From the NCBI RefSeq assembly GCF_002954355.1, contig NZ_MQVV01000017.1, forward strand, positions 372,001 through 436,000: 64,000 nucleotides of DNA, in the 5' to 3' direction. The stretch is from Nonlabens tegetincola. Lineage in GTDB: Bacteria; Bacteroidota; Bacteroidia; Flavobacteriales; Flavobacteriaceae. Made by a program: the position numbers and the translations under genes. Shown in pieces: positions 1 through 64,000 of this stretch. The notes below the pieces were generated by a model, which saw only the letters and a list, made by a program, of their open reading frames with translations, searched no databases and was not told the origin of the DNA. Position 1 is the first letter of the stretch, and every line of letters starts with the position of its first letter.

Positions 1-644
1 TATGGCATCTGTTTGATCAACGCTATGACATCCCATTAACTAAGATAGACATCAATGACCTTAATCGTAGGGACTTATCTAAATACAACACCATTATCGT
101 ACCTAATACCTACGGTAGTCCAGAAAATGAGGTGATAGACCAATTAAAAGCATGGACTCGGGACGGAGGAACTCTTATCGGCTATAGAAGTGCCCTACGA
201 TGGATGAGTAGTTCAAAAATGCTACCGCTCGAATTCAGAAAAACAGAGAACCCAGCAGAAAACATTTCTTTTGAACAGCGATCTGCTTTTTATGGTGCGC
301 AAAATATAGGTGGCGCTATTTTTGAAACTAAATTAGATCGTTCACATCCTATTGCTTTCGGTTTTAAAGATGATCAGTTACCTATGTTTCGCAATACCAG
401 ATTATTCATAGAACCACATAAAGATTCTTTTAGAAACCCTATTACTTACACCAATTCACCGTTAATGAGTGGTTATATAAGTGATATTAATCTAGAAGCA
501 TTGAAAAACAGTGTTCCATTTAGACATAATAATTATGGCCGTGGTGATGTAATTGGTTTTACAGACAACACTCAATTCAGGGCATTTTGGTATGGTACAA
601 ATAAATTACTAATGAACGCTATATTCTTTGCAGAACAGATGTAG
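1..644 (+). CDS. C-terminal part of probable M14 zinc carboxypeptidase (5' truncated by window)
   Basis: The frame is open from position 3 and ends at TAG 642-644, so only the last 213 residues or so are present. The visible part begins WHLFDQRYDIPLTKIDI and continues with an alternating beta/alpha pattern (NTIIVPNTYGS, LKAWTRDGGTLIGY) resembling the glutamine-amidotransferase-like domain that follows the peptidase domain in large flavobacterial M14 carboxypeptidases. The catalytic zinc-binding part lies upstream of the window, so the peptidase assignment rests on recalled family resemblance of the C-terminus only. A GTG at 132 is an internal codon, not the start. It converges on the M23 gene, and a shared hairpin lies between them. 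Confidence 0.62.
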   Translation, partial: WHLFDQRYDIPLTKIDINDLNRRDLSKYNTIIVPNTYGSPENEVIDQLKAWTRDGGTLIGYRSALRWMSSSKMLPLEFRKTENPAENISFEQRSAFYGAQNIGGAIFETKLDRSHPIAFGFKDDQLPMFRNTRLFIEPHKDSFRNPITYTNSPLMSGYISDINLEALKNSVPFRHNNYGRGDVIGFTDNTQFRAFWYGTNKLLMNAIFFAEQM

Positions 645-660
645 TAAAATCTAAATCAAA

Positions 661-703
661 AAAATATCCTTATTCATAAACATCTAGTGAATAAGGATAT
701 TTT
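661..703. terminator. Bidirectional terminator hairpin
   Basis: A perfect 16-bp inverted repeat (AAAATATCCTTATTCA at 661-676 and its complement at 688-703) has an 11-nt loop and A/T tracts on both flanks. It lies between the convergent genes ending at 644 (+) and 713 (-), so it probably terminates both. Confidence 0.8.
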
Positions 704-712
704 TATTAATTC

Positions 713-1315
713 TTATCTGTGGCCTTTTATAAATGCGGTAGGGTTCAAATAGCCTTCACTGTTTGATGAATAGCCATCCCCTATTCCCATATTTAAGCTG
801 TCACGTATCTCAAAATGAAGGTGCGCTTTATACAATCCATTTACATTACCTATGGTACCTATTTGCTCGCCTTTTTTAACGATATCATTTCTATTTACCA
901 TCATTCTTCTACAGTGAGCATATAAAGATTCTATTATCGCTCCATTCTTAAGCCTGTGCTTAATAACAATAACATTTCCCCAACCACCTGAATAATCCTT
1001 TGCCACAACCACTTGACCGTTTCCTATGGCAAAAATAGGATCGCCTAGATCAGAATTACCACCAGTGACGGCATTCCAATCATCTCCTAAGTGATAATTC
1101 TCTCCAAAAGGTTGAGCATTATAATAACCAATTGCGTCAGGTTTTCCAACAGGATAATCAAAATGAAAAGCTACAGGAATACTATCATCTAATACAAGCT
1201 GTTTATTATTAAATAAAGTGTCCTGTTTTATTGTGATTTCTTGAGAAGAAATGTTGCTTTCCTTACAAGAAGAGAAAACAATCAAAACTCCAAAAACTAA
1301 TGGCTGTAATTTCAT
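713..1315 (-). CDS. M23 (LytM-type) peptidase lipoprotein
   Basis: The 200-residue product has a lipoprotein signal sequence ending in VFSSC (lipidated Cys17). A single M23 peptidase domain spans roughly residues 70-175. The zinc-ligand motifs are visible: H75 and D79 in HLGDDWN, and the HLH motif H165/H167 followed by FEIRDS; H134 in YAHC is the further active-site His. The family cuts peptidoglycan cross-bridges or acts as a divisome activator. With an intact HxxxD plus HxH set, this copy should be catalytic. It is predicted to be an envelope lipoprotein. The gene is monocistronic by spacing, and the opposite-strand frame over its start (1300-1509) is a shadow. Confidence 0.9.
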   Translation of the reverse strand: MKLQPLVFGVLIVFSSCKESNISSQEITIKQDTLFNNKQLVLDDSIPVAFHFDYPVGKPDAIGYYNAQPFGENYHLGDDWNAVTGGNSDLGDPIFAIGNGQVVVAKDYSGGWGNVIVIKHRLKNGAIIESLYAHCRRMMVNRNDIVKKGEQIGTIGNVNGLYKAHLHFEIRDSLNMGIGDGYSSNSEGYLNPTAFIKGHR

Positions 1316-1408
1316 GGTTTAGGGCACCTGGTTTTATTTTTATAGTATTTTTTGCTCAACCTCAATTGTTAAAAATTAATAATCCTTGCAATAACACGGT
1401 AATCACTT

Positions 1409-1744
1409 CTATCCTATTCTATCACCATTTTTTGCAAGAGCACCTGGTTGAAGTAATATTACATCTTTATCAACTCCTACTACTCCTAGCACTAGACATT
1501 CACTCATAAAATTTGCGATTTGTTTAGGTGGGAAATTCACAACGGCAATCACTTGTTTACCAATGAGCTCCTGTAATTTGTAACGATTTGTAATTTGAGC
1601 ACTGGTTTTTTTTACTCCTAAATCACCAAAATCTATATACAACTTATAAGCTGGGTTACGAACTTCTGGAAAAGGCTGCGCATCTATAATAGTACCTACA
1701 CGCATATCCACCTTTTCAAATTCAGACCAAGTAAGTTTATTCAT
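1409..1744 (-). CDS. csaA: CsaA-type tRNA-binding domain protein
   Basis: The 111-residue product is a stand-alone OB-fold tRNA-binding domain with the family signature: VDMRVGTI near residues 12-19, YKLYIDFGDLG, the SAQITNRY block, VVNFPPKQIANFMSE, and the end LQPGALAKNGDRIG. This length is normal for CsaA, a dimer described as a secretion-linked chaperone in Bacillus and also as tRNA-binding. Its start overlaps the 3' end of the upstream gene by 8 bp (1737-1744), so the two are translationally coupled on one transcript. No signal peptide is present, so it should be cytoplasmic. Confidence 0.88.
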   Translation of the reverse strand: MNKLTWSEFEKVDMRVGTIIDAQPFPEVRNPAYKLYIDFGDLGVKKTSAQITNRYKLQELIGKQVIAVVNFPPKQIANFMSECLVLGVVGVDKDVILLQPGALAKNGDRIG

Positions 1745-2039
1745 TCATTCTTAATTTTTCAATCATTTCACGTGAGATTTCGATGTCTGCGCCATAAGCA
1801 TCTAATAATATACCTTTTTGATCATCCTTTGTTTCAATGGCGTATAAAATCATGTTATCTCCAGGATTAGTCATTCCTTCAAATCGATGAAACTCCACTA
1901 CTTCTAATTCACCAGCTTTCCACTCTTTTTTAAGTTCCTTACTATGAACACCATCTTCTACAAGATCAAAATCTATTGAAAATCCTCTGTCTTTTAAGTC
2001 CTGTGTAGCTTCAACTACGGTATCGTATGATTTTTTCAT
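1737..2039 (-). CDS. Small conserved protein of a flavobacterial family often named PRPP synthetase-like
   Basis: This 100-residue acidic protein begins MKKSYDTVVEATQDL and contains GFSIDFDLVEDG and EFHRFEGMTNPGDN. Homologues are commonly labelled phosphoribosylpyrophosphate synthetase, but nothing of the PRPP-binding loop or the roughly 310-residue PRPP synthetase fold is present, so that label should not be trusted. It looks like a small alpha/beta cytosolic protein. It precedes csaA with an 8-bp overlap, implying an operon. The function is unknown. Confidence 0.75.
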   Translation of the reverse strand: MKKSYDTVVEATQDLKDRGFSIDFDLVEDGVHSKELKKEWKAGELEVVEFHRFEGMTNPGDNMILYAIETKDDQKGILLDAYGADIEISREMIEKLRMNE

Positions 2040-2192
2040 TTTTTATTTTCAAGATAATAATGTTCTAGGACAAGCCCGTGGGATTTAATAGGGTTTTAAG
2101 ATATGAGATAACAATTCTGTTTAAATGATTAACATTCACCATTAAATTTGTAAACAAATATTAATAAATTACTTTAAGGATTGTAGTTATTC

Positions 2193-2208
2193 CGCTTTCG
2201 CGAAAGCG
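2193..2208. repeat. Palindrome copy 1, CGCTTTCGCGAAAGCG, intergenic
   Basis: An exact 16-bp palindrome lies 40 bp upstream of the thioredoxin-like gene, in the divergent intergenic region. It is one member of the dispersed family. Confidence 0.95.
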
Positions 2209-2248
2209 TAACAAACCGACATACTTTACTACTTATAAATAAAAACAA

Positions 2249-2806
2249 ATGGCTCTTACACCTTCTAACATGTTACCACTGGGCACAAAAGCACCAGATT
2301 TCTTTTTATTAGACACGGTAACTGAAAATCACATGAATTTTACAGACATAAAAGGAGAATACGGGACTGTTGTCATGTTTATTTGTAATCATTGTCCTTT
2401 TGTAATCCATGTAAATGATGAGTTAGTACGTGTGGCAAATGATTATCGAGTTGCTGGTTTTGGTTTTGTAGCGATTTCTAGCAACGATATAGAAAACTAT
2501 CCACAGGATGGTCCTAATTTTATGAAAGAAGTTGCAGATCGAGAAAACTATCCTTTCCCTTACTTGTATGATGAGACGCAAGAGGTAGCTCGTAATTATG
2601 ACGCTGCTTGCACTCCTGACATTTATGTATTTGACCGAAATGAAAAGCTTGTATACCGCGGACAATTAGATGATTCAAGACCTGGAAACGGCATACCACT
2701 TACTGGCAGATCATTACGAGAAGCTCTAGATGCTCTTCTAGGTAACAAAGTGGTTTCACCAGAGCAAAAACCTAGTATAGGTTGTAACATCAAATGGAAG
2801 AAATAA
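2249..2806 (+). CDS. Thioredoxin-fold protein (AhpC/TSA-like, CxxC)
   Basis: The 185-residue cytoplasmic protein has the peroxiredoxin/thioredoxin-like start LGTKAPDFFLLDT. A redox pair C46-x-x-C49 sits in the motif CNHCPFV, followed by a helix and the cis-Pro region DAACTPDIYVFD. It belongs to the family annotated as thioredoxin family or thiol-disulfide reductase-like, and the length is typical. Disulfide or peroxide chemistry is inferred from the CNHC motif. A TAAATTTG box at 2143-2150 could be its -7 element, although no good -33 partner is visible. lgt follows after 51 bp and may be co-transcribed. Confidence 0.85.
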   Translation: MALTPSNMLPLGTKAPDFFLLDTVTENHMNFTDIKGEYGTVVMFICNHCPFVIHVNDELVRVANDYRVAGFGFVAISSNDIENYPQDGPNFMKEVADRENYPFPYLYDETQEVARNYDAACTPDIYVFDRNEKLVYRGQLDDSRPGNGIPLTGRSLREALDALLGNKVVSPEQKPSIGCNIKWKK

Positions 2807-2857
2807 GGTCATTAAATTAAGAGGATTACCTTAACTTAGTCCCAGAAAATATTCTAC

Positions 2858-3799
2858 ATGCAATCATTATACATAGTCTGGAATCCACTTGAAGGAATAG
2901 ATTTAGGATTTTTTAAATTACATTTTTATAGCTTAAGTTATGTTATTGCCTTTATTCTAGGCTGGTATATTATTAAACCTATTTTTAAAAGAGAGGAACT
3001 ATCCACTGAAAAGCTGGACCCATTATTTATGTATACAGTAATAGGTTGTATTGTGGGTGCTCGGTTTGGCCATTTTTTATTTTATGAACCAAAGGTGTTT
3101 TTCAATGACTTTTTACATGTAATTCTACCTTTTAGGTTTGAACCTGAATTTGAGTTCACAGGTTTCATGGGAATGGCTAGTCATGGTGCTGCACTAGGAA
3201 TTATCATTGCCATGTACTTTTATAGTCGCAAACATCTAAATCGTAAAACGCCTTTTTGGATTTTGGATCGTATTGTAATACCTACGGCAATTGGTGGAAC
3301 TTTTGTGAGATTAGGTAATTTATTTAATAGTGAAATAAATGGTGATGTAACCAATGGTTTTGGATTCAAATTTGTAAGAGAGAGCACCGATAAGATGAAC
3401 TCATTGTTACAGCAAACCCAAATTCCAGATAGAGATAAAGCTATTGACGAATTGGTGAACAACCCACAATTTGCAACATTACTGGAACAAGTTCCCGTGA
3501 AACATCCTGCGCAGCTGTACGAGGCTATTTGTTATGTTTTCGTATTTATAATTTTATACTTTACTTACTGGAAAACAGACAAAAGGAATAAACAAGGATA
3601 TCTTCTAGGAATGTTCTTTGTACTGCTATTTACAGTAAGATTCTTTATAGAGTATATTAAAGAAGAACAAACAAGTCATGATGGCTGGGAAATGTTTGGA
3701 ATATTCTTAAACAATGGACAGCTTTTAAGCATTCCTTTTATCCTTATTGGTTTATACCTAATGTTCAGACCACAGCAAACACTGGTTAAGGATAGATAG
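2858..3799 (+). CDS. lgt: Prolipoprotein diacylglyceryl transferase
   Basis: Lgt transfers the diacylglyceryl group from phosphatidylglycerol to the lipobox Cys of prolipoproteins in the inner membrane. The 313-residue product has about seven hydrophobic segments. Family motifs are visible: FHSLSY-like N-terminus (HFYSLSY), SHGAALGI, RLGNLFNSEINGD (the Lgt signature) and HPAQLYEA. A 40-residue insertion after the signature is common in Bacteroidota Lgt. The window encodes many lipoproteins that would be its substrates, including the gene directly downstream. Confidence 0.96.
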   Translation: MQSLYIVWNPLEGIDLGFFKLHFYSLSYVIAFILGWYIIKPIFKREELSTEKLDPLFMYTVIGCIVGARFGHFLFYEPKVFFNDFLHVILPFRFEPEFEFTGFMGMASHGAALGIIIAMYFYSRKHLNRKTPFWILDRIVIPTAIGGTFVRLGNLFNSEINGDVTNGFGFKFVRESTDKMNSLLQQTQIPDRDKAIDELVNNPQFATLLEQVPVKHPAQLYEAICYVFVFIILYFTYWKTDKRNKQGYLLGMFFVLLFTVRFFIEYIKEEQTSHDGWEMFGIFLNNGQLLSIPFILIGLYLMFRPQQTLVKDR

Positions 3800-3805
3800 A
3801 TATTG

Positions 3806-4309
3806 ATGAAAAAGACCAAAATCTTCCTGAGTGCAATGTTATTTTGTATGATAGGTTGTAAAAAACCATTTAATCAACAGTTTTCTGAAGAAGATTTAAC
3901 ATTCAAATACCAAGCAAAGGCGTATATAATTGATCAAAATACGTTAGATACTTTGAGCTCTATAAAGCTTCAAATAGCAGAAACTGACCTTCAAATCGCC
4001 AAAGGTTTGATGTGGCGTGATAGTTTGTTGCCTAATCAAGGTATGCTATTTTTATTAAAGCACAACTATCAAGCGGGATTCTATATGAAAAATACGTCCA
4101 TTCCTTTGGACATAGTTTATGTAGATTCGACCAATTCAATTACGCAGATATATGAGAATACTATACCCTATTCTGATTCTATTTATCAAAGCTATTATGT
4201 AATTGATAAGGTAATTGAAGTTCCTGCTGGAACGACCTCTAAAAATGACTGGAAGGCCGGAGATCACCTTATATACAATCGTATTAAATATTCAATACTT
4301 ACTAAGTAA
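3806..4309 (+). CDS. DUF192 family lipoprotein
   Basis: I start the gene at ATG 3806; a TTG at 3803 only adds one residue. The product begins with a short lipoprotein signal ending MIGC and continues into a DUF192 domain: LQIAKGLMWRDSL, NQGMLFLL, FYMKNTSIPLDIVYVD and the late EVPAGT motif. DUF192 proteins are small, mostly beta, exported proteins of unknown biochemical role. The gene lies 6 bp after lgt, so the two probably form an operon. A strong terminator follows. Confidence 0.87.
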   Translation: MKKTKIFLSAMLFCMIGCKKPFNQQFSEEDLTFKYQAKAYIIDQNTLDTLSSIKLQIAETDLQIAKGLMWRDSLLPNQGMLFLLKHNYQAGFYMKNTSIPLDIVYVDSTNSITQIYENTIPYSDSIYQSYYVIDKVIEVPAGTTSKNDWKAGDHLIYNRIKYSILTK

Positions 4310-4355
4310 TTATAGTTGACATCCTATCAAACACAGTCATTCAATTCTAGTCAAT

Positions 4356-4393
4356 AAAAAAACCTCTTTGAATTGATTCAAAGAGGTTTTTTT
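4356..4393. terminator. Bidirectional terminator
   Basis: A perfect 18-bp inverted repeat with a 2-nt centre (AAAAAAACCTCTTTGAAT and its complement) has T and A runs on both sides. It sits between the convergent genes ending at 4309 (+) and 4437 (-). Confidence 0.9.
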
Positions 4394-4436
4394 ATGAGAG
4401 ACTAAAGACAGTTTAAAATCTATCTATAAGTAAAGT

Positions 4437-7112
4437 TTAATAATTAATGTACAACCACCTAGCTACATCTTCAACTTCGCTATCATTAAATTGAATCGTA
4501 TAGAAGTAAGTACCTACAGGTAATAAACCATCACCAGCTAGCGGTCCTTTATTAGGTATACCTGCAAACTCCTGGTAGTTTTGAGCTCTAGTTTCATAAA
4601 TAACCGTACCATAACGGTTAAAGACCTTAAGTTCAAAATTTGTAAACTGTTCAATATTTGGTATAACAAAAGTGTCATTTATAGTATCTCCATTTGGAGA
4701 GAAACCTTCTGGTAAAATCACCTCACATGTTTCAACTTCTACATCAAAGGTTGAAACATTAAAACATCCGGTATTAGCATCTGTTAATCTAGCGTATATA
4801 GTAGATCCATCATTGATATCATCTGTATCTGATAATGATCCTGATCCTGCTTCGGCATCCGTTAAAGAAAGGTGATACGTAACAGAATAATTAGCAGGGC
4901 TTAAACCATTTAAAATGGCATTATCTTGAGCTGATAATACAAATGCAGTTCTTAAGTCCAGTGGCGCATTATCACACTCTGTAAGATCAGACGCTGTTCC
5001 TATATTCGGCAAATCAAGAACAACTAGATCGAACGTACCTGTTGCATAACAATCTTGATCCTGTGCGTTAGAAACTCTTACATAAATTGTTTCTGGATTT
5101 GAAACATTATCATAAGATTGTGGCGTCGTGATAGCATTGGTATTTGCGTCAGCATCAGCTTGAGTATTAAAATAAGAAACTACATAATCAGCAGGATCTT
5201 GAGAACCTAGAATACCAGCTTCTTGACTTGTTAAATCAAAATTTTCAATACCATCTGCCGATAGGTCATCACATGCCTCAAGGTCATTTACTGAATTAAA
5301 TGCTGATGTGTTATAGGTAACATCAAGTGTTTCCGTATTAAAACAGCCAGAAGTATTATCAGTTATTCTCACAAAAACAGTTTCGTTTGTTGTTACATCA
5401 TAAGCCGTACTGTTTAAAATAGGATTTGAATCGGCATCTGCATCGGCTTGTGAATTATAAAAAGTCACATCATACAGAGTTGCATCTAGACCGTTAAGAA
5501 CATCTGTATTTCTTACAGTAAGATCAACAGTTGCAGCACCAGAGGATTGACAAACTATAATATCATTAGGAGTAGTTGACGTAATTTCAGGAGCAACATC
5601 TATACAAATAGTTTCTGTATAAGTACATCCGAAATCATCTGTAAAATCAATACTGTAACAATTTTGTCCGGCAACGCTAGGCGTTACTGTAATATCATTT
5701 CCTGTTTGAGCAGTGATATCTGCATTGGTTTGCCATTCAGTAAGTACCTCAGAAGGCTCATAACTACCAGCAGCTGGAATAATGGCAGGATTAAAGTTAA
5801 TTCCCCATTCAAAAATATATCCATTATCAATAGATAAATTATCTACAATATCTAGGCACCACAGACCATTAAGAGGAGTACCTATAAAGTTAGAGAATGG
5901 ATCCTCTGGAGAGTAACTACCAGCAGGCATAGGAGTTCCAAATGCAACTGGTCCAGTTGATTGATCCAAAGTTTGAGTTGCAGCTTCAGTAAACGTATAA
6001 ACAAAACCTACACCTGGAGTGGTAGTACCATCGTCTAATGCATTACCTAGATAACGTCCACCACCAGAATTCGGAAAAGTTAAAAACTTTACTTGAGACC
6101 CGTTTGGAGCCGTCAAAGTAATATCTAAATCACCCATGTAGGAGTGCTCAATATCTATAAATACATTTACTAAATCACTAGCGCTTGCAAATGTAGAACC
6201 TGCAGGAAATCCTGAAACATCAATACAAGTTTGGTAGGCTACACCGCTTCCGTCCGGAAGAAAAGTCTGTCCCGTTATTGGAGGAGCAACATCAGCAAAA
6301 AATTGAGTTGTTGATACGTTACCAGTTATAGTCGTGGACTCTCCAAAACAAAGGGAAGTATCTGCAGCTACAACACCAGAAAAATCAGGTGTAGTACTTA
6401 CTATTACAGTTGCATCGATAGTTTGTCTATCACGACAGCCTAATTGATCAAACGCAACATAATCAATCTCATAAATTCCAGGTGAATTATATACCTCTGA
6501 AGCAGATTGACCAGAAACTACAGTTCCATCTGCAAGTCTGAATTCATAGGTAGCTCCAGTACTATCTTGACTGAATTGTGTAGTCCCAGTAAAAGATACT
6601 GTATCACCTTGACATACTCTAATAATACCGTCACCGTCTGGCGCAGGTGTAGAAGTAACGGTGTTACTAATAGATTGACAGTTAGTTACACACTGAATAG
6701 TACCTTCCCATCCTGGAGCTGTGTTGGATGAATCGGATATAAATCTAAAAGTTAAACAACCTGATGGATTTGTTGCAGGTGGTGAAGCAATCACCGTACC
6801 TGGTGAATTAGTACCTAAAAACACCCCAATAATTGGACTTGTAGCGGTGTCTCCATCATAAATAATTAGTAAATCTCCTGAGGCTAAATCAAAGGAATTA
6901 AAGGATACTTGAATAGCGTCCAATGGAAATGGAGAACATATTGTTGTAACAAAGGATTCTCCGTTAGAATAATTACCTGTTAAATCACCAGAATCGGTAA
7001 AACTTCCGGAACAGGAAGTGTAATTAGCATCATTCATTATAAAGGTGTTCTGAGCACTTACCCCAACGCTTATAAATAAAAATGCAAGAATAGTTAAGAT
7101 GTTAAGTTTCAT
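4437..7112 (-). CDS. Large secreted T9SS type B protein with CUB-like, PKD-like and P-domain modules
   Basis: The 891-residue product starts with a Sec signal peptide ending GVSAQ. In order I see: a CUB-like beta module (about 25-145, with FDLASGDLLIIYDG); a PKD-like stretch (about 155-240); a proprotein-convertase P-domain-like segment (about 285-440, with IEHSYMGDLDITLTAP and LWCLDIVDN); three tandem modules of about 85 residues; and a gliding-motility-type C-terminal domain (LPEGFSPNGDTINDTF, FNRYGTVIYE, LPVGTYFYTIQF). That last domain is the T9SS type B sorting signal, so the protein should cross the outer membrane and be surface-bound or released. No catalytic domain is apparent, so adhesion or matrix function is inferred. 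Gene 63404-64000 carries the same kind of C-terminus. Confidence 0.9.
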   Translation of the reverse strand: MKLNILTILAFLFISVGVSAQNTFIMNDANYTSCSGSFTDSGDLTGNYSNGESFVTTICSPFPLDAIQVSFNSFDLASGDLLIIYDGDTATSPIIGVFLGTNSPGTVIASPPATNPSGCLTFRFISDSSNTAPGWEGTIQCVTNCQSISNTVTSTPAPDGDGIIRVCQGDTVSFTGTTQFSQDSTGATYEFRLADGTVVSGQSASEVYNSPGIYEIDYVAFDQLGCRDRQTIDATVIVSTTPDFSGVVAADTSLCFGESTTITGNVSTTQFFADVAPPITGQTFLPDGSGVAYQTCIDVSGFPAGSTFASASDLVNVFIDIEHSYMGDLDITLTAPNGSQVKFLTFPNSGGGRYLGNALDDGTTTPGVGFVYTFTEAATQTLDQSTGPVAFGTPMPAGSYSPEDPFSNFIGTPLNGLWCLDIVDNLSIDNGYIFEWGINFNPAIIPAAGSYEPSEVLTEWQTNADITAQTGNDITVTPSVAGQNCYSIDFTDDFGCTYTETICIDVAPEITSTTPNDIIVCQSSGAATVDLTVRNTDVLNGLDATLYDVTFYNSQADADADSNPILNSTAYDVTTNETVFVRITDNTSGCFNTETLDVTYNTSAFNSVNDLEACDDLSADGIENFDLTSQEAGILGSQDPADYVVSYFNTQADADANTNAITTPQSYDNVSNPETIYVRVSNAQDQDCYATGTFDLVVLDLPNIGTASDLTECDNAPLDLRTAFVLSAQDNAILNGLSPANYSVTYHLSLTDAEAGSGSLSDTDDINDGSTIYARLTDANTGCFNVSTFDVEVETCEVILPEGFSPNGDTINDTFVIPNIEQFTNFELKVFNRYGTVIYETRAQNYQEFAGIPNKGPLAGDGLLPVGTYFYTIQFNDSEVEDVARWLYINY
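4740..5535 (-). repeat. Three tandem imperfect modules inside the T9SS type B gene
   Basis: Three consecutive units of roughly 265 bp encode modules with the same order: a DLT/LSxQ start, a beta strand V(T/S)Y(F/H), a QADADANTN-like segment in the first two (SLTDAEAGS in the third), then VRVSN or VRITD, a single Cys and a TFDLVV-like end. They look like repeated beta-sandwich domains produced by duplication. Confidence 0.75.
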
Positions 7113-7208
7113 AGGTTTTGGTTTACTATGTATTGAAACTGCAAATTAATCATTTTGTCGCATTTATTTAGTAATTTTTCTAAATTGAATTAACATAATA
7201 TTTACAAC

Positions 7209-7233
7209 GATCAGTTATACTATTGAACTGATC
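7209..7233. other. Inverted repeat GATCAGTT-N9-AACTGATC
   Basis: Perfect 8-bp arms lie at 7209-7216 and 7226-7233, in the gap between the T9SS gene start and the secDF terminator. It has no T tract, so it is either a secondary hairpin or a protein-binding dyad upstream of the T9SS type B gene. Confidence 0.4.
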
Positions 7234-7243
7234 ATATAAAGAA

Positions 7244-7273
7244 AAAAGCCTCTTAATTAATTAAGAGGCTTTT
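7244..7273 (-). terminator. Terminator of secDF
   Basis: A 30-bp perfect palindrome (AAAAGCCTCTTAATT and its complement) with flanking A/T tracts lies 22 bp beyond the secDF stop. Confidence 0.85.
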
Positions 7274-7294
7274 CTTACTATTATCTAATTCAAT

Positions 7295-10200
7295 TTATTC
7301 TTCATCCTTTTTATCGGCTTCAATTTTACCATTTGATTTCTTGATTGTGTCATACATTACCGGAGTCGCAATGAAAACAGAAGAATATGTACCTACAACC
7401 ACACCTACAATTAAAGCAAACATAAATCCTCTAATAGACTCACCACCAAAAGTAAAAATAGCAAGCAGTACAATTAAAGTAGTTAACGAGGTATTCAATG
7501 TACGAGATATAGTACTACTAATCGCTCTATTCACCGTTTCACCAAATGCCATTCCAGTTCTTTCATTGATAAATTCCCTAATTCTATCAAATACTACAAC
7601 CGTATCATTAAGTGAGTAACCAATTACCGTAAGAATAGCTGCAATAAATGCTTGATCGATCTCCATATTGAAAGGTAAAACCTTGTACAACGCAGAGAAT
7701 ACACCAAGAACTATAGCCACATCGTGGAAAACAGCAACAACAGCTCCTAAAGAGAATTGCCACCTCTTAAAACGTATTAGAATATATAAGAATACAACTG
7801 CCAATGAACCTAGAATCGCATAGATAGATCCTTTAAGGATATCATCGGCGATAGTAGGACCTACCTGGAAGTTAGACATAATTCCTGATGTTTTTACTTC
7901 AGAACCTACATCTGCAAATTGAGCTTGAGTCATGTCAGCCGGTAAGAAATCTTTAAGAGCCACATACAACTTGTTTTCAATCTCATCACTTATAACACTG
8001 TCGTCTTGATCAATACCATATTTTGTACTGATTTTAAGCTGATTTGCATCACCATAAGTTTTAGCCTCGGCAGAACCTAAGAAATCCTCTGAGCTTAATA
8101 TTTTAGTAATCTCAGTAGCATTTACTTCTTGATCAAATCGAACGACATACGTACGACCACCTGAGAAATCAATTCCTAAGTTTAATTTGTTGATTGCCAA
8201 AGAAGCAATAGAACCTATAACAACCACCAAAGAAATTAAATAAGCTACCTTTCTCTTCTTCAAGAAGTCAATATTTACATTTCTAAACCAATTCTTTGTT
8301 ACACCAGATGCAAACGTTAACGTTTTACCGTTCTTAACGTAACCATCAACAAATAATCTAGTAATAAATACCGCTGTAAATAGCGAAGTAAGAATACCAA
8401 TCATTAAGGTAGTTGCAAATCCTTGAATAGGACCTGTTCCAAAAATGTAAAGTATGATAGCGGTTAACAATGTAGTAATGTTCGCATCTAAAATGGAACT
8501 TAATGCATTATTAAATCCATCTTTAATACTATCGGCTTGTGATTTACCCTTAGCAAGTTCTTCACGTATACGTTCAAATATAAGTACGTTAGCATCAACC
8601 GAAATACCAATTGTAAGTACGATACCGGCGATACCAGGTAAAGTAAGAACTGCTTTTAAAGATGCTAATGCTCCAAATATGAATAAGATGTTTACCACAA
8701 GTGCTATATCTGCATACAAACCTGCTCTACCATAGTAGAAGAACATCCATATAAGAACTAAAACAAGTGCCAGTGCAAATGACATTAAACCACTATCAAT
8801 AGCTTCTTGACCTAATGATGGTCCAATTACATCACTTTGAATAATTTCTGCTTTTGCAGGTAATTTACCAGCTCTTAAAACTGTAGCAAGATCTTTAGCT
8901 TCTTGAACAGTAAAGCTTCCTGAAATTTGAGTACTTCCACCAGAGATTGGACCTGTTGTTACACTAGGCGCACTGTAAACGGTGTTGTCTAAAACAACCG
9001 CAACTTGTGAACGATTGTTAAAGGCATATCCCGTCATTTCTTCCCAAACCTTTGAACCTTCGCCGTTCATCGTCATACTCACGATCACTTTTGCACCAAG
9101 ATCATAATCCTGTTTAGCATCGGTTATAACACCACCTGCAAGTGGCGCTTCATCTTCTGCGTTACCAACAAGAGCAAATAAATCTGATACTTCAAATCCT
9201 AGATTTTCATCAAGGGTAGGTAAAGTAAAAGCAAATTTTGCATTACGAGTTTCAGGAGAAAGTCTCGCTCTTGATTGAGGATCATTTAAATAATCTAAAA
9301 TAAGATCAATATCGCTTGCGCGGAAAACTCCTAAACCACCAATAAATGATGGACGAACTAACCTTCCTAAAATTGGATTTTCGTCTAAATTAGTTTCTGC
9401 CACCTCTTCACTTGTCTCATCATCACCATCTAAAAGTGCACTTAAGTCAGCAGGATCTTCTTCTTCAACAACTGTTGAATCTCCAGCAACAGCATCAGCC
9501 TCAACTACATTACTAGTAGCCGCTAATTTTTCTTTCCAATAATTATTAGAAGCAACAATATAATCACTAATCTCACCTTGCTTGTAAACATGCCAAAATT
9601 CTAACTGAGCAGCCTTAGTAAGAATATCTTTAATACGTTTTACATCGGTTTCTCCTGGCAATTCAATTAATACACGACCCGATGTCCCTAGTTGTTGAAT
9701 ATTTGGTTGAGTAGTACCAAATTGGTCAATACGTTTTCTAATTACATCAAGAGCACTAGTTAAATAGTCTTTTAATTCCTCTTTAAGCACAGCAGCTACA
9801 TCTGCATTAGAAGATTGAAAATCAATTTCAAATGCATCTTCCATTTCTGGCGTTCCAAAAATATCTGGAGACGCTAGTTGGGCTCCTTCAATCTTATTAA
9901 ATTCTTCCAGGAAATAGTTAATGTAGTCATCTTGTCCATCCTTAATACGCTCGTCTGCAGCAGCAAGAGCTTTTCTAAATGCAGGGTCATTTGACTCATC
10001 TGCCATTCCGATAAGAATGTCTTTTACTGAAATTTGAAGAATTACGTTAATACCACCTTTTAAATCCAGACCTTTTTTAAGCTCTTGCTTTTTGGCACTT
10101 TCATAATCGGTATAACCACCCCAAACATCTTTTTTTGCTACTGAATCTAAGTAACTTTTAACTGCTTCGCTTTTAAGTTGTGATTTGTTCTCAGCATCTG

Positions 10201-10333
10201 CTGGAACTACGGTAGCTGCGTATGCTTCTGCATCGTCTTCTACCTTGTTTGTAATAAATGTGTAGGTAAGCTGGTAAATACTTACTACAGCAAAAATGAT
10301 CGCAAAAAATCTGATCAATCCTTTGTTTTGCAT
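7295..10333 (-). CDS. secDF: Fused protein translocase subunit SecDF
   Basis: SecDF uses the proton motive force to help pull preproteins through SecYEG. The 1012-residue product is the Bacteroidota single-chain fusion. The SecD half has an N-terminal membrane segment, the GLDLKGG motif, a large periplasmic region with an Asp/Glu-rich insertion (about 275-310), and a six-segment membrane block containing GISVDANVLIFERIREE. The SecF half has GIDFSGG and a second membrane block with GYSLNDTVVVFDRIRE. Both halves keep the D/E-R signature helices, so it should be functional. It ends in a charged Lys/Asp/Glu tail. A lipoprotein gene lies 98 bp upstream in the same direction. Confidence 0.97.
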   Translation of the reverse strand: MQNKGLIRFFAIIFAVVSIYQLTYTFITNKVEDDAEAYAATVVPADAENKSQLKSEAVKSYLDSVAKKDVWGGYTDYESAKKQELKKGLDLKGGINVILQISVKDILIGMADESNDPAFRKALAAADERIKDGQDDYINYFLEEFNKIEGAQLASPDIFGTPEMEDAFEIDFQSSNADVAAVLKEELKDYLTSALDVIRKRIDQFGTTQPNIQQLGTSGRVLIELPGETDVKRIKDILTKAAQLEFWHVYKQGEISDYIVASNNYWKEKLAATSNVVEADAVAGDSTVVEEEDPADLSALLDGDDETSEEVAETNLDENPILGRLVRPSFIGGLGVFRASDIDLILDYLNDPQSRARLSPETRNAKFAFTLPTLDENLGFEVSDLFALVGNAEDEAPLAGGVITDAKQDYDLGAKVIVSMTMNGEGSKVWEEMTGYAFNNRSQVAVVLDNTVYSAPSVTTGPISGGSTQISGSFTVQEAKDLATVLRAGKLPAKAEIIQSDVIGPSLGQEAIDSGLMSFALALVLVLIWMFFYYGRAGLYADIALVVNILFIFGALASLKAVLTLPGIAGIVLTIGISVDANVLIFERIREELAKGKSQADSIKDGFNNALSSILDANITTLLTAIILYIFGTGPIQGFATTLMIGILTSLFTAVFITRLFVDGYVKNGKTLTFASGVTKNWFRNVNIDFLKKRKVAYLISLVVVIGSIASLAINKLNLGIDFSGGRTYVVRFDQEVNATEITKILSSEDFLGSAEAKTYGDANQLKISTKYGIDQDDSVISDEIENKLYVALKDFLPADMTQAQFADVGSEVKTSGIMSNFQVGPTIADDILKGSIYAILGSLAVVFLYILIRFKRWQFSLGAVVAVFHDVAIVLGVFSALYKVLPFNMEIDQAFIAAILTVIGYSLNDTVVVFDRIREFINERTGMAFGETVNRAISSTISRTLNTSLTTLIVLLAIFTFGGESIRGFMFALIVGVVVGTYSSVFIATPVMYDTIKKSNGKIEADKKDEE

Positions 10334-10360
10334 GATTTCTATAAATTAATTGATAATTGG

Positions 10361-10380
10361 TAACAGATTTTAATCTGTTA
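10361..10380. promoter_or_regulatory. Dyad TAACAGATT-TT-AATCTGTTA upstream of secDF
   Basis: A perfect 9-bp inverted repeat with a 2-nt centre ends 28 bp upstream of the secDF start. No U-tract follows in the direction of transcription, so a terminator is unlikely. It could be an operator or a leader hairpin in the secDF mRNA. Confidence 0.4.
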
Positions 10381-10431
10381 AGTGATGGTAAGAATAAACT
10401 ATTACTACCATCATCGTAATAGCTTAAACGA

Positions 10432-11007
10432 TTATACAAATGCGATAGGTCCTGCACGACTGTCGGGTAGTTGATCTATAAAAGATCCCGAAACACCTGA
10501 ATTGTAATTATTAAATGTATGTGCTGTTAATCTATAATTACTGCTTAGAATCATTGCCTCTAACTCAATTGCATGGAGCACGCTTTGAGGAGTTCTCTCT
10601 AAAGAGTTTTTCATTTCAAAGACTACAACATCATCTCCTAAACCAGGAGATGGAATTTCATTTTCAAGAACTTGAGCTACAGAAACATCTACAGATCCCT
10701 CATAGCCTTGTAATCGAATAGTAAAGTAATTCTGAACCACCTGAGCAACTTGAGCTCGCCACTTTTCCGCATTTTGCGAATCACCCCTTAGCTCGATTTT
10801 GATAGAATTACCACTTCTAATAAGTGTAATGTCCTCGTTAGTAGTTTTTAAATATTGTGCTACTTCTTCAAAAACAGCATTTTGAAAATCTCTGGTAACA
10901 TTACTAGTAAATCCTATCTCCACTTTATACTCAACCTCTTCTGGTGAATAATAAGCACACGCGCCTATTAAAAATAGGCTAGCGATAATTGATAAGATCC
11001 ATTTCAT
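10432..11007 (-). CDS. Lipoprotein of unknown function upstream of secDF
   Basis: I start at ATG 11007 (MKWILS) rather than the GTG at 11013. The signal sequence ends in LIGAC, giving a lipidated Cys near residue 17. The remaining 170 residues or so hold alternating beta strands and two helices (AVFEEVAQYLKTTN, AEKWRAQVAQVVQNYF), then a Gly/Ser-rich tail ending PIAFV. I recognise no domain. It is transcribed towards secDF with a 98-bp gap, so a shared role in envelope export is possible but unproven. A TATATTTG box (minus strand of 11018-11025) lies 10 bp upstream of the start. Confidence 0.7.
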   Translation of the reverse strand: MKWILSIIASLFLIGACAYYSPEEVEYKVEIGFTSNVTRDFQNAVFEEVAQYLKTTNEDITLIRSGNSIKIELRGDSQNAEKWRAQVAQVVQNYFTIRLQGYEGSVDVSVAQVLENEIPSPGLGDDVVVFEMKNSLERTPQSVLHAIELEAMILSSNYRLTAHTFNNYNSGVSGSFIDQLPDSRAGPIAFV

Positions 11008-11169
11008 TCTCACGCGCCAAATATAACACTTTCCAGCTCTTTATTTAAGTATACTCTAACAGCTATTCACCACAACCTACTTTATTAGTAATTCATTACA
11101 TACAAGGTGGTTACACAAGATTTAGGATCCCAAAAAAGGAATCTATTTAAAAAACGACTTTGTTAAGTA

Positions 11170-11185
11170 CGCTTTCGCGAAAGCG
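11170..11185. repeat. Palindrome copy 2, intergenic
   Basis: An exact CGCTTTCGCGAAAGCG lies in the gap between the mdh terminator and the upstream lipoprotein start. It is preceded by TA and followed by ATA. Confidence 0.95.
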
Positions 11186-11244
11186 ATAAAACCAACATCA
11201 ATCCTTACTTAAGAATCGCTTAAAGTTTAAAAATGGTCATAAAA

Positions 11245-11270
11245 AAACCGCTTCAACATTGAAGCGGTTT
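11245..11270 (-). terminator. Terminator of mdh
   Basis: A hairpin of AAACCGCTTCAA with its complement, preceded on the plus strand by an A tract (a U tract on the transcript), lies 20 bp beyond the mdh stop. Confidence 0.85.
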
Positions 11271-11291
11271 ATATTATATTATAATGATAGT

Positions 11292-12215
11292 TTAAGCCAA
11301 CAATCCATTTGTTTTCTTAACACCTTCTGCACTTTCAGTTAATGCACTTCTTTCTGCATCACTCAATTCAATTTCTACGATCTTTTCTATCCCATTTGCA
11401 CCTAAAACAACTGGAACACCTATACAAAGATCAGACAATCCATATTCACCTTCTAACAAAGCACTACAAGGGAAGATTTTCTTTTGATCACAAGCGATAG
11501 CCTGCACAAGACCAGATACTGCTGCACCTGGAGCATACCAAGCACTAGTACCTAATAATTTTGTAAGAGTTGCTCCACCTACCTTTGTATCCTGAAGAAC
11601 TTGCTCTAGTCTTTCCTCAGAAAGAAATTCACTTGCTGGCACAGAATTACGAGTAGCTAATCTTGTTAATGGAACCATTCCTTTATCAGAGTGCCCACCG
11701 ATTACCATACCATCAACATCGCTTATTGGCGCTTCAAGAGCTTCAGCTAGACGGTACTTAAATCTAGCACTATCTAGGGCACCACCCATACCTATAATTC
11801 TATTTTTAGGTAGACCAGTTACTTGGTGTGCTAAATAAGTCATGGTATCCATAGGATTAGAAACCACAATTAGAATTACGTTAGGTGACTGTTCTACTAG
11901 ACTAGCTGCTACAGATTTTACGATACCTGCATTAATTCCGATTAACTCCTCACGAGTCATTCCTGGTTTTCTAGGAATACCCGAAGTAATTACTGCGATA
12001 TCACTACCTGCAGTTTTTGAATAGTCACCAGTAGTTCCTGTGATTTTTGTATCAAAATTATTAAGAGATGCGGTTTGCATTAAGTCCATAGCTTTACCTT
12101 CGGCAAAACCTTCCTTAATATCAAGTAACACTACCTCACTTGCAAAATTTTTAATTGCGATATACTCTGCACAGCTGGCACCTACTGCTCCAGCTCCTAC
12201 TACGGTAACTTTCAT
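11292..12215 (-). CDS. mdh: Malate dehydrogenase
   Basis: This TCA-cycle enzyme interconverts malate and oxaloacetate with NAD. The 307-residue product is an LDH-like MDH with the Rossmann motif GAGAVGAS (7-14), the NAD-ribose Asp in VVLLDIKEG, the mobile-loop substrate Arg residues in RKPGMTREEL, VSNPMDTMTY, and the catalytic His in GGHSDKGMV. The C-terminal helix is complete. The length is typical of the bacterial LDH-like subgroup. It appears monocistronic with its own terminator. A CAAAAATA (minus TATTTTTG) box lies about 47 bp upstream, with no clear -33 element. Confidence 0.97.
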   Translation of the reverse strand: MKVTVVGAGAVGASCAEYIAIKNFASEVVLLDIKEGFAEGKAMDLMQTASLNNFDTKITGTTGDYSKTAGSDIAVITSGIPRKPGMTREELIGINAGIVKSVAASLVEQSPNVILIVVSNPMDTMTYLAHQVTGLPKNRIIGMGGALDSARFKYRLAEALEAPISDVDGMVIGGHSDKGMVPLTRLATRNSVPASEFLSEERLEQVLQDTKVGGATLTKLLGTSAWYAPGAAVSGLVQAIACDQKKIFPCSALLEGEYGLSDLCIGVPVVLGANGIEKIVEIELSDAERSALTESAEGVKKTNGLLA

Positions 12216-12323
12216 TTATGTATGATTTTAGTTAAATTAAATGTATTTTTCAATAGTCCTACAAAAATAACCTATGAAACTTAATTGTGTTCATAATTCC
12301 TTGTAAAAGTAGGTGGTACACGA

Positions 12324-13424
12324 TTATAATCGAACAAAAATAGACGCAGTAGCCGTATTGAATTCACCAAAGGTATAATCTGCATGTAAATTAAATGCTC
12401 CCAAAGTTAATTTTGCACCTACAGTTCCTAATAACCCTGTTGTATCAGACTCTACTGTCACAGGATCACTCACCGTGGTACTTACAGGGAAAATAACCGT
12501 ATTGCTGGTAAAAGTGTAATCACCTAGTAGTCTTGTCTCTGTACTTCCAGAAATGTAATTGATACCTCCATATAAATTAAAAACGTCCCAATTTGTACCT
12601 GTGATTAAACTTACATTAAAAACATCGACTTGAGTTTCAACACTTTGATCTCTTCCATCTACAATTGCACCATCTTCAAAATCATAAGAAGCATCTAACC
12701 TACTGTAGCCCACAAGAGCCGAAATAGTGATGGGAGCACCATTAATTACTCCATTACCATCTTCTCTATCAAAAAGTTTAGTAAACTCCCATTGTAAAGC
12801 ACCACCGTAAAATCCAGTTTCAAATTCATCTGTTTTTACCTTTGGAACAAATCTGGCTTTAAGTTCAAGACCTGCGCCTAATCCTACTCCTGCTTGTAAG
12901 AAGGCAGTAGGAACAAATTCTAATCCTTCTGAACTTAAACCTTGAGCTAGATCAATCTCATCTCTTTGTAACAATGCTCCTGTATTGGCTTCTCTAGATT
13001 CCACAACAAGTTGTTGTGGCATTTCATTTTCTCCTAGTGCGGTTGCGATTAACCTAGGAGTTGTTGAGCCATCACCAAACGAAACATTAATACTGGCTGC
13101 AGGTCCATTGGTATTATTATAACTTTCTTGAATAATGCGCTCATATTCTGTAGGATCCAGTAAAAACGTCTTTTTCTCATCTGGGGTAAATGTTGCCTGC
13201 GCTCGTAATTGAATTTTGAATTTACCAGGTTTCAACACTCGAGCATCATCGTACCATCCAGATGCTATATTAAAGGTAAGAGATTCTGCTGCAGGTGTAG
13301 CATAATCTTTTGCGTATAGATTTGCAGCATCAACACCGGCTGCAAGTATTTCTGAAAAATTATCTTGTGATTTCGCTTTCGCGGAAGCGAACAAAACACA
13401 TAATATGAATATCGTATTCTTCAT
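12324..13424 (-). CDS. DUF6588-type outer-membrane beta-barrel-like protein
   Basis: I start at ATG 13424 (MKNTIFIL); the longer frame uses a TTG. The signal peptide ends near KAKSQ, and its last codons come from palindrome copy 3. The mature protein of about 345 residues is Gly- and aromatic-rich with many amphipathic strands (GVGLGAGLELKARFVP, VGAKLTLGAFNLHADYTFGEF). This suggests a small beta-barrel that ends in the aromatic/Leu pattern ASIFVRL. It resembles the flavobacterial DUF6588 family; the function is unknown. A TAATTTTG box (minus of 13453-13460) lies 28 bp upstream. Confidence 0.72.
   Translation of the reverse strand: MKNTIFILCVLFASAKAKSQDNFSEILAAGVDAANLYAKDYATPAAESLTFNIASGWYDDARVLKPGKFKIQLRAQATFTPDEKKTFLLDPTEYERIIQESYNNTNGPAASINVSFGDGSTTPRLIATALGENEMPQQLVVESREANTGALLQRDEIDLAQGLSSEGLEFVPTAFLQAGVGLGAGLELKARFVPKVKTDEFETGFYGGALQWEFTKLFDREDGNGVINGAPITISALVGYSRLDASYDFEDGAIVDGRDQSVETQVDVFNVSLITGTNWDVFNLYGGINYISGSTETRLLGDYTFTSNTVIFPVSTTVSDPVTVESDTTGLLGTVGAKLTLGAFNLHADYTFGEFNTATASIFVRL
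13374..13389. repeat. Palindrome copy 3 (one mismatch), inside signal peptide codons
   Basis: CGCTTTCGCGGAAGCG carries one A-to-G change. In the sense of the host gene it encodes ASAKA, just before the predicted signal peptidase site. Confidence 0.9.
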
Positions 13425-13488
13425 AACATAAATATTTAATCCCAAAGAAAGACAAAATTACTTAAAACGGTCTTTTTAGTAAACAAAA

Positions 13489-13514
13489 ACGCCCTTACCA
13501 TTCGGTAAAGGCGC
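13489..13514 (-). terminator. Terminator of gyrB
   Basis: On the minus strand an 11-bp stem GCGCCTTTACC / GGTAAGGGCGT (with two G-U pairs) and loop GAAT is followed by a T run. It lies 21 bp beyond the gyrB stop. Confidence 0.8.
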
Positions 13515-13534
13515 TTAATTAAGTTTGAATGTTG

Positions 13535-15490
<1,956 letters not shown>

Positions 15491-15621
15491 CTACAAAAAC
15501 AAAGATAACAACCAATTAAAGTAAATAATTGATTTTAGAGCTTTTAATAAACGAAGTTATCAACAGTGTTAATATACTTGTGTTTGAAAAAAGTGTTTTA
15601 AAACTGCTCTAAATACGCTTT

Positions 15622-16254
15622 TTAAGGAATATTTAAATATTTATGCGTTTGTAAAGAGACTTGCCATTCAGGATTTTGCATCACAAAATCTGTAATTAAT
15701 GGAATCATTTTTTCTCTCACCGACCATTCTGGTTGTATGTATAATTTACAACTTGAAGAAACTTTTTCTGCTTCCGCTTTCGCGAAAGCGAAATCATGTT
15801 TATTGTATACAATCACTTTAAGCTCATGGGCTTTAGGATATATTTCAGGAACAGGCATTTTTACCTTTTTAGGAGATAAACAAATCCAATCCCAATCACC
15901 CGTTAACGGATAGGCTCCACTAGTTTCAATATGCACCTGCATTTGTCTTTCTTTAAGACCTTGGGTTAATGGTCCCATATCCCAAGTGAGCGGTTCTCCA
16001 CCAGTAATCACAATTGTTTTACTGTATTTTGAAGCGTTTTCTATAATTTGATCTATAGCAGTAGGTGGATGTTTTTCTGGATCCCAACTTTCCTTTACAT
16101 CACACCAATGACAACCTACATCACAGCCGCCTACTCTTATAAAGTAAGCCGCTCTTCCTGTATGTGATCCTTCTCCTTGAATCGTGTAGAATTCTTCCAT
16201 TAATGGCAACATAAGGCCTTTTTCTACTTGATCCTGCACTACTTCTTGATTCAT
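15622..16254 (-). CDS. queE: 7-carboxy-7-deazaguanine synthase
   Basis: QueE is a radical-SAM enzyme converting CPH4 to CDG in queuosine/7-deazaguanine synthesis. It shows EEFYTIQGEGSHTGRAAYF, then the cluster motif C-DVG-C-HW-C (Cx3Cx2C), TGGEPL and the SPKK block. I start at ATG 16254 (MNQEVVQ). An upstream ATG at 16287 would add 11 unlikely residues overlapping a TATTTTTG box (minus of 16259-16266) that ends 4 nt from the chosen start. Codons 15775-15790 come from palindrome copy 4 and encode AFAKA. No other queuosine gene is in the window. Confidence 0.92.
   Translation of the reverse strand: MNQEVVQDQVEKGLMLPLMEEFYTIQGEGSHTGRAAYFIRVGGCDVGCHWCDVKESWDPEKHPPTAIDQIIENASKYSKTIVITGGEPLTWDMGPLTQGLKERQMQVHIETSGAYPLTGDWDWICLSPKKVKMPVPEIYPKAHELKVIVYNKHDFAFAKAEAEKVSSSCKLYIQPEWSVREKMIPLITDFVMQNPEWQVSLQTHKYLNIP
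15775..15790. repeat. Palindrome copy 4, inside queE
   Basis: This is an exact copy. In queE it is read as AFAKA within HDFAFAKAEAEK, part of an Ala/Lys-rich helix. Confidence 0.95.
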
Positions 16255-16428
16255 GCCACAAAAATACAATATATTGGTAGGTAACATAAGTAATTCACGA
16301 TAACTTATATCGATGGAATCATCTTATTTCCACAACCACATATAGATATTATCCTTTTTATAGACTTCCTTTTTTTCGTAGTTGAACAAATGATTATATT
16401 TTTACCTCAATCATATATACTGTAATAG

Positions 16429-17943
16429 ATGAGTAATAGAGAAAAATTCACTGAAGTAATTTCTACTGGTTATAATCCGAAAGGTGAAAGCATTATAATG
16501 GGCGCCGCCATGTTAGATGGTGAAGCGATTACAGGATCACATGTAAAAATCCCTCTTAAAACAATGAACCGCCACGGCCTGATCGCAGGAGCTACTGGTA
16601 CAGGAAAAACTAAAACATTACAAATCATTGCAGAGCAGCTTTCTCAACAAGGTGTTCCTAGTCTACTAATGGATATCAAAGGTGATTTATCTGGTATAGC
16701 CGCAGAAAGTCCAGGTCATCCCAAAATTGACGAAAGACATGAAAAGATTGGGTTAGATTTTAAAAAACGTAAGTCGCCAGTCGAAATAATGACCATATCA
16801 GAACAAGACGGAATTAGACTAAGAGCTACAGTAAGTGAATTTGGTCCAGTATTGCTCTCTAGAATACTAGATGTTACTGAAACCCAAGCAGGAATTATCT
16901 CTGTAGTTTTTAAATATTGTGATGATAATAAATTGCCTTTATTAGATTTAAATGACTTAAGAAAAGTCTTGCAATATGCTACTGGTGCCGGGAAAGCAGA
17001 ATTTACTGAAAATTACGGCCGCATTTCAACTTCATCAACTGGAGCAATTCTAAGGAAATTAATAGAACTGGAGCAACAAGGTGCTGATAGGTTTTTTGGC
17101 GAACGTAGCTTTGAGGTAAAAGACTTAGTTCGCAAGGATAAAAACGGACACGGATATGTCAATGTAATTCGACTTACTGATATTCAGGATAGGCCAAAGT
17201 TATTTTCTACCTTCATGCTTTCATTACTTGCTGAGATTTACTCTACTTTTCCAGAGCAAGGCGATAGTGACAAACCTGAATTAATTTTATTCATTGATGA
17301 AGCTCACCTCATATTTGACAATGCTAGCAAAGCTTTACTAGATCAAATCGAAAGCATCGTTAAATTGATTCGTAGTAAAGGTATAGGTTTGTACTTTGTG
17401 ACTCAAAATCCTACTGATATTCCTGATGGTGTATTAAGTCAACTGGGATTAAAAGTCCAGCATGCTTTAAGAGCATTTACGGCTAAAGATCGAAAAGCGA
17501 TAAAACTGACGGCACAAAATTATCCAGAAACCGATTTTTATGACACTGCAGAGGTTTTAACTTCACTTGGAATAGGAGAAGCTTTAATAAGTGCTCTAGA
17601 TGAAAAAGGAAGACCTAGTCCACTTGCCGCTACCCTATTAAGAGCTCCTGAAAGTAGAATGGACGTACTTACCGATAGAGAGTTATCGGATTTAATTGCA
17701 GATTCGGAGTTGACAGACAAGTACAACGAGGATATTAATAGAGAAAGTGCCGAAGAAATTTTACAAGCTAAAATAGAACGAGCTCACGAGGAAGATATAA
17801 AAGAAAAAGCTAAAAAAGAAAAGGAAAAAGCGAGTAGATCTAGCTCGAGAAGAAGCACAAGGCAAAATCCAATTGTAAAAGTTCTTACAAGCGCTACATT
17901 TATAAGGGGCGTTTTAGGAATTTTAGGTAAAGCGCTTAAATAA
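16429..17943 (+). CDS. HerA-like ATPase of the DUF853 (YjgR) family
   Basis: The 504-residue P-loop ATPase of the FtsK/HerA superfamily has Walker A GATGTGKT (54-61), Walker B LILFIDEAHL (near 285-293), and a sensor-like TQNPTDIPDGV segment. The C-terminal coiled, Lys/Glu-rich region (about 440-475) leads to an Arg/Ser linker and a hydrophobic end. The family matches E. coli YjgR, whose role is not well established. No NurA nuclease partner is next to it, so an end-resection role cannot be claimed. It is predicted cytoplasmic and probably hexameric. It is separated by 49 bp from the next lipoprotein gene. Confidence 0.88.
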   Translation: MSNREKFTEVISTGYNPKGESIIMGAAMLDGEAITGSHVKIPLKTMNRHGLIAGATGTGKTKTLQIIAEQLSQQGVPSLLMDIKGDLSGIAAESPGHPKIDERHEKIGLDFKKRKSPVEIMTISEQDGIRLRATVSEFGPVLLSRILDVTETQAGIISVVFKYCDDNKLPLLDLNDLRKVLQYATGAGKAEFTENYGRISTSSTGAILRKLIELEQQGADRFFGERSFEVKDLVRKDKNGHGYVNVIRLTDIQDRPKLFSTFMLSLLAEIYSTFPEQGDSDKPELILFIDEAHLIFDNASKALLDQIESIVKLIRSKGIGLYFVTQNPTDIPDGVLSQLGLKVQHALRAFTAKDRKAIKLTAQNYPETDFYDTAEVLTSLGIGEALISALDEKGRPSPLAATLLRAPESRMDVLTDRELSDLIADSELTDKYNEDINRESAEEILQAKIERAHEEDIKEKAKKEKEKASRSSSRRSTRQNPIVKVLTSATFIRGVLGILGKALK

Positions 17944-17992
17944 TCTTAAAAACCAATTAAGTAACAACTCAAATTCCTACTTTTGCGGTAGA

Positions 17993-18550
17993 ATGAAAAT
18001 TATGAAGAAATTACTTTTTATTGCTGTAATAGCTGCCGTTTTAACTAGTTGTGGTAAAACACAAGATCCTTTTGAATGGAATAAGGATCGTGTAGGACAC
18101 ATCACAAAGGATACTAAAGTGTACCAACTAGACAGCTTATTTGCAAATGATAGTATTATTAATCCTATTAAAGGAGATGAATTTTCTAATGGAGCAGCTG
18201 ATATTGAGGTATATGAGAAAGGTGGTAAGCATTTGTTATCCATCTCTCCTTTACAAGCTTTGGATAGCACATCAACTATAGCGAATATTAGAATACACGA
18301 TGATCGCTATAAGACCGAAAAAGGAATAACAATCAACAGTACCTTTAAGGAAATCGCTGCTGCTTACAAAATCTCTAATGTAGATAACATGATTGACGAC
18401 GCGGTAGTATGGGTCAATGATCAAAATTTTTATTTTACAGTAAGCAAGGATAATTTACCGGTAGAAGTTAAGTACGATATGAGTGCCACGGTAGAAAAAA
18501 CAATGATTCCTGATAATGAAAAACCGGTTCACGTATTTGTGAGCTGGTAA
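17993..18550 (+). CDS. Lipoprotein of unknown function
   Basis: The 185-residue product has a lipoprotein signal ending VLTSC and a mature domain rich in short beta strands. It includes HLLSISPL, a GITINSTFKEIAAAYKI helix, and VWVNDQNFYFTV. I do not recognise the family. A TACTTTTG box at 17978-17985 ends 7 nt before the ATG, so the transcript would have almost no leader, although no -33 element is evident. The alpha/beta hydrolase gene begins 10 bp downstream and probably shares the transcript. Confidence 0.75.
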   Translation: MKIMKKLLFIAVIAAVLTSCGKTQDPFEWNKDRVGHITKDTKVYQLDSLFANDSIINPIKGDEFSNGAADIEVYEKGGKHLLSISPLQALDSTSTIANIRIHDDRYKTEKGITINSTFKEIAAAYKISNVDNMIDDAVVWVNDQNFYFTVSKDNLPVEVKYDMSATVEKTMIPDNEKPVHVFVSW

Positions 18551-18560
18551 AAAGAGTACC

Positions 18561-19403
18561 ATGAAAAAATTCTTATCTAAGGCCATACCAAAGTTGTATG
18601 GCTTTTATTTTAATATCCTTGCGGTAATAGCACCAAAAAAAGCAGCTCAACTTGCACTAGACGTCTTTAGCATCCCAAGAAAGGGATTTATAACATTACA
18701 ACAGCAAGAATTTTTAAATACCGCTCGTCAACAACGTGTTGCGTATGAAGATGGTTTAGTAATGCTTTACCATTGGCAAGGAAATGGACCTACTATTCTA
18801 TTACCTCATGGATGGGAATCAAATAGCGCAAGATGGCGCTATTTAATAGAACCCTTACAGAAAAAAGATTACAACATCATCGCCATTGATGCACCGGCTC
18901 ATGGTAAAACTACTGGTAAATTTTTTAACGCGATCAAATACTCTAGGGTTATAAGAAGTATTATCGAGTTATATGAACCAGAAGTTGTAATAGCTCATAG
19001 TGTAGGTGCTATGGCTACTGTATTACAAGAAAGCGAAACACCTCACGACTTCATAAAAAAAATAATTCTTTTAGGCAGTCCTGATGAGCTAGAGGTTATC
19101 ATGAAAGGTTATCAACAGGTAGTAGGGTTCAACAAGCGAGTATGGAATCTTCTAGATCAACTTTTAAAGGAAAAATTTGGATACCACATTGCTGAGTTTA
19201 AGACATCTTCCTTTGCAACAAAAATTCAAACGCCCGTACTTTTAATTCACGACACAAAAGATTTAATCGTACCCTATGAATCGATGGATAATATTGCTAC
19301 TGGCTTTACTAATAGCACTGTTTATACATCAAAAACTGGTGGTCACAGCCTACATACTCCAGAAGTCATTGAACAAGTCCTTAAATTCTTAGAAAAATCC
19401 TAA
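18561..19403 (+). CDS. Alpha/beta hydrolase
   Basis: The 280-residue product has the alpha/beta-hydrolase fold with an oxyanion segment LPHGWESNS, a nucleophile elbow AHSVGA (Ser147, AxSxG rather than GxSxG), the acid Asp234 in HDTKDLIVPY and the His262 in GGHSLHTPE. The triad is therefore complete. The substrate is unknown. The N-terminal 20 residues are hydrophobic and basic and may be a membrane anchor. It follows the 17993 lipoprotein by 10 bp. Confidence 0.87.
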   Translation: MKKFLSKAIPKLYGFYFNILAVIAPKKAAQLALDVFSIPRKGFITLQQQEFLNTARQQRVAYEDGLVMLYHWQGNGPTILLPHGWESNSARWRYLIEPLQKKDYNIIAIDAPAHGKTTGKFFNAIKYSRVIRSIIELYEPEVVIAHSVGAMATVLQESETPHDFIKKIILLGSPDELEVIMKGYQQVVGFNKRVWNLLDQLLKEKFGYHIAEFKTSSFATKIQTPVLLIHDTKDLIVPYESMDNIATGFTNSTVYTSKTGGHSLHTPEVIEQVLKFLEKS

Positions 19404-19457
19404 TTGCAGCTTTTTTAACTCTAGCTAGTGTAAGGTCATAGTATCTTTAAAATAAAA

Positions 19458-19697
19458 ATGTCAAGACCTAGCATTAAAAACGAAGAGCAGTATGAAGCCT
19501 TAAAAGATCAAGGCTACAGTAAGGAAAAAGCTGCAAGAATAGCAAATTCTGAAAGTAGCGGTGAAAAAGGTGGTAAAGCAAAACCCTATGAAGAAAGAAC
19601 CAAGGAAGAGCTATATGATCAAGCAAAAGAAATAGGAATAGAAGGGCGTTCCAAGATGGATAAGCAGGAATTAATTGAAGCTTTAAGAAATCACTAA
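19458..19697 (+). CDS. Small protein with DUF7218-like N-terminus and Rho_N-like C-terminus
   Basis: The 79-residue protein is highly charged. Residues 1-35 (EEQYEALKDQGYSKEKAARIANS) match small stress-type proteins that I know as DUF7218, and residues 45-79 (TKEELYDQAKEIGIEGRSKM, then DKQELIEALRNH) look like a Rho N-terminal/SAP-type helix-extended-loop-helix. This combination suggests nucleic-acid binding. Its stop codon abuts the next ATG (TAAATG), so it is translationally coupled to the AI-2E family transporter. Confidence 0.8.
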   Translation: MSRPSIKNEEQYEALKDQGYSKEKAARIANSESSGEKGGKAKPYEERTKEELYDQAKEIGIEGRSKMDKQELIEALRNH

Positions 19698-20720
19698 ATG
19701 AGCAACCGCATTCCGCCAGAAACCATAAGACAGTTATTCATACTTACCGTCATTGTTGCTTTACTTATTCTTATAAGCAAGGAAATGATGGTCTATATAG
19801 GTGGAATAATGGGAGCAGTCACCCTATACGTTATTCTAGAGCCATTACAAATTAAGCTAGAGAAAAAAAACTGGAATGCGAGTCTTACAGCAGGACTGTT
19901 GCTTCTCCTTACATTCATTGCGCTGGTAATACCACTAGCTGGTATGTCCTACCTTTTAAGCAGTCGTGTAAAAACCGCACTGGATAATAGCAACAAAATA
20001 GCCGAAACTATTAAAAGTGAATTAGTAAAGCTGGAAGAGCTAACGTCGATGAGTTTATCAGACAGCATTAATATGGAAGCTATCCAGGATTGGATCGCAA
20101 CACATATTCAAGACATTGCAAGTTCAGGTTTTCAGACCATTTTTTCCATTTCGGTAATGTTTTTTATACTCTATTTTATGCTTATTAATCGCAAAAAATG
20201 GAAAGAAGCTATACTCATTTACCTACCACTTAAAAAAAGAAATATTGAATTACTAGGAAAAGAAAGCAACAATCTTGTAAAATCAAATGCTATAGGAATT
20301 CCACTGGTAGCGCTTCTACAAGGAATAGTGGCACTTATTGGCTATTTTATATTTGGAGTAGAAAATCCATTTTTTTGGTTTGTCATAACTGTAATTGGTA
20401 GCATGATACCTTTCGTTGGTACGGCTTTAGGGATTATACCTGTTGCAGCACTTCTATTTGCCAAGGGTGATACAGGAGCAGCCATAGGAATCTTAATTTA
20501 TGGAGCAGCGGTTGTAGGTGCGACGGACAATGTATTTAGACTGATTGTTCAACAAAAGCTAGCTGACATCCATCCTGTTGTTACCCTAATCGGTGTACTG
20601 GTCGGTGTTCCACTGTTTGGGTTCATCGGATTAGTTTTTGGTCCACTATTAGTAAGCTTATTACTTTTAATTATTAAAATTTATAAAAACGAATATGGCA
20701 AAGACGAAGGAGTGATATAG
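19698..20720 (+). CDS. AI-2E family transporter (PerM/YdiK-type)
   Basis: The 340-residue polytopic membrane protein has paired hydrophobic segments at the N-terminus, a soluble helical region (about 85-150), and a C-terminal block with the family features VENPFFWFVITVIGSMIPFVG and GPLLVSLLLLI. The family includes TqsA and PerM-like exporters; the substrate cannot be told from sequence. It starts directly after the stop of the 79-residue gene. Confidence 0.9.
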   Translation: MSNRIPPETIRQLFILTVIVALLILISKEMMVYIGGIMGAVTLYVILEPLQIKLEKKNWNASLTAGLLLLLTFIALVIPLAGMSYLLSSRVKTALDNSNKIAETIKSELVKLEELTSMSLSDSINMEAIQDWIATHIQDIASSGFQTIFSISVMFFILYFMLINRKKWKEAILIYLPLKKRNIELLGKESNNLVKSNAIGIPLVALLQGIVALIGYFIFGVENPFFWFVITVIGSMIPFVGTALGIIPVAALLFAKGDTGAAIGILIYGAAVVGATDNVFRLIVQQKLADIHPVVTLIGVLVGVPLFGFIGLVFGPLLVSLLLLIIKIYKNEYGKDEGVI

Positions 20721-20741
20721 CGGTAAATTTTTGTTATATCT

Positions 20742-20757
20742 CGCTTTCGCGAAAGCG
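20742..20757. repeat. Palindrome copy 5, intergenic
   Basis: This exact copy lies 35 bp upstream of the clpP-family gene and 21 bp after the transporter stop. It is flanked by TCTC on the left and TAATTACG on the right. Confidence 0.95.
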
Positions 20758-20792
20758 TAATTACGTATTTTTAGCCTAAATAAATTTCATAC

Positions 20793-21335
20793 ATGAGTAA
20801 AACGATCAAACTTCAAGATAGAATAGACGACAATTTTATAGAACAACGTAAAGTTTTTCTTTGGGGAATGGTAGATGACAAGTCGGCGAGGCACTGTGTA
20901 GACCGATTACTTTTATTAGACTCAATAAGTAATGAAGAAATAACATTTGTAATCAATAGTCCAGGAGGCTATGTTACGGCTGGATTTTCAATATATGATA
21001 CTATGCAAGAAATAAAAAGTCCTGTAAGTACCGTTTGTAGTGGTCTAGCTGCTAGTATGGGATCTCTTTTACTTTCTGGTGGTGAAAAAGGAAGACGATT
21101 TATACAAAAACATGGTAGAGTGATGATTCACCAGCCTAGTGGTGGTGGAAGAGGTACTAGTGCCGATATTGAAATTACAGCACAAGAAATACTTAAGACA
21201 CGTGATATCCTTGCTAAAATTTACGAGGCTAATTGCGGTCAACCTTATGAAAAGGTTATGAAAGACTTTAATCGCGACTATTGGATGGGCGCAGATGAGG
21301 CTGTGGATTATGGAATTGTAGATGGAATTTTATAA
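20793..21335 (+). CDS. clpP: ClpP-family serine protease
   Basis: The 180-residue product has a complete ClpP triad: Ser88 in GLAASMGS, His113 in MIHQPSGG and Asp162 in FNRDYWMGADEA. The spacings of 25 and 49 residues match canonical ClpP. It lacks the propeptide usual in the clpX-linked ClpP and is not next to tig or clpX here, so it may be a second ClpP of this genome; that is an inference. Bacteroidota ClpP normally forms a tetradecamer with an AAA+ partner in the cytosol. It has its own terminator. Confidence 0.94.
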   Translation: MSKTIKLQDRIDDNFIEQRKVFLWGMVDDKSARHCVDRLLLLDSISNEEITFVINSPGGYVTAGFSIYDTMQEIKSPVSTVCSGLAASMGSLLLSGGEKGRRFIQKHGRVMIHQPSGGGRGTSADIEITAQEILKTRDILAKIYEANCGQPYEKVMKDFNRDYWMGADEAVDYGIVDGIL

Positions 21336-21356
21336 TAAACCTAAAAATTACATGAT

Positions 21357-21384
21357 AAACCACCGGTAAAAAGGTGGTTTTTTT
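21357..21384 (+). terminator. Terminator of clpP-family gene
   Basis: A stem AAACCACC / GGTGGTTT with an 8-nt loop is followed by a T run, 22 bp after the stop. Confidence 0.85.
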
Positions 21385-21492
21385 GAATAGAGCTTTTAGC
21401 GTGCAAACAAATTATTGAAACGAGGACTAAGCTAATTGCGGTTCAACTTCCTATTAAACAAATAGTAAATTAAAGCAACAAAACTTACAAAA

Positions 21493-21912
21493 ATGAAACT
21501 CACTCCTTTTCATCTAGCAATTCCTGTAAAAGAAATAACAACAACTAGATCCTTCTATCGTGATACTTTAGGATGCAAAGAAGGTCGTAGCAGTGATCAT
21601 TGGGTAGATTTTGATTTCTTTGGACATCAATTGGTTATTCATATATCAGACAATGCTCCAGGATTATCTCACAATGCGGTCGATGGTAAGTCTGTCCCTG
21701 TACCTCATTTTGGTGTGGTACTAGAATGGGATATTTTTCACACTTTTGCGCAAGCATTACAAGAAAAAAACATCGAGTTTATTATTGAACCCTATATAAG
21801 ATTTGAAGGCTTGCCAGGTGAACAAGCTACCATGTTTTTTCTAGACCCTAGTGGGAATGCTCTTGAGTTTAAAGCATTTAAGGATATGAATCAATTGTTT
21901 GCTACAGAATAA
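21493..21912 (+). CDS. VOC (glyoxalase/dioxygenase superfamily) protein
   Basis: The 139-residue product has the paired beta-alpha-beta-beta-beta units of the vicinal oxygen chelate fold. His7 (PFHLAIPV) and Glu126 ([11 protein letters not shown]) are likely metal ligands, and another His lies in the QLVIHISD strand. [11 protein letters not shown] is the usual helix-strand link. The reaction is not identifiable. Its last 22 bp overlap the 3' end of the opposite-strand amidohydrolase gene (21891-21912). Confidence 0.88.
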
Positions 21913-23528
21913 ACTTTTTCACCATTAATATAGGTAGCATTTACTTTAAAATCTGGAATTTGTTCTACTGGAATAGTCATTAAATTCTTTTCAGTGATTA
22001 TAAAGTCTGCTGCCTTACCTTTTTCAAGACTACCTTTTTCATTTTCTTCAAAATTGGAATAGGCAGCCCATATAGTCATACCCCTTAAAGTTTCCTCTCT
22101 AGTCAAACTTTGTTCAGGTAAAAAACCATTTTCTGGATAACCGCTGGTATCCTGTCTAGCAACCGCTGCATAGAATGTTAAGAAAGGATTCACTTGTTCC
22201 ACAGGATAATCGGTTCCTAGAGCGACTATTCCTGATTGCTTTAATAAGGTTTTATAAGCATAAGCACCTTTAATACGCTCAGATCCTACTCTATCTTGTG
22301 CCCAATACATGTCACTAGTGGCGTGAGTAGGCTGCACCGATGGTAAAATATTATCTTGATTAAAGCTGTTAAAATCATTTGGATCTACTATTTGAGCATG
22401 CTCGATGCGCCATCTTCTGTTAGAACTACCATTCAACAATTCCTTATAAGTCTCTAGAACAACATAGTTTGCGCTATCACCAATTGCATGGGTATTCATT
22501 TGATAATCGCTTGCTGCTATACGAGATGCAATTTCCTTTATTTTTGAAATAGGACTAAGCAAGGCTCCATAATGATCATGTTTATCGCTGTAGGGTTCTT
22601 TAAGGGCTGCTCCACGACTTCCCAGCGCTCCATCGGCATAGAATTTAACAGATCTAACATTAAGTCTATCGGTCTTAACGATTCCTTTGTTTAGGTAATA
22701 ATCTAAATTTTCAGGAGTATTGCTAATCATGACATACATTTTCATTTTTAGTTCACCAACTTGTTGTAAACTATCAATCACTTCAATAACATCTTTATGA
22801 AGACCAGCGTCATCTACGGTAGTAAGTCCATATTTAAAATTCTCTTTTTGAGCAGTTAAAAGAGCGTCAACCATATCTTGAGTAGATGGTTTAGGGTATA
22901 CAGCCTCAACTAACTCCATAGGATTGTCTACAAGCACACCTGTAAGCTTACCATCGCTCATGATAATTGCTCCACCATCTGCTGGAGTATTAGAATCTAT
23001 TCCCGCAGCATCAAGAGCTGCTTGATTTGCTAGCATTGCGTGACCGTCAATTCTGGTGAGTGCAACAGGTATATCTGGAAAAAGCTCGTTTAATTTTTCA
23101 TTACTTGGAAATTCTTTAATCTCCCAATCGTTTTGATCCCAACCACGACCTATTATAAAATCACGATTATTTTCATTTTGAAAAGTTACTACACGCTGTA
23201 TTACGTCCTCAAAACTAGTAGTCCCCATAAGATCTACTCGCTGTGCTTGCTGTCCTAGACCCAAAAAGTGACAATGAGCATCTATTAATCCTGGGTAGAT
23301 AAACTTACCCGAGGCATCTAGGATAGTTTTACTTTCATACTTTTCAATCAAATCTTCACTATCACCAGTAGCTATAATTTGACCATTTGAAATAGCCATA
23401 GCCTCAACGGTAGAAAAATTATCGTCAACGGTATAAATAGTCCCGTTAGTTATTAATAAATCTATTGATTGCTTTTTTTCACAGGCTATTAAACTTATAG
23501 CTAGCAATAAAGGTAGTATTCTTCTCAT
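21891..23528 (-). CDS. Amidohydrolase lipoprotein (YtcJ-like, Amidohydro_3)
   Basis: The 545-residue product has a lipoprotein signal ending SLIAC, then the amidohydrolase fold. It opens with [19 protein letters not shown] and [14 protein letters not shown] (metal HxH), and also has [48 protein letters not shown] and [13 protein letters not shown]. These match YtcJ-like metal-dependent hydrolases. The natural substrate is unknown. Being a lipoprotein it should act in the periplasm or at the cell surface. The gene is isolated, with a tail-to-tail overlap with the VOC gene. Confidence 0.92.
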
Positions 23529-23617
23529 GGGTTAAAAATAATACAGAGTTATCAAAATTTCATATAATGAATAGCTATATCCCACGATTCAATTCATATT
23601 GTTTGATGTTTTAAAAC

Positions 23618-23650
23618 AAATAAAGCACTGAAAAAATCAGTGCTTTATTT
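23618..23650. terminator. Hairpin AAATAAAGCACTGA / TCAGTGCTTTATTT
   Basis: The 14-bp stem has a short A loop and T-rich flanks. It lies 36 bp downstream of the TonB-receptor-like gene and is oriented to terminate it. Confidence 0.8.
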
Positions 23651-23665
23651 ATGGTATTATTCACT

Positions 23666-23681
23666 CGCTTTCGCGAAAGCG
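23666..23681. repeat. Palindrome copy 6, intergenic
   Basis: This exact copy begins 4 bp beyond the stop codon of the TonB-receptor-like gene, between that stop and its terminator. Confidence 0.95.
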
Positions 23682-23685
23682 AAAA

Positions 23686-25404
23686 TTAAAAATCAAACTT
23701 ATAGACGATTCCTCCTAAGACCTGTAAATTTTGAACTGGATAACCGTTAAAGTATTGGTAGTTACCACCGGTAAGATTATTCCCTCTTAAAAAAGCGGTT
23801 AACTTAGGGTTGATTTTATAATTGACGTCTAGGTTTAAATCAACAAATCCATCAATGGTCTCCTTACCAACTCCTATTCTATAGGCATCTCTCTCTCCAA
23901 CATAATATAAAGTTAGGCCTGTACTCCATTTTTCATCAATTTTATAATTAGCTGTTAGATCTGCAGTAAGCTCTGGCAGATTGGATGCTATATTTTCAAA
24001 AGCATCTCCTTCACTTACATCAAAAGATCTTCCTGTGACATTTAAAGTAACATCGAGCGCTGTATTTAAGGTCACTCCTAAAGAAGCTCCATATAATACT
24101 GTATTCAAATCTCCATAGGAAGTATAAAAAACATTCCCGTAATCATAAGATTGTAAATCACCAATAGTAAAACGTGAACCGTCATCGGTGATATAAAAAT
24201 TACGATTTTTCTCAATTCTATAACCTCCAAATACTTTGTAACCAAATACTCCTAGTTTTCCTTTGAATCCAGCAATTGCATCTAGCTGTCTGTCTGTAGG
24301 CGCAATAGTAAGTGCCGGAGCTATGAACACGTTTTCATCTGCAAATTGTTGTAAGGAGTTTACGTCAAATCCACCACCAATCTCGGTAAAGGCAACAACG
24401 GTTTCTTCTGCTAGGATGTAACTTGCTGTTATGTCTGGATAAACATAAATATCACTTTCTGAATTTTCTATATCGGTAGCATAGTTCACACGTGCTCCTA
24501 GTTCTACCTTGTAATTATCACCGTATAAATTGACACTAGGGTATAAACCAGCGTTAAATAATCCGTAATCAGTTGCAACAGGAATAAAAACTTGTTGATC
24601 AAACGAACCGCTTAAATAATCCAATTCCACACCTAGACCAACTTCAGTATCCATAATATCAAAACCTAGTTGTGGTCGCAATCTTGCTCTAAATTCACTC
24701 GCATCATTTCCTGAACTCACTCCGGTCAATTGTACATCGGCTTCCTTAAATACACTATCAAAAAAGCTAGCTCGTCCTCCTATTCCATAACTAAAATAAG
24801 ACGTTGCAACATCTAGATCTTCTTCTGGTTGAGTAGGCACGTTATCATATACACCATACCAGTTTGCAGTTTGATACCTACCGCCAGCAGTAATGCTCCA
24901 GTTCATATCTCTAGATCTAGTTCCATAAGATACGTCTAGACCGGTATCAGAAAACGAATCATCCAGTCGTACCTCATCAATACCACCTTGAGAAGAATTA
25001 TGGTTAAAAAACACACTTACATCACTATCTCTATCAATTTCAAAATTAGTTGCAAACTCACCAAGTATATTTACATAATTACCTAAACCTAAGCGAGCAT
25101 AATTACGATAAAATTTTTCTTTACGTTTAGGTTTTAAACGATCTAATTTTCTTGTGGCAGGTGTAAACGTACTGGCTACTGGCACAGAGAATATACTGTA
25201 GGTAACAGGCTTTTTCTTGACTTTGGTAGTATCATTTACACTAGGAACGCTTTTCACCTTAAATGCGTCGCTTATGGTAGGATCATAAGGTTTGACTACA
25301 GTTATGGTACCACCGTTAAGCTGGTTTTCCTCTTCTTCTTGAGCTATAGCAACACTAGTCCCTAGTATTACAGTCGTGATTAAAAATGATATATAAAATT
25401 TCAT
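23686..25404 (-). CDS. TonB-receptor-like outer-membrane beta-barrel
   Basis: I start at ATG 25404 (MKFYISFL), because the longer frame adds 14 residues before the signal peptide. The signal peptide ends AIAQ, followed by a short Glu-rich segment, TITVVKPYDPTISDAF, and then a long run of amphipathic strands. The end, FLRGNNLTGGNYQYFNGYP then a final strand ending FDF, is typical of TonB-dependent receptors. At 572 residues it is short and has no clear plug domain. The TPR protein gene ends 43 bp upstream and reads in the same direction. This TPR-plus-barrel pair is common in Bacteroidota, so the two products probably work together in the envelope. Confidence 0.8.
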   Translation of the reverse strand: MKFYISFLITTVILGTSVAIAQEEEENQLNGGTITVVKPYDPTISDAFKVKSVPSVNDTTKVKKKPVTYSIFSVPVASTFTPATRKLDRLKPKRKEKFYRNYARLGLGNYVNILGEFATNFEIDRDSDVSVFFNHNSSQGGIDEVRLDDSFSDTGLDVSYGTRSRDMNWSITAGGRYQTANWYGVYDNVPTQPEEDLDVATSYFSYGIGGRASFFDSVFKEADVQLTGVSSGNDASEFRARLRPQLGFDIMDTEVGLGVELDYLSGSFDQQVFIPVATDYGLFNAGLYPSVNLYGDNYKVELGARVNYATDIENSESDIYVYPDITASYILAEETVVAFTEIGGGFDVNSLQQFADENVFIAPALTIAPTDRQLDAIAGFKGKLGVFGYKVFGGYRIEKNRNFYITDDGSRFTIGDLQSYDYGNVFYTSYGDLNTVLYGASLGVTLNTALDVTLNVTGRSFDVSEGDAFENIASNLPELTADLTANYKIDEKWSTGLTLYYVGERDAYRIGVGKETIDGFVDLNLDVNYKINPKLTAFLRGNNLTGGNYQYFNGYPVQNLQVLGGIVYKFDF

Positions 25405-25447
25405 ATGATTCAATTTTTTAAGCAGTTCAATAACTATGTTTCTCACT

Positions 25448-28400
25448 TTAGTTTTGACTCGCTGGCACTACAGATGAGTTTGTTTTTGCTTCCTTCGTTT
25501 TAATAAAATCTAGTTCTTTTTGAGCTTCTTCCACCACTTCTGGATACTTAGTAAAATTCTTAATGACAGCTTCTAAAATAGTAGTAGCGTTTAGTGTCTC
25601 TCCTTTGGCGTAATAACTTTTTGCCATAACAACCAGTCCTTTGGCACTCCACAATTTATATCCAGCATAGTTTTTACTTAGGCTGTTTGCCGTTGCAATT
25701 GCCTCATCGTGATTACCATCTTTATTTTCAAAATAAGCTTTAAAATAAGTCGCTTCTGCCGCTAGATTTCCAGTTGCATTCTGTCTTACGTTTTCATAAG
25801 CGGTTCTTGCATCAGATTCCTTGTTCTGTTTCCATGAAGAACGAGCGATAACAATTTGAGCATCGTTTTTCACAGCAGTTTCTGCAGTTGCATCATTCAA
25901 CACCTGATTTGCATAAACGATGGCTTGTGAATAATCTTCAGTTTCGTAAAAAGCCCTCATTAAATTAGACCTTGCATAAGAAACATTTTGAGGAAAATCT
26001 GCTAGTTGTTCCAATTGTTTAAGTACTGGAATCGCTTTCGCGAAAGCGTTATCACTTAAATGAATCTCACTTAATCGAGCCAAAGCTTGTTCGGTAAACT
26101 GACTGCGTTCTTTAGAAATCACATACTCATAATGAGGTATACTTTCTTGTTTTTGATCTAAAGAGAACTGTGCCTGTGCTAAATAAAAATGAGCTTGAAC
26201 GGCATGTTTACCATTAGGAAACTGGTCTAAATACTTTTTCATTTCACGAGCAGTACCTTGCATATCACCTCGCACGAAAGGCTGTTCGGCACTTTCATAG
26301 GCTGTATCATCAAGTTCACTGTCTGTAATTTCAACACCTTCTAAACTTCTTACCCAGGTAGCATACTCTACCGTTTTACCTTGATCGATATATACTTGTC
26401 TGGCGCTGCTAATTCCTTCTGCAGCTTGCGGTGTACCAGCATATTTACTTGCTACTTGTTTAAAAACGCTAAGAGCTGCATCTAATTTACCATCATTATA
26501 AAGTTGTAAGCCTTTTCTCATCATGGCTGGTGAGGTAAATGAACTACGTGGAAACTCACTAATTAACTGATCATAGGTTTGTAATCCATTATTAACCTGA
26601 TTATTATTGATATAGGTATTACCTAATTCATACAACACATCGTCTCTATAAGGTGATCTTTTAAATTTATTCAAGAAGGTTTTAAGATCTTCAATTTTTC
26701 TATCTGGCTTACCTACAAATCCATAAGAAATGGCTTTTTGAAATGCGGCATAATCTGCATTTCTTCCATTCATTGAAATAGCTTTGTTATAAGCTTCCAT
26801 TCCTGGCCAGTATTTCTTAGTCACAAAATTAGCATCTCCTATTCTTAAGTAAGCATCGTTCAATCTTACTTGATCTACATTTGGTTTATTTGTAAATGAA
26901 GTAAATGCTGTTATCGAATTATCGTATTCTTTGAGCTTAAAATAGGTGTAACCTAAATCGTAGTCAATAAGATCATCCTCGATAATACGAGATGAAGATG
27001 CCTTTGCCATTTTATAATTATCAAGTGCTGCCTGATAATTGTTTACCATATAGTAAGAAGCTGCTCTCCAGAAATAAGCACGTTTTTTAAGCTCATCCTG
27101 ATTTGTATACTTTACAGTTTTATCTAGTTGATTAACTGCATCGCTGTATTTGGAATCATTGTATAAGTTGATAGCATGGTAAAAGGCAACCTTTGCATAA
27201 GTCGCTTCGTTTCCTTTGATTCTGCCATTTTCTAGAAGGTCTAAAGCCTCGGCATAATTTTTTGAAGAGAAATAAGAATCGATTAAAAACTCATTCATTT
27301 CATCAGAATGCTGGTTGTCGGGATATGATTCCAAATAACCTAATATTACAGATGGCACACTATCGTAAGGATTCCCGTTTTCATAACTAAGTTTTGCATA
27401 GTTATAAGAAGCATCTTCTGTAATTTTTTCATCAAGATTCATTTCACTTGCTTTTTTAAAAGCATTAAGTGCATCCTCGCGACGATCAACTTTAATATAA
27501 CTTAATCCTAAATGATAGTAGGCATTTTGTGCTGTAGGATTAGTCCCGTCAACTATTTTATTAAAAGTCTCAATGGCCATAGAATAATTGCCCATTTTAT
27601 AATAAGCGTATCCCAATTGATAGTAGTCGTTGTTATTCCATTTGCCACGAGTACCTTCATATTTTTCTAGATAGGGCAATGCCTCGTTATACTTTTCTTG
27701 ATTGAATAAGGATTGACCTATAATACGATTAAGCTCTGATTGTTCCTTGCGGTTAGATTTGGGTAATTGCTCCTGGGCTAGTTGAATAGCTTTATCAAAG
27801 TTTCCTAATTTATAATTAAGATCGGCTTGATAATAAGATAGCTTTTCATCAACTCCTGGTGACTCTTCAACTTGATCAAACAAATCACTTGCTTCTTGCA
27901 GTTCATTTCCTTCATAAGCGATGTAACCCAAATAATATTTTGCTTTGCTTCCATAGGTAGGATCATCGCTCACTCTGTTTAAATACTTTTTTGCTTCATC
28001 GTACTTTTTTGATTGTACGAGAGTATATCCTGTGTTGAAATAGTATCTAGTCGTTTGTTTTTGCGAAAGCGTGCTTTTATCAACCCTAGTATACCATTTT
28101 GCTGCGCGATTGTAATTACCATTATCAAAGTAATAATCGGCCACATCAATAATGGCGTTATTTTTTTTAGGATTAGTCGGGTATTTCTCGACAAACTGCT
28201 CTATGAGTTGGTCTGCGTTTTTTTGATTAAGTCTGACTGCGCAATTTGCGATGTAATAAGCGGCATTAGACTGGATACTTTCATCATCTACCTCGCGTGA
28301 TACTTTCTCAAACAGCCGTTGCGCTGCTAGATATTGATTCTCGTCATATAAATCTAGCGCTTGATTATACATCGCTAGATCATCAATATAAATTTTAGAT

Positions 28401-28468
28401 TGTTGAGCCTGCAACGGCATGGCGATTCCCATGATTAGAATAGCCGCGATAGCAATTTTCTTTAACAT
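25448..28468 (-). CDS. Large periplasmic tetratricopeptide-repeat protein
   Basis: I start at ATG 28468 (MLKKIAIA), giving a signal peptide ending PLQAQ. The remaining 980 residues or so are almost entirely TPR/Sel1-like helical repeats, for example YYQLGYAYYKMGNYSMAIET and DYDLGYTYFKLKEYDNSI, with more than 15 visible units. It is a scaffold type of protein without any catalytic domain. It precedes the TonB-receptor-like barrel in the same operon. Palindrome copy 7 lies within one repeat. A degenerate half copy (TTGCGAAAGCG, 28061-28071) lies in another, encoding LSQKQ. Confidence 0.88.
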   Translation of the reverse strand: MLKKIAIAAILIMGIAMPLQAQQSKIYIDDLAMYNQALDLYDENQYLAAQRLFEKVSREVDDESIQSNAAYYIANCAVRLNQKNADQLIEQFVEKYPTNPKKNNAIIDVADYYFDNGNYNRAAKWYTRVDKSTLSQKQTTRYYFNTGYTLVQSKKYDEAKKYLNRVSDDPTYGSKAKYYLGYIAYEGNELQEASDLFDQVEESPGVDEKLSYYQADLNYKLGNFDKAIQLAQEQLPKSNRKEQSELNRIIGQSLFNQEKYNEALPYLEKYEGTRGKWNNNDYYQLGYAYYKMGNYSMAIETFNKIVDGTNPTAQNAYYHLGLSYIKVDRREDALNAFKKASEMNLDEKITEDASYNYAKLSYENGNPYDSVPSVILGYLESYPDNQHSDEMNEFLIDSYFSSKNYAEALDLLENGRIKGNEATYAKVAFYHAINLYNDSKYSDAVNQLDKTVKYTNQDELKKRAYFWRAASYYMVNNYQAALDNYKMAKASSSRIIEDDLIDYDLGYTYFKLKEYDNSITAFTSFTNKPNVDQVRLNDAYLRIGDANFVTKKYWPGMEAYNKAISMNGRNADYAAFQKAISYGFVGKPDRKIEDLKTFLNKFKRSPYRDDVLYELGNTYINNNQVNNGLQTYDQLISEFPRSSFTSPAMMRKGLQLYNDGKLDAALSVFKQVASKYAGTPQAAEGISSARQVYIDQGKTVEYATWVRSLEGVEITDSELDDTAYESAEQPFVRGDMQGTAREMKKYLDQFPNGKHAVQAHFYLAQAQFSLDQKQESIPHYEYVISKERSQFTEQALARLSEIHLSDNAFAKAIPVLKQLEQLADFPQNVSYARSNLMRAFYETEDYSQAIVYANQVLNDATAETAVKNDAQIVIARSSWKQNKESDARTAYENVRQNATGNLAAEATYFKAYFENKDGNHDEAIATANSLSKNYAGYKLWSAKGLVVMAKSYYAKGETLNATTILEAVIKNFTKYPEVVEEAQKELDFIKTKEAKTNSSVVPASQN
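26033..26048. repeat. Palindrome copy 7, inside the TPR gene
   Basis: This exact copy is read as AFAKA within DNAFAKAIPVLK, where it forms part of a TPR helix. Confidence 0.95.
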
Positions 28469-28564
28469 AAATACTTTTTTATGGTAAGGTAAAATTAGAC
28501 ACTTACTACAATACAACGCAGGAAAGACTGTTTAATTATTCATAATGTTTTCCACATCAATGAT

Positions 28565-28572
28565 TAACTTTG
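28565..28572 (+). promoter_or_regulatory. Candidate -7 box TAACTTTG for ftsE
   Basis: The box matches the Bacteroidota -7 consensus TAnnTTTG and ends 16 nt before the ftsE start. No TTG lies at the expected -33 distance, so support is partial. Confidence 0.4.
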
Positions 28573-28588
28573 TAAGAAACTGTTTTTT

Positions 28589-29272
28589 ATGTCAAACCCT
28601 GTTTTATCTTTAAATGAAGTTGATATTTTTCAACGAGACACTATGATTCTCAAAAACATCAATTTAAATATTGAAAAAGGAGAATTTGTATACCTAATTG
28701 GTAAAACGGGAAGCGGTAAAAGCTCCTTAATGAAAACCTTATACGGTGATCTACCTTTAAAAAAAGGATCTGGTACTATTGTCGATTTTGATTTAGCTCG
28801 CTTGCGCGAAAAAGAAATACCACACCTGCGTCGTAAGCTAGGAGTTGTTTTTCAAGATTTCAAATTACTTACCGATCGCAATATCAATGAAAATTTAAAA
28901 TTTGTGCTCAAAGCAACAGGCTGGAAGGACAAAAAAGCAATGAATGATAAAATTGAAGAGGTCCTTAATAAAGTAGGTATGAAAACCAAGGGTTTTAAAT
29001 ACCCTTATGAAATAAGCGGCGGAGAACAACAACGAGTGGCTATAGCCAGAGCTTTGCTTAATGATCCCGAACTTATCATTGCTGATGAGCCAACCGGTAA
29101 TCTAGATCCACAAACAAGTGTTGAGGTGATGGAAGTTCTACAAACCATAAATAAAAATGGTAATACTATTCTCATGGCCACACATGATTATGCCCTTATT
29201 CTAAAATATCCCTCAAAGACATTGAAATGTGACAATGGGGAAATATTTGAAGTGGTTCAAAAAGCGGTTTAA
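28589..29272 (+). CDS. ftsE: Cell-division ABC ATPase FtsE
   Basis: The 227-residue ABC ATPase has Walker [10 protein letters not shown] (38-46), Q-loop VFQDFKLL, signature SGGEQQR, Walker B LIIADEP and the H-loop ATHDYAL. The FtsE-like features [10 protein letters not shown] and [13 protein letters not shown] support this identity over a generic transporter. FtsE with FtsX controls septal peptidoglycan hydrolases at the inner membrane. No ftsX is adjacent, as is common in this phylum. A glycosyltransferase gene starts 2 bp after its stop. Confidence 0.92.
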
Positions 29273-29274
29273 TA

Positions 29275-30135
29275 TTGAAAATTACCATAGGAATACCAAC
29301 CTTCAATGATGATCCTAATAGATTAATTGATCAATTAGTACGTTATTACAGCAATGATATTCATGAAATTATCATTTATAACGATGCATCTACTATTCCT
29401 ATAAATGTAAGCTCACACAAACTAGTAACCTATTTAAACGGCATTCAAAATATAGGTGATGTAGAAAGCCGTAGAAAAATAGCAGAAGCTGCCACTACCG
29501 ATTGGATTTTATTTATTGATGCAGATGTAGAAATACCAACCATTAATTTCACAAGCTCGTTCCTCGTTCATCTTGATAAATTTGAATTAGTATACGCTAC
29601 GGTAGCTTACCAAGAGACCCTTAATAATCCCAACCATTCTTTAAGATGGAAATATGGTATTTCAAGAGAACAGCGTAAACCTAGTAATAATTATGAAATC
29701 TATAAATACTTCGTTTCTGCTTGTTTCATTATTCAAAAAAAGCAGTTCTTAGATATTTCTAAAAATGTACCTAAGGGTTATGGGCTAGATATCTGGCTCG
29801 CCAAACGATTTAGAGAAGAGCAAATTAAAATCAAACATGCTTCCACTCGCATTATACATTTAGGCTTAGAAGAAAACACGATTTTCTATAACAAGTCCAT
29901 TGAAGGAATTAAAAACACCGCTTTACAATATAAAAATGGTCAACTGGATGGAGCATCTAGACCGGTCATAACTCTTTATGAACGGATTAACTCATTAGGT
30001 CTAAGCAGCGTTTTCACAAGCGTGGTTACAATTTTTAAACCTAGATTAGAACAAAATATTCTAGGAAAAAATCCTAATCTTAGGTTTTTTGACATTTTAA
30101 AATTATACTATTTTATAAAGTCAATAAAAGCATGA
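29275..30135 (+). CDS. Family 2 glycosyltransferase with TTG start
   Basis: The 286-residue GT-A protein begins KITIGIPTFNDDPNRLI after the start, and has the metal-binding ILFIDADVE motif. The only usable start is TTG 29275, two bases after the ftsE stop; no in-frame ATG occurs until well inside the fold. This points to translational coupling with ftsE. It overlaps the next GT2 gene by 4 bp (ATGA). The acceptor is unknown, and envelope polysaccharide assembly is inferred from the cluster. Confidence 0.88.
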   Translation: MKITIGIPTFNDDPNRLIDQLVRYYSNDIHEIIIYNDASTIPINVSSHKLVTYLNGIQNIGDVESRRKIAEAATTDWILFIDADVEIPTINFTSSFLVHLDKFELVYATVAYQETLNNPNHSLRWKYGISREQRKPSNNYEIYKYFVSACFIIQKKQFLDISKNVPKGYGLDIWLAKRFREEQIKIKHASTRIIHLGLEENTIFYNKSIEGIKNTALQYKNGQLDGASRPVITLYERINSLGLSSVFTSVVTIFKPRLEQNILGKNPNLRFFDILKLYYFIKSIKA

Positions 30136-31031
30136 ATTGGATAGTTGCAATACCACTTTATAACAAATCTAGCACGATAGAAAGGTGTTTAAAAAGTGTA
30201 TTATCTCAAAGTCTAACAGAATTTGACTTGTTGATAGTCAATGATGGCAGCACCGATAATAGTCTTGCGATCGTTGAAGAACGTTTTTCCGATTCACGAA
30301 TTAATATCGTAACTACAACTAATAAAGGTGTAAGCAATGCAAGAAATATCGCTATTGACTATGCTGTTGATCATGAACACCAGTATATCGCCTTTTTAGA
30401 TGCAGATGATTATTGGGAAAACAATCACTTGGAACTTCTGGATCAGCTTTTTAAGCAGTATGAAGACATTCAAGTTGTCGCGAGTAATTATATCACTCAC
30501 TTTAACAACTATGTAAAATCAAATGTTTTTTCAAAACCCGTAGAAACAACACAAATTCTAGAGGATTTGTTTACTTACTCATTTAAAAGTTTTCCTTTGA
30601 GTAGTTCTAGCTTTGCCTGTAATGTTGAAGTTTTTGAGAAAACAGGTAACTACAATACACAGCTCACTCATGGTGAGGATACAGAATTATTTATTCGTCT
30701 AGGAAAACTCTATAAAATTGGCTTTAACACCTCGGTTACAGTTCACATAGACAGAACCTTATCAGGAAGCTCGTCTATTGCAATAAAAGACAGAAAGTAC
30801 CCAGAATTCATCCATTTAGATGATAGTAATAACTTACCCTTGCATGCTTTTATTCAAACCAATCTTTGGCGCATTGCTATAGAACACAAAATGTATGGGC
30901 AATCTGATTCCTTTGAAGAGATCAAAAAGAAAATTGATAAAAACTCGCTTACCGTAAAGCAATTATTTCTACTAAATTTACCTGGTAAATTACTTTACTA
31001 CTTACATCAATTTAAAACAAGAAAAGACTAG
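30132..31031 (+). CDS. Family 2 glycosyltransferase
   Basis: The 299-residue GT-A protein starts WIVAIPLYNKSSTIERCLKS, with NDGSTDNS, SNARNIAIDYA and the DxD motif FLDADDYWENNH, then GEDTELFIRLGK as the likely acceptor-side acidic motif. It is a textbook GT2 domain with a short C-terminal helical part. Its ATG overlaps the stop of the previous GT gene (ATGA), so the two are coupled. It converges on the FdtA-type gene with only 11 bp between them and no visible terminator. Confidence 0.92.
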   Translation: MNWIVAIPLYNKSSTIERCLKSVLSQSLTEFDLLIVNDGSTDNSLAIVEERFSDSRINIVTTTNKGVSNARNIAIDYAVDHEHQYIAFLDADDYWENNHLELLDQLFKQYEDIQVVASNYITHFNNYVKSNVFSKPVETTQILEDLFTYSFKSFPLSSSSFACNVEVFEKTGNYNTQLTHGEDTELFIRLGKLYKIGFNTSVTVHIDRTLSGSSSIAIKDRKYPEFIHLDDSNNLPLHAFIQTNLWRIAIEHKMYGQSDSFEEIKKKIDKNSLTVKQLFLLNLPGKLLYYLHQFKTRKD

Positions 31032-31042
31032 TATTCATATAA

Positions 31043-31444
31043 CTAGCTATCACCTGTAACAGCTTTGACGAAGTCTTTTTTTACTCTTATGTAATCTGAC
31101 TCACTATACTCATGCGAGGCAAGCACCAGGCACATAGAACCACTCGAAAAATCTTTAAGTTCTCGCCACATCATGGTAGGAATTAAAAGTCCTTTATCTG
31201 GTTTGTTTAAAACAACCTCTTGAGTAGTTTTACCATCAAATAAAGTAACAGTAAAGCTACCACTTACTGCAATCAACAATTCCAAACATTCTTTATGCGC
31301 GTGTCCACCGCGGTATGAATCACTAGGAACATCATACAAGTAATAAACCCTATTTATTTTATAAGGAATAGAGTCTTTTTCAATCACCGCTAGATTTCCT
31401 CTAGGGTCAGTTATTTTTGGTATGTCTAATATTTCTAACTTCAT
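31043..31444 (-). CDS. FdtA/WxcM-like cupin, dTDP-sugar 3,4-ketoisomerase family
   Basis: The 133-residue single cupin has DPRGNLAVIEK, VYYLYDVPSDSYRGGHAHKE and LIPTMMWRELKDFS. The HAH pair (His48, His50) is the catalytic feature of the FdtA/QdtA branch, which converts dTDP-4-keto-6-deoxyglucose to the 3-keto isomer on the way to 3-amino-sugars. The aminotransferase and acetyltransferase that normally follow are not in this window. It ends at 31444, where the upstream GT2 gene ends, with a one-base overlap, so the two are coupled. Confidence 0.87.
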   Translation of the reverse strand: MKLEILDIPKITDPRGNLAVIEKDSIPYKINRVYYLYDVPSDSYRGGHAHKECLELLIAVSGSFTVTLFDGKTTQEVVLNKPDKGLLIPTMMWRELKDFSSGSMCLVLASHEYSESDYIRVKKDFVKAVTGDS

Positions 31445-32253
31445 TACTTGGATGATTTAAGATAGGCATGGGCTCCTTGAACAAACACCTGATACTTTTT
31501 GAGTAACACAGGCAAATTAACAACATATCCCTTACGTAGTAAGAAAAACATATATTTCAATGCCATTAATTTAACCGGTCGATTATCAAACGCAGCTAAA
31601 GCACCTCTTGCCTTTATAACCCTATCTGTGACAACCATGTCACTACTTGTTGTTTTAGGATGCTTAACAACGAACTTGGGATCAGACATCAACGAGACAC
31701 CTTTATCTAGAGCCTCTTTTAAGAATATATAATTCTCTGAATCTTCAAACGCACTTCCTAGACCAAATCTTTCATCATAACTCAACTTATTGATAATCTC
31801 TTTATGCTTGAAAGTGATTTCTGGAGAAAGCACTTTTCTTATACTTTTCCTATCATGTAGTTTACTCACATCACCCAGCGTATAATACGGCTCATTATTA
31901 TCACTCCTTGTCTTAAAAGTTATTATAGCTGTATTCTTTGTGTTATGCGACTCAATGACTGATTCAATTGCGCCTGGCAATAGCTGTACGTCATCATCTA
32001 GAATCCAACACAAGGGTTTACTTGCATTTTGAATTGCTATATTCCTACTGCGAGATAATCCTAATTGCGCATCATTGATTACTTGAATGTTGGAACATTC
32101 ACCTTCCAAAACTACCGTACCTTGATTGACAATAATGATATTCTCAGTAATTTCACTTATTGGCTTTGAAAAAATACGTTCCAAAAAACTAAGATCACCG
32201 CGATTCATAGTCGCAATGAGAATCTCTAAATCATCAATGGTGTATCTATTCAA
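31444..32253 (-). CDS. Glycosyltransferase family A (GT2-like) protein
   Basis: The 269-residue product has a GT-A-like core with DLEILIATMNRGDLSFLE, VNQGTV, GLSRSRNIAIQNA and the acidic motif WILDDDVQLLPGA. A C-terminal part with a hydrophobic segment (LMALKYMFFLL) suggests membrane association. It is transcribed together with the ketoisomerase gene. A TATCTTTG box (minus of 32271-32278) lies 17 nt upstream in the 32-bp divergent gap shared with the next glycosyltransferase gene. Confidence 0.87.
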   Translation of the reverse strand: MNRYTIDDLEILIATMNRGDLSFLERIFSKPISEITENIIIVNQGTVVLEGECSNIQVINDAQLGLSRSRNIAIQNASKPLCWILDDDVQLLPGAIESVIESHNTKNTAIITFKTRSDNNEPYYTLGDVSKLHDRKSIRKVLSPEITFKHKEIINKLSYDERFGLGSAFEDSENYIFLKEALDKGVSLMSDPKFVVKHPKTTSSDMVVTDRVIKARGALAAFDNRPVKLMALKYMFFLLRKGYVVNLPVLLKKYQVFVQGAHAYLKSSK

Positions 32254-32285
32254 GCGTGTTATCTTTACCTCAAAGATAGTTTTTT

Positions 32286-33422
32286 ATGCGCATCTTACTC
32301 ATAGGCGAGTACAGTGGTTACCACAACGCCCTTAAACACGGTTTACAATCTCTAGGTCACGAGGTTGTCATTGCTGGTGATGGTGATGGGTTTAAAAAAT
32401 TTCCCGTAGACGTCGACTTAGGTAGCGATTATTTTAGGCGCAATTGGTTTAGAGAAAAGATAAAAGTAGCGTGGTGGAAACTTACTGGTAACAATCTAGA
32501 AGACTATTTGAGATTAGCTCGCTTTCGCGAAAGCGAAAAAAAACTAGCAAATTTTGATATAATTCAATTCATCAATTCAAACGCATTAGGTTGTGCACCC
32601 AACATAGAATGGCAAATGATGCAACGATTACTGGAAAACAACAGTAAGGTTTTTTTAATTGCCTGTGGTGATGATTGTGAATACAGCAACTACCTAGTAA
32701 ACCAACATAAAGGCTATTCAATTCTTAAGGCAGCCGAAAATGCTCCAACAGGAAAAGCAGTTCTTGATCACACCTACAAATATTTGGATAAAGGATACCG
32801 CGATAATTATAACAAATTGATGAAGCGTTGTGTGAATATCGTTCCCAGTAATACGGACTATGCCATGGCACTCACTGATCAAAATAAGGCAACTAGTATC
32901 ATTGCTGCTCCTGTAGTCGTTGAAAATATCCCAGACGAGATAAACCACGATCTTAGTGTGATTGAAATATTTATGGGTATAAATCGAGGTAATTACTGGA
33001 AAAAAGGTATTAATTATTTTGAGAAAGCTCTAGAGATTGTAAAAGAGAAATACAAGAGTAAAGTGAATATTACCATTGCTGAAGATTTACCCTATACCGA
33101 TTACATTACCAGCTATAAAAAAGCACATATTTTATTGGATCAAGTACTATGCTTTGATCAAGGATACAACGCCTTGCAAGCCATGTTACGAGGCAAAGTT
33201 GTTTTTGCAGGTGCAGGTGAACCCTATTTTAAATTTCATAACATTGATAAAATTCCTGTTATCGACGCAACGCCAGATGTGATGGATATTGTAGATAAAC
33301 TGAGCGAACTTATAGAAAATCCCAGCACCATAATTGAACTAGGTAAAGAAGCTAGAAAACACGTCATTCACTATCACGATGCGGTAAAAATAGCTAGACA
33401 ATTTGAGCATCTCTATAAATAA
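32286..33422 (+). CDS. Glycosyltransferase-like protein (GT-B type)
   Basis: The 378-residue protein starts MRILLIGEYSGYHNALKHGL, a GT-B N-terminal Rossmann start. In the C-terminal half it has the family-4-like pattern DQVLCFDQGYNALQAMLRGK followed by VFAGAGEPYFKF. It lacks a clear EX7E signature, so the subfamily is uncertain. It is divergent from the GT2/ketoisomerase pair and probably belongs to the same glycan locus. Palindrome copy 8 lies in the region coding RFRESEK in the N-terminal domain. Confidence 0.78.
   Translation: MRILLIGEYSGYHNALKHGLQSLGHEVVIAGDGDGFKKFPVDVDLGSDYFRRNWFREKIKVAWWKLTGNNLEDYLRLARFRESEKKLANFDIIQFINSNALGCAPNIEWQMMQRLLENNSKVFLIACGDDCEYSNYLVNQHKGYSILKAAENAPTGKAVLDHTYKYLDKGYRDNYNKLMKRCVNIVPSNTDYAMALTDQNKATSIIAAPVVVENIPDEINHDLSVIEIFMGINRGNYWKKGINYFEKALEIVKEKYKSKVNITIAEDLPYTDYITSYKKAHILLDQVLCFDQGYNALQAMLRGKVVFAGAGEPYFKFHNIDKIPVIDATPDVMDIVDKLSELIENPSTIIELGKEARKHVIHYHDAVKIARQFEHLYK
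32520..32535. repeat. Palindrome copy 8, inside GT gene
   Basis: This exact copy is read as RFRESE, a different frame from the AFAKA copies. Confidence 0.95.
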
Positions 33423-33544
33423 TGAGGTAAACAACCATGCTCTTCTTACATATAATCGAAAGGCACTAGGTTATTAATAAGATACGTTGATTAAAAAACT
33501 GATAATGAATTGGTAGAGTTTAATCAACTTATTTTGAGGATAGA

Positions 33545-33832
33545 TTATTTATTTTTCCACTGTATATCGATACCTGAAAAATCTGCTTTGGCTTGTTCTT
33601 TAGCTTGTGAAGGAATCATAAATTCAAACTCTACATTCACTTCTAGACCATCATCCAGGTAGAACAGCATAGTTTCTTCACCTTCATAGTCACATATGAC
33701 CAAAGCATGAACTTCTTTTACGGTAAAAAACTCTGGATCTTTGTATTCCTGAGGTTCAACAAACTCAAAATAGTGAAGAACTCGTGCTCCTTTAAAAAAT
33801 TCTATCTGTGGCAAATACAAGTCTTTTTCCAT
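33545..33832 (-). CDS. Small conserved protein of unknown function
   Basis: The 95-residue acidic protein (LYLPQIEFFKGARVLHYF, EVHALVICDYEGEETMLFYL) is probably a compact beta fold without signal peptide or membrane segment. I do not recognise the family. A TATTTTTG box (minus of 33837-33844) ends 4 nt upstream of the ATG, with a TTG on the minus strand (33867-33869) 22 nt further up. This suggests a leaderless or near-leaderless transcript. Confidence 0.7.
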   Translation of the reverse strand: MEKDLYLPQIEFFKGARVLHYFEFVEPQEYKDPEFFTVKEVHALVICDYEGEETMLFYLDDGLEVNVEFEFMIPSQAKEQAKADFSGIDIQWKNK

Positions 33833-33836
33833 GTTG

Positions 33837-33869
33837 CAAAAATAAATCTTTCTATAAGGGTTTTATCAA
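33837..33869 (-). promoter_or_regulatory. Candidate promoter TTG-N22-TATTTTTG
   Basis: On the minus strand, TTG (33867-33869) and TATTTTTG (33837-33844) are 22 nt apart. The -7 box ends 4 nt before the start codon of the 95-residue gene. Confidence 0.5.
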
Positions 33870-33880
33870 GATGATTAAAT

Positions 33881-33912
33881 AAAAAACCACCTCAGTACTC
33901 AGGTGGTTTTTT
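33881..33912. terminator. Terminator of the lipoyl E2 gene
   Basis: A 12-bp stem AAAAAACCACCT / AGGTGGTTTTTT with an 8-nt loop lies 26 bp beyond the stop of the 2-oxo acid dehydrogenase E2 gene on the minus strand. Confidence 0.85.
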
Positions 33913-33938
33913 AAAGTCTAACTATTATTTTCAAGAAC

Positions 33939-35285
33939 TTAAATAGTTCTATTAGGATCAAAACTTTCTAGTAGCTGGGCCACTCGTTGCACAAACTGTC
34001 CACCTAGAGCTCCATTTACTACTCTATGGTCATAACTGTGAGACAAGAACATTTTCATTCTTATACCTATAAAATCACCATCTGGAGTTTCTATTACTGC
34101 CGGCACTTTTCTAATCGCACCTAGTGCTAGGATACCAACTTGTGGTTGGTTAATGATTGGTGTTCCTAATACAGAACCAAAGGTACCAACATTAGTCACC
34201 GTATAGGTACCACCTTGTGTATCGTCTGGTTTTAATTTACCATTTCTAGCTCTATTTGCAAGATCGTTAACCGATTTTGCCATTCCGACCAAATTAAGTT
34301 GGTCTGCATTTTTGATTACCGGAACAATAAGGTTTCCATCTGGTAAAGCAGCTGCCATACCTAGGTTAACGTTCTTCCTTTTTATTATTTTATCACCATC
34401 AACTGATATGTTCATCATTGGAAATTCCTTAAGAGCTGTTGCTACAGCTTCCATAAAGATTGGTGTAAAGGTTAAATTCTCGCCTTCTCTAGCTTTGAAA
34501 GCATCCTTATTCTTTTTACGCCAGTTCCATATTGTGGTTACATCTGCCTCTATAAAACTTTGTACGTGTGCACTAGTTTGCACACTAGCTATCATGTGAT
34601 GAGAGATTAGTTTACCCATTCTACTCATTTCAATGATCTCATCTTCTCCATTGACTGATACTGGAGCAGCCTTAACTGGAGCAGCAGCAGCAGGTTTTGA
34701 AGCTGCAGCTGTTGTAGCTGCTGCAGGTGCTGGAGCTGTTTTACCAGCTTTTTTATCTTCTACGTAAGCTAGGATATCGTTTTTAGTAACGCGTCCATCC
34801 TTTCCTGTCCCATTAATAGCCTCTAATTCTTCTAGTGAAATGTTCTCCTCTTTGGCAATATTCTTAACAAGCGGAGAGTAAAATGAATCGCTGTTTGCGT
34901 AGTCGTTATCCACTTTACCAGCGGTAGCCATTCCTTTATCAACTTGCGCTGTAGCGGCTTTTACAGCCTCAACAGGTTGTGCAGTTGCCTCGGCCGGCGT
35001 TGAATCGTTACTAGAGGATGATGCAGCGTCTGTAGCTGAATCTCCGTCAGTTTCTATGATCGCAATAGTTTGTCCTACTTGAACTACATCATCTACTTGA
35101 AATAGGATTTCTTTAAGAACACCATCTACCTCACTAGGCACTTCACTATCTACCTTGTCGGTAGCTATTTCTAGTACAGGTTCATCCATTTCTATGGTGT
35201 CACCTACATTTTTAAGCCATGTGGTTATGGTAGCTTCTGCTACCGATTCTCCCATTTTAGGTAATTTTAATTCAAATGTTGCCAT
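33939..35285 (-). CDS. 2-oxo acid dehydrogenase E2 (lipoamide acyltransferase)
   Basis: The 448-residue product has one N-terminal lipoyl domain with the lipoylated Lys44 in ATDKVDSEVP. An Ala/Ser/Pro-rich linker, a peripheral-subunit-binding domain (about 130-170) with SPLVKNIAKEENISLEEL, and a second Ala/Pro linker follow. The acyltransferase core ends in the catalytic HSYDHRVVNGALGG. A single lipoyl domain and this core suggest a branched-chain 2-oxo acid or 2-oxoglutarate type E2; which one cannot be fixed because E1 and E3 genes are not nearby. It acts in the cytosolic multienzyme complex. Confidence 0.9.
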   Translation of the reverse strand: MATFELKLPKMGESVAEATITTWLKNVGDTIEMDEPVLEIATDKVDSEVPSEVDGVLKEILFQVDDVVQVGQTIAIIETDGDSATDAASSSSNDSTPAEATAQPVEAVKAATAQVDKGMATAGKVDNDYANSDSFYSPLVKNIAKEENISLEELEAINGTGKDGRVTKNDILAYVEDKKAGKTAPAPAAATTAAASKPAAAAPVKAAPVSVNGEDEIIEMSRMGKLISHHMIASVQTSAHVQSFIEADVTTIWNWRKKNKDAFKAREGENLTFTPIFMEAVATALKEFPMMNISVDGDKIIKRKNVNLGMAAALPDGNLIVPVIKNADQLNLVGMAKSVNDLANRARNGKLKPDDTQGGTYTVTNVGTFGSVLGTPIINQPQVGILALGAIRKVPAVIETPDGDFIGIRMKMFLSHSYDHRVVNGALGGQFVQRVAQLLESFDPNRTI

Positions 35286-35419
35286 GATTTTACAGCTACT
35301 ATAACGTTTTCAATTAGTTTACAAAAGTAAGCAATTAAATAGAGCGTTTAGTGTATTCACAACAAATTAAGAATTCGATAAGTATCAATTACGATATTCT
35401 CAATAAATCAAGATTAATT

Positions 35420-36508
35420 TTAAAATATTTCTATTTTTCCTTGACTGTTTTTGTCGTCACTTCCTACCGCTGTACTCCTATCCAAACTTAAAAATCTATA
35501 CAAGAATGACCTAGGGTTATCTTTCATGTAGCGAAGGACATCTTCTATCAACAAGGAATTAATGTCCCAATATAACGCAGTATTGCTACAAGAAGTCGCA
35601 GGCAATGTATCCATAGAACACACCTCATCAAAACTAGACAACCCTTTATTAACCTGATTTGTCACCAGAATCTTTTTCTTAATTTTTGGATTAGGCTGAG
35701 TATTTTTTATAGGCTTAATGGATAAAACTTTTACTGCTATTTTAACAACCAGCTTTTCAAGTAAATTGCGTTTGAAATATTTGTCGTAAAACAATTCCAT
35801 CGCGCCGTAAAAGCGCTTTAGGTATTTTTTATCCTTTACAGTACTCTCACCTTTAAAATGAACAACGAGAGCGTCACCTAAATAATAATTTTGCAAATTA
35901 TTGGTTAATGCGGTGTATGACAGATCTATATCCTCGCCATACATAAAATATCGTTCATCAAATCCTCCTAAATCTTGGTAAACTTTCTTCCTACAAAACA
36001 TAAAGGCTCCTACCAGGATCTCAACAGGACCTCTTGAATCTTTATCAATATCATTGAAATAATACTTGTCGTCGTGGCCTAAAAATTTTGCTCTTGCAAC
36101 TTTTGGAGTAGGTAAATGCCTTTTGCTTTCTGGTAAAAAGGTGCCTGATCCATCAATGAGTTGAGTCCCTACAACTCCTAAATTTGAGTTCGCTTTCGCG
36201 AAAGCGAGACAATTCAAAAACACATTTTCACCAACTATGGTATCGGGATTGAGAATACATAAGTAAGTACCACGAGCTTGTTTAACGGCTAGATTATTTC
36301 CTTTGGAAAAACCATAGTTTGAGCCAAAAGGTAATAAGGTTACCTGCGGATATTTTTCTCTAACCAGTTGAACACTATCGTCAGTAGAACAGTTATCAGC
36401 GACTATAATCTCACTAGAAATTTTTTGTGTAGCTCTTATGACACTATCCAAACATAAGCGTAAGAACGGTGCTGCATTATAATTGAGAATTACTACACTT
36501 AATTCCAT
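35420..36508 (-). CDS. Family 2 glycosyltransferase (rhamnosyltransferase-like)
   Basis: The 362-residue protein has VVILNYNAAPFLRLCLDSV, ADNCSTDDSV, GFSKGNNLAVKQA, ILNPDTIVGENVF and the ERYFMYGEDIDLSYT motif, which together match the WbbL-type rhamnosyltransferase branch of GT2. The C-terminal 120 residues are a less typical extension. The gene starts one base after the recR stop and so extends the DUF1599-recR operon, an odd pairing of DNA repair with glycan synthesis that probably reflects read-through. Palindrome copy 9 encodes AFAKA here. Confidence 0.9.
   Translation of the reverse strand: MELSVVILNYNAAPFLRLCLDSVIRATQKISSEIIVADNCSTDDSVQLVREKYPQVTLLPFGSNYGFSKGNNLAVKQARGTYLCILNPDTIVGENVFLNCLAFAKANSNLGVVGTQLIDGSGTFLPESKRHLPTPKVARAKFLGHDDKYYFNDIDKDSRGPVEILVGAFMFCRKKVYQDLGGFDERYFMYGEDIDLSYTALTNNLQNYYLGDALVVHFKGESTVKDKKYLKRFYGAMELFYDKYFKRNLLEKLVVKIAVKVLSIKPIKNTQPNPKIKKKILVTNQVNKGLSSFDEVCSMDTLPATSCSNTALYWDINSLLIEDVLRYMKDNPRSFLYRFLSLDRSTAVGSDDKNSQGKIEIF
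36191..36206. repeat. Palindrome copy 9, inside GT2 gene
   Basis: This exact copy is read as LAFAKAN in the helix after the ILNPDT motif. Confidence 0.95.
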
Positions 36509-37126
36509 CTAGCTTTTCATAGAGTTTTCATAGGGCACTCGATGCAATATACTGCGACCTAGGGTAACCTCATCGGCAAATTCTAACTCGTCTCCTACTG
36601 CGATACCACGTGCAATGGTTGATGTATTCACATCTAGATCTGACAGTTGTTTGTAGATATAAAAATTAGTAGTATCTCCTTCAATAGTAGGACTAAGCGC
36701 AAAAATAAGCTCCTGAATTCCTTCTTCTTTTACACGGTTAATCAAGCTAGGAATATTAAGATCTTGCGGTCCTACACCATCCATGGGGCTTATTTTACCA
36801 CCTAAAACATGATATAAACCTTTATACTGACTAGTGTTTTCTATGGCCATTACGTCGCGTATATCTTCTACCACGCAAACTAAGTTTTGATCACGATTAT
36901 GACTAATACAAATTTCACAAAGGTCGTTGTCACTTACATTGTGACACTTTTTACAAAATTTGAGGTCGTTGCGCATACTCAATAAGGATTGAGCGAGCGC
37001 ATCGGTCTGTTGTTCTGGCTGTCGCATTAAGTGCAGGACTAAACGTAGTGCTGTTCTCTTACCTATTCCAGGTAATTGAGACACTTGGTTAACAGCCTCT
37101 TCTAATATTTTTGATGAGAAATTCAT
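36509..37126 (-). CDS. recR: Recombination mediator RecR
   Basis: RecR works with RecF/RecO in loading RecA at gaps. The 205-residue product has the N-terminal helix-hairpin-helix ([17 protein letters not shown]), the zinc cluster C58-x2-C61-x8-C70-x2-C73, and a TOPRIM domain with [12 protein letters not shown] and the [16 protein letters not shown] signature. It is full length. It lies 3 bp after the DUF1599 gene and directly before a glycosyltransferase gene, forming a three-gene operon. Confidence 0.97.
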
Positions 37127-37129
37127 GTA

Positions 37130-37669
37130 TTATGAGTCTCCTAAATGTATCATAGCAAACACAGAATAATTGATCATATCTTGATAATTAGCATCCAGAC
37201 CTTCAGAAACAAGGGTTTTACCTTTATTATCCTCAATTTGCTTTACTCGTAACAGTTTTTGCAGTATGAGGTCGGTAAGCGAGCTTACTCTCATATCACG
37301 CCATGCCTCACCATAATCGTGATTTTTGTCCATCATTAATTGTTTAGTAATTGAAGCATGATGATCGTAAAGCTCTAGTGCCTGTTCCAGATTTAAGTCT
37401 GGTTGATCCACTACACCTTTGTCTAATTGCACGAGCGCCATTAATGAATAATTGATAATTCCAATAAACTCACTTTCTTGACCTTCGTCAATTTTTGATT
37501 CGGTTAATGTTTGCAAGCCTCTTATACGTTGCGCTTTGATAAAAATTTGATCAGTAAGCGATGGAAGCCTGAGAATGCGCCACGCAGCTCCATAATCTTT
37601 CATTTTATTAGAAAACAACTCGCGACATTGTGCGATAACGGCATCGTATTGCTTACTTGTATCTGACAT
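37130..37669 (-). CDS. DUF1599 family protein (internally duplicated)
   Basis: The 179-residue product consists of two homologous halves. Each has a helix ending in K-x-D/H-DYG-x-AWR followed by R-x-x-SLTD and an RI/VK-type helix (residues 20-50 and 113-143). The DYG-AW-R element repeated twice is the hallmark of DUF1599. The family looks all-helical, somewhat like nucleotide pyrophosphohydrolase-type helical folds, but no activity is established to my knowledge. It is first in the operon with recR and shares a 54-bp divergent region with folP. Confidence 0.88.
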   Translation of the reverse strand: MSDTSKQYDAVIAQCRELFSNKMKDYGAAWRILRLPSLTDQIFIKAQRIRGLQTLTESKIDEGQESEFIGIINYSLMALVQLDKGVVDQPDLNLEQALELYDHHASITKQLMMDKNHDYGEAWRDMRVSSLTDLILQKLLRVKQIEDNKGKTLVSEGLDANYQDMINYSVFAMIHLGDS

Positions 37670-37684
37670 AAAGGTTTAAATTTG
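37657..37684 (+). promoter_or_regulatory. Promoter for folP: TTG-N17-TAAATTTG
   Basis: TTG at 37657-37659 and TAAATTTG at 37677-37684 with a 17-nt spacer fit the Bacteroidota consensus. The box ends 39 nt upstream of the folP ATG. The -33 element overlaps the first codons of the divergent DUF1599 gene. Confidence 0.65.
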
Positions 37685-37723
37685 GTGTAAATTTAGTTTC
37701 AATTTTTCACATAACCCTATTTC

Positions 37724-38554
37724 ATGTCGACTATCAATTGTGCTGGCACACTAATCAATCTTTCAAAAGCTCATACCATGGGTATTGTAAACGTTACTCC
37801 AGACTCGTTTTATGATGGTGGTAAGCTCAAGTCTGATAAAGATGTACTCACCCAAGTGGAACGTATGCTCGATGAAGGAGCCACTTTCATTGATATAGGT
37901 GGTTACAGTTCTAGACCTGATGGGACTGATATTAGTGAGCAAGAAGAGATTAGAAGAGTTGTTCCTGTCATCGAACTTGTTGCAAAAAGCTTTAATATTA
38001 AAGGGTTGAGTTGTGACAGCTTTCGCGGAAGCGTGATTAAAAAGGCCCTACAACACGGCGCAAACCTAGTCAATGATATAAGCGCAGGACTTATTGATCA
38101 ATCCATACTACCCGTGGTAGCAGAAGCACAAGTACCTTATATTATGATGCACATGCGCGGCACTCCACAAACTATGAAAACTCTTACTGAATATGATGAC
38201 CTCATTCATGAGATAAATTATTATTTTTCTGATAGAATCGCTGCAGCACGCGCGCTAGGAATCAATGATATAGTAATTGACGCTGGATTTGGTTTTGCTA
38301 AAACTAGAGAGCAAAATTTCACTTTGCTTAAAAACATGAGTTTATTGCAAGCGCACCAAGTTCCTATTCTAGCAGGAGTTTCAAGAAAATCAATGATATA
38401 TAAAACATTGGATACAACCTCGGACAAAGCGTTAAATGGAACTACTGCCCTACACATGATTTGTTTACAACAAGGTGCTAAAATTTTGAGAGTACATGAT
38501 GTGGCGCCTGCCATGGAATGCATTAAACTATTTGAAGAACTGCAAGAAAATTAA
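37724..38554 (+). CDS. folP: Dihydropteroate synthase
   Basis: FolP joins p-aminobenzoate to the pterin pyrophosphate in folate synthesis and is the sulfonamide target. The 276-residue TIM barrel shows MGIVNVTPDSFYDGGK, DIGGYSSRPDG, NDISAG, MHMRGTP, DAGFGFAKT and GVSRKSMI, all family landmarks. The final IRVHDV-type motif (LRVHDVAPAME) is intact. It heads a plus-strand set with cdaA and the DUF3667 pair; 18 bp separate it from cdaA. Palindrome copy 10 encodes the SFRGSV stretch following the barrel strand SCD. Confidence 0.97.
   Translation: MSTINCAGTLINLSKAHTMGIVNVTPDSFYDGGKLKSDKDVLTQVERMLDEGATFIDIGGYSSRPDGTDISEQEEIRRVVPVIELVAKSFNIKGLSCDSFRGSVIKKALQHGANLVNDISAGLIDQSILPVVAEAQVPYIMMHMRGTPQTMKTLTEYDDLIHEINYYFSDRIAAARALGINDIVIDAGFGFAKTREQNFTLLKNMSLLQAHQVPILAGVSRKSMIYKTLDTTSDKALNGTTALHMICLQQGAKILRVHDVAPAMECIKLFEELQEN
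38018..38033. repeat. Palindrome copy 10 (variant), inside folP
   Basis: AGCTTTCGCGGAAGCG differs from the consensus at the first base and in the same internal A-to-G position as copies 3 and 11. It is read as SFRGS. Confidence 0.85.
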
Positions 38555-38572
38555 TTTCTATTTTTACAACTT

Positions 38573-39349
38573 ATGGGCCTACCTGATTTTAGAATTGTAG
38601 ATTTAATTGATATTGTATTATTTGCCTTTTTGGTTTACTACATATACCGGTTAGTTAAAGGAACTGCTGCAATCAATATTTTCATCGGGATCATTATCTT
38701 TTTGGTGATTTATCAAATCACGGTTACTCTTGAAATGAAGCTTTTAGGGTTAACACTAGGTGCCTTTGTAGGTGCTGGTTTTATTGCCCTAGTTGTAGTT
38801 TTTCAACAAGAAATCAGGCGTTTCTTATTGATGATAGGAACAACAAACTTCACTAGTAGAAAAAAGTTGCTACGCCAATTGAAGTTTTTTAGAGAAGATT
38901 CGACAGCACAACATCATGTTGTAGATGAAATTGTAAGCGCCTGTTTTACATTAAGTAAAACCAAAACAGGCGCGCTTATCGCTATTAAACGGGACGTTTC
39001 TATGGATTTTGCAAAAAACACAGGAGACAATATGGACATTCTTGTCAATGCTCCAATACTACGTAGTATCTTTTATAAAAACAGTCCCTTACATGATGGC
39101 GCCGTGATTGTAGAGGATAATAAAATCACTGCCACTAGAGCCATTTTACCGGTAAGCAATAGTAAACAAATACCAAGTAGATTTGGCCTTAGACATAGAG
39201 CAGCTCTAGGTATTACTGAAAGGACAAATGCTATAGCGGTTATTGTAAGTGAAGAAACAGGCCAAGTATCTCTAGCTCATGAAGAAGAATTAGAAACGTT
39301 TCAAGACGAGAATAAACTCGCTGAAAAAATGAAGACTTTATTATCCTAA
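38573..39349 (+). CDS. cdaA: Diadenylate cyclase CdaA
   Basis: CdaA makes the second messenger c-di-AMP from two ATP. The 258-residue product has three N-terminal transmembrane helices (about 10-90) and a DAC (DisA_N) domain with LHDGAVIV around 171-178 and GLRHRAALGITE near 203-214, which are the conserved DGA and RHR motifs. It should therefore be active at the inner membrane. It lies 18 bp after folP and 3 bp before the first DUF3667 gene, suggesting one operon. The usual firmicute partners cdaR and glmM are absent here. Confidence 0.95.
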   Translation: MGLPDFRIVDLIDIVLFAFLVYYIYRLVKGTAAINIFIGIIIFLVIYQITVTLEMKLLGLTLGAFVGAGFIALVVVFQQEIRRFLLMIGTTNFTSRKKLLRQLKFFREDSTAQHHVVDEIVSACFTLSKTKTGALIAIKRDVSMDFAKNTGDNMDILVNAPILRSIFYKNSPLHDGAVIVEDNKITATRAILPVSNSKQIPSRFGLRHRAALGITERTNAIAVIVSEETGQVSLAHEEELETFQDENKLAEKMKTLLS

Positions 39350-39352
39350 TTT

Positions 39353-40135
39353 ATGGAACGCAGCTGTAGAAATTGCAATCAAATGCTATATCATGGACAT
39401 GATTACTGTCCAAAATGTGGCTCAAAATGGATTACAAAACGGCTTACCATAAATACGATTACCAGAGAATTTTTTGATCGATACCTGGGTACTGACAATG
39501 TATTAATATCAACTTTCAAAGCTCTTATACTTCAACCAGAAATTGTAATTGACAACTACATAAGAGGTCAACGTAAAAGATTTGTAAATCCCATAAATTG
39601 GTACTTAATAAGTCTTACACTCATCGGTCTTCAAATGTTTATTCTTAAGAACTTTTTCCCTGAATTATTAAACCTAGTCGATATAAGTGAAACGAACAAA
39701 CTCGAGTTATTCAACTATTTCTATGACTATTTGGGTGCGTTAACTTCTTTATTCTTGCCTTTATACGCGTTTACTGGCTGGCTTGTATTTCTTGATATAC
39801 GTAAGTATAATTTTGTAGAACATCTTATATTATTTGTATATGCTTTTGGGCTACTCAATATGGTTACTGTAATTTTTACACCTTTAATGATTGTACTTGA
39901 TATTAGCTATGGAGCAACATCCATCCCAATATCTCTTATTAGCGTCATTCAAATAGGCTGGTATTACAAAAGAATTTTCAAATTAAGTTTAGGACAAACG
40001 GTACTCAAAGCTATTCTATCGAGTATCATCTTTAGTACACTTCAAATAATATTTATCATTATTACAGCGGTTTTTGTTCTAGGCGGCATCTATTTGATCA
40101 ATCCAGAATACTTAAAAGCATTTAAAACAAATTAA
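39353..40135 (+). CDS. DUF3667 zinc-ribbon membrane protein, copy A
   Basis: The 260-residue product starts with a four-Cys zinc ribbon (C5, C8, C19, C22, pattern CRNC-N10-CPKC), followed by a short conserved soluble stretch (FFDRYLGTDNVLISTFKAL, VIDNYIRGQRKRFVNP) and about five hydrophobic helices. This is the DUF3667 architecture; the function is unknown. It starts 3 bp after cdaA and overlaps the next gene by one base (TAATG), so both copies are coupled to the cyclase gene. A role linked to c-di-AMP is an inference from position only. Confidence 0.88.
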   Translation: MERSCRNCNQMLYHGHDYCPKCGSKWITKRLTINTITREFFDRYLGTDNVLISTFKALILQPEIVIDNYIRGQRKRFVNPINWYLISLTLIGLQMFILKNFFPELLNLVDISETNKLELFNYFYDYLGALTSLFLPLYAFTGWLVFLDIRKYNFVEHLILFVYAFGLLNMVTVIFTPLMIVLDISYGATSIPISLISVIQIGWYYKRIFKLSLGQTVLKAILSSIIFSTLQIIFIIITAVFVLGGIYLINPEYLKAFKTN

Positions 40136-40947
40136 TGGAACGAGTTTGTAAAAATTGTAACCACATCTTCTACGAGAAGCACAACTATTGCTCTAATTGT
40201 GGTTCAAAATGGATTGAAAACAGAATCACGATGCGCAATGTAGCAGCTGATTTTGGCGATATGTATTTAGGGATAGACACAAAATTTGTGAGAACTTTTT
40301 TAGATATGTTTACCAAACCTCGTGATGTCATCAATGGATACATTAAGGGACGTCGCATGAATTATGTAGACGCTATCAGGTATTTATTTATAAGCTTGTT
40401 TTTCACTGGAATTACGGTATTTGTAATGAAACATACCGAAATAGAATTTTTAAATACGAGCGATTTAATTGATATGTACAAAAGAATGGGCATTCCTGAA
40501 AAAGACGCGATAACTCAGGCAAATGCTTTTTCTCAATCTACCGAGTTTACTCAAAACTACATGTCTATAATAGTCTTGTTATCAATACCTATATATGCTC
40601 TTTGGGGTAGAATAACATTTTGGGGAAAGAAGAAATACAATTATACCGAACAGCTGGTCATTCAAATGTATTCCTATAGTCAATATGCTATTGCTACTAC
40701 ACCTATTGCTATAGCTATTTTAGTGCTTGCACCAGATTATTATGGAGTATACACAATATTTACCTTGCTCACGCTCTTTTTGTACAACGTTTATGTGTAT
40801 CAACAACTTTTTAAACTAGATCTGGCCCAAACGGTAATGAGAAGTTTACTATTCTTTGTAGTAGCTATAGTTTCTTATATAGGTCTTATTATACTTGTTG
40901 TTCTAGCGATGATTATAGGAATGATTGTATTTAAATTCCTGATTTAG
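40135..40947 (+). CDS. DUF3667 zinc-ribbon membrane protein, copy B
   Basis: The 270-residue paralogue of the preceding gene has the same Cys positions (C5, C8, C19, C22, CKNC-N10-CSNC) and the shared CGSKWI end of the ribbon. The matching DMYLGIDTKFVRTFLDM and VINGYIKGRRMNYVDA segments are followed by several membrane helices. The tandem pair presumably arose by duplication; sequence identity beyond the ribbon looks moderate. Its last 4 bp overlap the 3' end of the opposite-strand ABC exporter gene. Confidence 0.88.
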   Translation: MERVCKNCNHIFYEKHNYCSNCGSKWIENRITMRNVAADFGDMYLGIDTKFVRTFLDMFTKPRDVINGYIKGRRMNYVDAIRYLFISLFFTGITVFVMKHTEIEFLNTSDLIDMYKRMGIPEKDAITQANAFSQSTEFTQNYMSIIVLLSIPIYALWGRITFWGKKKYNYTEQLVIQMYSYSQYAIATTPIAIAILVLAPDYYGVYTIFTLLTLFLYNVYVYQQLFKLDLAQTVMRSLLFFVVAIVSYIGLIILVVLAMIIGMIVFKFLI

Positions 40948-42719
40948 GCTACTTCTTGCTGTAAAAATTGAACCTCGTATAAATTGCGGTAATAGCCATT
41001 TTCTTTTTGCAGCAATTCTTTATGTGAACCTATCTCGACTATTTCACCAGCATCCATTACAATTATTTTATCTGCTTTTTTAATAGTAGCCAATCGGTGC
41101 GCAATTACTATGGACGTGCGTCCTTTGGTAATAATGTCTGTGGCATCTTGAATTAATTGTTCACTATAAGCATCAACAGAACTTGTAGCTTCGTCTAGAA
41201 CTAAAATACTAGGCTTACTCACGTAGGCTCTCAAAAAGGCGATTAATTGACGTTGACCAGAACTTAACATAACGCCACGCTCCTTTACATTGTACTGATA
41301 ACCATTAGGCAAAGACATAATAAAGTCATGAACTCCAATTTTTTTAGCAGCTTCAATTACGTCTTCTTCTGTGATGGATGGATCTTGCAGTGTAATATTG
41401 TTAAAAATAGTATCGGCAAAGAGAAAAACGTCTTGTAAAACAACTGCAATTTGTGACCGCAATGAGTGTAGTTGGTACGCTTTCGCGGAAGCGGAATCAA
41501 TCTTAATCACACCACTGTTAATTTCATAAAATCTCGATAACAAATTGATGATTGTGGATTTACCAGCACCTGTCGCTCCTACTATAGCTACTGTCTCGCC
41601 TGGATTAACTGTGAATGACAAATTCTTTATAACTGGTTCATTTTCTACATAACCGAAATTCACATTCTCAAATTCAATAGCACCTTTAAGATTTTCTGCC
41701 AGCATGGTACCTTCGTCTTCAATCTTAGAATCGGTATCAATTATGGTAAACACACGATTTGCTGCCACCATTCCCATTTGTAAGGTATTGAATTTATCGG
41801 CTATCTGCCTCAAAGGTCTAAATAGTTTTTGAGATAAATCTATGAACATAACAATGGTACCTATTTCTACTAAAAGAGAACCTTGGTCCAAATTAACCAC
41901 AAATCCTATGTAAACGATAAGAGCAATAGTAATACTTGAGGCCATTTCGGCAATTGGGAAAAAGATAGAGTTGTACCATACGGTGCGTACCCATGCGTTG
42001 CGATGCTTGTTATTGATTTCCTTAAAACGTTCGTATTCTATTTTTTCGCGATTGAAGATTTGAACAATTTTCATACCGGTCACCCTTTCTTGAACAAAAC
42101 TATTAAGATTACTAACCTGAGTACGCACCTCTTCAAACGCCTTTTTCATAGCTTTTTGAAATACTCGTGTGGCATACAAAATAAAGGGCATCACTATTAA
42201 TGCCACTAGGGTTAATCGCCAACTATAAAAGAACATAAAACCTAAGACAACAACCATCTTAAGTAGATCGGATATCATCACAAATAAACCTTGTGAAAAT
42301 ATACTTGCAATGGTTTCAATATCACTTACTGCACGTGTTACTAATTTTCCAACTGCACTAGTATCAAAATATTTCATTTTGAAACCCATCATGTGGTCAA
42401 AAAGCTTCAAACGTAAATCTCTAATAACCTGCTGGCCCAACCAGTTTGCATAAAATATAAAACTGAGCTGCAACAACACCTCTATCATTAAAGCACCTAT
42501 CATCATTGCGAGCACAGTGGTAAAACCTTCATACTCCTTTGGAACTATGTGCTCGTCGATAGCCACCTTGAACAAATAAGGCATAGCGATTGAAACTGCT
42601 GCAAGTAAAATTGCGCTCAAGGCTACAAAGTAATACGTAAAACGATAAGGTTTTGTATAGGCTAGTATGCGTTTAAATAAACGCAGGCTAAATGCATTTC
42701 CTGTTGTTTTATCTGCCAT
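40944..42719 (-). CDS. ABC exporter, fused permease and ATPase (MsbA-like)
   Basis: The 591-residue product has a six-helix ABC transmembrane domain (about 15-320) followed by an ATPase with Walker A VGATGAGKST, Q-loop VLQDVFLF, signature LSSGQRQLIAF (LSSGQ rather than LSGGQ), Walker B ILVLDEATSSVD and the H-loop IAHRLATI. It is a half-transporter that would act as a homodimer in the inner membrane to export lipids or hydrophobic compounds; the substrate is not determinable. It is monocistronic. Palindrome copy 11 encodes SASAKAY between the Walker A region and the Q-loop. Confidence 0.92.
   Translation of the reverse strand: MADKTTGNAFSLRLFKRILAYTKPYRFTYYFVALSAILLAAVSIAMPYLFKVAIDEHIVPKEYEGFTTVLAMMIGALMIEVLLQLSFIFYANWLGQQVIRDLRLKLFDHMMGFKMKYFDTSAVGKLVTRAVSDIETIASIFSQGLFVMISDLLKMVVVLGFMFFYSWRLTLVALIVMPFILYATRVFQKAMKKAFEEVRTQVSNLNSFVQERVTGMKIVQIFNREKIEYERFKEINNKHRNAWVRTVWYNSIFFPIAEMASSITIALIVYIGFVVNLDQGSLLVEIGTIVMFIDLSQKLFRPLRQIADKFNTLQMGMVAANRVFTIIDTDSKIEDEGTMLAENLKGAIEFENVNFGYVENEPVIKNLSFTVNPGETVAIVGATGAGKSTIINLLSRFYEINSGVIKIDSASAKAYQLHSLRSQIAVVLQDVFLFADTIFNNITLQDPSITEEDVIEAAKKIGVHDFIMSLPNGYQYNVKERGVMLSSGQRQLIAFLRAYVSKPSILVLDEATSSVDAYSEQLIQDATDIITKGRTSIVIAHRLATIKKADKIIVMDAGEIVEIGSHKELLQKENGYYRNLYEVQFLQQEVA
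41478..41493. repeat. Palindrome copy 11 (one mismatch), inside ABC exporter gene
   Basis: CGCTTTCGCGGAAGCG has the same A-to-G variant position as copies 3 and 10. It is read as ASAKA. Confidence 0.9.
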
Positions 42720-42820
42720 ATGATTATAGCTTCTTTAAAGCTTCAAATTTTATTTTTTAAAAGTAAGACAATAACCCTTTTAAGCGCTGATTATTCTATC
42801 GATTTTAACGATATCACAAT

Positions 42821-43582
42821 TTAATCTTCTATTTTGAAAATATGATCAGGATAATGAACCCTGCTCAGGTAAAGTCCTTGGGCTGGTGCACTAGGACCTG
42901 CCATGCATCTGTTTTTCGATTTAAGAACCTCGTGCAAATATTCAACCGACATTTTATCATATCCTATTTCCAATAAGGTTCCTACAATAGCTCTTACCAT
43001 ATTTCTCAAAAATCGGTTAGCTTTAATATGAAAAATGACATGGTATTTTTGATGCTCAAATGATACATTCATTAAATCACACAAATACGTGTGTACGTCA
43101 CTGTTTGACCTAGAGAAGCATTCAAAATCGTTATACTCTAGTAACAATTGAGCTGCTTTATCCATTTTATTAAAATCAGGCAATCTATATAAAATGTGTG
43201 AGTTGTGATTGAAAAAAGGATCTGGTCTTAAGTGAAAATGATACTCATAACTGCGTGCAGTAGCATCAAACCTTGCATGAGCTGTTTCATTCACATTAAC
43301 AACAGTAAAGACCGATATATCATCTGGTAACCATCTATTTAGTTTATAAACGATATTATCCAATTTGTTAGGATCATCTAGTTCAAAATGCGCAAACATT
43401 TGTTTTGCATGAACACCAGCATCAGTTCTACCAGCACCTACAAGTGATATAGACTCACGTAACAGCAGCTGCATACCTTCTTCCAGTTTTTCTTGAACGG
43501 TAATAGCATCTGGCTGTCGTTGCCAGCCGTGATAATTTGTTCCATTATAGGCAAATTCTATAAAAAATCGATTCGATTTCAT
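42821..43582 (-). CDS. truA: tRNA pseudouridine(38-40) synthase
   Basis: TruA converts U38-U40 of many tRNAs to pseudouridine. The 253-residue product has FIEFAYNGTNYHGWQRQP, the catalytic Asp54 in GAGRTDAGVHAK, the RSYEYHF block, and FLRNMVRAIVGTLLEIG near the end. It is complete. A TATCTTTG box (minus of 43587-43594) ends 4 nt upstream of the ATG, the same spacing as for the 33545 and queE genes, suggesting a leaderless transcript. Confidence 0.96.
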   Translation of the reverse strand: MKSNRFFIEFAYNGTNYHGWQRQPDAITVQEKLEEGMQLLLRESISLVGAGRTDAGVHAKQMFAHFELDDPNKLDNIVYKLNRWLPDDISVFTVVNVNETAHARFDATARSYEYHFHLRPDPFFNHNSHILYRLPDFNKMDKAAQLLLEYNDFECFSRSNSDVHTYLCDLMNVSFEHQKYHVIFHIKANRFLRNMVRAIVGTLLEIGYDKMSVEYLHEVLKSKNRCMAGPSAPAQGLYLSRVHYPDHIFKIED

Positions 43583-43664
43583 ACTGCAAAGATAAGCGGC
43601 TGTTTGAGGAAAACAGGTAACTATTGACTGCTTTACTCCTTACTTTTGCGATAAAGTAAATTTC

Positions 43665-44153
43665 ATGAAAATCCTATTACTTTCTGACACACACAGCCAT
43701 ATCGATGATTTCATACTAAAATATGCGCTCGAGGCAGATGAAATATGGCACGCAGGAGACATTGGTGATTTAACGGTGACCGATCAGTTGTCTCAAATAA
43801 AACCACTTAAGGCTGTGTATGGTAATATTGACGATGACAAAGCGCGATTACAATTTCCAGAACACTTACGGTTTAATTGCGGTGGTATGGACGTATGGAT
43901 TACTCATATAGGTGGATATCCAGGTCGTTACAATATGCGAGTAAAAGAGCAGATATATCATAATCCACCAGATATTTTTATCTGTGGTCACAGTCATATT
44001 CTTAAAGTTATGATGGACAAAAAGATCAATTGCCTGCACATGAATCCTGGCGCTGTAGGTATTCATGGGTTTCATAAAAAACGAACAATGTTACGATTTG
44101 AAATTAATGCTGGTAAGATTAGTAATCTTGAGGTTATTGAGAAGGACAGGTAA
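43665..44153 (+). CDS. Metallophosphoesterase of the YfcE/MJ0936 family
   Basis: The 162-residue calcineurin-like phosphoesterase has LLLSDTHSH (metal ligands D8, H10), WHAGDIGD, VYGNIDDD, THIGGYPG and ICGHSHILK. The full metal-binding set is present. YfcE-type enzymes are small cytosolic phosphodiesterases of uncertain physiological substrate. A TACTTTTG box at 43641-43648 ends 16 nt before the start. Palindrome copy 12 and a terminator follow. Confidence 0.93.
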   Translation: MKILLLSDTHSHIDDFILKYALEADEIWHAGDIGDLTVTDQLSQIKPLKAVYGNIDDDKARLQFPEHLRFNCGGMDVWITHIGGYPGRYNMRVKEQIYHNPPDIFICGHSHILKVMMDKKINCLHMNPGAVGIHGFHKKRTMLRFEINAGKISNLEVIEKDR

Positions 44154-44184
44154 ATCGTTCTAGATGAATCGTGATTTTTCTATT

Positions 44185-44200
44185 ACGCTTTCGCGAAAGC
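44185..44200. repeat. Palindrome copy 12, intergenic
   Basis: This exact copy lies 31 bp after the phosphoesterase stop, preceded by ATTA and followed by AGC. Confidence 0.95.
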
Positions 44201-44222
44201 GAGCTTTAAACTATTATAAAAC

Positions 44223-44257
44223 AAAAAACCTGCAAGGTGGCGCCTCGCAGGTTTTTT
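44223..44257. terminator. Bidirectional terminator
   Basis: A stem AAAAAACCTGC / GCAGGTTTTTT with a partly paired GC-rich loop lies between the convergent phosphoesterase (+) and DUF4293 (-) genes. Confidence 0.85.
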
Positions 44258-44282
44258 CACTAATATCACTAAGATAAAATCG

Positions 44283-44693
44283 TTATCGCAATCGGTCCGC
44301 TGATTTTACGAGTTGTTCATCCTTCCGTATGGCCTTGTTTGCCAAGGCAAGTAAAACGATAGATAATACAGGAAGGAACATCCCAAGGCCTTTCTCAGAA
44401 ACCGCCGTTCCTCCAGACCAAGTTAGGGCTCGATATACAAAAACTCCTAGCAAAATAAGATTAATCAGTATATTGAGTCTATTGATAACAAATTGTAACT
44501 GCCTATTTTTAAATAGGAAGATTGCAAATATAGATAAAACAGCACTTACCATAAAAGTACCAAAGTAAACCGAATCATCTACACCTAGAAATTCATTACT
44601 ATCGCCATTAAGATAAGCATCTACTACCCAAACTAATACACCAGAAACTAGTGCTGCCAGTATTAAGTAAATAGATTGTATACGTTGTATCAT
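44283..44693 (-). CDS. DUF4293 family membrane protein
   Basis: I start at ATG 44693 (MIQRIQSIYL), the conserved start of DUF4293 proteins; the longer frame adds seven residues. The product of 136 residues has four hydrophobic helices (about 5-25, 40-62, 69-90 and 103-123) and a charged C-terminus. The function is unknown. It is divergently transcribed from rho across about 180 bp, an arrangement I recall as common in Flavobacteriaceae. Confidence 0.85.
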   Translation of the reverse strand: MIQRIQSIYLILAALVSGVLVWVVDAYLNGDSNEFLGVDDSVYFGTFMVSAVLSIFAIFLFKNRQLQFVINRLNILINLILLGVFVYRALTWSGGTAVSEKGLGMFLPVLSIVLLALANKAIRKDEQLVKSADRLR

Positions 44694-44875
44694 TACATAT
44701 TTTCTATTGAGCAAAAATAAAACTTAGCCGTTAAAAACAGTAGTTAATATCATTTTTTTAAGTATACTTGCAATGTATTAGGTGTTAAACTACTGTTTTC
44801 TAGACCACCTAGACACGTCAATTTTTTCTGATAAAATTGATTTAGTTCCCTTATAATCTTATCATTTAACAAATA

Positions 44876-46603
44876 ATGTTTCAAATAGCTGATTTAAAAT
44901 CAAAGAAATTACCTGAATTACAGGAAATTGCCAAGGATTTAAACGTACCTAAGTATAGATCCCTGCGCAAGTTGGATTTAGTTTACAAAATTCTAGATGT
45001 TCAAGCAGAAAACCCTAAAGTTCTAGAAAACCTAGACCTAGACAACAAAAGTGAAGATTCACCTAAAAAGGAGTCTAAACCAGATCCAAAAAAGGAATCA
45101 AGGACTGCGCCTACTAAAAATATCGAACAAAAGAAAGAACGTAGACCAAGAAAAAACAACAATGTAAAGTCAGCAGAAAAGGATAAGGAATCTAACACTT
45201 CTTCTAATAAAAGTCAGCCTTCTAAAAAAGAGAATAATACAGAAGAAACAAAAACCAACGATTCTAATAAGAATAATAAAAAGTCTAATGACAATCGTAA
45301 CGAGAATCGTAATGAGAATCGTAATGAGAATCGTAATGAGAATCGTAATGAGAATCGTAACGATAATGACACTAGAAATAAGAACAACAATCGCAATAAG
45401 AACAATAACCGAAACAACAACAGCGGTAACAATGTTCCTAAAGGAAATAAAGATAACCGTAATCGCTATCGAGATCCAGATTTTGAGTTTGATGGAATCA
45501 TCGAGAGTGAAGGTGTTCTTGACATGATGCCTGATGGTTATGGATTTTTAAGAAGCAGTGATTACAACTACTTATCTAGCCCAGATGATATTTATGTTTC
45601 TCAATCACAGATAAGATTATTTGGATTAAAAACAGGTGACACAGTACTAGGTATGGTACGACCACCTAAAGAAGGTGAAAAATATTTTCCTTTAATTAAG
45701 ATTTCTCAAATCAATGGATTAGATCCGAAGGTTGTTAGAGATAGAGTATCTTTTGAACACCTCACTCCATTATTTCCAGATGAGAAATTCAATATAGCCG
45801 AGAGACAATCCAGTATTTCAACTAGAGTAATGGATTTATTTGCCCCAATAGGAAAAGGGCAACGTGGTATGATTGTGGCGCAACCTAAAACGGGTAAAAC
45901 AATGCTACTTAAAGATATAGCAAATGCTATAGCAGCCAATCATCCTGAAGTATATCAACTTATATTACTTATAGACGAACGTCCTGAGGAAGTAACAGAC
46001 ATGCAACGCAATGTAAGCGGTGAAGTAATTGCTTCAACTTTTGATAAAGAGGCGCATGATCACGTAAGGGTAGCTAACATTGTTCTAGAAAAAGCAAAAA
46101 GAATGGTTGAATGCGGTCATGATGTTGTTATCCTATTAGATTCTATTACCAGGCTAGCACGAGCTTACAACACTGTTCAACCTGCCAGCGGTAAAGTACT
46201 TTCTGGTGGTGTGGACGCTAATGCTTTACACAAACCTAAAAGGTTCTTTGGAGCTGCTCGTAATATAGAAGGTGGTGGATCATTATCCATCATAGCAACG
46301 GCATTGACAGAAACTGGTTCAAAAATGGACGAGGTTATCTTTGAAGAATTTAAAGGAACCGGTAACATGGAACTACAATTAGATAGAAATATTTCCAATC
46401 GTAGAATATTCCCTGCCATTGATTTAACCTCATCGTCTACACGTAGAGACGACTTACTTCTTGATGAAAGCGTATCACAACGTATGTGGATTATGAGAAA
46501 ATACCTAGCTGATATGAATCCGGTTGAGGCTATGGAGTTTATATCACAACGAATTAAACAGACAAGAAACAATGAAGAGTTTCTAATTAGTATGAATGAT
46601 TAA
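44876..46603 (+). CDS. rho: Transcription termination factor Rho with disordered insertion
   Basis: Rho is the hexameric RNA helicase that terminates transcripts. The 575-residue product has an N-terminal Rho_N helical domain (1-45), a highly charged low-complexity region (about 50-195) rich in Lys, Glu, Asn and Arg, the RNA-binding cold-shock-like domain ([22 protein letters not shown]), and the ATPase with Walker [11 protein letters not shown] and Walker [16 protein letters not shown]. The insertion contains six NENR-type units encoded by a 12-bp tandem repeat. Large insertions at this place are known in Bacteroidota Rho. A hairpin (44818-44840) lies 35 bp upstream of the ATG. Confidence 0.97.
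45293..45364 (+). repeat. 12-bp tandem repeat (6 copies) in rho
   Basis: Six consecutive units of AATCGTAATGAG (first and last units with C/T or T/G changes) encode NRNE repeats. Copy-number change would preserve the frame. Confidence 0.92.
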
Positions 46604-46618
46604 ACATTCTTCCCTATT

Positions 46619-46656
46619 AAATAAAGCCTCAATTCACATTGAGGCTTTATTTTTGC
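46619..46656 (+). terminator. Terminator of rho
   Basis: A 15-bp perfect stem AAATAAAGCCTCAAT / ATTGAGGCTTTATTT with a 4-nt loop is followed by a T run, 15 bp after the rho stop. Confidence 0.9.
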
Positions 46657-46859
46657 ACTTCATCTTGATTTAATCACTTTGGTCGATTGGTCAATACCCA
46701 CATTTAATCAAATGTGAAACATTTTAAAAAAACGCTCTTCAAAAGCGTCACTTCCCTGACAAATAAGAACTTTTAAAGAGTAAAAAAATCACCTCTTTAT
46801 CAAAACATTCAGTTTAACGTGTTTAAAAGAGTCCTAATCGAAAAATCATAAATTAAGAC
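46657..46859. other. Intergenic stretch between rho terminator and lipoprotein promoter
   Basis: I see no gene here. It holds two small inverted repeats, CACATTT-AATC-AAATGTG (46699-46716) and ACGCT/AGCGT (about 46732-46749), which may be structure in a read-through transcript or protein sites. Nothing else is recognisable. Confidence 0.4.
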
Positions 46860-46888
46860 TTGTTAAGTATTTTGTAATTGTACTTTTG
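46860..46888 (+). promoter_or_regulatory. Promoter TTG-N18-TACTTTTG
   Basis: TTG at 46860-46862 and TACTTTTG at 46881-46888 with 18 nt between them is a good match to the Bacteroidota sigma-70 consensus. The lipoprotein ATG lies 20 nt downstream. Confidence 0.75.
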
Positions 46889-46908
46889 GACCACAAATTA
46901 CAATCGTG

Positions 46909-47628
46909 ATGAAAAAATTATACTATTTATTTGCTATCGTTTTACTAGCTGCTTCTTGTTCACAAGTTGAAGATGCAAACGCTCTAGAAGGTCAAAATGA
47001 TCAAATAGAAATTGCAAAATTAAGCGAGCAAGAATTTATAGATCATGTTGAAAATATTGCTCTTGCAGACAATTTAATCTCACAACACATTAATCCTGAA
47101 CAATCAGTTTCTCCTGTTCCTTATGAAGCGATGACTACACAAGTGGAAGAAGGGAAGTTTGGAATCATTGGTGGTTCTAACTCTGGAGCTTGTTTTGTAG
47201 GAGAAGCTCTTAAAGTTTCCAATTCAAAAAGATACGGTGAATTCACTGTAAATATGGACTCTAATAAAACATATCTTGAATTAGAGTTGAATGATGGATG
47301 GTACTTACACTCAATCTATATGAATGTAGATTCTACTTGTGATGCCTTACCTAGAGACAGTAACAACTTAATCAACCCATGTTTCTATGGAATCCGTAAC
47401 TGTTTTAGAGCTTATACAGAAAGTGTAAAGTATAGATTCAACAATAACCATTTCGGCGATTGTTACTGTACATCAGTTTACGCTGTAATCTACAGTGTAA
47501 ATGAGCACGGTTGTATAGATCAAACTCACGGAATATGGGTAGACGGTGCTGAAGTTCAAGATCAGTTCAACATTCGTACTAACACACACTGTATGTCTGA
47601 CTGTGGTAATGGAAACCCAGACAACTAA
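46909..47628 (+). CDS. Cys-rich lipoprotein of unknown function
   Basis: I start at ATG 46909; a GTG at 46906 adds one residue. The signal sequence ends AASC (lipid Cys17). The mature protein has a helical N-terminal part (SEQEFIDHVENIALADNLIS) and a beta-rich domain with nine further Cys residues, including NPCFYGIRNCF, GDCYCTS and HCMSDCGNGNP. The Cys spacing suggests several disulfides in a secreted fold. I do not recognise the family. It has its own good promoter and a perfect terminator, so it is a well-defined single-gene unit. Confidence 0.8.
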   Translation: MKKLYYLFAIVLLAASCSQVEDANALEGQNDQIEIAKLSEQEFIDHVENIALADNLISQHINPEQSVSPVPYEAMTTQVEEGKFGIIGGSNSGACFVGEALKVSNSKRYGEFTVNMDSNKTYLELELNDGWYLHSIYMNVDSTCDALPRDSNNLINPCFYGIRNCFRAYTESVKYRFNNNHFGDCYCTSVYAVIYSVNEHGCIDQTHGIWVDGAEVQDQFNIRTNTHCMSDCGNGNPDN

Positions 47629-47653
47629 AAGATACAACAACAAACCAATAATT

Positions 47654-47680
47654 AAAGACGCCTAATTAGGCGTCTTTTTT
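47654..47680 (+). terminator. Terminator of the Cys-rich lipoprotein gene
   Basis: A 24-bp perfect palindrome AAAGACGCCTAA and its complement is followed by T residues, 25 bp after the stop. Confidence 0.88.
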
Positions 47681-47766
47681 ATTTAGAATAATATTAAAAA
47701 TAGTTCGTTGTAATACTGCGTATTTTTGCAAAATCTTTAAAACAAAACTTTTAAGTATCCCTAAAC

Positions 47767-48342
47767 ATGAAATTCTATTTCTTTTTACTAATACTATTTA
47801 TTACACACACATCCATCCTAGCACAGGATTCCATCGCGACCCATGAAAAATTGAATAATAAGTTCAATGAAGTTATAGAATCCTCTAACAGATATCAAGA
47901 ATATAGAGTCATTGAAATTGATAAGATTAACAAGCTTAAAAAAGAAGTCACAACAACTGTAGAAGATCAAGATATTGAAATTAACAGCTTGAATAAGCGT
48001 ATCGAAGATCAAGTAAGCCAGATACAAGAGTTGAACGATCAAATGGAAGCTAGTAAAATTGACATTGCCGCCCTGGAAAAAGGACAAGATAGTATGGAAT
48101 TGCTAGGTATTCAACTAGAGAAAAGTATGTATAATATTATTCTATGGTCAATAATTGGGATTTTAACCTTATTACTGATAAGCTTTATCTATAAATTCAA
48201 AAACAGCAACACTTTAACATCCACTGCTCAAGAACAATTGGCTCAAATAGAAGAAGAATATGAGAATTACCGCAGAAATGCGCTTGAAAAAGAGCAAAGG
48301 CTTAATAGACAATTATTAGATGCAAAAAAAGCTAACAAATAA
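47767..48342 (+). CDS. Signal-peptide coiled-coil protein with one membrane helix
   Basis: The 191-residue product has a signal peptide ending SILAQ, a long periplasmic coiled coil (about 25-115 with heptad-like EINSLNKRIEDQVSQIQELN), one transmembrane helix (about 122-144, NIILWSIIGILTLLLISFIY), and a charged cytoplasmic helix to the end. Homologues are sometimes labelled tRNA (guanine-N1)-methyltransferase, which nothing in this sequence supports. It could link envelope and cytoplasm; the function is unknown. Confidence 0.78.
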   Translation: MKFYFFLLILFITHTSILAQDSIATHEKLNNKFNEVIESSNRYQEYRVIEIDKINKLKKEVTTTVEDQDIEINSLNKRIEDQVSQIQELNDQMEASKIDIAALEKGQDSMELLGIQLEKSMYNIILWSIIGILTLLLISFIYKFKNSNTLTSTAQEQLAQIEEEYENYRRNALEKEQRLNRQLLDAKKANK

Positions 48343-48425
48343 TTAAACAAGATGTAATCCTTTGTTAAACCAGTTGTTATACTCTTATTAATTCATAAAC
48401 TTCTTTATCTTTAAAAGAAAAGATT

Positions 48426-48578
48426 ATGAATACAGAAGGAAAAACGCCGGAAAAAACGAGCAAAAAAGAACAAGCCATTAATCTAGAAGAAACGCATGGC
48501 AAAAAAATTAATCATCAGGTTAAGGACAAGAAAGAATACACACAACCTAGAGATAATTTAAACGCTAACAAAGAATAA
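48426..48578 (+). CDS. Small charged protein, 50 residues
   Basis: A short frame (ATG 48426, TAA 48576-48578) encodes a hydrophilic Lys/Glu/Asn-rich peptide starting MNTEGKTPEKTSKKEQ and ending NLNANKE. It is directly followed by a terminator and preceded by 80 bp without another gene, and the composition is coding-like. No domain is recognisable; it is probably disordered. I rate it as a likely real small gene. Confidence 0.6.
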   Translation: MNTEGKTPEKTSKKEQAINLEETHGKKINHQVKDKKEYTQPRDNLNANKE

Positions 48579-48580
48579 AA

Positions 48581-48606
48581 AAAAATCCCGCACTAGCGGG
48601 ATTTTT
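48581..48606. terminator. Bidirectional terminator
   Basis: A stem AAAAATCCCGC / GCGGGATTTTT with loop ACTA lies between the 50-residue gene (+) and the 48611 gene (-), overlapping neither stop. Confidence 0.9.
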
Positions 48607-48610
48607 CTTT

Positions 48611-49870
48611 TTATATAAGCTCAATAGTGTAATAGTATCCAAAATGAATTTTCTTCTTCTTGGGCTCTTTTATATCACCATATACATTTAGTATACGCTT
48701 ACCATTTTTCACTTCAATTTTAAAGTGATCAGGACTATCTGGAATTCTGAATCTACCATTACTACCACGAGCATAATTGCTTTCACTAGTTTTACCTGTT
48801 AACAAATCAATAACCGCTTTCATATCAATATTTCTTTTTGATCTAAAATCACTGCGTTTGAGAGCTCTAAGACTTTCTATAAATACAAACTCATTTGCCA
48901 TAGATATTTTGGGTAATTGTTTTTCATAAACGTTGTAAACAAAGTAACCGCTCGTATTAAATAATTGTCCTTCTGGATAGTTATTGATATCATTACTACT
49001 GTACCATTGACGCCAGTTAATACTTTTTAAGATCCAAGAATCCTTTCCTGTATTCTCTCTTTTTTCATAATCTTGTAGATTACTTCCCATCTTTAATTGA
49101 TTTCTAAAACCTAAAAAACCACGTTCTCGTTTTCTTAAATTGTCTGAATTCCAACATTTAAAACCATTTAGGGTGATTTTAATCTTATACTCCTTTCCTA
49201 GATTTGTTCCTGTTCTTACATCAGAATTTGGTAACTGTGTACGGTTACCATTCCAACTTCCATATTCCAAATTATCGTATTTACCTTTGAATGAACTGTT
49301 AGAAAAAATAAAGGAACATGGCCTGATTTTACCTGATTCTTTATTTTTAAACTGACCTTTAAAAATTCGGGTCGATGGATTTTTCTTACCCCAAATCATT
49401 CCTCCCTTATCTCCATAATGAGCGACCATAAATCCAGACTTACTATCAATAAAGTCTAGCGTACCGAATTTAGTTTTCCATTTTCCTTTATGGTAATTTT
49501 GTTGCGCATCGCTTACTTTTTTCCCGTTCCAATCTCCTTGTACTACACCTGTACTCCATTTCCAGGTGCCTTTAAAACCTAACACAGTTTTTTCTAAGTA
49601 TGCATAGCCTAAGGTTCCATTGTTATCAAAAACAACGTTTAGCTTTCTTCCGCTTTTTCTGATAGACCTTATAGTTCCTCGATCACTATATGTGCCTACC
49701 ACGTAATCACCTCTTTGCAATAGGATAATTTGACCAAAATTAGTCTCATAGGTTCCTGTCCAGTTGAGAACCGTAGTAGGTTCCATGTTTGATGTTGTAT
49801 TTGATTCTGCTTTCGCGAAAGCGATACCAAAAAGTAATATCGCAATTGCAATTAATCTTGAAGTTTTCAT
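48611..49870 (-). CDS. Secreted FG/GW-repeat protein, copy 1
   Basis: The 419-residue product has a signal peptide ending AFAKAES, whose last codons are palindrome copy 13. The N-terminal 200 residues contain repeats of the type G-x-Y/W-x-T-x-FG-x-(I/L)-x-L, then (V/A)-x-x-Y-x-DRG, then FKGxW. Examples are WTGTYETNFGQIILLQRG and HKGKWKTKFGTLDFID. This resembles the beta-strand tandem motif found in many secreted Bacteroidota and cyanobacterial proteins. The C-terminal half ends in a segment shared with the neighbouring paralogue (MKAVIDLLTGK, NGKRILNVYGDIK, FGYYYTIELI). The function is unknown. The paralogue lies 6 bp upstream, in the same operon. Confidence 0.78.
   Translation of the reverse strand: MKTSRLIAIAILLFGIAFAKAESNTTSNMEPTTVLNWTGTYETNFGQIILLQRGDYVVGTYSDRGTIRSIRKSGRKLNVVFDNNGTLGYAYLEKTVLGFKGTWKWSTGVVQGDWNGKKVSDAQQNYHKGKWKTKFGTLDFIDSKSGFMVAHYGDKGGMIWGKKNPSTRIFKGQFKNKESGKIRPCSFIFSNSSFKGKYDNLEYGSWNGNRTQLPNSDVRTGTNLGKEYKIKITLNGFKCWNSDNLRKRERGFLGFRNQLKMGSNLQDYEKRENTGKDSWILKSINWRQWYSSNDINNYPEGQLFNTSGYFVYNVYEKQLPKISMANEFVFIESLRALKRSDFRSKRNIDMKAVIDLLTGKTSESNYARGSNGRFRIPDSPDHFKIEVKNGKRILNVYGDIKEPKKKKIHFGYYYTIELI
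49808..49823. repeat. Palindrome copy 13 (first base differs), in signal peptide codons
   Basis: TGCTTTCGCGAAAGCG is read as AFAKA at the end of the signal peptide of copy 1 of the secreted FG/GW-repeat protein pair. Confidence 0.92.
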
Positions 49871-49876
49871 ATTGAT

Positions 49877-51091
49877 TTAATTAAGTTGAATTGTATAGAA
49901 GTACGCCCATTTATCATTATTGCCGTATTTAATGAAGGCATAACCGCGCACCTTGCGTTTACCGTTAGATTCTGAGAGCCAAAAAGTGTGATCTGAATTT
50001 GAGATCTTCTTACGACCATCGGGAGCATTTTGAAAGCTATTAGAATTTCTTTTGTAGGTTAAATAATCCAATATATCCTTCATAGGTATTGAATGAGCCA
50101 CTAAACGATCTGAAGCATTACTAATGCTACGTAGTCTTTTATGCGTGAAGTTTAAGTTGAGAATTGGATTTTTGTAATATCCTTTACCACCATTATAATA
50201 ATTAACAAGATTGCTATATTGTTGATCAACCTGTTTTTCTTTATTTTCTTTATAGGTAATATTAGATTGATCTTTATATAATGTGTGTGTCCAATGCCTT
50301 CCTTTTTCATCAAATAAAGAGGCGCTTATTGTGACCTTACCCCTTTCCTCACCATGCATTAAACCGCGATTTTTATAATTCTTAATGGTTTGTAGTGTAA
50401 TATTTACAGTCTGACCGTTCTCACTTCCTCGTATATTAGTATGCTGCCTGCCTTTAGAAGTGATAGTTCCATATAGGCCATAATCCCAATCCATCACAAT
50501 ATCAAAAGGACCGCTGGTCTTTATTGTGTCTTCTGAATTTGAAATATAGGCGTAGAACTTCATTTGAGATCCACCACTAAAACCACCGTGAACAAAGTAC
50601 TCCTGACCATCCTTATATAAGAAACCAGCAACTTTACCTTCAGGATTATGAATGAGGTCTAGTGTGCCGAAATCTGTTTTAAAGGTGTTCCACATGTGTA
50701 ATCCTTTAAGTTTTGAACTGGTTTTAAAAGTTCCATCCCATTTACCATCCCATTTATTTCTACCTGTGGTTGTTTTCCATTTCCAATCTCCTTTCCAAGC
50801 TTGATTAGATTGTGGAGTGAAAGAAACTTGTCCAATTTTTTTACCATTTGAAAAGCTACCTGTGTAGACTCTTCCTCGACCTGAAATGGTAAAATTGGAT
50901 AGTAACAGATGACCTACTCCTTTGTAAAGGCCTACCGTTTTCTTATTTGATCTTGAGTTTAAAATGTGAATATCTCCATGATCTGATGTGTAAACTCCAT
51001 CCTTAATTTTAGCATTAATTACTTCATTTCCAGCCATAGCTAGGGCTGTGACAACCATAAATACGGCTGCCGTTATTACTGTTTTTTTCAT
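49877..51091 (-). CDS. Secreted FG/GW-repeat protein, copy 2
   Basis: This 404-residue paralogue of the 48611 gene has a signal peptide ending ALAMAG. The N-terminal beta repeats include DGVYTSDHGDIHILNSRS, AWKGDWKWKT, MWNTFKTDFGTLDLI and FDIVMDWDYGLYGTI. The C-terminal half matches copy 1 in order: MKDILDYLTYK, GRKKISNSDHTFWL, NGKRKVRGYAFIKYG and AYFYTIQLN. The C-terminal region therefore looks like its own conserved domain, unknown to me. It is 6 bp before copy 1 and 10 bp after the OmpA-family gene, so all three form an operon. Confidence 0.78.
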   Translation of the reverse strand: MKKTVITAAVFMVVTALAMAGNEVINAKIKDGVYTSDHGDIHILNSRSNKKTVGLYKGVGHLLLSNFTISGRGRVYTGSFSNGKKIGQVSFTPQSNQAWKGDWKWKTTTGRNKWDGKWDGTFKTSSKLKGLHMWNTFKTDFGTLDLIHNPEGKVAGFLYKDGQEYFVHGGFSGGSQMKFYAYISNSEDTIKTSGPFDIVMDWDYGLYGTITSKGRQHTNIRGSENGQTVNITLQTIKNYKNRGLMHGEERGKVTISASLFDEKGRHWTHTLYKDQSNITYKENKEKQVDQQYSNLVNYYNGGKGYYKNPILNLNFTHKRLRSISNASDRLVAHSIPMKDILDYLTYKRNSNSFQNAPDGRKKISNSDHTFWLSESNGKRKVRGYAFIKYGNNDKWAYFYTIQLN

Positions 51092-51101
51092 GATTGATTG
51101 A

Positions 51102-52409
51102 TTAAATTTTTCTTATTTCTACGCGACGATTTATTGCTTTGGCCGTCGCTGTTGTTTCATTTGTAAGTGGTTGCGCATCACCAACTCCATCTATTGACAA
51201 GATATCTGGCGTGATATTAAAATCATTAATGAGGACATTATAAACTGATTCTGCACGCTTTCGCGAAAGCGTGATGTTATCATCATATTGCCCATCACTG
51301 TCAGTGTGACCTATAATTTGATATGAATTCTCAGGATTATTCTCAATCTCTCGAGCAATTGCCTTGATAGTAGCGTAGGATTCTGGGTTTAAGCTTGCGC
51401 TTCCTGACTGGAATGTTATTCCATGAGCTTGATAAGAGTCGTTATGAAACAAACTTGTAGGAATTTCAACCTGTCCAGCATATTTAATATTACTGATATA
51501 AAAATGTTGATTTGCCGGTGAAACATTACTAGCAAATCGGATTGTTTGATACAGCACATCCGGTTGTACCGCTTGGGTCATATCAATTACTTTTTCACTA
51601 TTGATATACATTTTTATACGAGTATCCTTTTTTACAATTGAAACGTGGTGCTTTTGATAAGGTTGTGCAGTTTTATTTGATAATACCGCATGAGGTTGTT
51701 TTGTAGACGCGTCTGTAGATCTACTTGTTGTCTTTTTATATAGTATCGCTCCTTTACCACCACCGCCAGAACCTGCACCTATACGCAAATAGGTGTAAAA
51801 ATTACCTTTATAAGGTTTTGACAAATAACTATATGGATCTTCAAGATCACTAAGTATGACATCAAAGTGTCGCTTAAATGCATATTCGTCCATTTTAAAA
51901 TCATAAACAAAGTCAAATTCCAGTGTAAAATCGGATTGTAAATTATTGGCGATCTCACTTATAACGATAGTCCTTGATCCTGCCCCAATTTTTAGCCATT
52001 TTTCATTGAATTCCTCGAGCTTTACTACTTCAGTTCCTGCGTTTGTATGCCAGCTAGTGGGAAAATCTCCAATAAGCACATTGGAAAAATCTTCAAAGTA
52101 GAGAAGATTCTCTCCTGGTGTAAAATCAAATTTTGAATATGTTTTAAAAGTAGATTGATTGTCATAATAAATTGAGTCTTTAAACTCAACCATTTCTGAT
52201 TCTTCTTTCACTATAGGTGAAGCATCATTAACACTATCATTGCCAAATAAAAGGTCGTCTACTCCTTTATCTATTTTATTTTCGATTTTCTTTTCAGTCT
52301 GCTGGACTTTTTGATCAATTTTCTTCTTTAATTTTTTAAAGAATTGGGCTTGACCATTAAAGGCTGTTAACATAAATAAGCACGTTAACAGGGTAAAAAG
52401 GTTTTTCAT
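51102..52409 (-). CDS. OmpA-family protein with coiled N-terminus and central beta-sandwich
   Basis: The 435-residue product has a signal peptide ending GQAQ, a Lys/Glu-rich coiled region (25-55), a central segment of about 200 residues rich in beta strands that could be a LamG/jelly-roll-type domain (DFTLEFDFVYDF, RIKMYINSEKVIDM), and a C-terminal OmpA peptidoglycan-binding domain (YQIIGHTDSDGQYDDNITLS, RKRAESVYNVL, GVGDAQPLTNET, NRRVEIRKI). It should tether the outer envelope to peptidoglycan. It heads the operon of the two FG/GW-repeat paralogues and is divergent from the sigma factor gene across 100 bp. Palindrome copy 14 encodes the conserved LSRKRAES stretch. Confidence 0.87.
   Translation of the reverse strand: MKNLFTLLTCLFMLTAFNGQAQFFKKLKKKIDQKVQQTEKKIENKIDKGVDDLLFGNDSVNDASPIVKEESEMVEFKDSIYYDNQSTFKTYSKFDFTPGENLLYFEDFSNVLIGDFPTSWHTNAGTEVVKLEEFNEKWLKIGAGSRTIVISEIANNLQSDFTLEFDFVYDFKMDEYAFKRHFDVILSDLEDPYSYLSKPYKGNFYTYLRIGAGSGGGGKGAILYKKTTSRSTDASTKQPHAVLSNKTAQPYQKHHVSIVKKDTRIKMYINSEKVIDMTQAVQPDVLYQTIRFASNVSPANQHFYISNIKYAGQVEIPTSLFHNDSYQAHGITFQSGSASLNPESYATIKAIAREIENNPENSYQIIGHTDSDGQYDDNITLSRKRAESVYNVLINDFNITPDILSIDGVGDAQPLTNETTATAKAINRRVEIRKI
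51256..51271. repeat. Palindrome copy 14, inside OmpA-domain codons
   Basis: This exact copy is read as LSRKRA, which coincides with the family-conserved LSxxRA motif of OmpA domains. Confidence 0.95.
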
Positions 52410-52509
52410 GATTAGAGTTTTTAATTGATTTACTCCTTAATGAAGAGCAGGAATAAAAGGTTAACAAGAACTAAAAATTTGTAACTTTAATTCCTCTAAC
52501 CAACGGATA
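52410..52509. promoter_or_regulatory. Divergent intergenic region between OmpA operon and sigma-factor operon
   Basis: These 100 bp must hold promoters for both directions. I find no TAnnTTTG box with a proper -33 partner; TAAAAATTTG (about 52472-52481) is near but off-consensus. That could mean that one or both operons use the ECF sigma factor encoded next door, which is inference only. Confidence 0.4.
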
Positions 52510-53064
52510 ATGAATCATCAACAAGAAGAGACCATTTACCTTCTAAAATCTGGAGATCGATCCTATTATGAAAAAATCTATTTGCATTACAAGCAAGATT
52601 TTAAAGGATACGCTCTTAAACGAGGTATTCCACTACATGATGTTGATCAATTATATCAAGACAGTTTTGTTCAACTGTATCAAAATGTCGCTACCGGTAA
52701 ATTAACTACACTTACTAGTAGCTTAAAGACCTATTTATTTGGAATAGGTAATTATAAGATGATGGAATACTATAAATCTAAAGGTACTTATGTTAACCTT
52801 GATACTGATAATGACATTAAACAAGAAAACCCCATGATGTTCTTTGAAGAACAATCATTGACTGAAAATCAAAATAAATTATACACCGCATTAAACAATA
52901 TAGGCACTAGATGCAGAAATATTCTTGAGTTATTTTATTTACAAGGTTTGAGTATTAAAGAAATACTAGCAACCGAGAATTATAGTAGTGAAAATACAGT
53001 CAAAGCACAAAAAAGTAGGTGTTTAAAACAACTTAAAGAATTAGCAAACAAAGCAGATGGATAA
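52510..53064 (+). CDS. ECF-type RNA polymerase sigma factor
   Basis: The 184-residue product has a sigma-2 region (about 20-88, YYEKIYLHYKQDFKGYALKR, DVDQLYQDSFVQLYQNV, LKTYLFGIGNYKMMEYY) and a sigma-4 helix-turn-helix (about 125-178, CRNILELFYLQGLSIKEILA, SENTVKAQKSRCLKQLKEL). It lacks regions 1 and 3, which defines an ECF factor. Its stop overlaps the next gene start by 8 bp, so the TPR membrane protein downstream is translationally coupled, as anti-sigma factors usually are. It is the likely regulator of this locus. Confidence 0.92.
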   Translation: MNHQQEETIYLLKSGDRSYYEKIYLHYKQDFKGYALKRGIPLHDVDQLYQDSFVQLYQNVATGKLTTLTSSLKTYLFGIGNYKMMEYYKSKGTYVNLDTDNDIKQENPMMFFEEQSLTENQNKLYTALNNIGTRCRNILELFYLQGLSIKEILATENYSSENTVKAQKSRCLKQLKELANKADG

Positions 53065-53785
53065 AGAACAGCTCATACAATTAATTATACATAATAAGGC
53101 TAACGATTATCAGAAAAATGAATTTGAAAAACTCATTAATACTGACCTAGAGTTCAAAAAATCCTATCAAGACGCAATTGATATGCGTGCTGCATTAATT
53201 AAATCAAAATCTGCAGAATTGAGGAATTTGTTTGACAAACTCGAAAGTACACATAGAGATAAAAAGCAATTTTCTAGAAAATTATCTATAAAAACAATCA
53301 TTCCTTTTGTTGCGGCGGCTAGCATCTTGCTTTTCATATTGTTATGGAATAGTTCTCCTTCAAATGACGAAATTTATAATCAATATTACACTCCTTATCG
53401 CAATGTAATAGTAAATATAGAAAGAGGCGAAACAATAGGAGATGATCAAGTGAGTCGAGCTTTTTACAATTATGAAAGTAAAAATTATGCAGCGGCATAT
53501 AAACAATTTGATAGCATATACAATCAAGATAATCAAAGCTTCTATTTGTTTTATCAAGCTAATGCAGCGCTGGGAAATGAAGATTATTATTCAGCAATTG
53601 AGCTATATAAAAAACATCAAAAATTACAAGATGACTTCTACGCAAGATCACGTTGGTACCTAGCCCTTTCTTACGTAAAAATTGGTGAGAAGGAAAAAGC
53701 AATCTTGGTACTTGATAAAATAATTGATAATCAAAGCTATAACTACAAAAAGGCTCAATCTCTATTACAAACTTTAAAAGAATAA
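53057..53785 (+). CDS. Membrane TPR protein, candidate anti-sigma partner
   Basis: The 242-residue product has a cytoplasmic helical N-terminus of about 75 residues (FEKLINTDLEFKKSYQDAID), one transmembrane helix (about 77-96, IKTIIPFVAAASILLFILLW) and a periplasmic part with TPR repeats (NYAAAYKQFDSIYNQ, DYYSAIELYKKHQKL, ALSYVKIGEKEKAILVLDK). The N-terminus lacks the HxxxCxxC zinc motif of ZAS anti-sigma factors, but the topology and the 8-bp overlap with the sigma gene fit an anti-sigma role. The CHAT gene starts 19 bp after it. Confidence 0.82.
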   Translation: MDKEQLIQLIIHNKANDYQKNEFEKLINTDLEFKKSYQDAIDMRAALIKSKSAELRNLFDKLESTHRDKKQFSRKLSIKTIIPFVAAASILLFILLWNSSPSNDEIYNQYYTPYRNVIVNIERGETIGDDQVSRAFYNYESKNYAAAYKQFDSIYNQDNQSFYLFYQANAALGNEDYYSAIELYKKHQKLQDDFYARSRWYLALSYVKIGEKEKAILVLDKIIDNQSYNYKKAQSLLQTLKE

Positions 53786-53804
53786 ATCCTTAATTTTTTA
53801 GGCT

Positions 53805-56800
53805 ATGAGAACCAACCAAACAAGCAGAATCATCTCTTACCTTTTGACATCTAGTCTTATGCTTTTCTTATTGGCTTGTAAAAAAACTGAAGACAGAAGC
53901 TTTAACAAACAGATAAACACTCACGTTGAGAATATTTTTGAAACCGATAAAGTTAATGACTCGTTGAGCAAAAAGTTCTATCAACAAGTTCAGGATAGTA
54001 TAGCTGTTAATAATATTAATCCATCACTCATTTCACTTTTAGACAGCACAACCTTTTATTATGACAAGGTAAAGATTAAAGACTTAAATTATTTAAATGA
54101 AATTTATAAACTTAATTACTCATTTAGATATTACCAAAATGATGTGGAAAATGCGGTACTGAAAATAAAGCAGTTCTTAAAGATTTATAATTCTTTAGAG
54201 TATAAAGATTATAAAATAGAATTACCAGCAATTGATTACTTGGTAAATGGATTGCTTAGAACTAGTGACTGTAGTGTTGCGATTGATGATTACATAAAGC
54301 CCACCGTAAGAAAAATTGACTCTTTAATCAAAATAGAATCTACCCCAGATAATCTTGAATTTTTAGAAACAGCAAAATTATCTCTTTATCAAAACCATCT
54401 TTCCTGTACACAAGTAATGGATAACGGATTTGAAAAAATTAAAGTCCTCAAGGAAATTGAACCCCTTTTAACCCCAAAATACAAAGGAAACGATTATCTG
54501 TTTCAAATTCTAGATTTAATCAATAATGTATCAGACACTTATCATTCATTAGGTGATTACGATAAGTTTCAACTTTATCTACACATGTATGAAAACCTAC
54601 CTGCAGAAAGAGATGCAATAGATAAACAAATCCTCATGGACAGGTACATGATGCATGCAACAAACGTAAAATCTGATTCCCTATTCTTTAAATATTATGA
54701 TGAATCCAGTCGTATTTATCAAACTTCTAGAAATGAATATCCTGAATTTTCTGATGAATACATTACTATTGCTCACTGGCAACGGATAGCTTATGAGCGT
54801 AAAGCAAGATACCTTTTAAAACATGTTGACTCATCCGATAAGGAAATAGCAACTCTATTGCATAAAGCTATTAAACTAGTTAGTAATTTTCAAAATGATA
54901 ATTACATCAACCCTATTAATGCGTATAAAAACCTTGTCGAGTACCATCTTGCAAACGAAAGAATAGATAGTGCTGTATTTTATTTGAATAAGCATTTAGA
55001 AAAATCAAAAACCCTTGAAGACAGTTACCACATAAGAGATAACTTTTTTCTAAACACTTTGGTTAAAATACAATCAAGAAATAAAGATTCAATTATCAGA
55101 AGTCTAAATGATTACTATGAACATCTAGGCATTTCAAATATCAATTCGTTTATCAATAAACCTGAATTACTTAAAGAAACCTCTTTAAGCGAATCATCTG
55201 TAAAAAGGTTTATCAAGCTTGCCCATTCTCTTCATAGAACAGCGACTAACAATCAGGACGACGTATTACTACGTAAAAGTAAAGAGCTATTTCTATTAAG
55301 TACTGGATTAATAAATCAGATGAATTTAATCGTAAATAATAATAGTAATTATGTAATACAAATTGACAAAATCAATAACGCTCTGGTTCAAATCGATGAT
55401 AAACTATCTCAATTAAATGCCTTAAATGAAGACGATATTTTTAGAACCGTAATAGCTTTAGAACAAAACCATTCCGTTGAAATAAAGTTAAAGTCACGGT
55501 TGTATAAGAATGTAAAAAATGATTCCGTTCTCCTCAGTTGGCTTTCGCAAAAGTACTCTCTCGAAAAAAGGATACAGAAAATCTCTCAAGAACAACCTAA
55601 GGACTCTATAAGTCAATTTAGTTACCCAACACTGGTTAATGATCTTAATAACGTTAATCAAAACATAGAAGATAACTATCCTTACCTATCTACTAACAAG
55701 CAAGGTCAAATTACCATTTCATCTCTTAAAAGTTTGGCAAGCCAGCAAACCTCTCATGTATACTATAATGGTGACGATGGCCTTTATTTATATTCTGTAA
55801 GTCAAAATCCTTATACCATTAGACTACTTAACAACGAGGAGTTTAATAATATAAATCATAGGACCATCCTGTCAATCGCTAATAAAGAGCCGTTACTACC
55901 CACAATTAATATTGGTAACAAGCAATTTACTAACGTCACAATTACACGATATGGCGCTACTCAAAACCTACCGCTCCATTACTTAGTCTCAAATTATGCT
56001 GGTAAAAATATAAGCTATTCATTGCAACTTCAAAGTCACCAATTTGATGGCGATCAAAGACCATCATCTTCGCTCATTATTACACCATCTTACACAAATA
56101 TAAGCAACAGTCTAGCAGCTGTTATTGAACGATCTGGCTCTTATTCATTACCCTTTGCACGTGACGAAGCAACCTATATTTCTAAATTATTTGACGGTAC
56201 TCTTTTTATTGATGAAGATGCTACTAAAGAGAAATATATTGAGAACGCACCCAACCACAATGTTCACCATCTCGCTATGCATGCTGTAATTGACGAAGAA
56301 AATGATTACGATGCAAGGTTATTATTTCAGGGTGAAAAAGATGAGGATTTTCTAAACCTAGAAGAAATTTACAAATTACATTTAAATGCAGATTTAGTGA
56401 CATTAAGCGCCTGTAATACTGCTTATGGTAAAATAGATCCTATTGAAGGTGCAATGAGTCTTTCTCGAGCATTTCAATATGCAGGTGCAAGAGCAACCAT
56501 AACTAGTTTGTGGCGTGTTCCTGATAGAGAGACATCGATTATTATGAAGAGCTTCTATTCTCATCTTAAAAAAGGTCAACCCAAAGATGTTGCACTTAGA
56601 CTAGCTCAGGAAGAATATGTATCTAATCAAGTCGAAGAAGAATTTAAACATCCCTATTATTGGGCTGGTTTCATACTTACCGGAGACACTAATCCTATAA
56701 TTTATTCAGATTCACCGTTGGAAAACCTATGGTATGTGATTCCTTTCATACTATTATTGATAGTTCTCTATATCACGCTTTCGCGAAAGCGAAAAAAAAC

Positions 56801-56816
56801 AATAATCCCTTGTTAA
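53805..56816 (+). CDS. CHAT-domain (caspase-like) lipoprotein
   Basis: The 1003-residue product has a lipoprotein signal ending FLLAC, a long all-helical, TPR-like region (about 35-640) and a CHAT peptidase domain (about 700-960). The catalytic dyad is present: His826 in HHLAMHAVID and Cys870 in TLSACNTAYG. Further CHAT features are IEGAMSLSRAFQYAGARA, SLWRVPD and HPYYWAGFILTGD. A transmembrane helix near 972-993 is followed by the basic tail SRKRKKTIIPC, encoded by palindrome copy 15. The CHAT domain should be periplasmic, with the enzyme held at the inner membrane at both ends. It is co-transcribed with the sigma and TPR genes. Confidence 0.9.
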   Translation: MRTNQTSRIISYLLTSSLMLFLLACKKTEDRSFNKQINTHVENIFETDKVNDSLSKKFYQQVQDSIAVNNINPSLISLLDSTTFYYDKVKIKDLNYLNEIYKLNYSFRYYQNDVENAVLKIKQFLKIYNSLEYKDYKIELPAIDYLVNGLLRTSDCSVAIDDYIKPTVRKIDSLIKIESTPDNLEFLETAKLSLYQNHLSCTQVMDNGFEKIKVLKEIEPLLTPKYKGNDYLFQILDLINNVSDTYHSLGDYDKFQLYLHMYENLPAERDAIDKQILMDRYMMHATNVKSDSLFFKYYDESSRIYQTSRNEYPEFSDEYITIAHWQRIAYERKARYLLKHVDSSDKEIATLLHKAIKLVSNFQNDNYINPINAYKNLVEYHLANERIDSAVFYLNKHLEKSKTLEDSYHIRDNFFLNTLVKIQSRNKDSIIRSLNDYYEHLGISNINSFINKPELLKETSLSESSVKRFIKLAHSLHRTATNNQDDVLLRKSKELFLLSTGLINQMNLIVNNNSNYVIQIDKINNALVQIDDKLSQLNALNEDDIFRTVIALEQNHSVEIKLKSRLYKNVKNDSVLLSWLSQKYSLEKRIQKISQEQPKDSISQFSYPTLVNDLNNVNQNIEDNYPYLSTNKQGQITISSLKSLASQQTSHVYYNGDDGLYLYSVSQNPYTIRLLNNEEFNNINHRTILSIANKEPLLPTINIGNKQFTNVTITRYGATQNLPLHYLVSNYAGKNISYSLQLQSHQFDGDQRPSSSLIITPSYTNISNSLAAVIERSGSYSLPFARDEATYISKLFDGTLFIDEDATKEKYIENAPNHNVHHLAMHAVIDEENDYDARLLFQGEKDEDFLNLEEIYKLHLNADLVTLSACNTAYGKIDPIEGAMSLSRAFQYAGARATITSLWRVPDRETSIIMKSFYSHLKKGQPKDVALRLAQEEYVSNQVEEEFKHPYYWAGFILTGDTNPIIYSDSPLENLWYVIPFILLLIVLYITLSRKRKKTIIPC
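56776..56791. repeat. Palindrome copy 15, at the 3' end of the CHAT gene
   Basis: This exact copy is read as LSRKRK, forming the positive-inside tail after the last membrane helix. Confidence 0.95.
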
Positions 56817-56855
56817 CCTATTTCATAGAGATGCCATTAATGGTAAACTAATCTC

Positions 56856-58469
56856 ATGAAAACATTTTACATTTTACTATTTACCACCTTCATTTGTCAA
56901 GCTCAATTCTATGGTCCCGATGATTTTAGAATAAGTGATGCTGGAGGATTTGGAAACACTACACCAAGTGTTGACTTTCCAGATATAGCCTACAATTCAA
57001 ACAACCACACTTACCTTGCTGTATGGGAAAGCGCCGATACAGATTTCAATGGAGTTGTAGCAAATAACAGTCAAATAATTGGACGATTTATTGATTTAAA
57101 CGGAAATGTATTGGGGAATGATATCCTCATATCATCTTTAAATCTAGGACAAGCTCCATTGGAGAATCGTTTCCCTCGAGTAGCTTTTAATTCCTCAAAC
57201 AATACTTTTCTTGTGGTTTACCAAGGACAACTAAACGCCAATAAAAGTGAAATTTATGGTGTGGTATTAGATCAAAATGGTTCTATAATATCGAGTGATT
57301 ATAGAATAACAAATTCCGGCTCTAGTGGAAATTCTTCAATCGATGCACGTACACCAGCTCTTGTATATAACTCCTTGTTAAATGAATATTTTATGACTTA
57401 TATAATGGTAAGTCAAGCAACAAGTACTGCTAATGGGTCTTTGGAACTTTATGGTCAAAGACTTAATCAAAATGGCTTACAAACAGGCACAAGTTTTCCT
57501 ATAACCAACTCTGCCAACGGTATACAAACCAACGGATCAATACCCGATGTGATCTTCAATCCCAATGCAAGAGAATATGCTGTTACCTATGTTGCATCAC
57601 CTATTAATAATCAAGAAGAGGCTTTTGTTACCATTGTTAGTGAAAATGGTAATCTAGTAAACCAATATCGATTAAGTAATAGAGGAAGTATAAACAGCAA
57701 CAGTTTTGGTAATAAATGGGTAAGAGCTGCATACAGCACGACAGACAATCGGTACATCTTTGTTTATGAAGCTGATAATTCTCGAGCAGGAGAAATAGAT
57801 GTATTTGGAGTTATCTACGATGATTCCATGAATATTCTAGTCCCTGAATTTGAAATTAGTCAAGTAGGTGCCCAGTCCACTAGACATTTTGCTGCAGCTG
57901 CAGATGTTGATTGGAACCCGAACGACAATACATTTTATGTCGTTTTCAACGCAAATCCTTTTTTCTCAAACAGGTTCGAAAGAGAAATATTCATGAGAAC
58001 CGTAACTACTACAGGAGTGACAGGAAATTCATTGTTGCGTGTATCTGCAGCACCAGTTAATGCTGATGGAAGTGCATTTTTACCCAGAATAGTTAGTAAC
58101 GGTCAAGCGGCACTTTTAATTGTGTACAAAGCAGAGGATACTTCAAGTGGAAGTATGATGGTAAATCAAGAATATGAAGTTTATGGACAACTATATGGTA
58201 GTAGTACCCTTAGCTTAGATCCAAATCAACAATCTCAAATTGAGTTTTACCCTAACCCATCCAAAGACTTTATATTTATTGAAGGAAATGGTGATGTAGA
58301 AAAATCGGTTACTATTTCTAGTCTATCTGGAACACAATTACTGCAGCATCATGAAATAAATCAAAACCTCACCAAAATTGACATTTCAAACTTGGCTACT
58401 GGTGTATATTTCCTAACGGTTACGTCTAATAATGACATCATTACTTGGAAGTTTATTAAATCGCAGTAG
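56856..58469 (+). CDS. Secreted T9SS type A protein with beta-propeller-like repeats
   Basis: The 537-residue product has a signal peptide ending FICQAQ. The body (25-440) has repeated units of the type (I/A)-x-YN-S/P-x-N-N-x-(Y/F)-L-(A/V)-V(W/Y) followed by D-x-NG-x(2-3)-I, for example DIAYNSNNHTYLAVW, RVAFNSSNNTFLVVYQG and VDWNPNDNTFYVVFN. These suggest a beta-propeller. The C-terminus (IEFYPNPSKDFIFIEG, LATGVYFLTV, KFIKS) is a T9SS type A sorting domain, so the protein is exported across the outer membrane. It starts 39 bp after the CHAT gene and may be the last gene of that operon. Confidence 0.87.
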   Translation: MKTFYILLFTTFICQAQFYGPDDFRISDAGGFGNTTPSVDFPDIAYNSNNHTYLAVWESADTDFNGVVANNSQIIGRFIDLNGNVLGNDILISSLNLGQAPLENRFPRVAFNSSNNTFLVVYQGQLNANKSEIYGVVLDQNGSIISSDYRITNSGSSGNSSIDARTPALVYNSLLNEYFMTYIMVSQATSTANGSLELYGQRLNQNGLQTGTSFPITNSANGIQTNGSIPDVIFNPNAREYAVTYVASPINNQEEAFVTIVSENGNLVNQYRLSNRGSINSNSFGNKWVRAAYSTTDNRYIFVYEADNSRAGEIDVFGVIYDDSMNILVPEFEISQVGAQSTRHFAAAADVDWNPNDNTFYVVFNANPFFSNRFEREIFMRTVTTTGVTGNSLLRVSAAPVNADGSAFLPRIVSNGQAALLIVYKAEDTSSGSMMVNQEYEVYGQLYGSSTLSLDPNQQSQIEFYPNPSKDFIFIEGNGDVEKSVTISSLSGTQLLQHHEINQNLTKIDISNLATGVYFLTVTSNNDIITWKFIKSQ

Positions 58470-58491
58470 CTTAGACAAACTATATAAATAA

Positions 58492-58516
58492 AAAAGCTCG
58501 CTTGAAGCGAGCTTTT
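58492..58516. terminator. Bidirectional terminator
   Basis: A stem AAAAGCTCGC / GCGAGCTTTT with loop TTGAA lies between the convergent T9SS type A gene (+) and rpsT (-). Confidence 0.88.
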
Positions 58517-58538
58517 GATTTTTTTAACTAGATACTAA

Positions 58539-58790
58539 TTAAAGTGCATTAACGTGCTTTGCAAGTTTAGACTTTAAATTACCAGCTTTATTAGAATGAA
58601 TAATATTCTTTTTTGCTAATTTATCAATCATAGATGATACCTCAACATATAATTTTTCAGCAGCTCCTTTATCAGAAGTCTCACGTAATTTTTTGATAGC
58701 ATTACGAGTTGTTTTGTGCTGGTGCTTATTTCTAAGTCTAGCTGTCTCGTTTCTTCTAATTCTTTTTAAAGCACTTTTGTGATTTGCCAT
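58539..58790 (-). CDS. rpsT: 30S ribosomal protein S20
   Basis: The 83-residue basic protein starts [20 protein letters not shown] and ends [11 protein letters not shown], with the S20 helices and the conserved [12 protein letters not shown] segment. The length is normal. It binds 16S rRNA as a primary assembly protein. It lies 41 bp downstream of tRNA-Glu in the same direction and may be co-transcribed with it. Confidence 0.97.
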
Positions 58791-58831
58791 AATCTTTGTA
58801 AAAATCGTCTATCTAAAGACTTGTTTTATTG

Positions 58832-58903
58832 TAGCCCGTAGGGGAATCGAACCCCTCTTTCCAGGATGAAAACCTGGCGTCCTAACCGATAGACGAACGG
58901 GCC
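58832..58903 (-). tRNA. tRNA-Glu (anticodon TTC)
   Basis: The 72-nt cloverleaf reads 5' GGCCCGT at 58903 to the discriminator A at 58832. The acceptor stem pairs GGCCCGT with ACGGGCT (one G-U at 1-72). The anticodon stem CCAGG/CCTGG encloses the loop TTTTCAT with anticodon TTC, and the T-arm is GGGGTTCGATTCCCC. The 3' CCA is not encoded. A consensus promoter lies 27 bp upstream. Confidence 0.97.
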
Positions 58904-58929
58904 ATTGAGTTTTGCTCGTTTAGCGGATG

Positions 58930-58960
58930 CAAAAATAAGAGCTTTTTACGATTTGCCAAA
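58930..58960 (-). promoter_or_regulatory. Promoter of tRNA-Glu: TTTG-N19-TATTTTTG
   Basis: On the minus strand TTTG (58960-58957) and TATTTTTG (58937-58930) are separated by exactly 19 nt, which is the Bacteroidota consensus. It sits 27 bp upstream of the tRNA 5' end and probably also drives rpsT. Confidence 0.82.
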
Positions 58961-59031
58961 CTATTAAGTAAAAAAAATGAATAAATTTTTCAAATTATTT
59001 TTACTATTCTCAATTTCAATTAATTAGATCC

Positions 59032-60510
59032 CTAATAAGCCTTAGCAAACAACACCCTTCTTGTACTAGGTTTCCCAGAGAATACGCAAGTTCCTTGTTC
59101 TTCCTTAGCATCAAGAGGAATACACCTAATCGTGGCCTTAGTCAGTTCTTTAATTTTATCTTCTGTCTCTGCTGTGCCATCCCAATGAGCACTTATAAAG
59201 CCCGTTTTGTTTCCTAAAACGTTTTTAAACTCATCAAATGTTTCAACTTTAGTAATGTGATTATCTCTAAAATCTAATGCTTTATTAAACAATGACTCTT
59301 GAATCTCTTTGAGCAATTCTTTCACACGCATCGCTATTCCTTCTGAAGGAACCACTTCTTTAGTCAGGTTATCTCTTCTAGCGAGTTCTACCGTTCCATT
59401 TGCTATATCTCTTGCGCCAATCGCAATTCTTAATGGAACCCCTTGTAATTCGTGCTGTGCAAACTTTGCTCCTGGTCTTAAGGTATCTCGATTGTCATAT
59501 TTAACAGTTACTCCTAGTGACCTAAGATCTTTCATCATCTCATCTGCAACCGTTGTAACTTCCTTCAACTGATCTTCTCCTTTATATATAGGCACTATGA
59601 CAACTTGATTTGGTGCTAGATTTGGAGGCAGCACCAAACCTTTATCGTCACTGTGAGTCATAATCAAAGCACCCATTAATCTAGTAGAAACTCCCCAAGA
59701 CGTTGCCCATACATAATCTTGCTTCCCTTCTTTAGAGGTAAACTTAACATCAAATGCCTTGGCAAAATTTTGACCTAAAAAGTGACTTGTACCTGCCTGC
59801 AAAGCTTTACCATCCTGCATTAGAGCTTCAATACAATAAGTCTCATCGGCGCCGGCAAATCGTTCACTTTCAGTTTTCAAACCTTTAACCACTGGAATCG
59901 CCATGAAATTTTGAACGAAATCAGAGTAAACGTTATTCATTAACTCTGCTTCTTGAATCGCTTCTTCTTTAGTTTCATGAGCTGTATGACCTTCTTGCCA
60001 CAAAAACTCTGCAGTCCTCAAAAACAGCCTTGTTCTCATTTCCCATCTAACAACATTGGCCCATTGATTTATTAATAAAGGTAGATCCCTATAACTTTGA
60101 ATCCATCCTTTATAAGTATTCCATATGATCGCCTCACTGGTAGGTCGCACAACCAACTCTTCTTCCAATTTAGCTTGTGGATCTACTCGTAATTTCCCTG
60201 GATTTTCAGGATCATTTTGTAGTCTATAATGAGTTACTACAGCACATTCCTTAGCAAAACCTTCAGCATTTTTTTCTTCCGCTTCAAACAGGCTTTTAGG
60301 AACAAACAAAGGAAAATAAGCGTTTTGATGACCTGTTTCTTTAAACATACGATCTAATTCTGCTTGCATTTTTTCCCAAATAGCAAACCCATAAGGTTTG
60401 ATAACCATACATCCTCTTACAGCACTGTTTTCTGCGAGGTCAGCTTTTACTACTAGTTCATTATACCATTTGGAGTAATCCTCTGCTCTACATGTTAGGT
60501 TTTTAGACAT
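59032..60510 (-). CDS. proS: Prolyl-tRNA synthetase (eukaryote/archaeal-like type)
   Basis: The 492-residue class II synthetase lacks the roughly 180-residue editing insertion of the bacterial type. It has [20 protein letters not shown] and [20 protein letters not shown] (motifs 1-2 region), [20 protein letters not shown] (motif 3), the anticodon domain VVIVPIYKG, and a C-terminal part ending RRVLFAKAY. This short architecture is usual in Bacteroidota. It is divergent from the GW/RS-rich lipoprotein gene. Confidence 0.96.
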
Positions 60511-60524
60511 TTATTAATTTTTTG

Positions 60525-60539
60525 GCACAAATATTGTGC
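60525..60539. promoter_or_regulatory. Dyad GCACAA-N3-TTGTGC in the proS/lipoprotein divergent gap
   Basis: A 15-bp dyad lies 14 bp upstream of the proS start. A second inverted repeat, ATCCT-N7-AGGAT, is at 60559-60575. Either could be an operator for one of the divergent genes, or mRNA structure in the proS leader. Confidence 0.4.
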
Positions 60540-60599
60540 TTAGATTAGAAGTTTGTTAATCCTTATTATTAGGATAGCAAAACTACTTATTTTTATCAA

Positions 60600-61673
60600 A
60601 TGCTATCAAAAAAATCAAAAGTTATGAGTATCAATTACAATTTTAGAAAAAAATGGAAATCAGCGATTTTGTTATTCGCTTTAAGTTTTATGATCATTTC
60701 TTGTGGTACCTATAACAACGTTTCGTATAACGATGGCATCTATGGTGAATCAGAATCGGTAAAAGTTGAGAACACTCCTACATATCAAGATGACAGCGCA
60801 GGCTACTATGAAAGACTTTTTGAACAAGAAGGTGAACAATTTGGGAGTAACTTTGAAGTCGACAGTGTATTTACTGATGTGGAATCATATTCTGGAGGTA
60901 GTTATGATTCTTCAAACCCAGATGCTACAGCTACCTATGGTGGCGGTAATCCTGCATGGGGAGAAAATCCATCTCAAATTAATATAAATTATATAGATAA
61001 TGGATGGGGTTTAGCACCTGGTTGGGGTTGGAACAATTGGGGATACAACCCAGGATTCGGTTGGGGTTCAGCAAGGTGGGGAATTTTTGGTGCTCCTGGC
61101 TATAGGTTTAACAACTGGGCCTGGGGTGGATTCGGGTATTGGTCACCTGTTTGGGGTTGGAATAACTATGCTTGGCTCAGCTGGAATAATTGGGGATTTT
61201 TCCCAGGCTGGGGTTACGGTAATGGTTGGTATACCAATAACTCTGGCTGGGGTTACAACCAAAATAATTTCGCTTATGTCAATAGAGGTAGATCTTCAAG
61301 AGGTTATAGCCTAAACTCAAATACAAGAGGTAGAGCCGCTTATGGAAGTCGAAATACCACAAATGGTAGATACTATTCTGGACGAAGCACCTCAAACAGA
61401 AGAAGTAGTTCGATATCTAGAAGTAGTAGAACCTCTCGAAATAGTAGTATTTCAAGAACATCAAGAAGCTCTACACGTAGTACCAGAATAGGAACAAGAA
61501 GTTCTAGTTCTCGTAACAGTGGAATGAGATCTGGTAGCTCAAGAACAAGCCGTTCTTCAGGTATGAGAAGCAGTGGTAGCTCTTCAAGATCCTCAGGAAT
61601 GAGAGGTGGCGGATCTAGTGGTAGATCTTCAGGTGGTGGACGTTCATCAAGCTCTAGAGGTCGTAGAGGATAA
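60600..61673 (+). CDS. GW-rich and RS-rich lipoprotein
   Basis: The 357-residue product may start at ATG 60600 or at Met9 (60624). The signal sequence ends FMIISC, giving a lipoprotein. A Tyr/Ser/Glu-rich stretch (30-115) is followed by a dense Gly/Trp/Asn region (about 125-220, for example GWGWNNWGYNPGFGWG) and a Ser/Arg/Gly low-complexity tail (about 225-357). The positively charged RS tail after a Trp-rich block suggests surface or matrix adhesion; no enzymatic domain is present. It is 17 bp upstream of the OmpP1/FadL gene and likely co-transcribed. Confidence 0.8.
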   Translation: MLSKKSKVMSINYNFRKKWKSAILLFALSFMIISCGTYNNVSYNDGIYGESESVKVENTPTYQDDSAGYYERLFEQEGEQFGSNFEVDSVFTDVESYSGGSYDSSNPDATATYGGGNPAWGENPSQININYIDNGWGLAPGWGWNNWGYNPGFGWGSARWGIFGAPGYRFNNWAWGGFGYWSPVWGWNNYAWLSWNNWGFFPGWGYGNGWYTNNSGWGYNQNNFAYVNRGRSSRGYSLNSNTRGRAAYGSRNTTNGRYYSGRSTSNRRSSSISRSSRTSRNSSISRTSRSSTRSTRIGTRSSSSRNSGMRSGSSRTSRSSGMRSSGSSSRSSGMRGGGSSGRSSGGGRSSSSRGRRG

Positions 61674-61690
61674 TTAGAAAGTTAAATTAT

Positions 61691-63061
61691 ATGAAAAAGG
61701 CAATAATTATAGGCGCGCTCGCACTGGGTGCGCTTTTTTCAAGCGCTCAATCTGTTCAAGAAGGACTTACTTACACTCCACAAGATATATTTGGAACAGC
61801 TAGATTTAGAGCTCTTAGCGGAGCAATGGGATCATTAGGAGGCGATTTATCTGCAATTGGAGTAAATCCTGCTGGTTCAACAGTATTTGCAAATAATTAC
61901 GTTTCATTAAGTTTAAATGTATTTAATCAAGATGCCGACACAGATTACTTTGGAAGCACTTCAAATGATGGTAGTACTGATGTAACTATCAATCAAGTAG
62001 GTGGTGTCCTAGTTTTTGAAGGCAACAATGAATCTGGCGTTACTAAATTTTCTCTAGGTATCAATTACGATGCTTTAAGAAATTATGATACTAGGCTCTT
62101 TTTTAATGGTGTAAGTGACACTTCTATTTCTCAATATTTCTTGAATAACGCTAACGGTATTACTCTTGACAATTTACAGTTACAAAATGGAGAAACAGTA
62201 AGCGGTCTTTATAGGTTCCTTGGGGAAAATGTAGGTTTTGACGCACAACAAGCCTTCTTAGGATATGAAGCTTTTATAATAAACGCTGTTGATGACACCG
62301 ACCCAAATAATATTGATTACGTATCAAACACTGGTAATGGTCCATACAACCAGACATATTTTGAAGACTCTAATGGGTATCAAAACAAAACATCTTTTAA
62401 TGGAGCTTTAGAAATTGATAATAAATTTAGCTTAGGTCTTAATGTTAATATTCATTATTTATTTAATGAAAAGTTTACTCGCGCAACCGAAAACAGCAAT
62501 GGTAATGTTTCTAGAACTAGATTTGACAATGTATTAAGAACAGACGGTAGTGGTGTAAGTTTTCAATTAGGTACGATAGCAAAGGTTACAAAGCAATTTC
62601 GACTAGGCCTGTCTTATGAGTCACCAACATGGTATACTATTGAAGATAACTTAGTTCAGGAGATCGAAGCATCAGGAGCCAACATTAATGCTATAGTTGC
62701 TCCTAGGGTAGAAAACTTATTTGCCCCTTACGATTTAAGGCTTCCAGGAAGTTGGACTGCAAGTGCTAGTTATGTTTTTGGCAAAAAAGGGCTTATAAGT
62801 CTGGACTACGGCATAAGAGATTACACGAATATGAAGTTTTCTCCAGAAAACGATTTCATTTTTTCTCAAAACAACCAATTTATTTCCAACAATCTAGACA
62901 CAGCTACCACTTTGAGAATAGGCGGAGAATATCGCGTTAAAAATTGGTCACTGCGTGGTGGTTATAGAATGATTGATTCGCCTTACAAGGATAAGAGTAT
63001 TATGGATGATCTTACAGGTTATAGTTTAGGTTTGGGATATTCATGGGAAATACAGTTCTAG
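61691..63061 (+). CDS. OmpP1/FadL-type outer-membrane transporter, frameshifted near C-terminus
   Basis: The open frame encodes 456 residues: a signal peptide (ALFSSAQ) and the FadL/TodX-type start QDIFGTARFRALSGAMGSLG then AIGVNPAGSTVF, followed by beta-barrel strands. The frame stops at TAG 63059-63061 after GLGYSWEIQF, in the middle of a strand. The -1 frame from 63046 continues GNTVLDLSYDYSEQDF and runs to TAA 63184-63186, ending IVLTLGFNL, which is the expected barrel C-terminus. One base is thus missing around the GGG at 63045-63047, by mutation or sequencing error. Without the last strands, insertion into the outer membrane would probably fail. Confidence 0.9.
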   Translation: MKKAIIIGALALGALFSSAQSVQEGLTYTPQDIFGTARFRALSGAMGSLGGDLSAIGVNPAGSTVFANNYVSLSLNVFNQDADTDYFGSTSNDGSTDVTINQVGGVLVFEGNNESGVTKFSLGINYDALRNYDTRLFFNGVSDTSISQYFLNNANGITLDNLQLQNGETVSGLYRFLGENVGFDAQQAFLGYEAFIINAVDDTDPNNIDYVSNTGNGPYNQTYFEDSNGYQNKTSFNGALEIDNKFSLGLNVNIHYLFNEKFTRATENSNGNVSRTRFDNVLRTDGSGVSFQLGTIAKVTKQFRLGLSYESPTWYTIEDNLVQEIEASGANINAIVAPRVENLFAPYDLRLPGSWTASASYVFGKKGLISLDYGIRDYTNMKFSPENDFIFSQNNQFISNNLDTATTLRIGGEYRVKNWSLRGGYRMIDSPYKDKSIMDDLTGYSLGLGYSWEIQF

Positions 63062-63186
63062 ATTTGTCTTATGATTACTCCGAACAAGATTTCACTCAAA
63101 ACCTTGCTTCTGGAGGATTAGACACCTCTGGGAACGCACGAAACAGCCTAACTAATATCGTATTAACCTTAGGGTTTAATCTATAA
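63046..63186 (+). pseudogene. Displaced C-terminal codons of the OmpP1/FadL gene
   Basis: In the -1 frame relative to 61691-63061 this segment encodes 46 residues starting GNTVLDLSYDYSEQDF and ending in the strand IVLTLGFNL. It directly continues the OmpP1 family alignment lost by the stop at 63061. Confidence 0.85.
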
Positions 63187-63205
63187 CAGGTTAACTCTTA
63201 ACAAG

Positions 63206-63240
63206 AAAAAAGCTGCATTTCCAATAGATGCAGCTTTTTT
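63206..63240 (+). terminator. Terminator of the OmpP1/FadL gene
   Basis: A stem AAAAAAGCTGCAT / ATGCAGCTTTTTT with a 9-nt loop lies 19 bp after the frameshift-corrected stop at 63186. This supports 63186 as the true gene end. Confidence 0.88.
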
Positions 63241-63293
63241 TATACCTAGGATTAAATGATTTTTATAATTATTGTGCTTGGTAGTGTTTAGTT

Positions 63294-63317
63294 ATTACGC
63301 TTTCGCGAAAGCGTAAT
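63294..63317. repeat. Palindrome copy 16, 24-bp extended form, intergenic
   Basis: ATTACGCTTTCGCGAAAGCGTAAT counts as the longest perfect copy in the window. It lies between the two terminators of the convergent OmpP1 and T9SS type B genes. Confidence 0.95.
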
Positions 63318-63354
63318 CAAATAAATAACAAGCAGTTTTAAAACCTAGTAAGCA

Positions 63355-63381
63355 AAAGCCCGCATTTTAAATGCGGGCTTT
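63355..63381 (-). terminator. Terminator of the last T9SS type B gene
   Basis: A near-perfect palindrome AAAGCCCGCATTT / AAATGCGGGCTTT lies 22 bp beyond the stop of the minus-strand gene at 63404. Confidence 0.85.
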
Positions 63382-63403
63382 AATAATGTATACCATGAAG
63401 AGA

Positions 63404-64000
63404 TTATCTTTTTAAAGCAAAGTGTCCAGTAGCCTCTGCGGATTGTCCTTCAAATTGATATTCAATTTTAAACCAATAATCAGAACTTGGTAAAGGCTCT
63501 CCATTAAAAGTTCCGTCCCAACCAGGACCATCGGTTGCTATTTGTTTTAGGAATTTCCCATAACGATCAAAAATGTATACCTGTGTTCCTGGTAGTCTAT
63601 CACCTCCAATAATATTCCAAGTGTCGTGATACCCGTCTGCATTAGGAGTAAAATAATCAGGATATCCGTATACAAACACCTCTACAACTACTTCACCACA
63701 ACCAGTTCGTTCTGCAATTGCCATTGTGTGAGGTCCAGGACTTACGTCATTAAAGTATGGTGAATTTTGGTAAGGTCCACCGTCTAAACTAAACCAATAT
63801 TGATCAGGACCTTCTGTAGTTACAAAAATATTATGTGAAAAATCAAAAGGGTCTGTGGTAACCTCAACATCATAGGAAAGAGGAATTCCCGAAAAACGTA
63901 CATTAGTACTTTCAGTTTGTTGACAGCCAGTAAACAAGTCTGTCACTACCACTTCATAATCTCCATCTTCTGTTGCATTCAAAAAGGAATCAGATGCACC
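63404..64000 (-). CDS. C-terminal part of a secreted T9SS type B protein (5' end outside window)
   Basis: The frame is open to the window end (a TTG at 63982 is internal, preceded by GASDSF), so about 198 C-terminal residues are visible. They begin with the end of an Ig-like repeat (EDGDYEVVVTDLFTGCQQTE) and a beta module (YWFSLDGGPYQNSPYFNDV). The gliding-motility-type C-terminal domain follows (YPDYFTPNADGYHDTWNI, VYIFDRYGKFLKQI, GWDGTFNGEPLPSSDYWFKI). It is the same sorting signal class as the 4437-7112 gene. Confidence 0.88.
   Translation of the reverse strand, partial: GASDSFLNATEDGDYEVVVTDLFTGCQQTESTNVRFSGIPLSYDVEVTTDPFDFSHNIFVTTEGPDQYWFSLDGGPYQNSPYFNDVSPGPHTMAIAERTGCGEVVVEVFVYGYPDYFTPNADGYHDTWNIIGGDRLPGTQVYIFDRYGKFLKQIATDGPGWDGTFNGEPLPSSDYWFKIEYQFEGQSAEATGHFALKR

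Follow-up and report, generated by a model that had tools for sequence, protein, structure and literature searches.

A 16-bp palindrome iterated across Nonlabens genomes: a possible uptake-signal-like tag of self DNA

The genome of Nonlabens tegetincola (3.03 Mb) contains 464 exact copies of the perfect palindrome GCTTTCGCGAAAGC, corresponding to ~153 per Mb. When one mismatch is allowed the number rises to 600, and the reversed pattern used as control is found 0 times. We tentatively read this motif as a lineage-specific, genome-wide tag of self DNA that would work like a DNA uptake signal sequence; an intracellular role in organising the chromosome appears nearly as likely.

Copies in the window, abundance and lineage distribution

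The first-pass annotation had listed 16 copies, 12 exact and 4 imperfect, in the window, i.e. the whole 64,000-nt stretch of DNA analysed (372,001 to 436,000 of contig NZ_MQVV01000017.1, GCF_002954355.1), whose own numbering is used for all coordinates. All of them were recovered, three of the imperfect copies having one mismatch and the other having two (Table 1). Their start positions were right in all cases but one, the copy listed at 44185 beginning at 44186, and by the ORF list we obtained the same split into 6 intergenic copies and 10 within ORFs. Two additional matches with three mismatches start at 28056 and 28799. Altogether 18 matches with ≤3 mismatches were observed, versus a mean of 0.09 in 100 shuffles of the window.

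Table 1. Motif copies in the 64,000-nt window and one probable site loss.
Position	Feature	Location or remark
2193..2208	exact copy	intergenic
11170..11185	exact copy	intergenic
13374..13389	copy, 1 mismatch	ORF 12324-13445 (DUF6588)
15775..15790	exact copy	radical-SAM gene 15622-16287
20742..20757	exact copy	intergenic
21741..21756	probable site loss	no copy at ≤3 mismatches; 18/20 other Nonlabens have one
23666..23681	exact copy	intergenic
26033..26048	exact copy	ORF 25448-28516 (TPR protein)
32520..32535	exact copy	ORF 32286-33422
36191..36206	exact copy	glycosyltransferase ORF 35420-36508
38018..38033	copy, 2 mismatches	pterin-binding enzyme ORF 37724-38554
41478..41493	copy, 1 mismatch	MsbA-like ABC transporter ORF 40944-42719
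44186..44201	exact copy	intergenic
49808..49823	copy, 1 mismatch	ORF 48611-49870
51256..51271	exact copy	OmpA-domain ORF 51102-52409
56776..56791	exact copy	ORF 53805-56816, close to 3' end
63298..63313	exact copy	intergenic

The motif is not confined to this window, as the genome-wide count shows, nor is its number near the Markov expectation. In a 404-kb sample of genome G000 we counted 68 exact copies versus at most 0.025 expected: Markov models of orders 2-5 predict 1.3e-5, 2.1e-6, 7.7e-7 and 3.1e-7 copies when the motif is masked in training, and 1.9e-5, 7.5e-6, 6.2e-5 and 0.025 when it is not. The motif has a GC content of 62% vs 35% for the genome, and its density in the samples is about one copy per 4-6 kb.

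All 22 other Nonlabens searched carry the motif, with 362-897 copies each. Besides Nonlabens two further genera are motif-dense, near relatives have only 0-4 exact copies, and the motif is nearly restricted to these three genera. In G234 the end bases of the motif are looser, in the manner of a dialect. A weak screen of near relatives for another iterated 10-mer (100 kb of G131, 40 kb of G188 and 60 kb of G024) gave none with at least 6 copies. Neither of two isolated Nonlabens phages, for which no integrase is annotated, has a copy, whereas some phage contigs carry several; one of these contigs encodes an integrase and contains four exact ones. Copies are also present in a metal island.

Site anatomy, spacing and genomic placement

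The 16-mer is the centre of a dyad-symmetric site of ~52 bp in all. On each strand the ~18 nt 5' of the core are T/G-rich, C-poor and AT-rich, and the flank 3' of the core is A/C-rich rather than T-rich on both strands. The flanks of different copies are alike in composition without having a common sequence. A longer stem or hairpin extending past the 16-mer was ruled out, since the flanks show no consistent base-pair covariation. Helical phasing of the flank T-tracts was also rejected: in pooled flanks the top period is 3 nt (permutation p 0.002 for T+G, 0.066 for T) and not 10 bp. One coding phase shows this 3-nt period most strongly, and intergenic flanks have it too.

Copies are spaced more regularly than random. 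On contig C10 the 77 gaps between exact copies have a coefficient of variation (CV) of 0.51 vs 0.99 for random placement, and 0 of them are shorter than 1.5 kb vs 17.8 expected; a second set of exact copies gave a CV of 0.61. When copies with ≤1 mismatch are included, the CV is 0.42 in G000, 0.63 in G022 and 0.57 in G250, with 0.87-0.88 for random placement. Gaps below 1.5 kb are rare in G000 (3/73, 22.5 expected), G022 (4/59, 17.5 expected), G250 (9/95, 31.5 expected) and G234 (0/7, 1.2 expected).

Copies are enriched in intergenic regions, which hold 29/91 copies in G000, 38/79 in G022, 45/90 in 20 gyrB regions and 16/24 in G250, with non-coding DNA making up 11-14%; the other 62 of the 91 copies in G000 lie inside ORFs. 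Grouped by gap type, 58 of 86 intergenic copies fall between tandem, 18 between divergent and 10 between convergent ORFs. No preference was seen, the counts roughly following the length share of each gap type. The earlier view that the motif does not serve individual genes as terminator or operator is right.

Conservation of position and origin of the copies

Positions are conserved in related genomes. The copy at 15775 is found at the same place, with ≤1 mismatch, in 20/20 other Nonlabens compared. Of 896 aligned pairs, 91.6% keep the 16-mer with at most one difference, vs 13.7% of 2931 control pairs matched to the same mean flank identity. The aligned pairs come from 93 sites in 21 genomes and are non-independent, the same ortholog often being counted repeatedly. 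Copies are retained in position where the flanks share 78% identity, and in one gene the motif has altered a residue that is otherwise conserved in 24/25 other genera.

At the 15775 place, all 25 homologues without a copy align ungapped. In four comparisons of coding sites 14/16, 8/8, 6/8 and 4/4 aligned without gap. Gaps were found at 2/16 Nonlabens sites compared with G131 and at 2/8 G250 sites compared with Nonlabens; one of the latter is an 8-residue gap including AFAKA (L227:11639 vs L163), the other a shift of one residue with the copy present in both genera. From these alignments the copies appear to have arisen mainly by substitution; single insertions may account for a few gapped sites. 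G250 and Nonlabens have three sites in common in larger samples, and a reading from small samples that they share none was dropped.

Possible functions and comparison with known systems

If the motif is a self-DNA tag, a putative sequence-specific and probably symmetric reader would recognise the ~52-bp dyad site and favour tagged DNA, most likely during uptake or recombination of homologous DNA. A stretch that is mutated or lacks the motif would then give way to tagged DNA from conspecifics, through replacement or competition. According to this proposal, such replacement would leave one near-perfect copy per few kb of resident chromosome, while redundant neighbours would decay. We infer the existence and symmetry of the reader, and likewise uptake or recombination as the process favouring tagged DNA. 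The reading is supported by the excess of perfect over single-mismatch copies (179 vs 81 distinct sites in the Nonlabens samples), over-regular spacing, non-coding enrichment, biased flanks, substitution origin, kept positions, the phage contrast and the dialect of G234. PF03772 (ComEC-type) is present in 13/13 motif-dense genomes tested, but also in 8/9 motif-poor genomes tested and is therefore non-discriminating. The reading is weakened by the palindromic form and sparser density, by the non-independence of the conservation pairs, and by the fact that no reader gene was found among the families searched; in addition, a long dyad-symmetric site is better suited to a cytoplasmic dimer than to a surface receptor. 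The openly accessible literature searched gave neither a report of competence for Nonlabens nor a description of the motif. As text, TTTCGCGAAA gave matches that were unrelated by title and start of abstract; in the accessible part of PMC8034619 it is part of words missing from the human genome. On DUS in prophages, the accessible part of PMC9238386 held only a reference.

A chromosome-organising site, at which a dedicated intracellular dimer loads, bends or blocks something over the ~52 bp, is the closest competitor of the tag reading and a real if doubtful candidate. The thing acted on may be a clamp, a condensin boundary, or a barrier for repair or supercoils, and one site would be needed per few kb of resident DNA. 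Perfect dyad symmetry and symmetric flank preferences without a stem are in line with such a dimer, as are even spacing with redundancy, conserved positions, the changed conserved residue, and copies in phage contigs (one with integrase) and the metal island but not in the two isolated phages. However, no second ParB constant in Nonlabens was found with TIGR00180 (23 Nonlabens, G250 and G234 left out): a single match occurs in 20/23, with more only in G015, G018 and G019, on which a Noc-like ParB was rejected, and parS-like words occur separately from the motif in G000 (L013). Furthermore, the consensus is stricter than that of regulatory sites as described in the accessible part of PMC1626085. 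An ori-to-ter gradient is no more than possible: in G022 the first ten stretches hold 46 sites and the last ten hold 33 (p 0.18, two-sided, counted without a located origin). A LexA operator was rejected, the Bacteroidetes motifs GGA-N5-TCC and CTAA-N5-TTAG given in the accessible part of PMC8565304 differing from ours.

The first-pass annotation had considered a methylase target resembling HIP1. A sequence generated or kept through methyl-directed repair and the action of an orphan DNA methyltransferase now seems unlikely, although the motif is an over-represented GC-rich palindrome in an AT-rich genome, such iterated palindromes are connected with methyltransferases in the accessible part of PMC4390886, and at positions 3 and 7 every one of the few single mismatches is C to T (5/5). 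Methyltransferases of PF01555 (searched without G250 and G234), PF00145 and PF02086 are patchy and none is constant across motif-dense genomes; G007, G008 and G010, motif-dense and 99% complete, have no match to any of the three at E ≤ 1e-5. The inner 8-mer TTCGCGAA occurs just once outside the motif in 404 kb of G000. Single mismatches mostly affect the terminal C, replaced by A in 28 cases and by T in 33, which argues against a general methyl-C hot spot.

A mobile REP/MITE-like element spread by insertion is very improbable: there are numerous near-identical copies within and between genes and a few coding sites at gaps, but the 15775 place and most coding sites align ungapped, flanks share composition and not sequence, and spacing is over-regular. 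Equally improbable is a hairpin or terminator tied to transcription, for which the foldable palindrome and the intergenic enrichment speak, but not the 3' flank, A/C-rich instead of T-rich on either strand, the majority of G000 copies within ORFs and the lack of preference for convergent gaps.

It is conceivable, though we would not yet expect it, that the motif belongs to an undescribed chromosome-wide system of Flavobacteriaceae, in which a dedicated symmetric DNA-binding protein reads the ~52-bp dyad at intervals of 4-6 kb and imposes on resident DNA a grid for periodic architecture, clamp loading or self-recognition. Such a grid would be strong enough to alter conserved protein residues, and certain phages and mobile islands would have come to use it. 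To our knowledge, genome-wide tags this strict are known mainly as uptake signals, in two families of proteobacteria, with HIP1 as a looser case. The function of HIP1 is not settled. A palindromic Bacteroidota tag that keeps its positions, has an extended symmetric footprint and differs in presence between phages makes a tractable system, whose reader should be obtainable with one oligonucleotide. The reader would tell whether sequence-biased uptake has re-evolved in another phylum or a novel periodic chromosome-marking system exists.

Among known systems, Chi-type sites share the spacing of a few kb and the T/G-rich 5' flanks on each strand, but Chi is short, polar and non-palindromic. The parS and Noc-binding sites of the ParB family are palindromes of similar length (14-16 bp) read by dimers; the Nonlabens motif differs from them by its hundreds of evenly spread copies and by the single constant ParB. 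HIP1 and alternate HIPs of cyanobacteria are likewise GC-rich palindromes, highly iterated in and between genes. They are words of 5-8 bp with about 500-2500 copies per Mb (accessible part of PMC4390886), whereas our motif has 16 bp plus flanks and far fewer exact copies per Mb, and in the three families tested none of the methyltransferases is constant.

Uptake signals of Pasteurellaceae (USS) and Neisseriaceae (DUS) are non-palindromic with a density near one per kb in the accessible parts of PMC1626085 and PMC1939737, whereas the Nonlabens motif, found in a different phylum, is a 16-mer palindrome whose flanks are symmetric too, and its copies are about 4-6 times sparser. Alike are the hundreds of copies, the over-regular spacing, the non-coding enrichment with many coding copies, the lineage variants, the mainly substitution origin and, for USS only, the AT-rich flanks. 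Perfect copies outnumber single mismatches in both, a hallmark of USS/DUS in contrast to regulatory sites according to the accessible part of PMC1626085. The likeness to uptake signals suggested at first pass is the closest fit among the systems compared.

Copy number and distribution of the palindrome

All 16 copies of the 16-bp palindrome with a TCGCGA centre that the first-pass annotation had placed in the window were recovered (12 exact, three with one mismatch, one with two), and its start coordinates are correct apart from one, which is off by a single base (see table). In the whole Nonlabens tegetincola assembly (3.03 Mb, 21 contigs; T9SS sorting domains among its proteins fit Bacteroidota) we counted 464 exact 16-mers, 577 copies of the 14-mer core and, when one mismatch was allowed, 600 copies, against 0 for the reversed control. 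Matches at 0, 1, 2, 3, 4 and 5 mismatches in a 416-kb sample numbered 70, 23, 7, 4, 7 and 23, so that motif copies form a class separate from the background. The Markov-model check suggested in the first-pass annotation showed an excess: 68 exact copies in 404 kb lie far above every expectation for orders 2–5, which ran from 1.3e-5 to 3.1e-7 when the motif was masked in training; without masking they ranged between 7.5e-6 and 0.025, the highest at order 5, which had learnt the motif.

With one mismatch allowed, each of the 22 other Nonlabens genomes searched contained 362–897 copies; both of the lowest counts came from genomes 77–78% complete, and the reversed control matched once, in G020. 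At the same threshold 12 of 13 genomes from other genera of the family and all 23 from other families had none, the exception (G033) carrying eight, all on contig C18. An exact scan of 299 genomes of the family found the 16-mer in 38: three Nonlabens (464, 495 and 579 copies), G250 of genus g225 (630), G234 of genus g209 (153) and 33 genomes with 1–13 each, several of these clustered among the places listed. A search of 296 genomes from the class for the 14-mer core found 1–4 copies in each of 15 genomes other than N. tegetincola. On a GyrB tree of 30 genomes the three dense genera form one moderately supported group (91/89) with G131, G188 and G024, which hold 4, 3 and 0 exact copies genome-wide; motif density requires three changes on this tree. 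The four copies of G131 fall within 20 kb, and 500 kb sampled elsewhere in that genome lacked the motif even with three mismatches allowed.

Table. Coordinates of features discussed in the text
Feature	Stretch	Position	Details
Radical-SAM gene	window	15622-16287
Exact copy	window	15775	inside radical-SAM gene
Place without copy	window	21741	copy at the orthologous place in 18/20 other Nonlabens
Copy	window	44186	annotated at 44185
parS-like words	L013 (G000:C10)	1538-3447	two within 2 kb, one exact, one single-mismatch
parS-like word	L013	8213	third, two mismatches
Sampled C18 stretches	L027, L028	G033:C18:75001-95000, 120001-140000	HlyD/CusB-like, P-type ATPase, outer-membrane efflux and multicopper oxidase genes (metal efflux) and a large ParB-like gene beside motif copies
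Low-GC stretch	L163 (G022)	G022:C1:1859001-1879000	GC 0.30 vs about 0.40; two mismatches in 3/5 motif copies
Copy	L227 (G250)	11639	in 8-residue stretch incl. AFAKA, absent from the L163 homologue (60% identical)

Anatomy, spacing and placement of sites

Motif flanks share a compositional bias, not a common sequence. On each strand the 5' flank is T/G-rich and C-poor over ~18 nt, more weakly out to ~32 nt, and the same profile was obtained for N. tegetincola, 20 other Nonlabens, G250 and 34 viral loci (GC <0.5 only; 7 of 41 excluded); the 12 sites of G234 show it weakly. The 194 intergenic half-sites, which are free of codon constraint, gave a consensus 5' of the core of approximately GKKTTTTKNTKATTA. 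Opposite flank bases did not covary consistently. The T+G content of the flanks has a 3-nt period, intergenic flanks included, of which codon structure alone is not an obvious cause. When 81 single-mismatch sites were folded on the dyad, the mismatch lay at the end base in 61, at position 6 in 8, position 2 in 7, position 7 in 4 and position 3 in one, and never at positions 4, 5 or 8. The end bases are looser in the sampled stretches of G234 (GC 44%; 5 exact, 7 one-mismatch and 6 two-mismatch copies in 100 kb), where 6/7 one-mismatch copies differ there.

Spacing is even. Exact copies on contig C10 of N. tegetincola left 77 gaps averaging 5.6 kb, the shortest 1835 bp, with a CV of 0.51 against 0.99 expected, and no gap below 1.5 kb against 17.8 expected; exact copies in a further genome, G004, gave 56 gaps, a CV of 0.61 and two such short gaps (17.0 expected). 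With one-mismatch copies included, short gaps numbered 3/73 in N. tegetincola (22.5 expected), 4/59 in the Nonlabens G022 (17.5), 9/95 in G250 (31.5) and 0/7 in G234 (1.2), with CVs of 0.42, 0.63, 0.57 and 0.39, respectively. In G022, twenty 20-kb stretches taken at regular distances held 79 sites (variance/mean 0.52, lower-tail p 0.04), 46 in the first ten and 33 in the last ten (p 0.18; order not anchored to the origin).

The intergenic share was 29/91 in N. tegetincola, 38/79 in G022, 45/90 in gyrB regions, where most sites are orthologues of one another, and 16/24 in G250, compared with 11–14% non-coding DNA by simple ORF calling. Intergenic copies lay in tandem (58), divergent (18) and convergent (10) gaps as gap length predicts. 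Coding copies favour the reading phase giving AFAKA. The low-GC stretch of G022 is perhaps a recent island in which motif copies are still forming.

Conservation and origin of sites

Positional conservation in relatives, which the first-pass annotation had put forward as a check, was assessed around gyrB in 20 other Nonlabens: all 20 have the copy in the radical-SAM gene at up to one mismatch. In the alignment of this gene the 16 motif columns average 98.8% consensus versus 74% overall. The 16-mer (unmasked) was within one difference in 91.6% of 896 alignable, non-independent pairs from the gyrB region (flank identity 0.777 on average); for the 2931 control pairs, whose flanks averaged 0.774, the figure was 13.7%. 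All 25 homologues from other genera aligned ungapped at this place and lacked the copy, 24 of them with the residues FAE; Nonlabens has the motif-encoded FAK, and we infer that the DNA site imposed this change.

This copy is also missing from both G250 and G234. Eight Nonlabens coding sites are covered by homologues in the G250 sample, and two of these were common at up to one mismatch, one of them in a stretch just 40% identical; comparison from G250 to Nonlabens gave the same 2/8, and a third common site (L232 against L025) shows a one-residue alignment offset. These three sites, a small basis, point to what may be an ancestral system with site turnover. Against G131, residue conservation was 0.33 under coding sites versus 0.53 in their flanks, with 14/16 sites ungapped; the gapped sites (2/16 here, 2/8 for G250 against Nonlabens) count against a pure substitution origin. 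The L227 copy, one of the two gapped sites of G250, is possibly an insertion or part of a length-variable loop.

Mobile DNA, partner proteins and known systems

An exact scan of 2.9 million viral contigs returned 41 stretches on 30 contigs, some of which look related; by hand count 11 carry at least two exact copies, and those with one may be chance matches. Some contigs are clearly phage: one encodes portal, terminase and protease proteins besides capsid and tail proteins (L049 and L066; the two exact copies of L049 are in its portal and terminase ORFs), another has tape-measure, portal and capsid genes (L059), and that of L034, a stretch with an integrase gene, holds four exact copies. Two isolated Nonlabens phages, P12024S (35.7 kb) and P12024L (35.0 kb), taken as lytic since the annotated genes shown include no integrase, lack the motif even with three mismatches allowed, where host density would predict about seven copies. 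In G033 the eight copies span about 92 kb of C18, six of them in the two 20-kb stretches sampled, and the rest of the genome is free of the motif. Pairs of copies separated by 933 bp turn up again in G122, G131 and G145, which together with the G033 copies suggests a common mobile element out of a motif-dense host.

We tentatively rank first an uptake or recombination tag. A ComEC-type protein was found in 13/13 dense and 8/9 other genomes tested, which allows uptake and lends it no support. An intracellular chromosome-organising site, ranked second, is almost as probable; no second ParB was constant among the Nonlabens searched, and parS-like words occur separately from the motif. Those of L013 are perhaps near the origin. 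A methylation-driven palindrome of the HIP type, ranked third, is improbable, none of three methyltransferase families searched being constant in motif-carrying genomes.

In two published accounts (PMC1626085, PMC1939737), uptake signals have a strict consensus and lie at even spacing, are enriched in non-coding DNA and flanked by tracts, arise mainly by substitution and differ between lineages. The motif is like them in all of these, but unlike them it is palindromic, less dense and has a symmetric 52-bp footprint. It would work like a USS, yet we do not class it as one.
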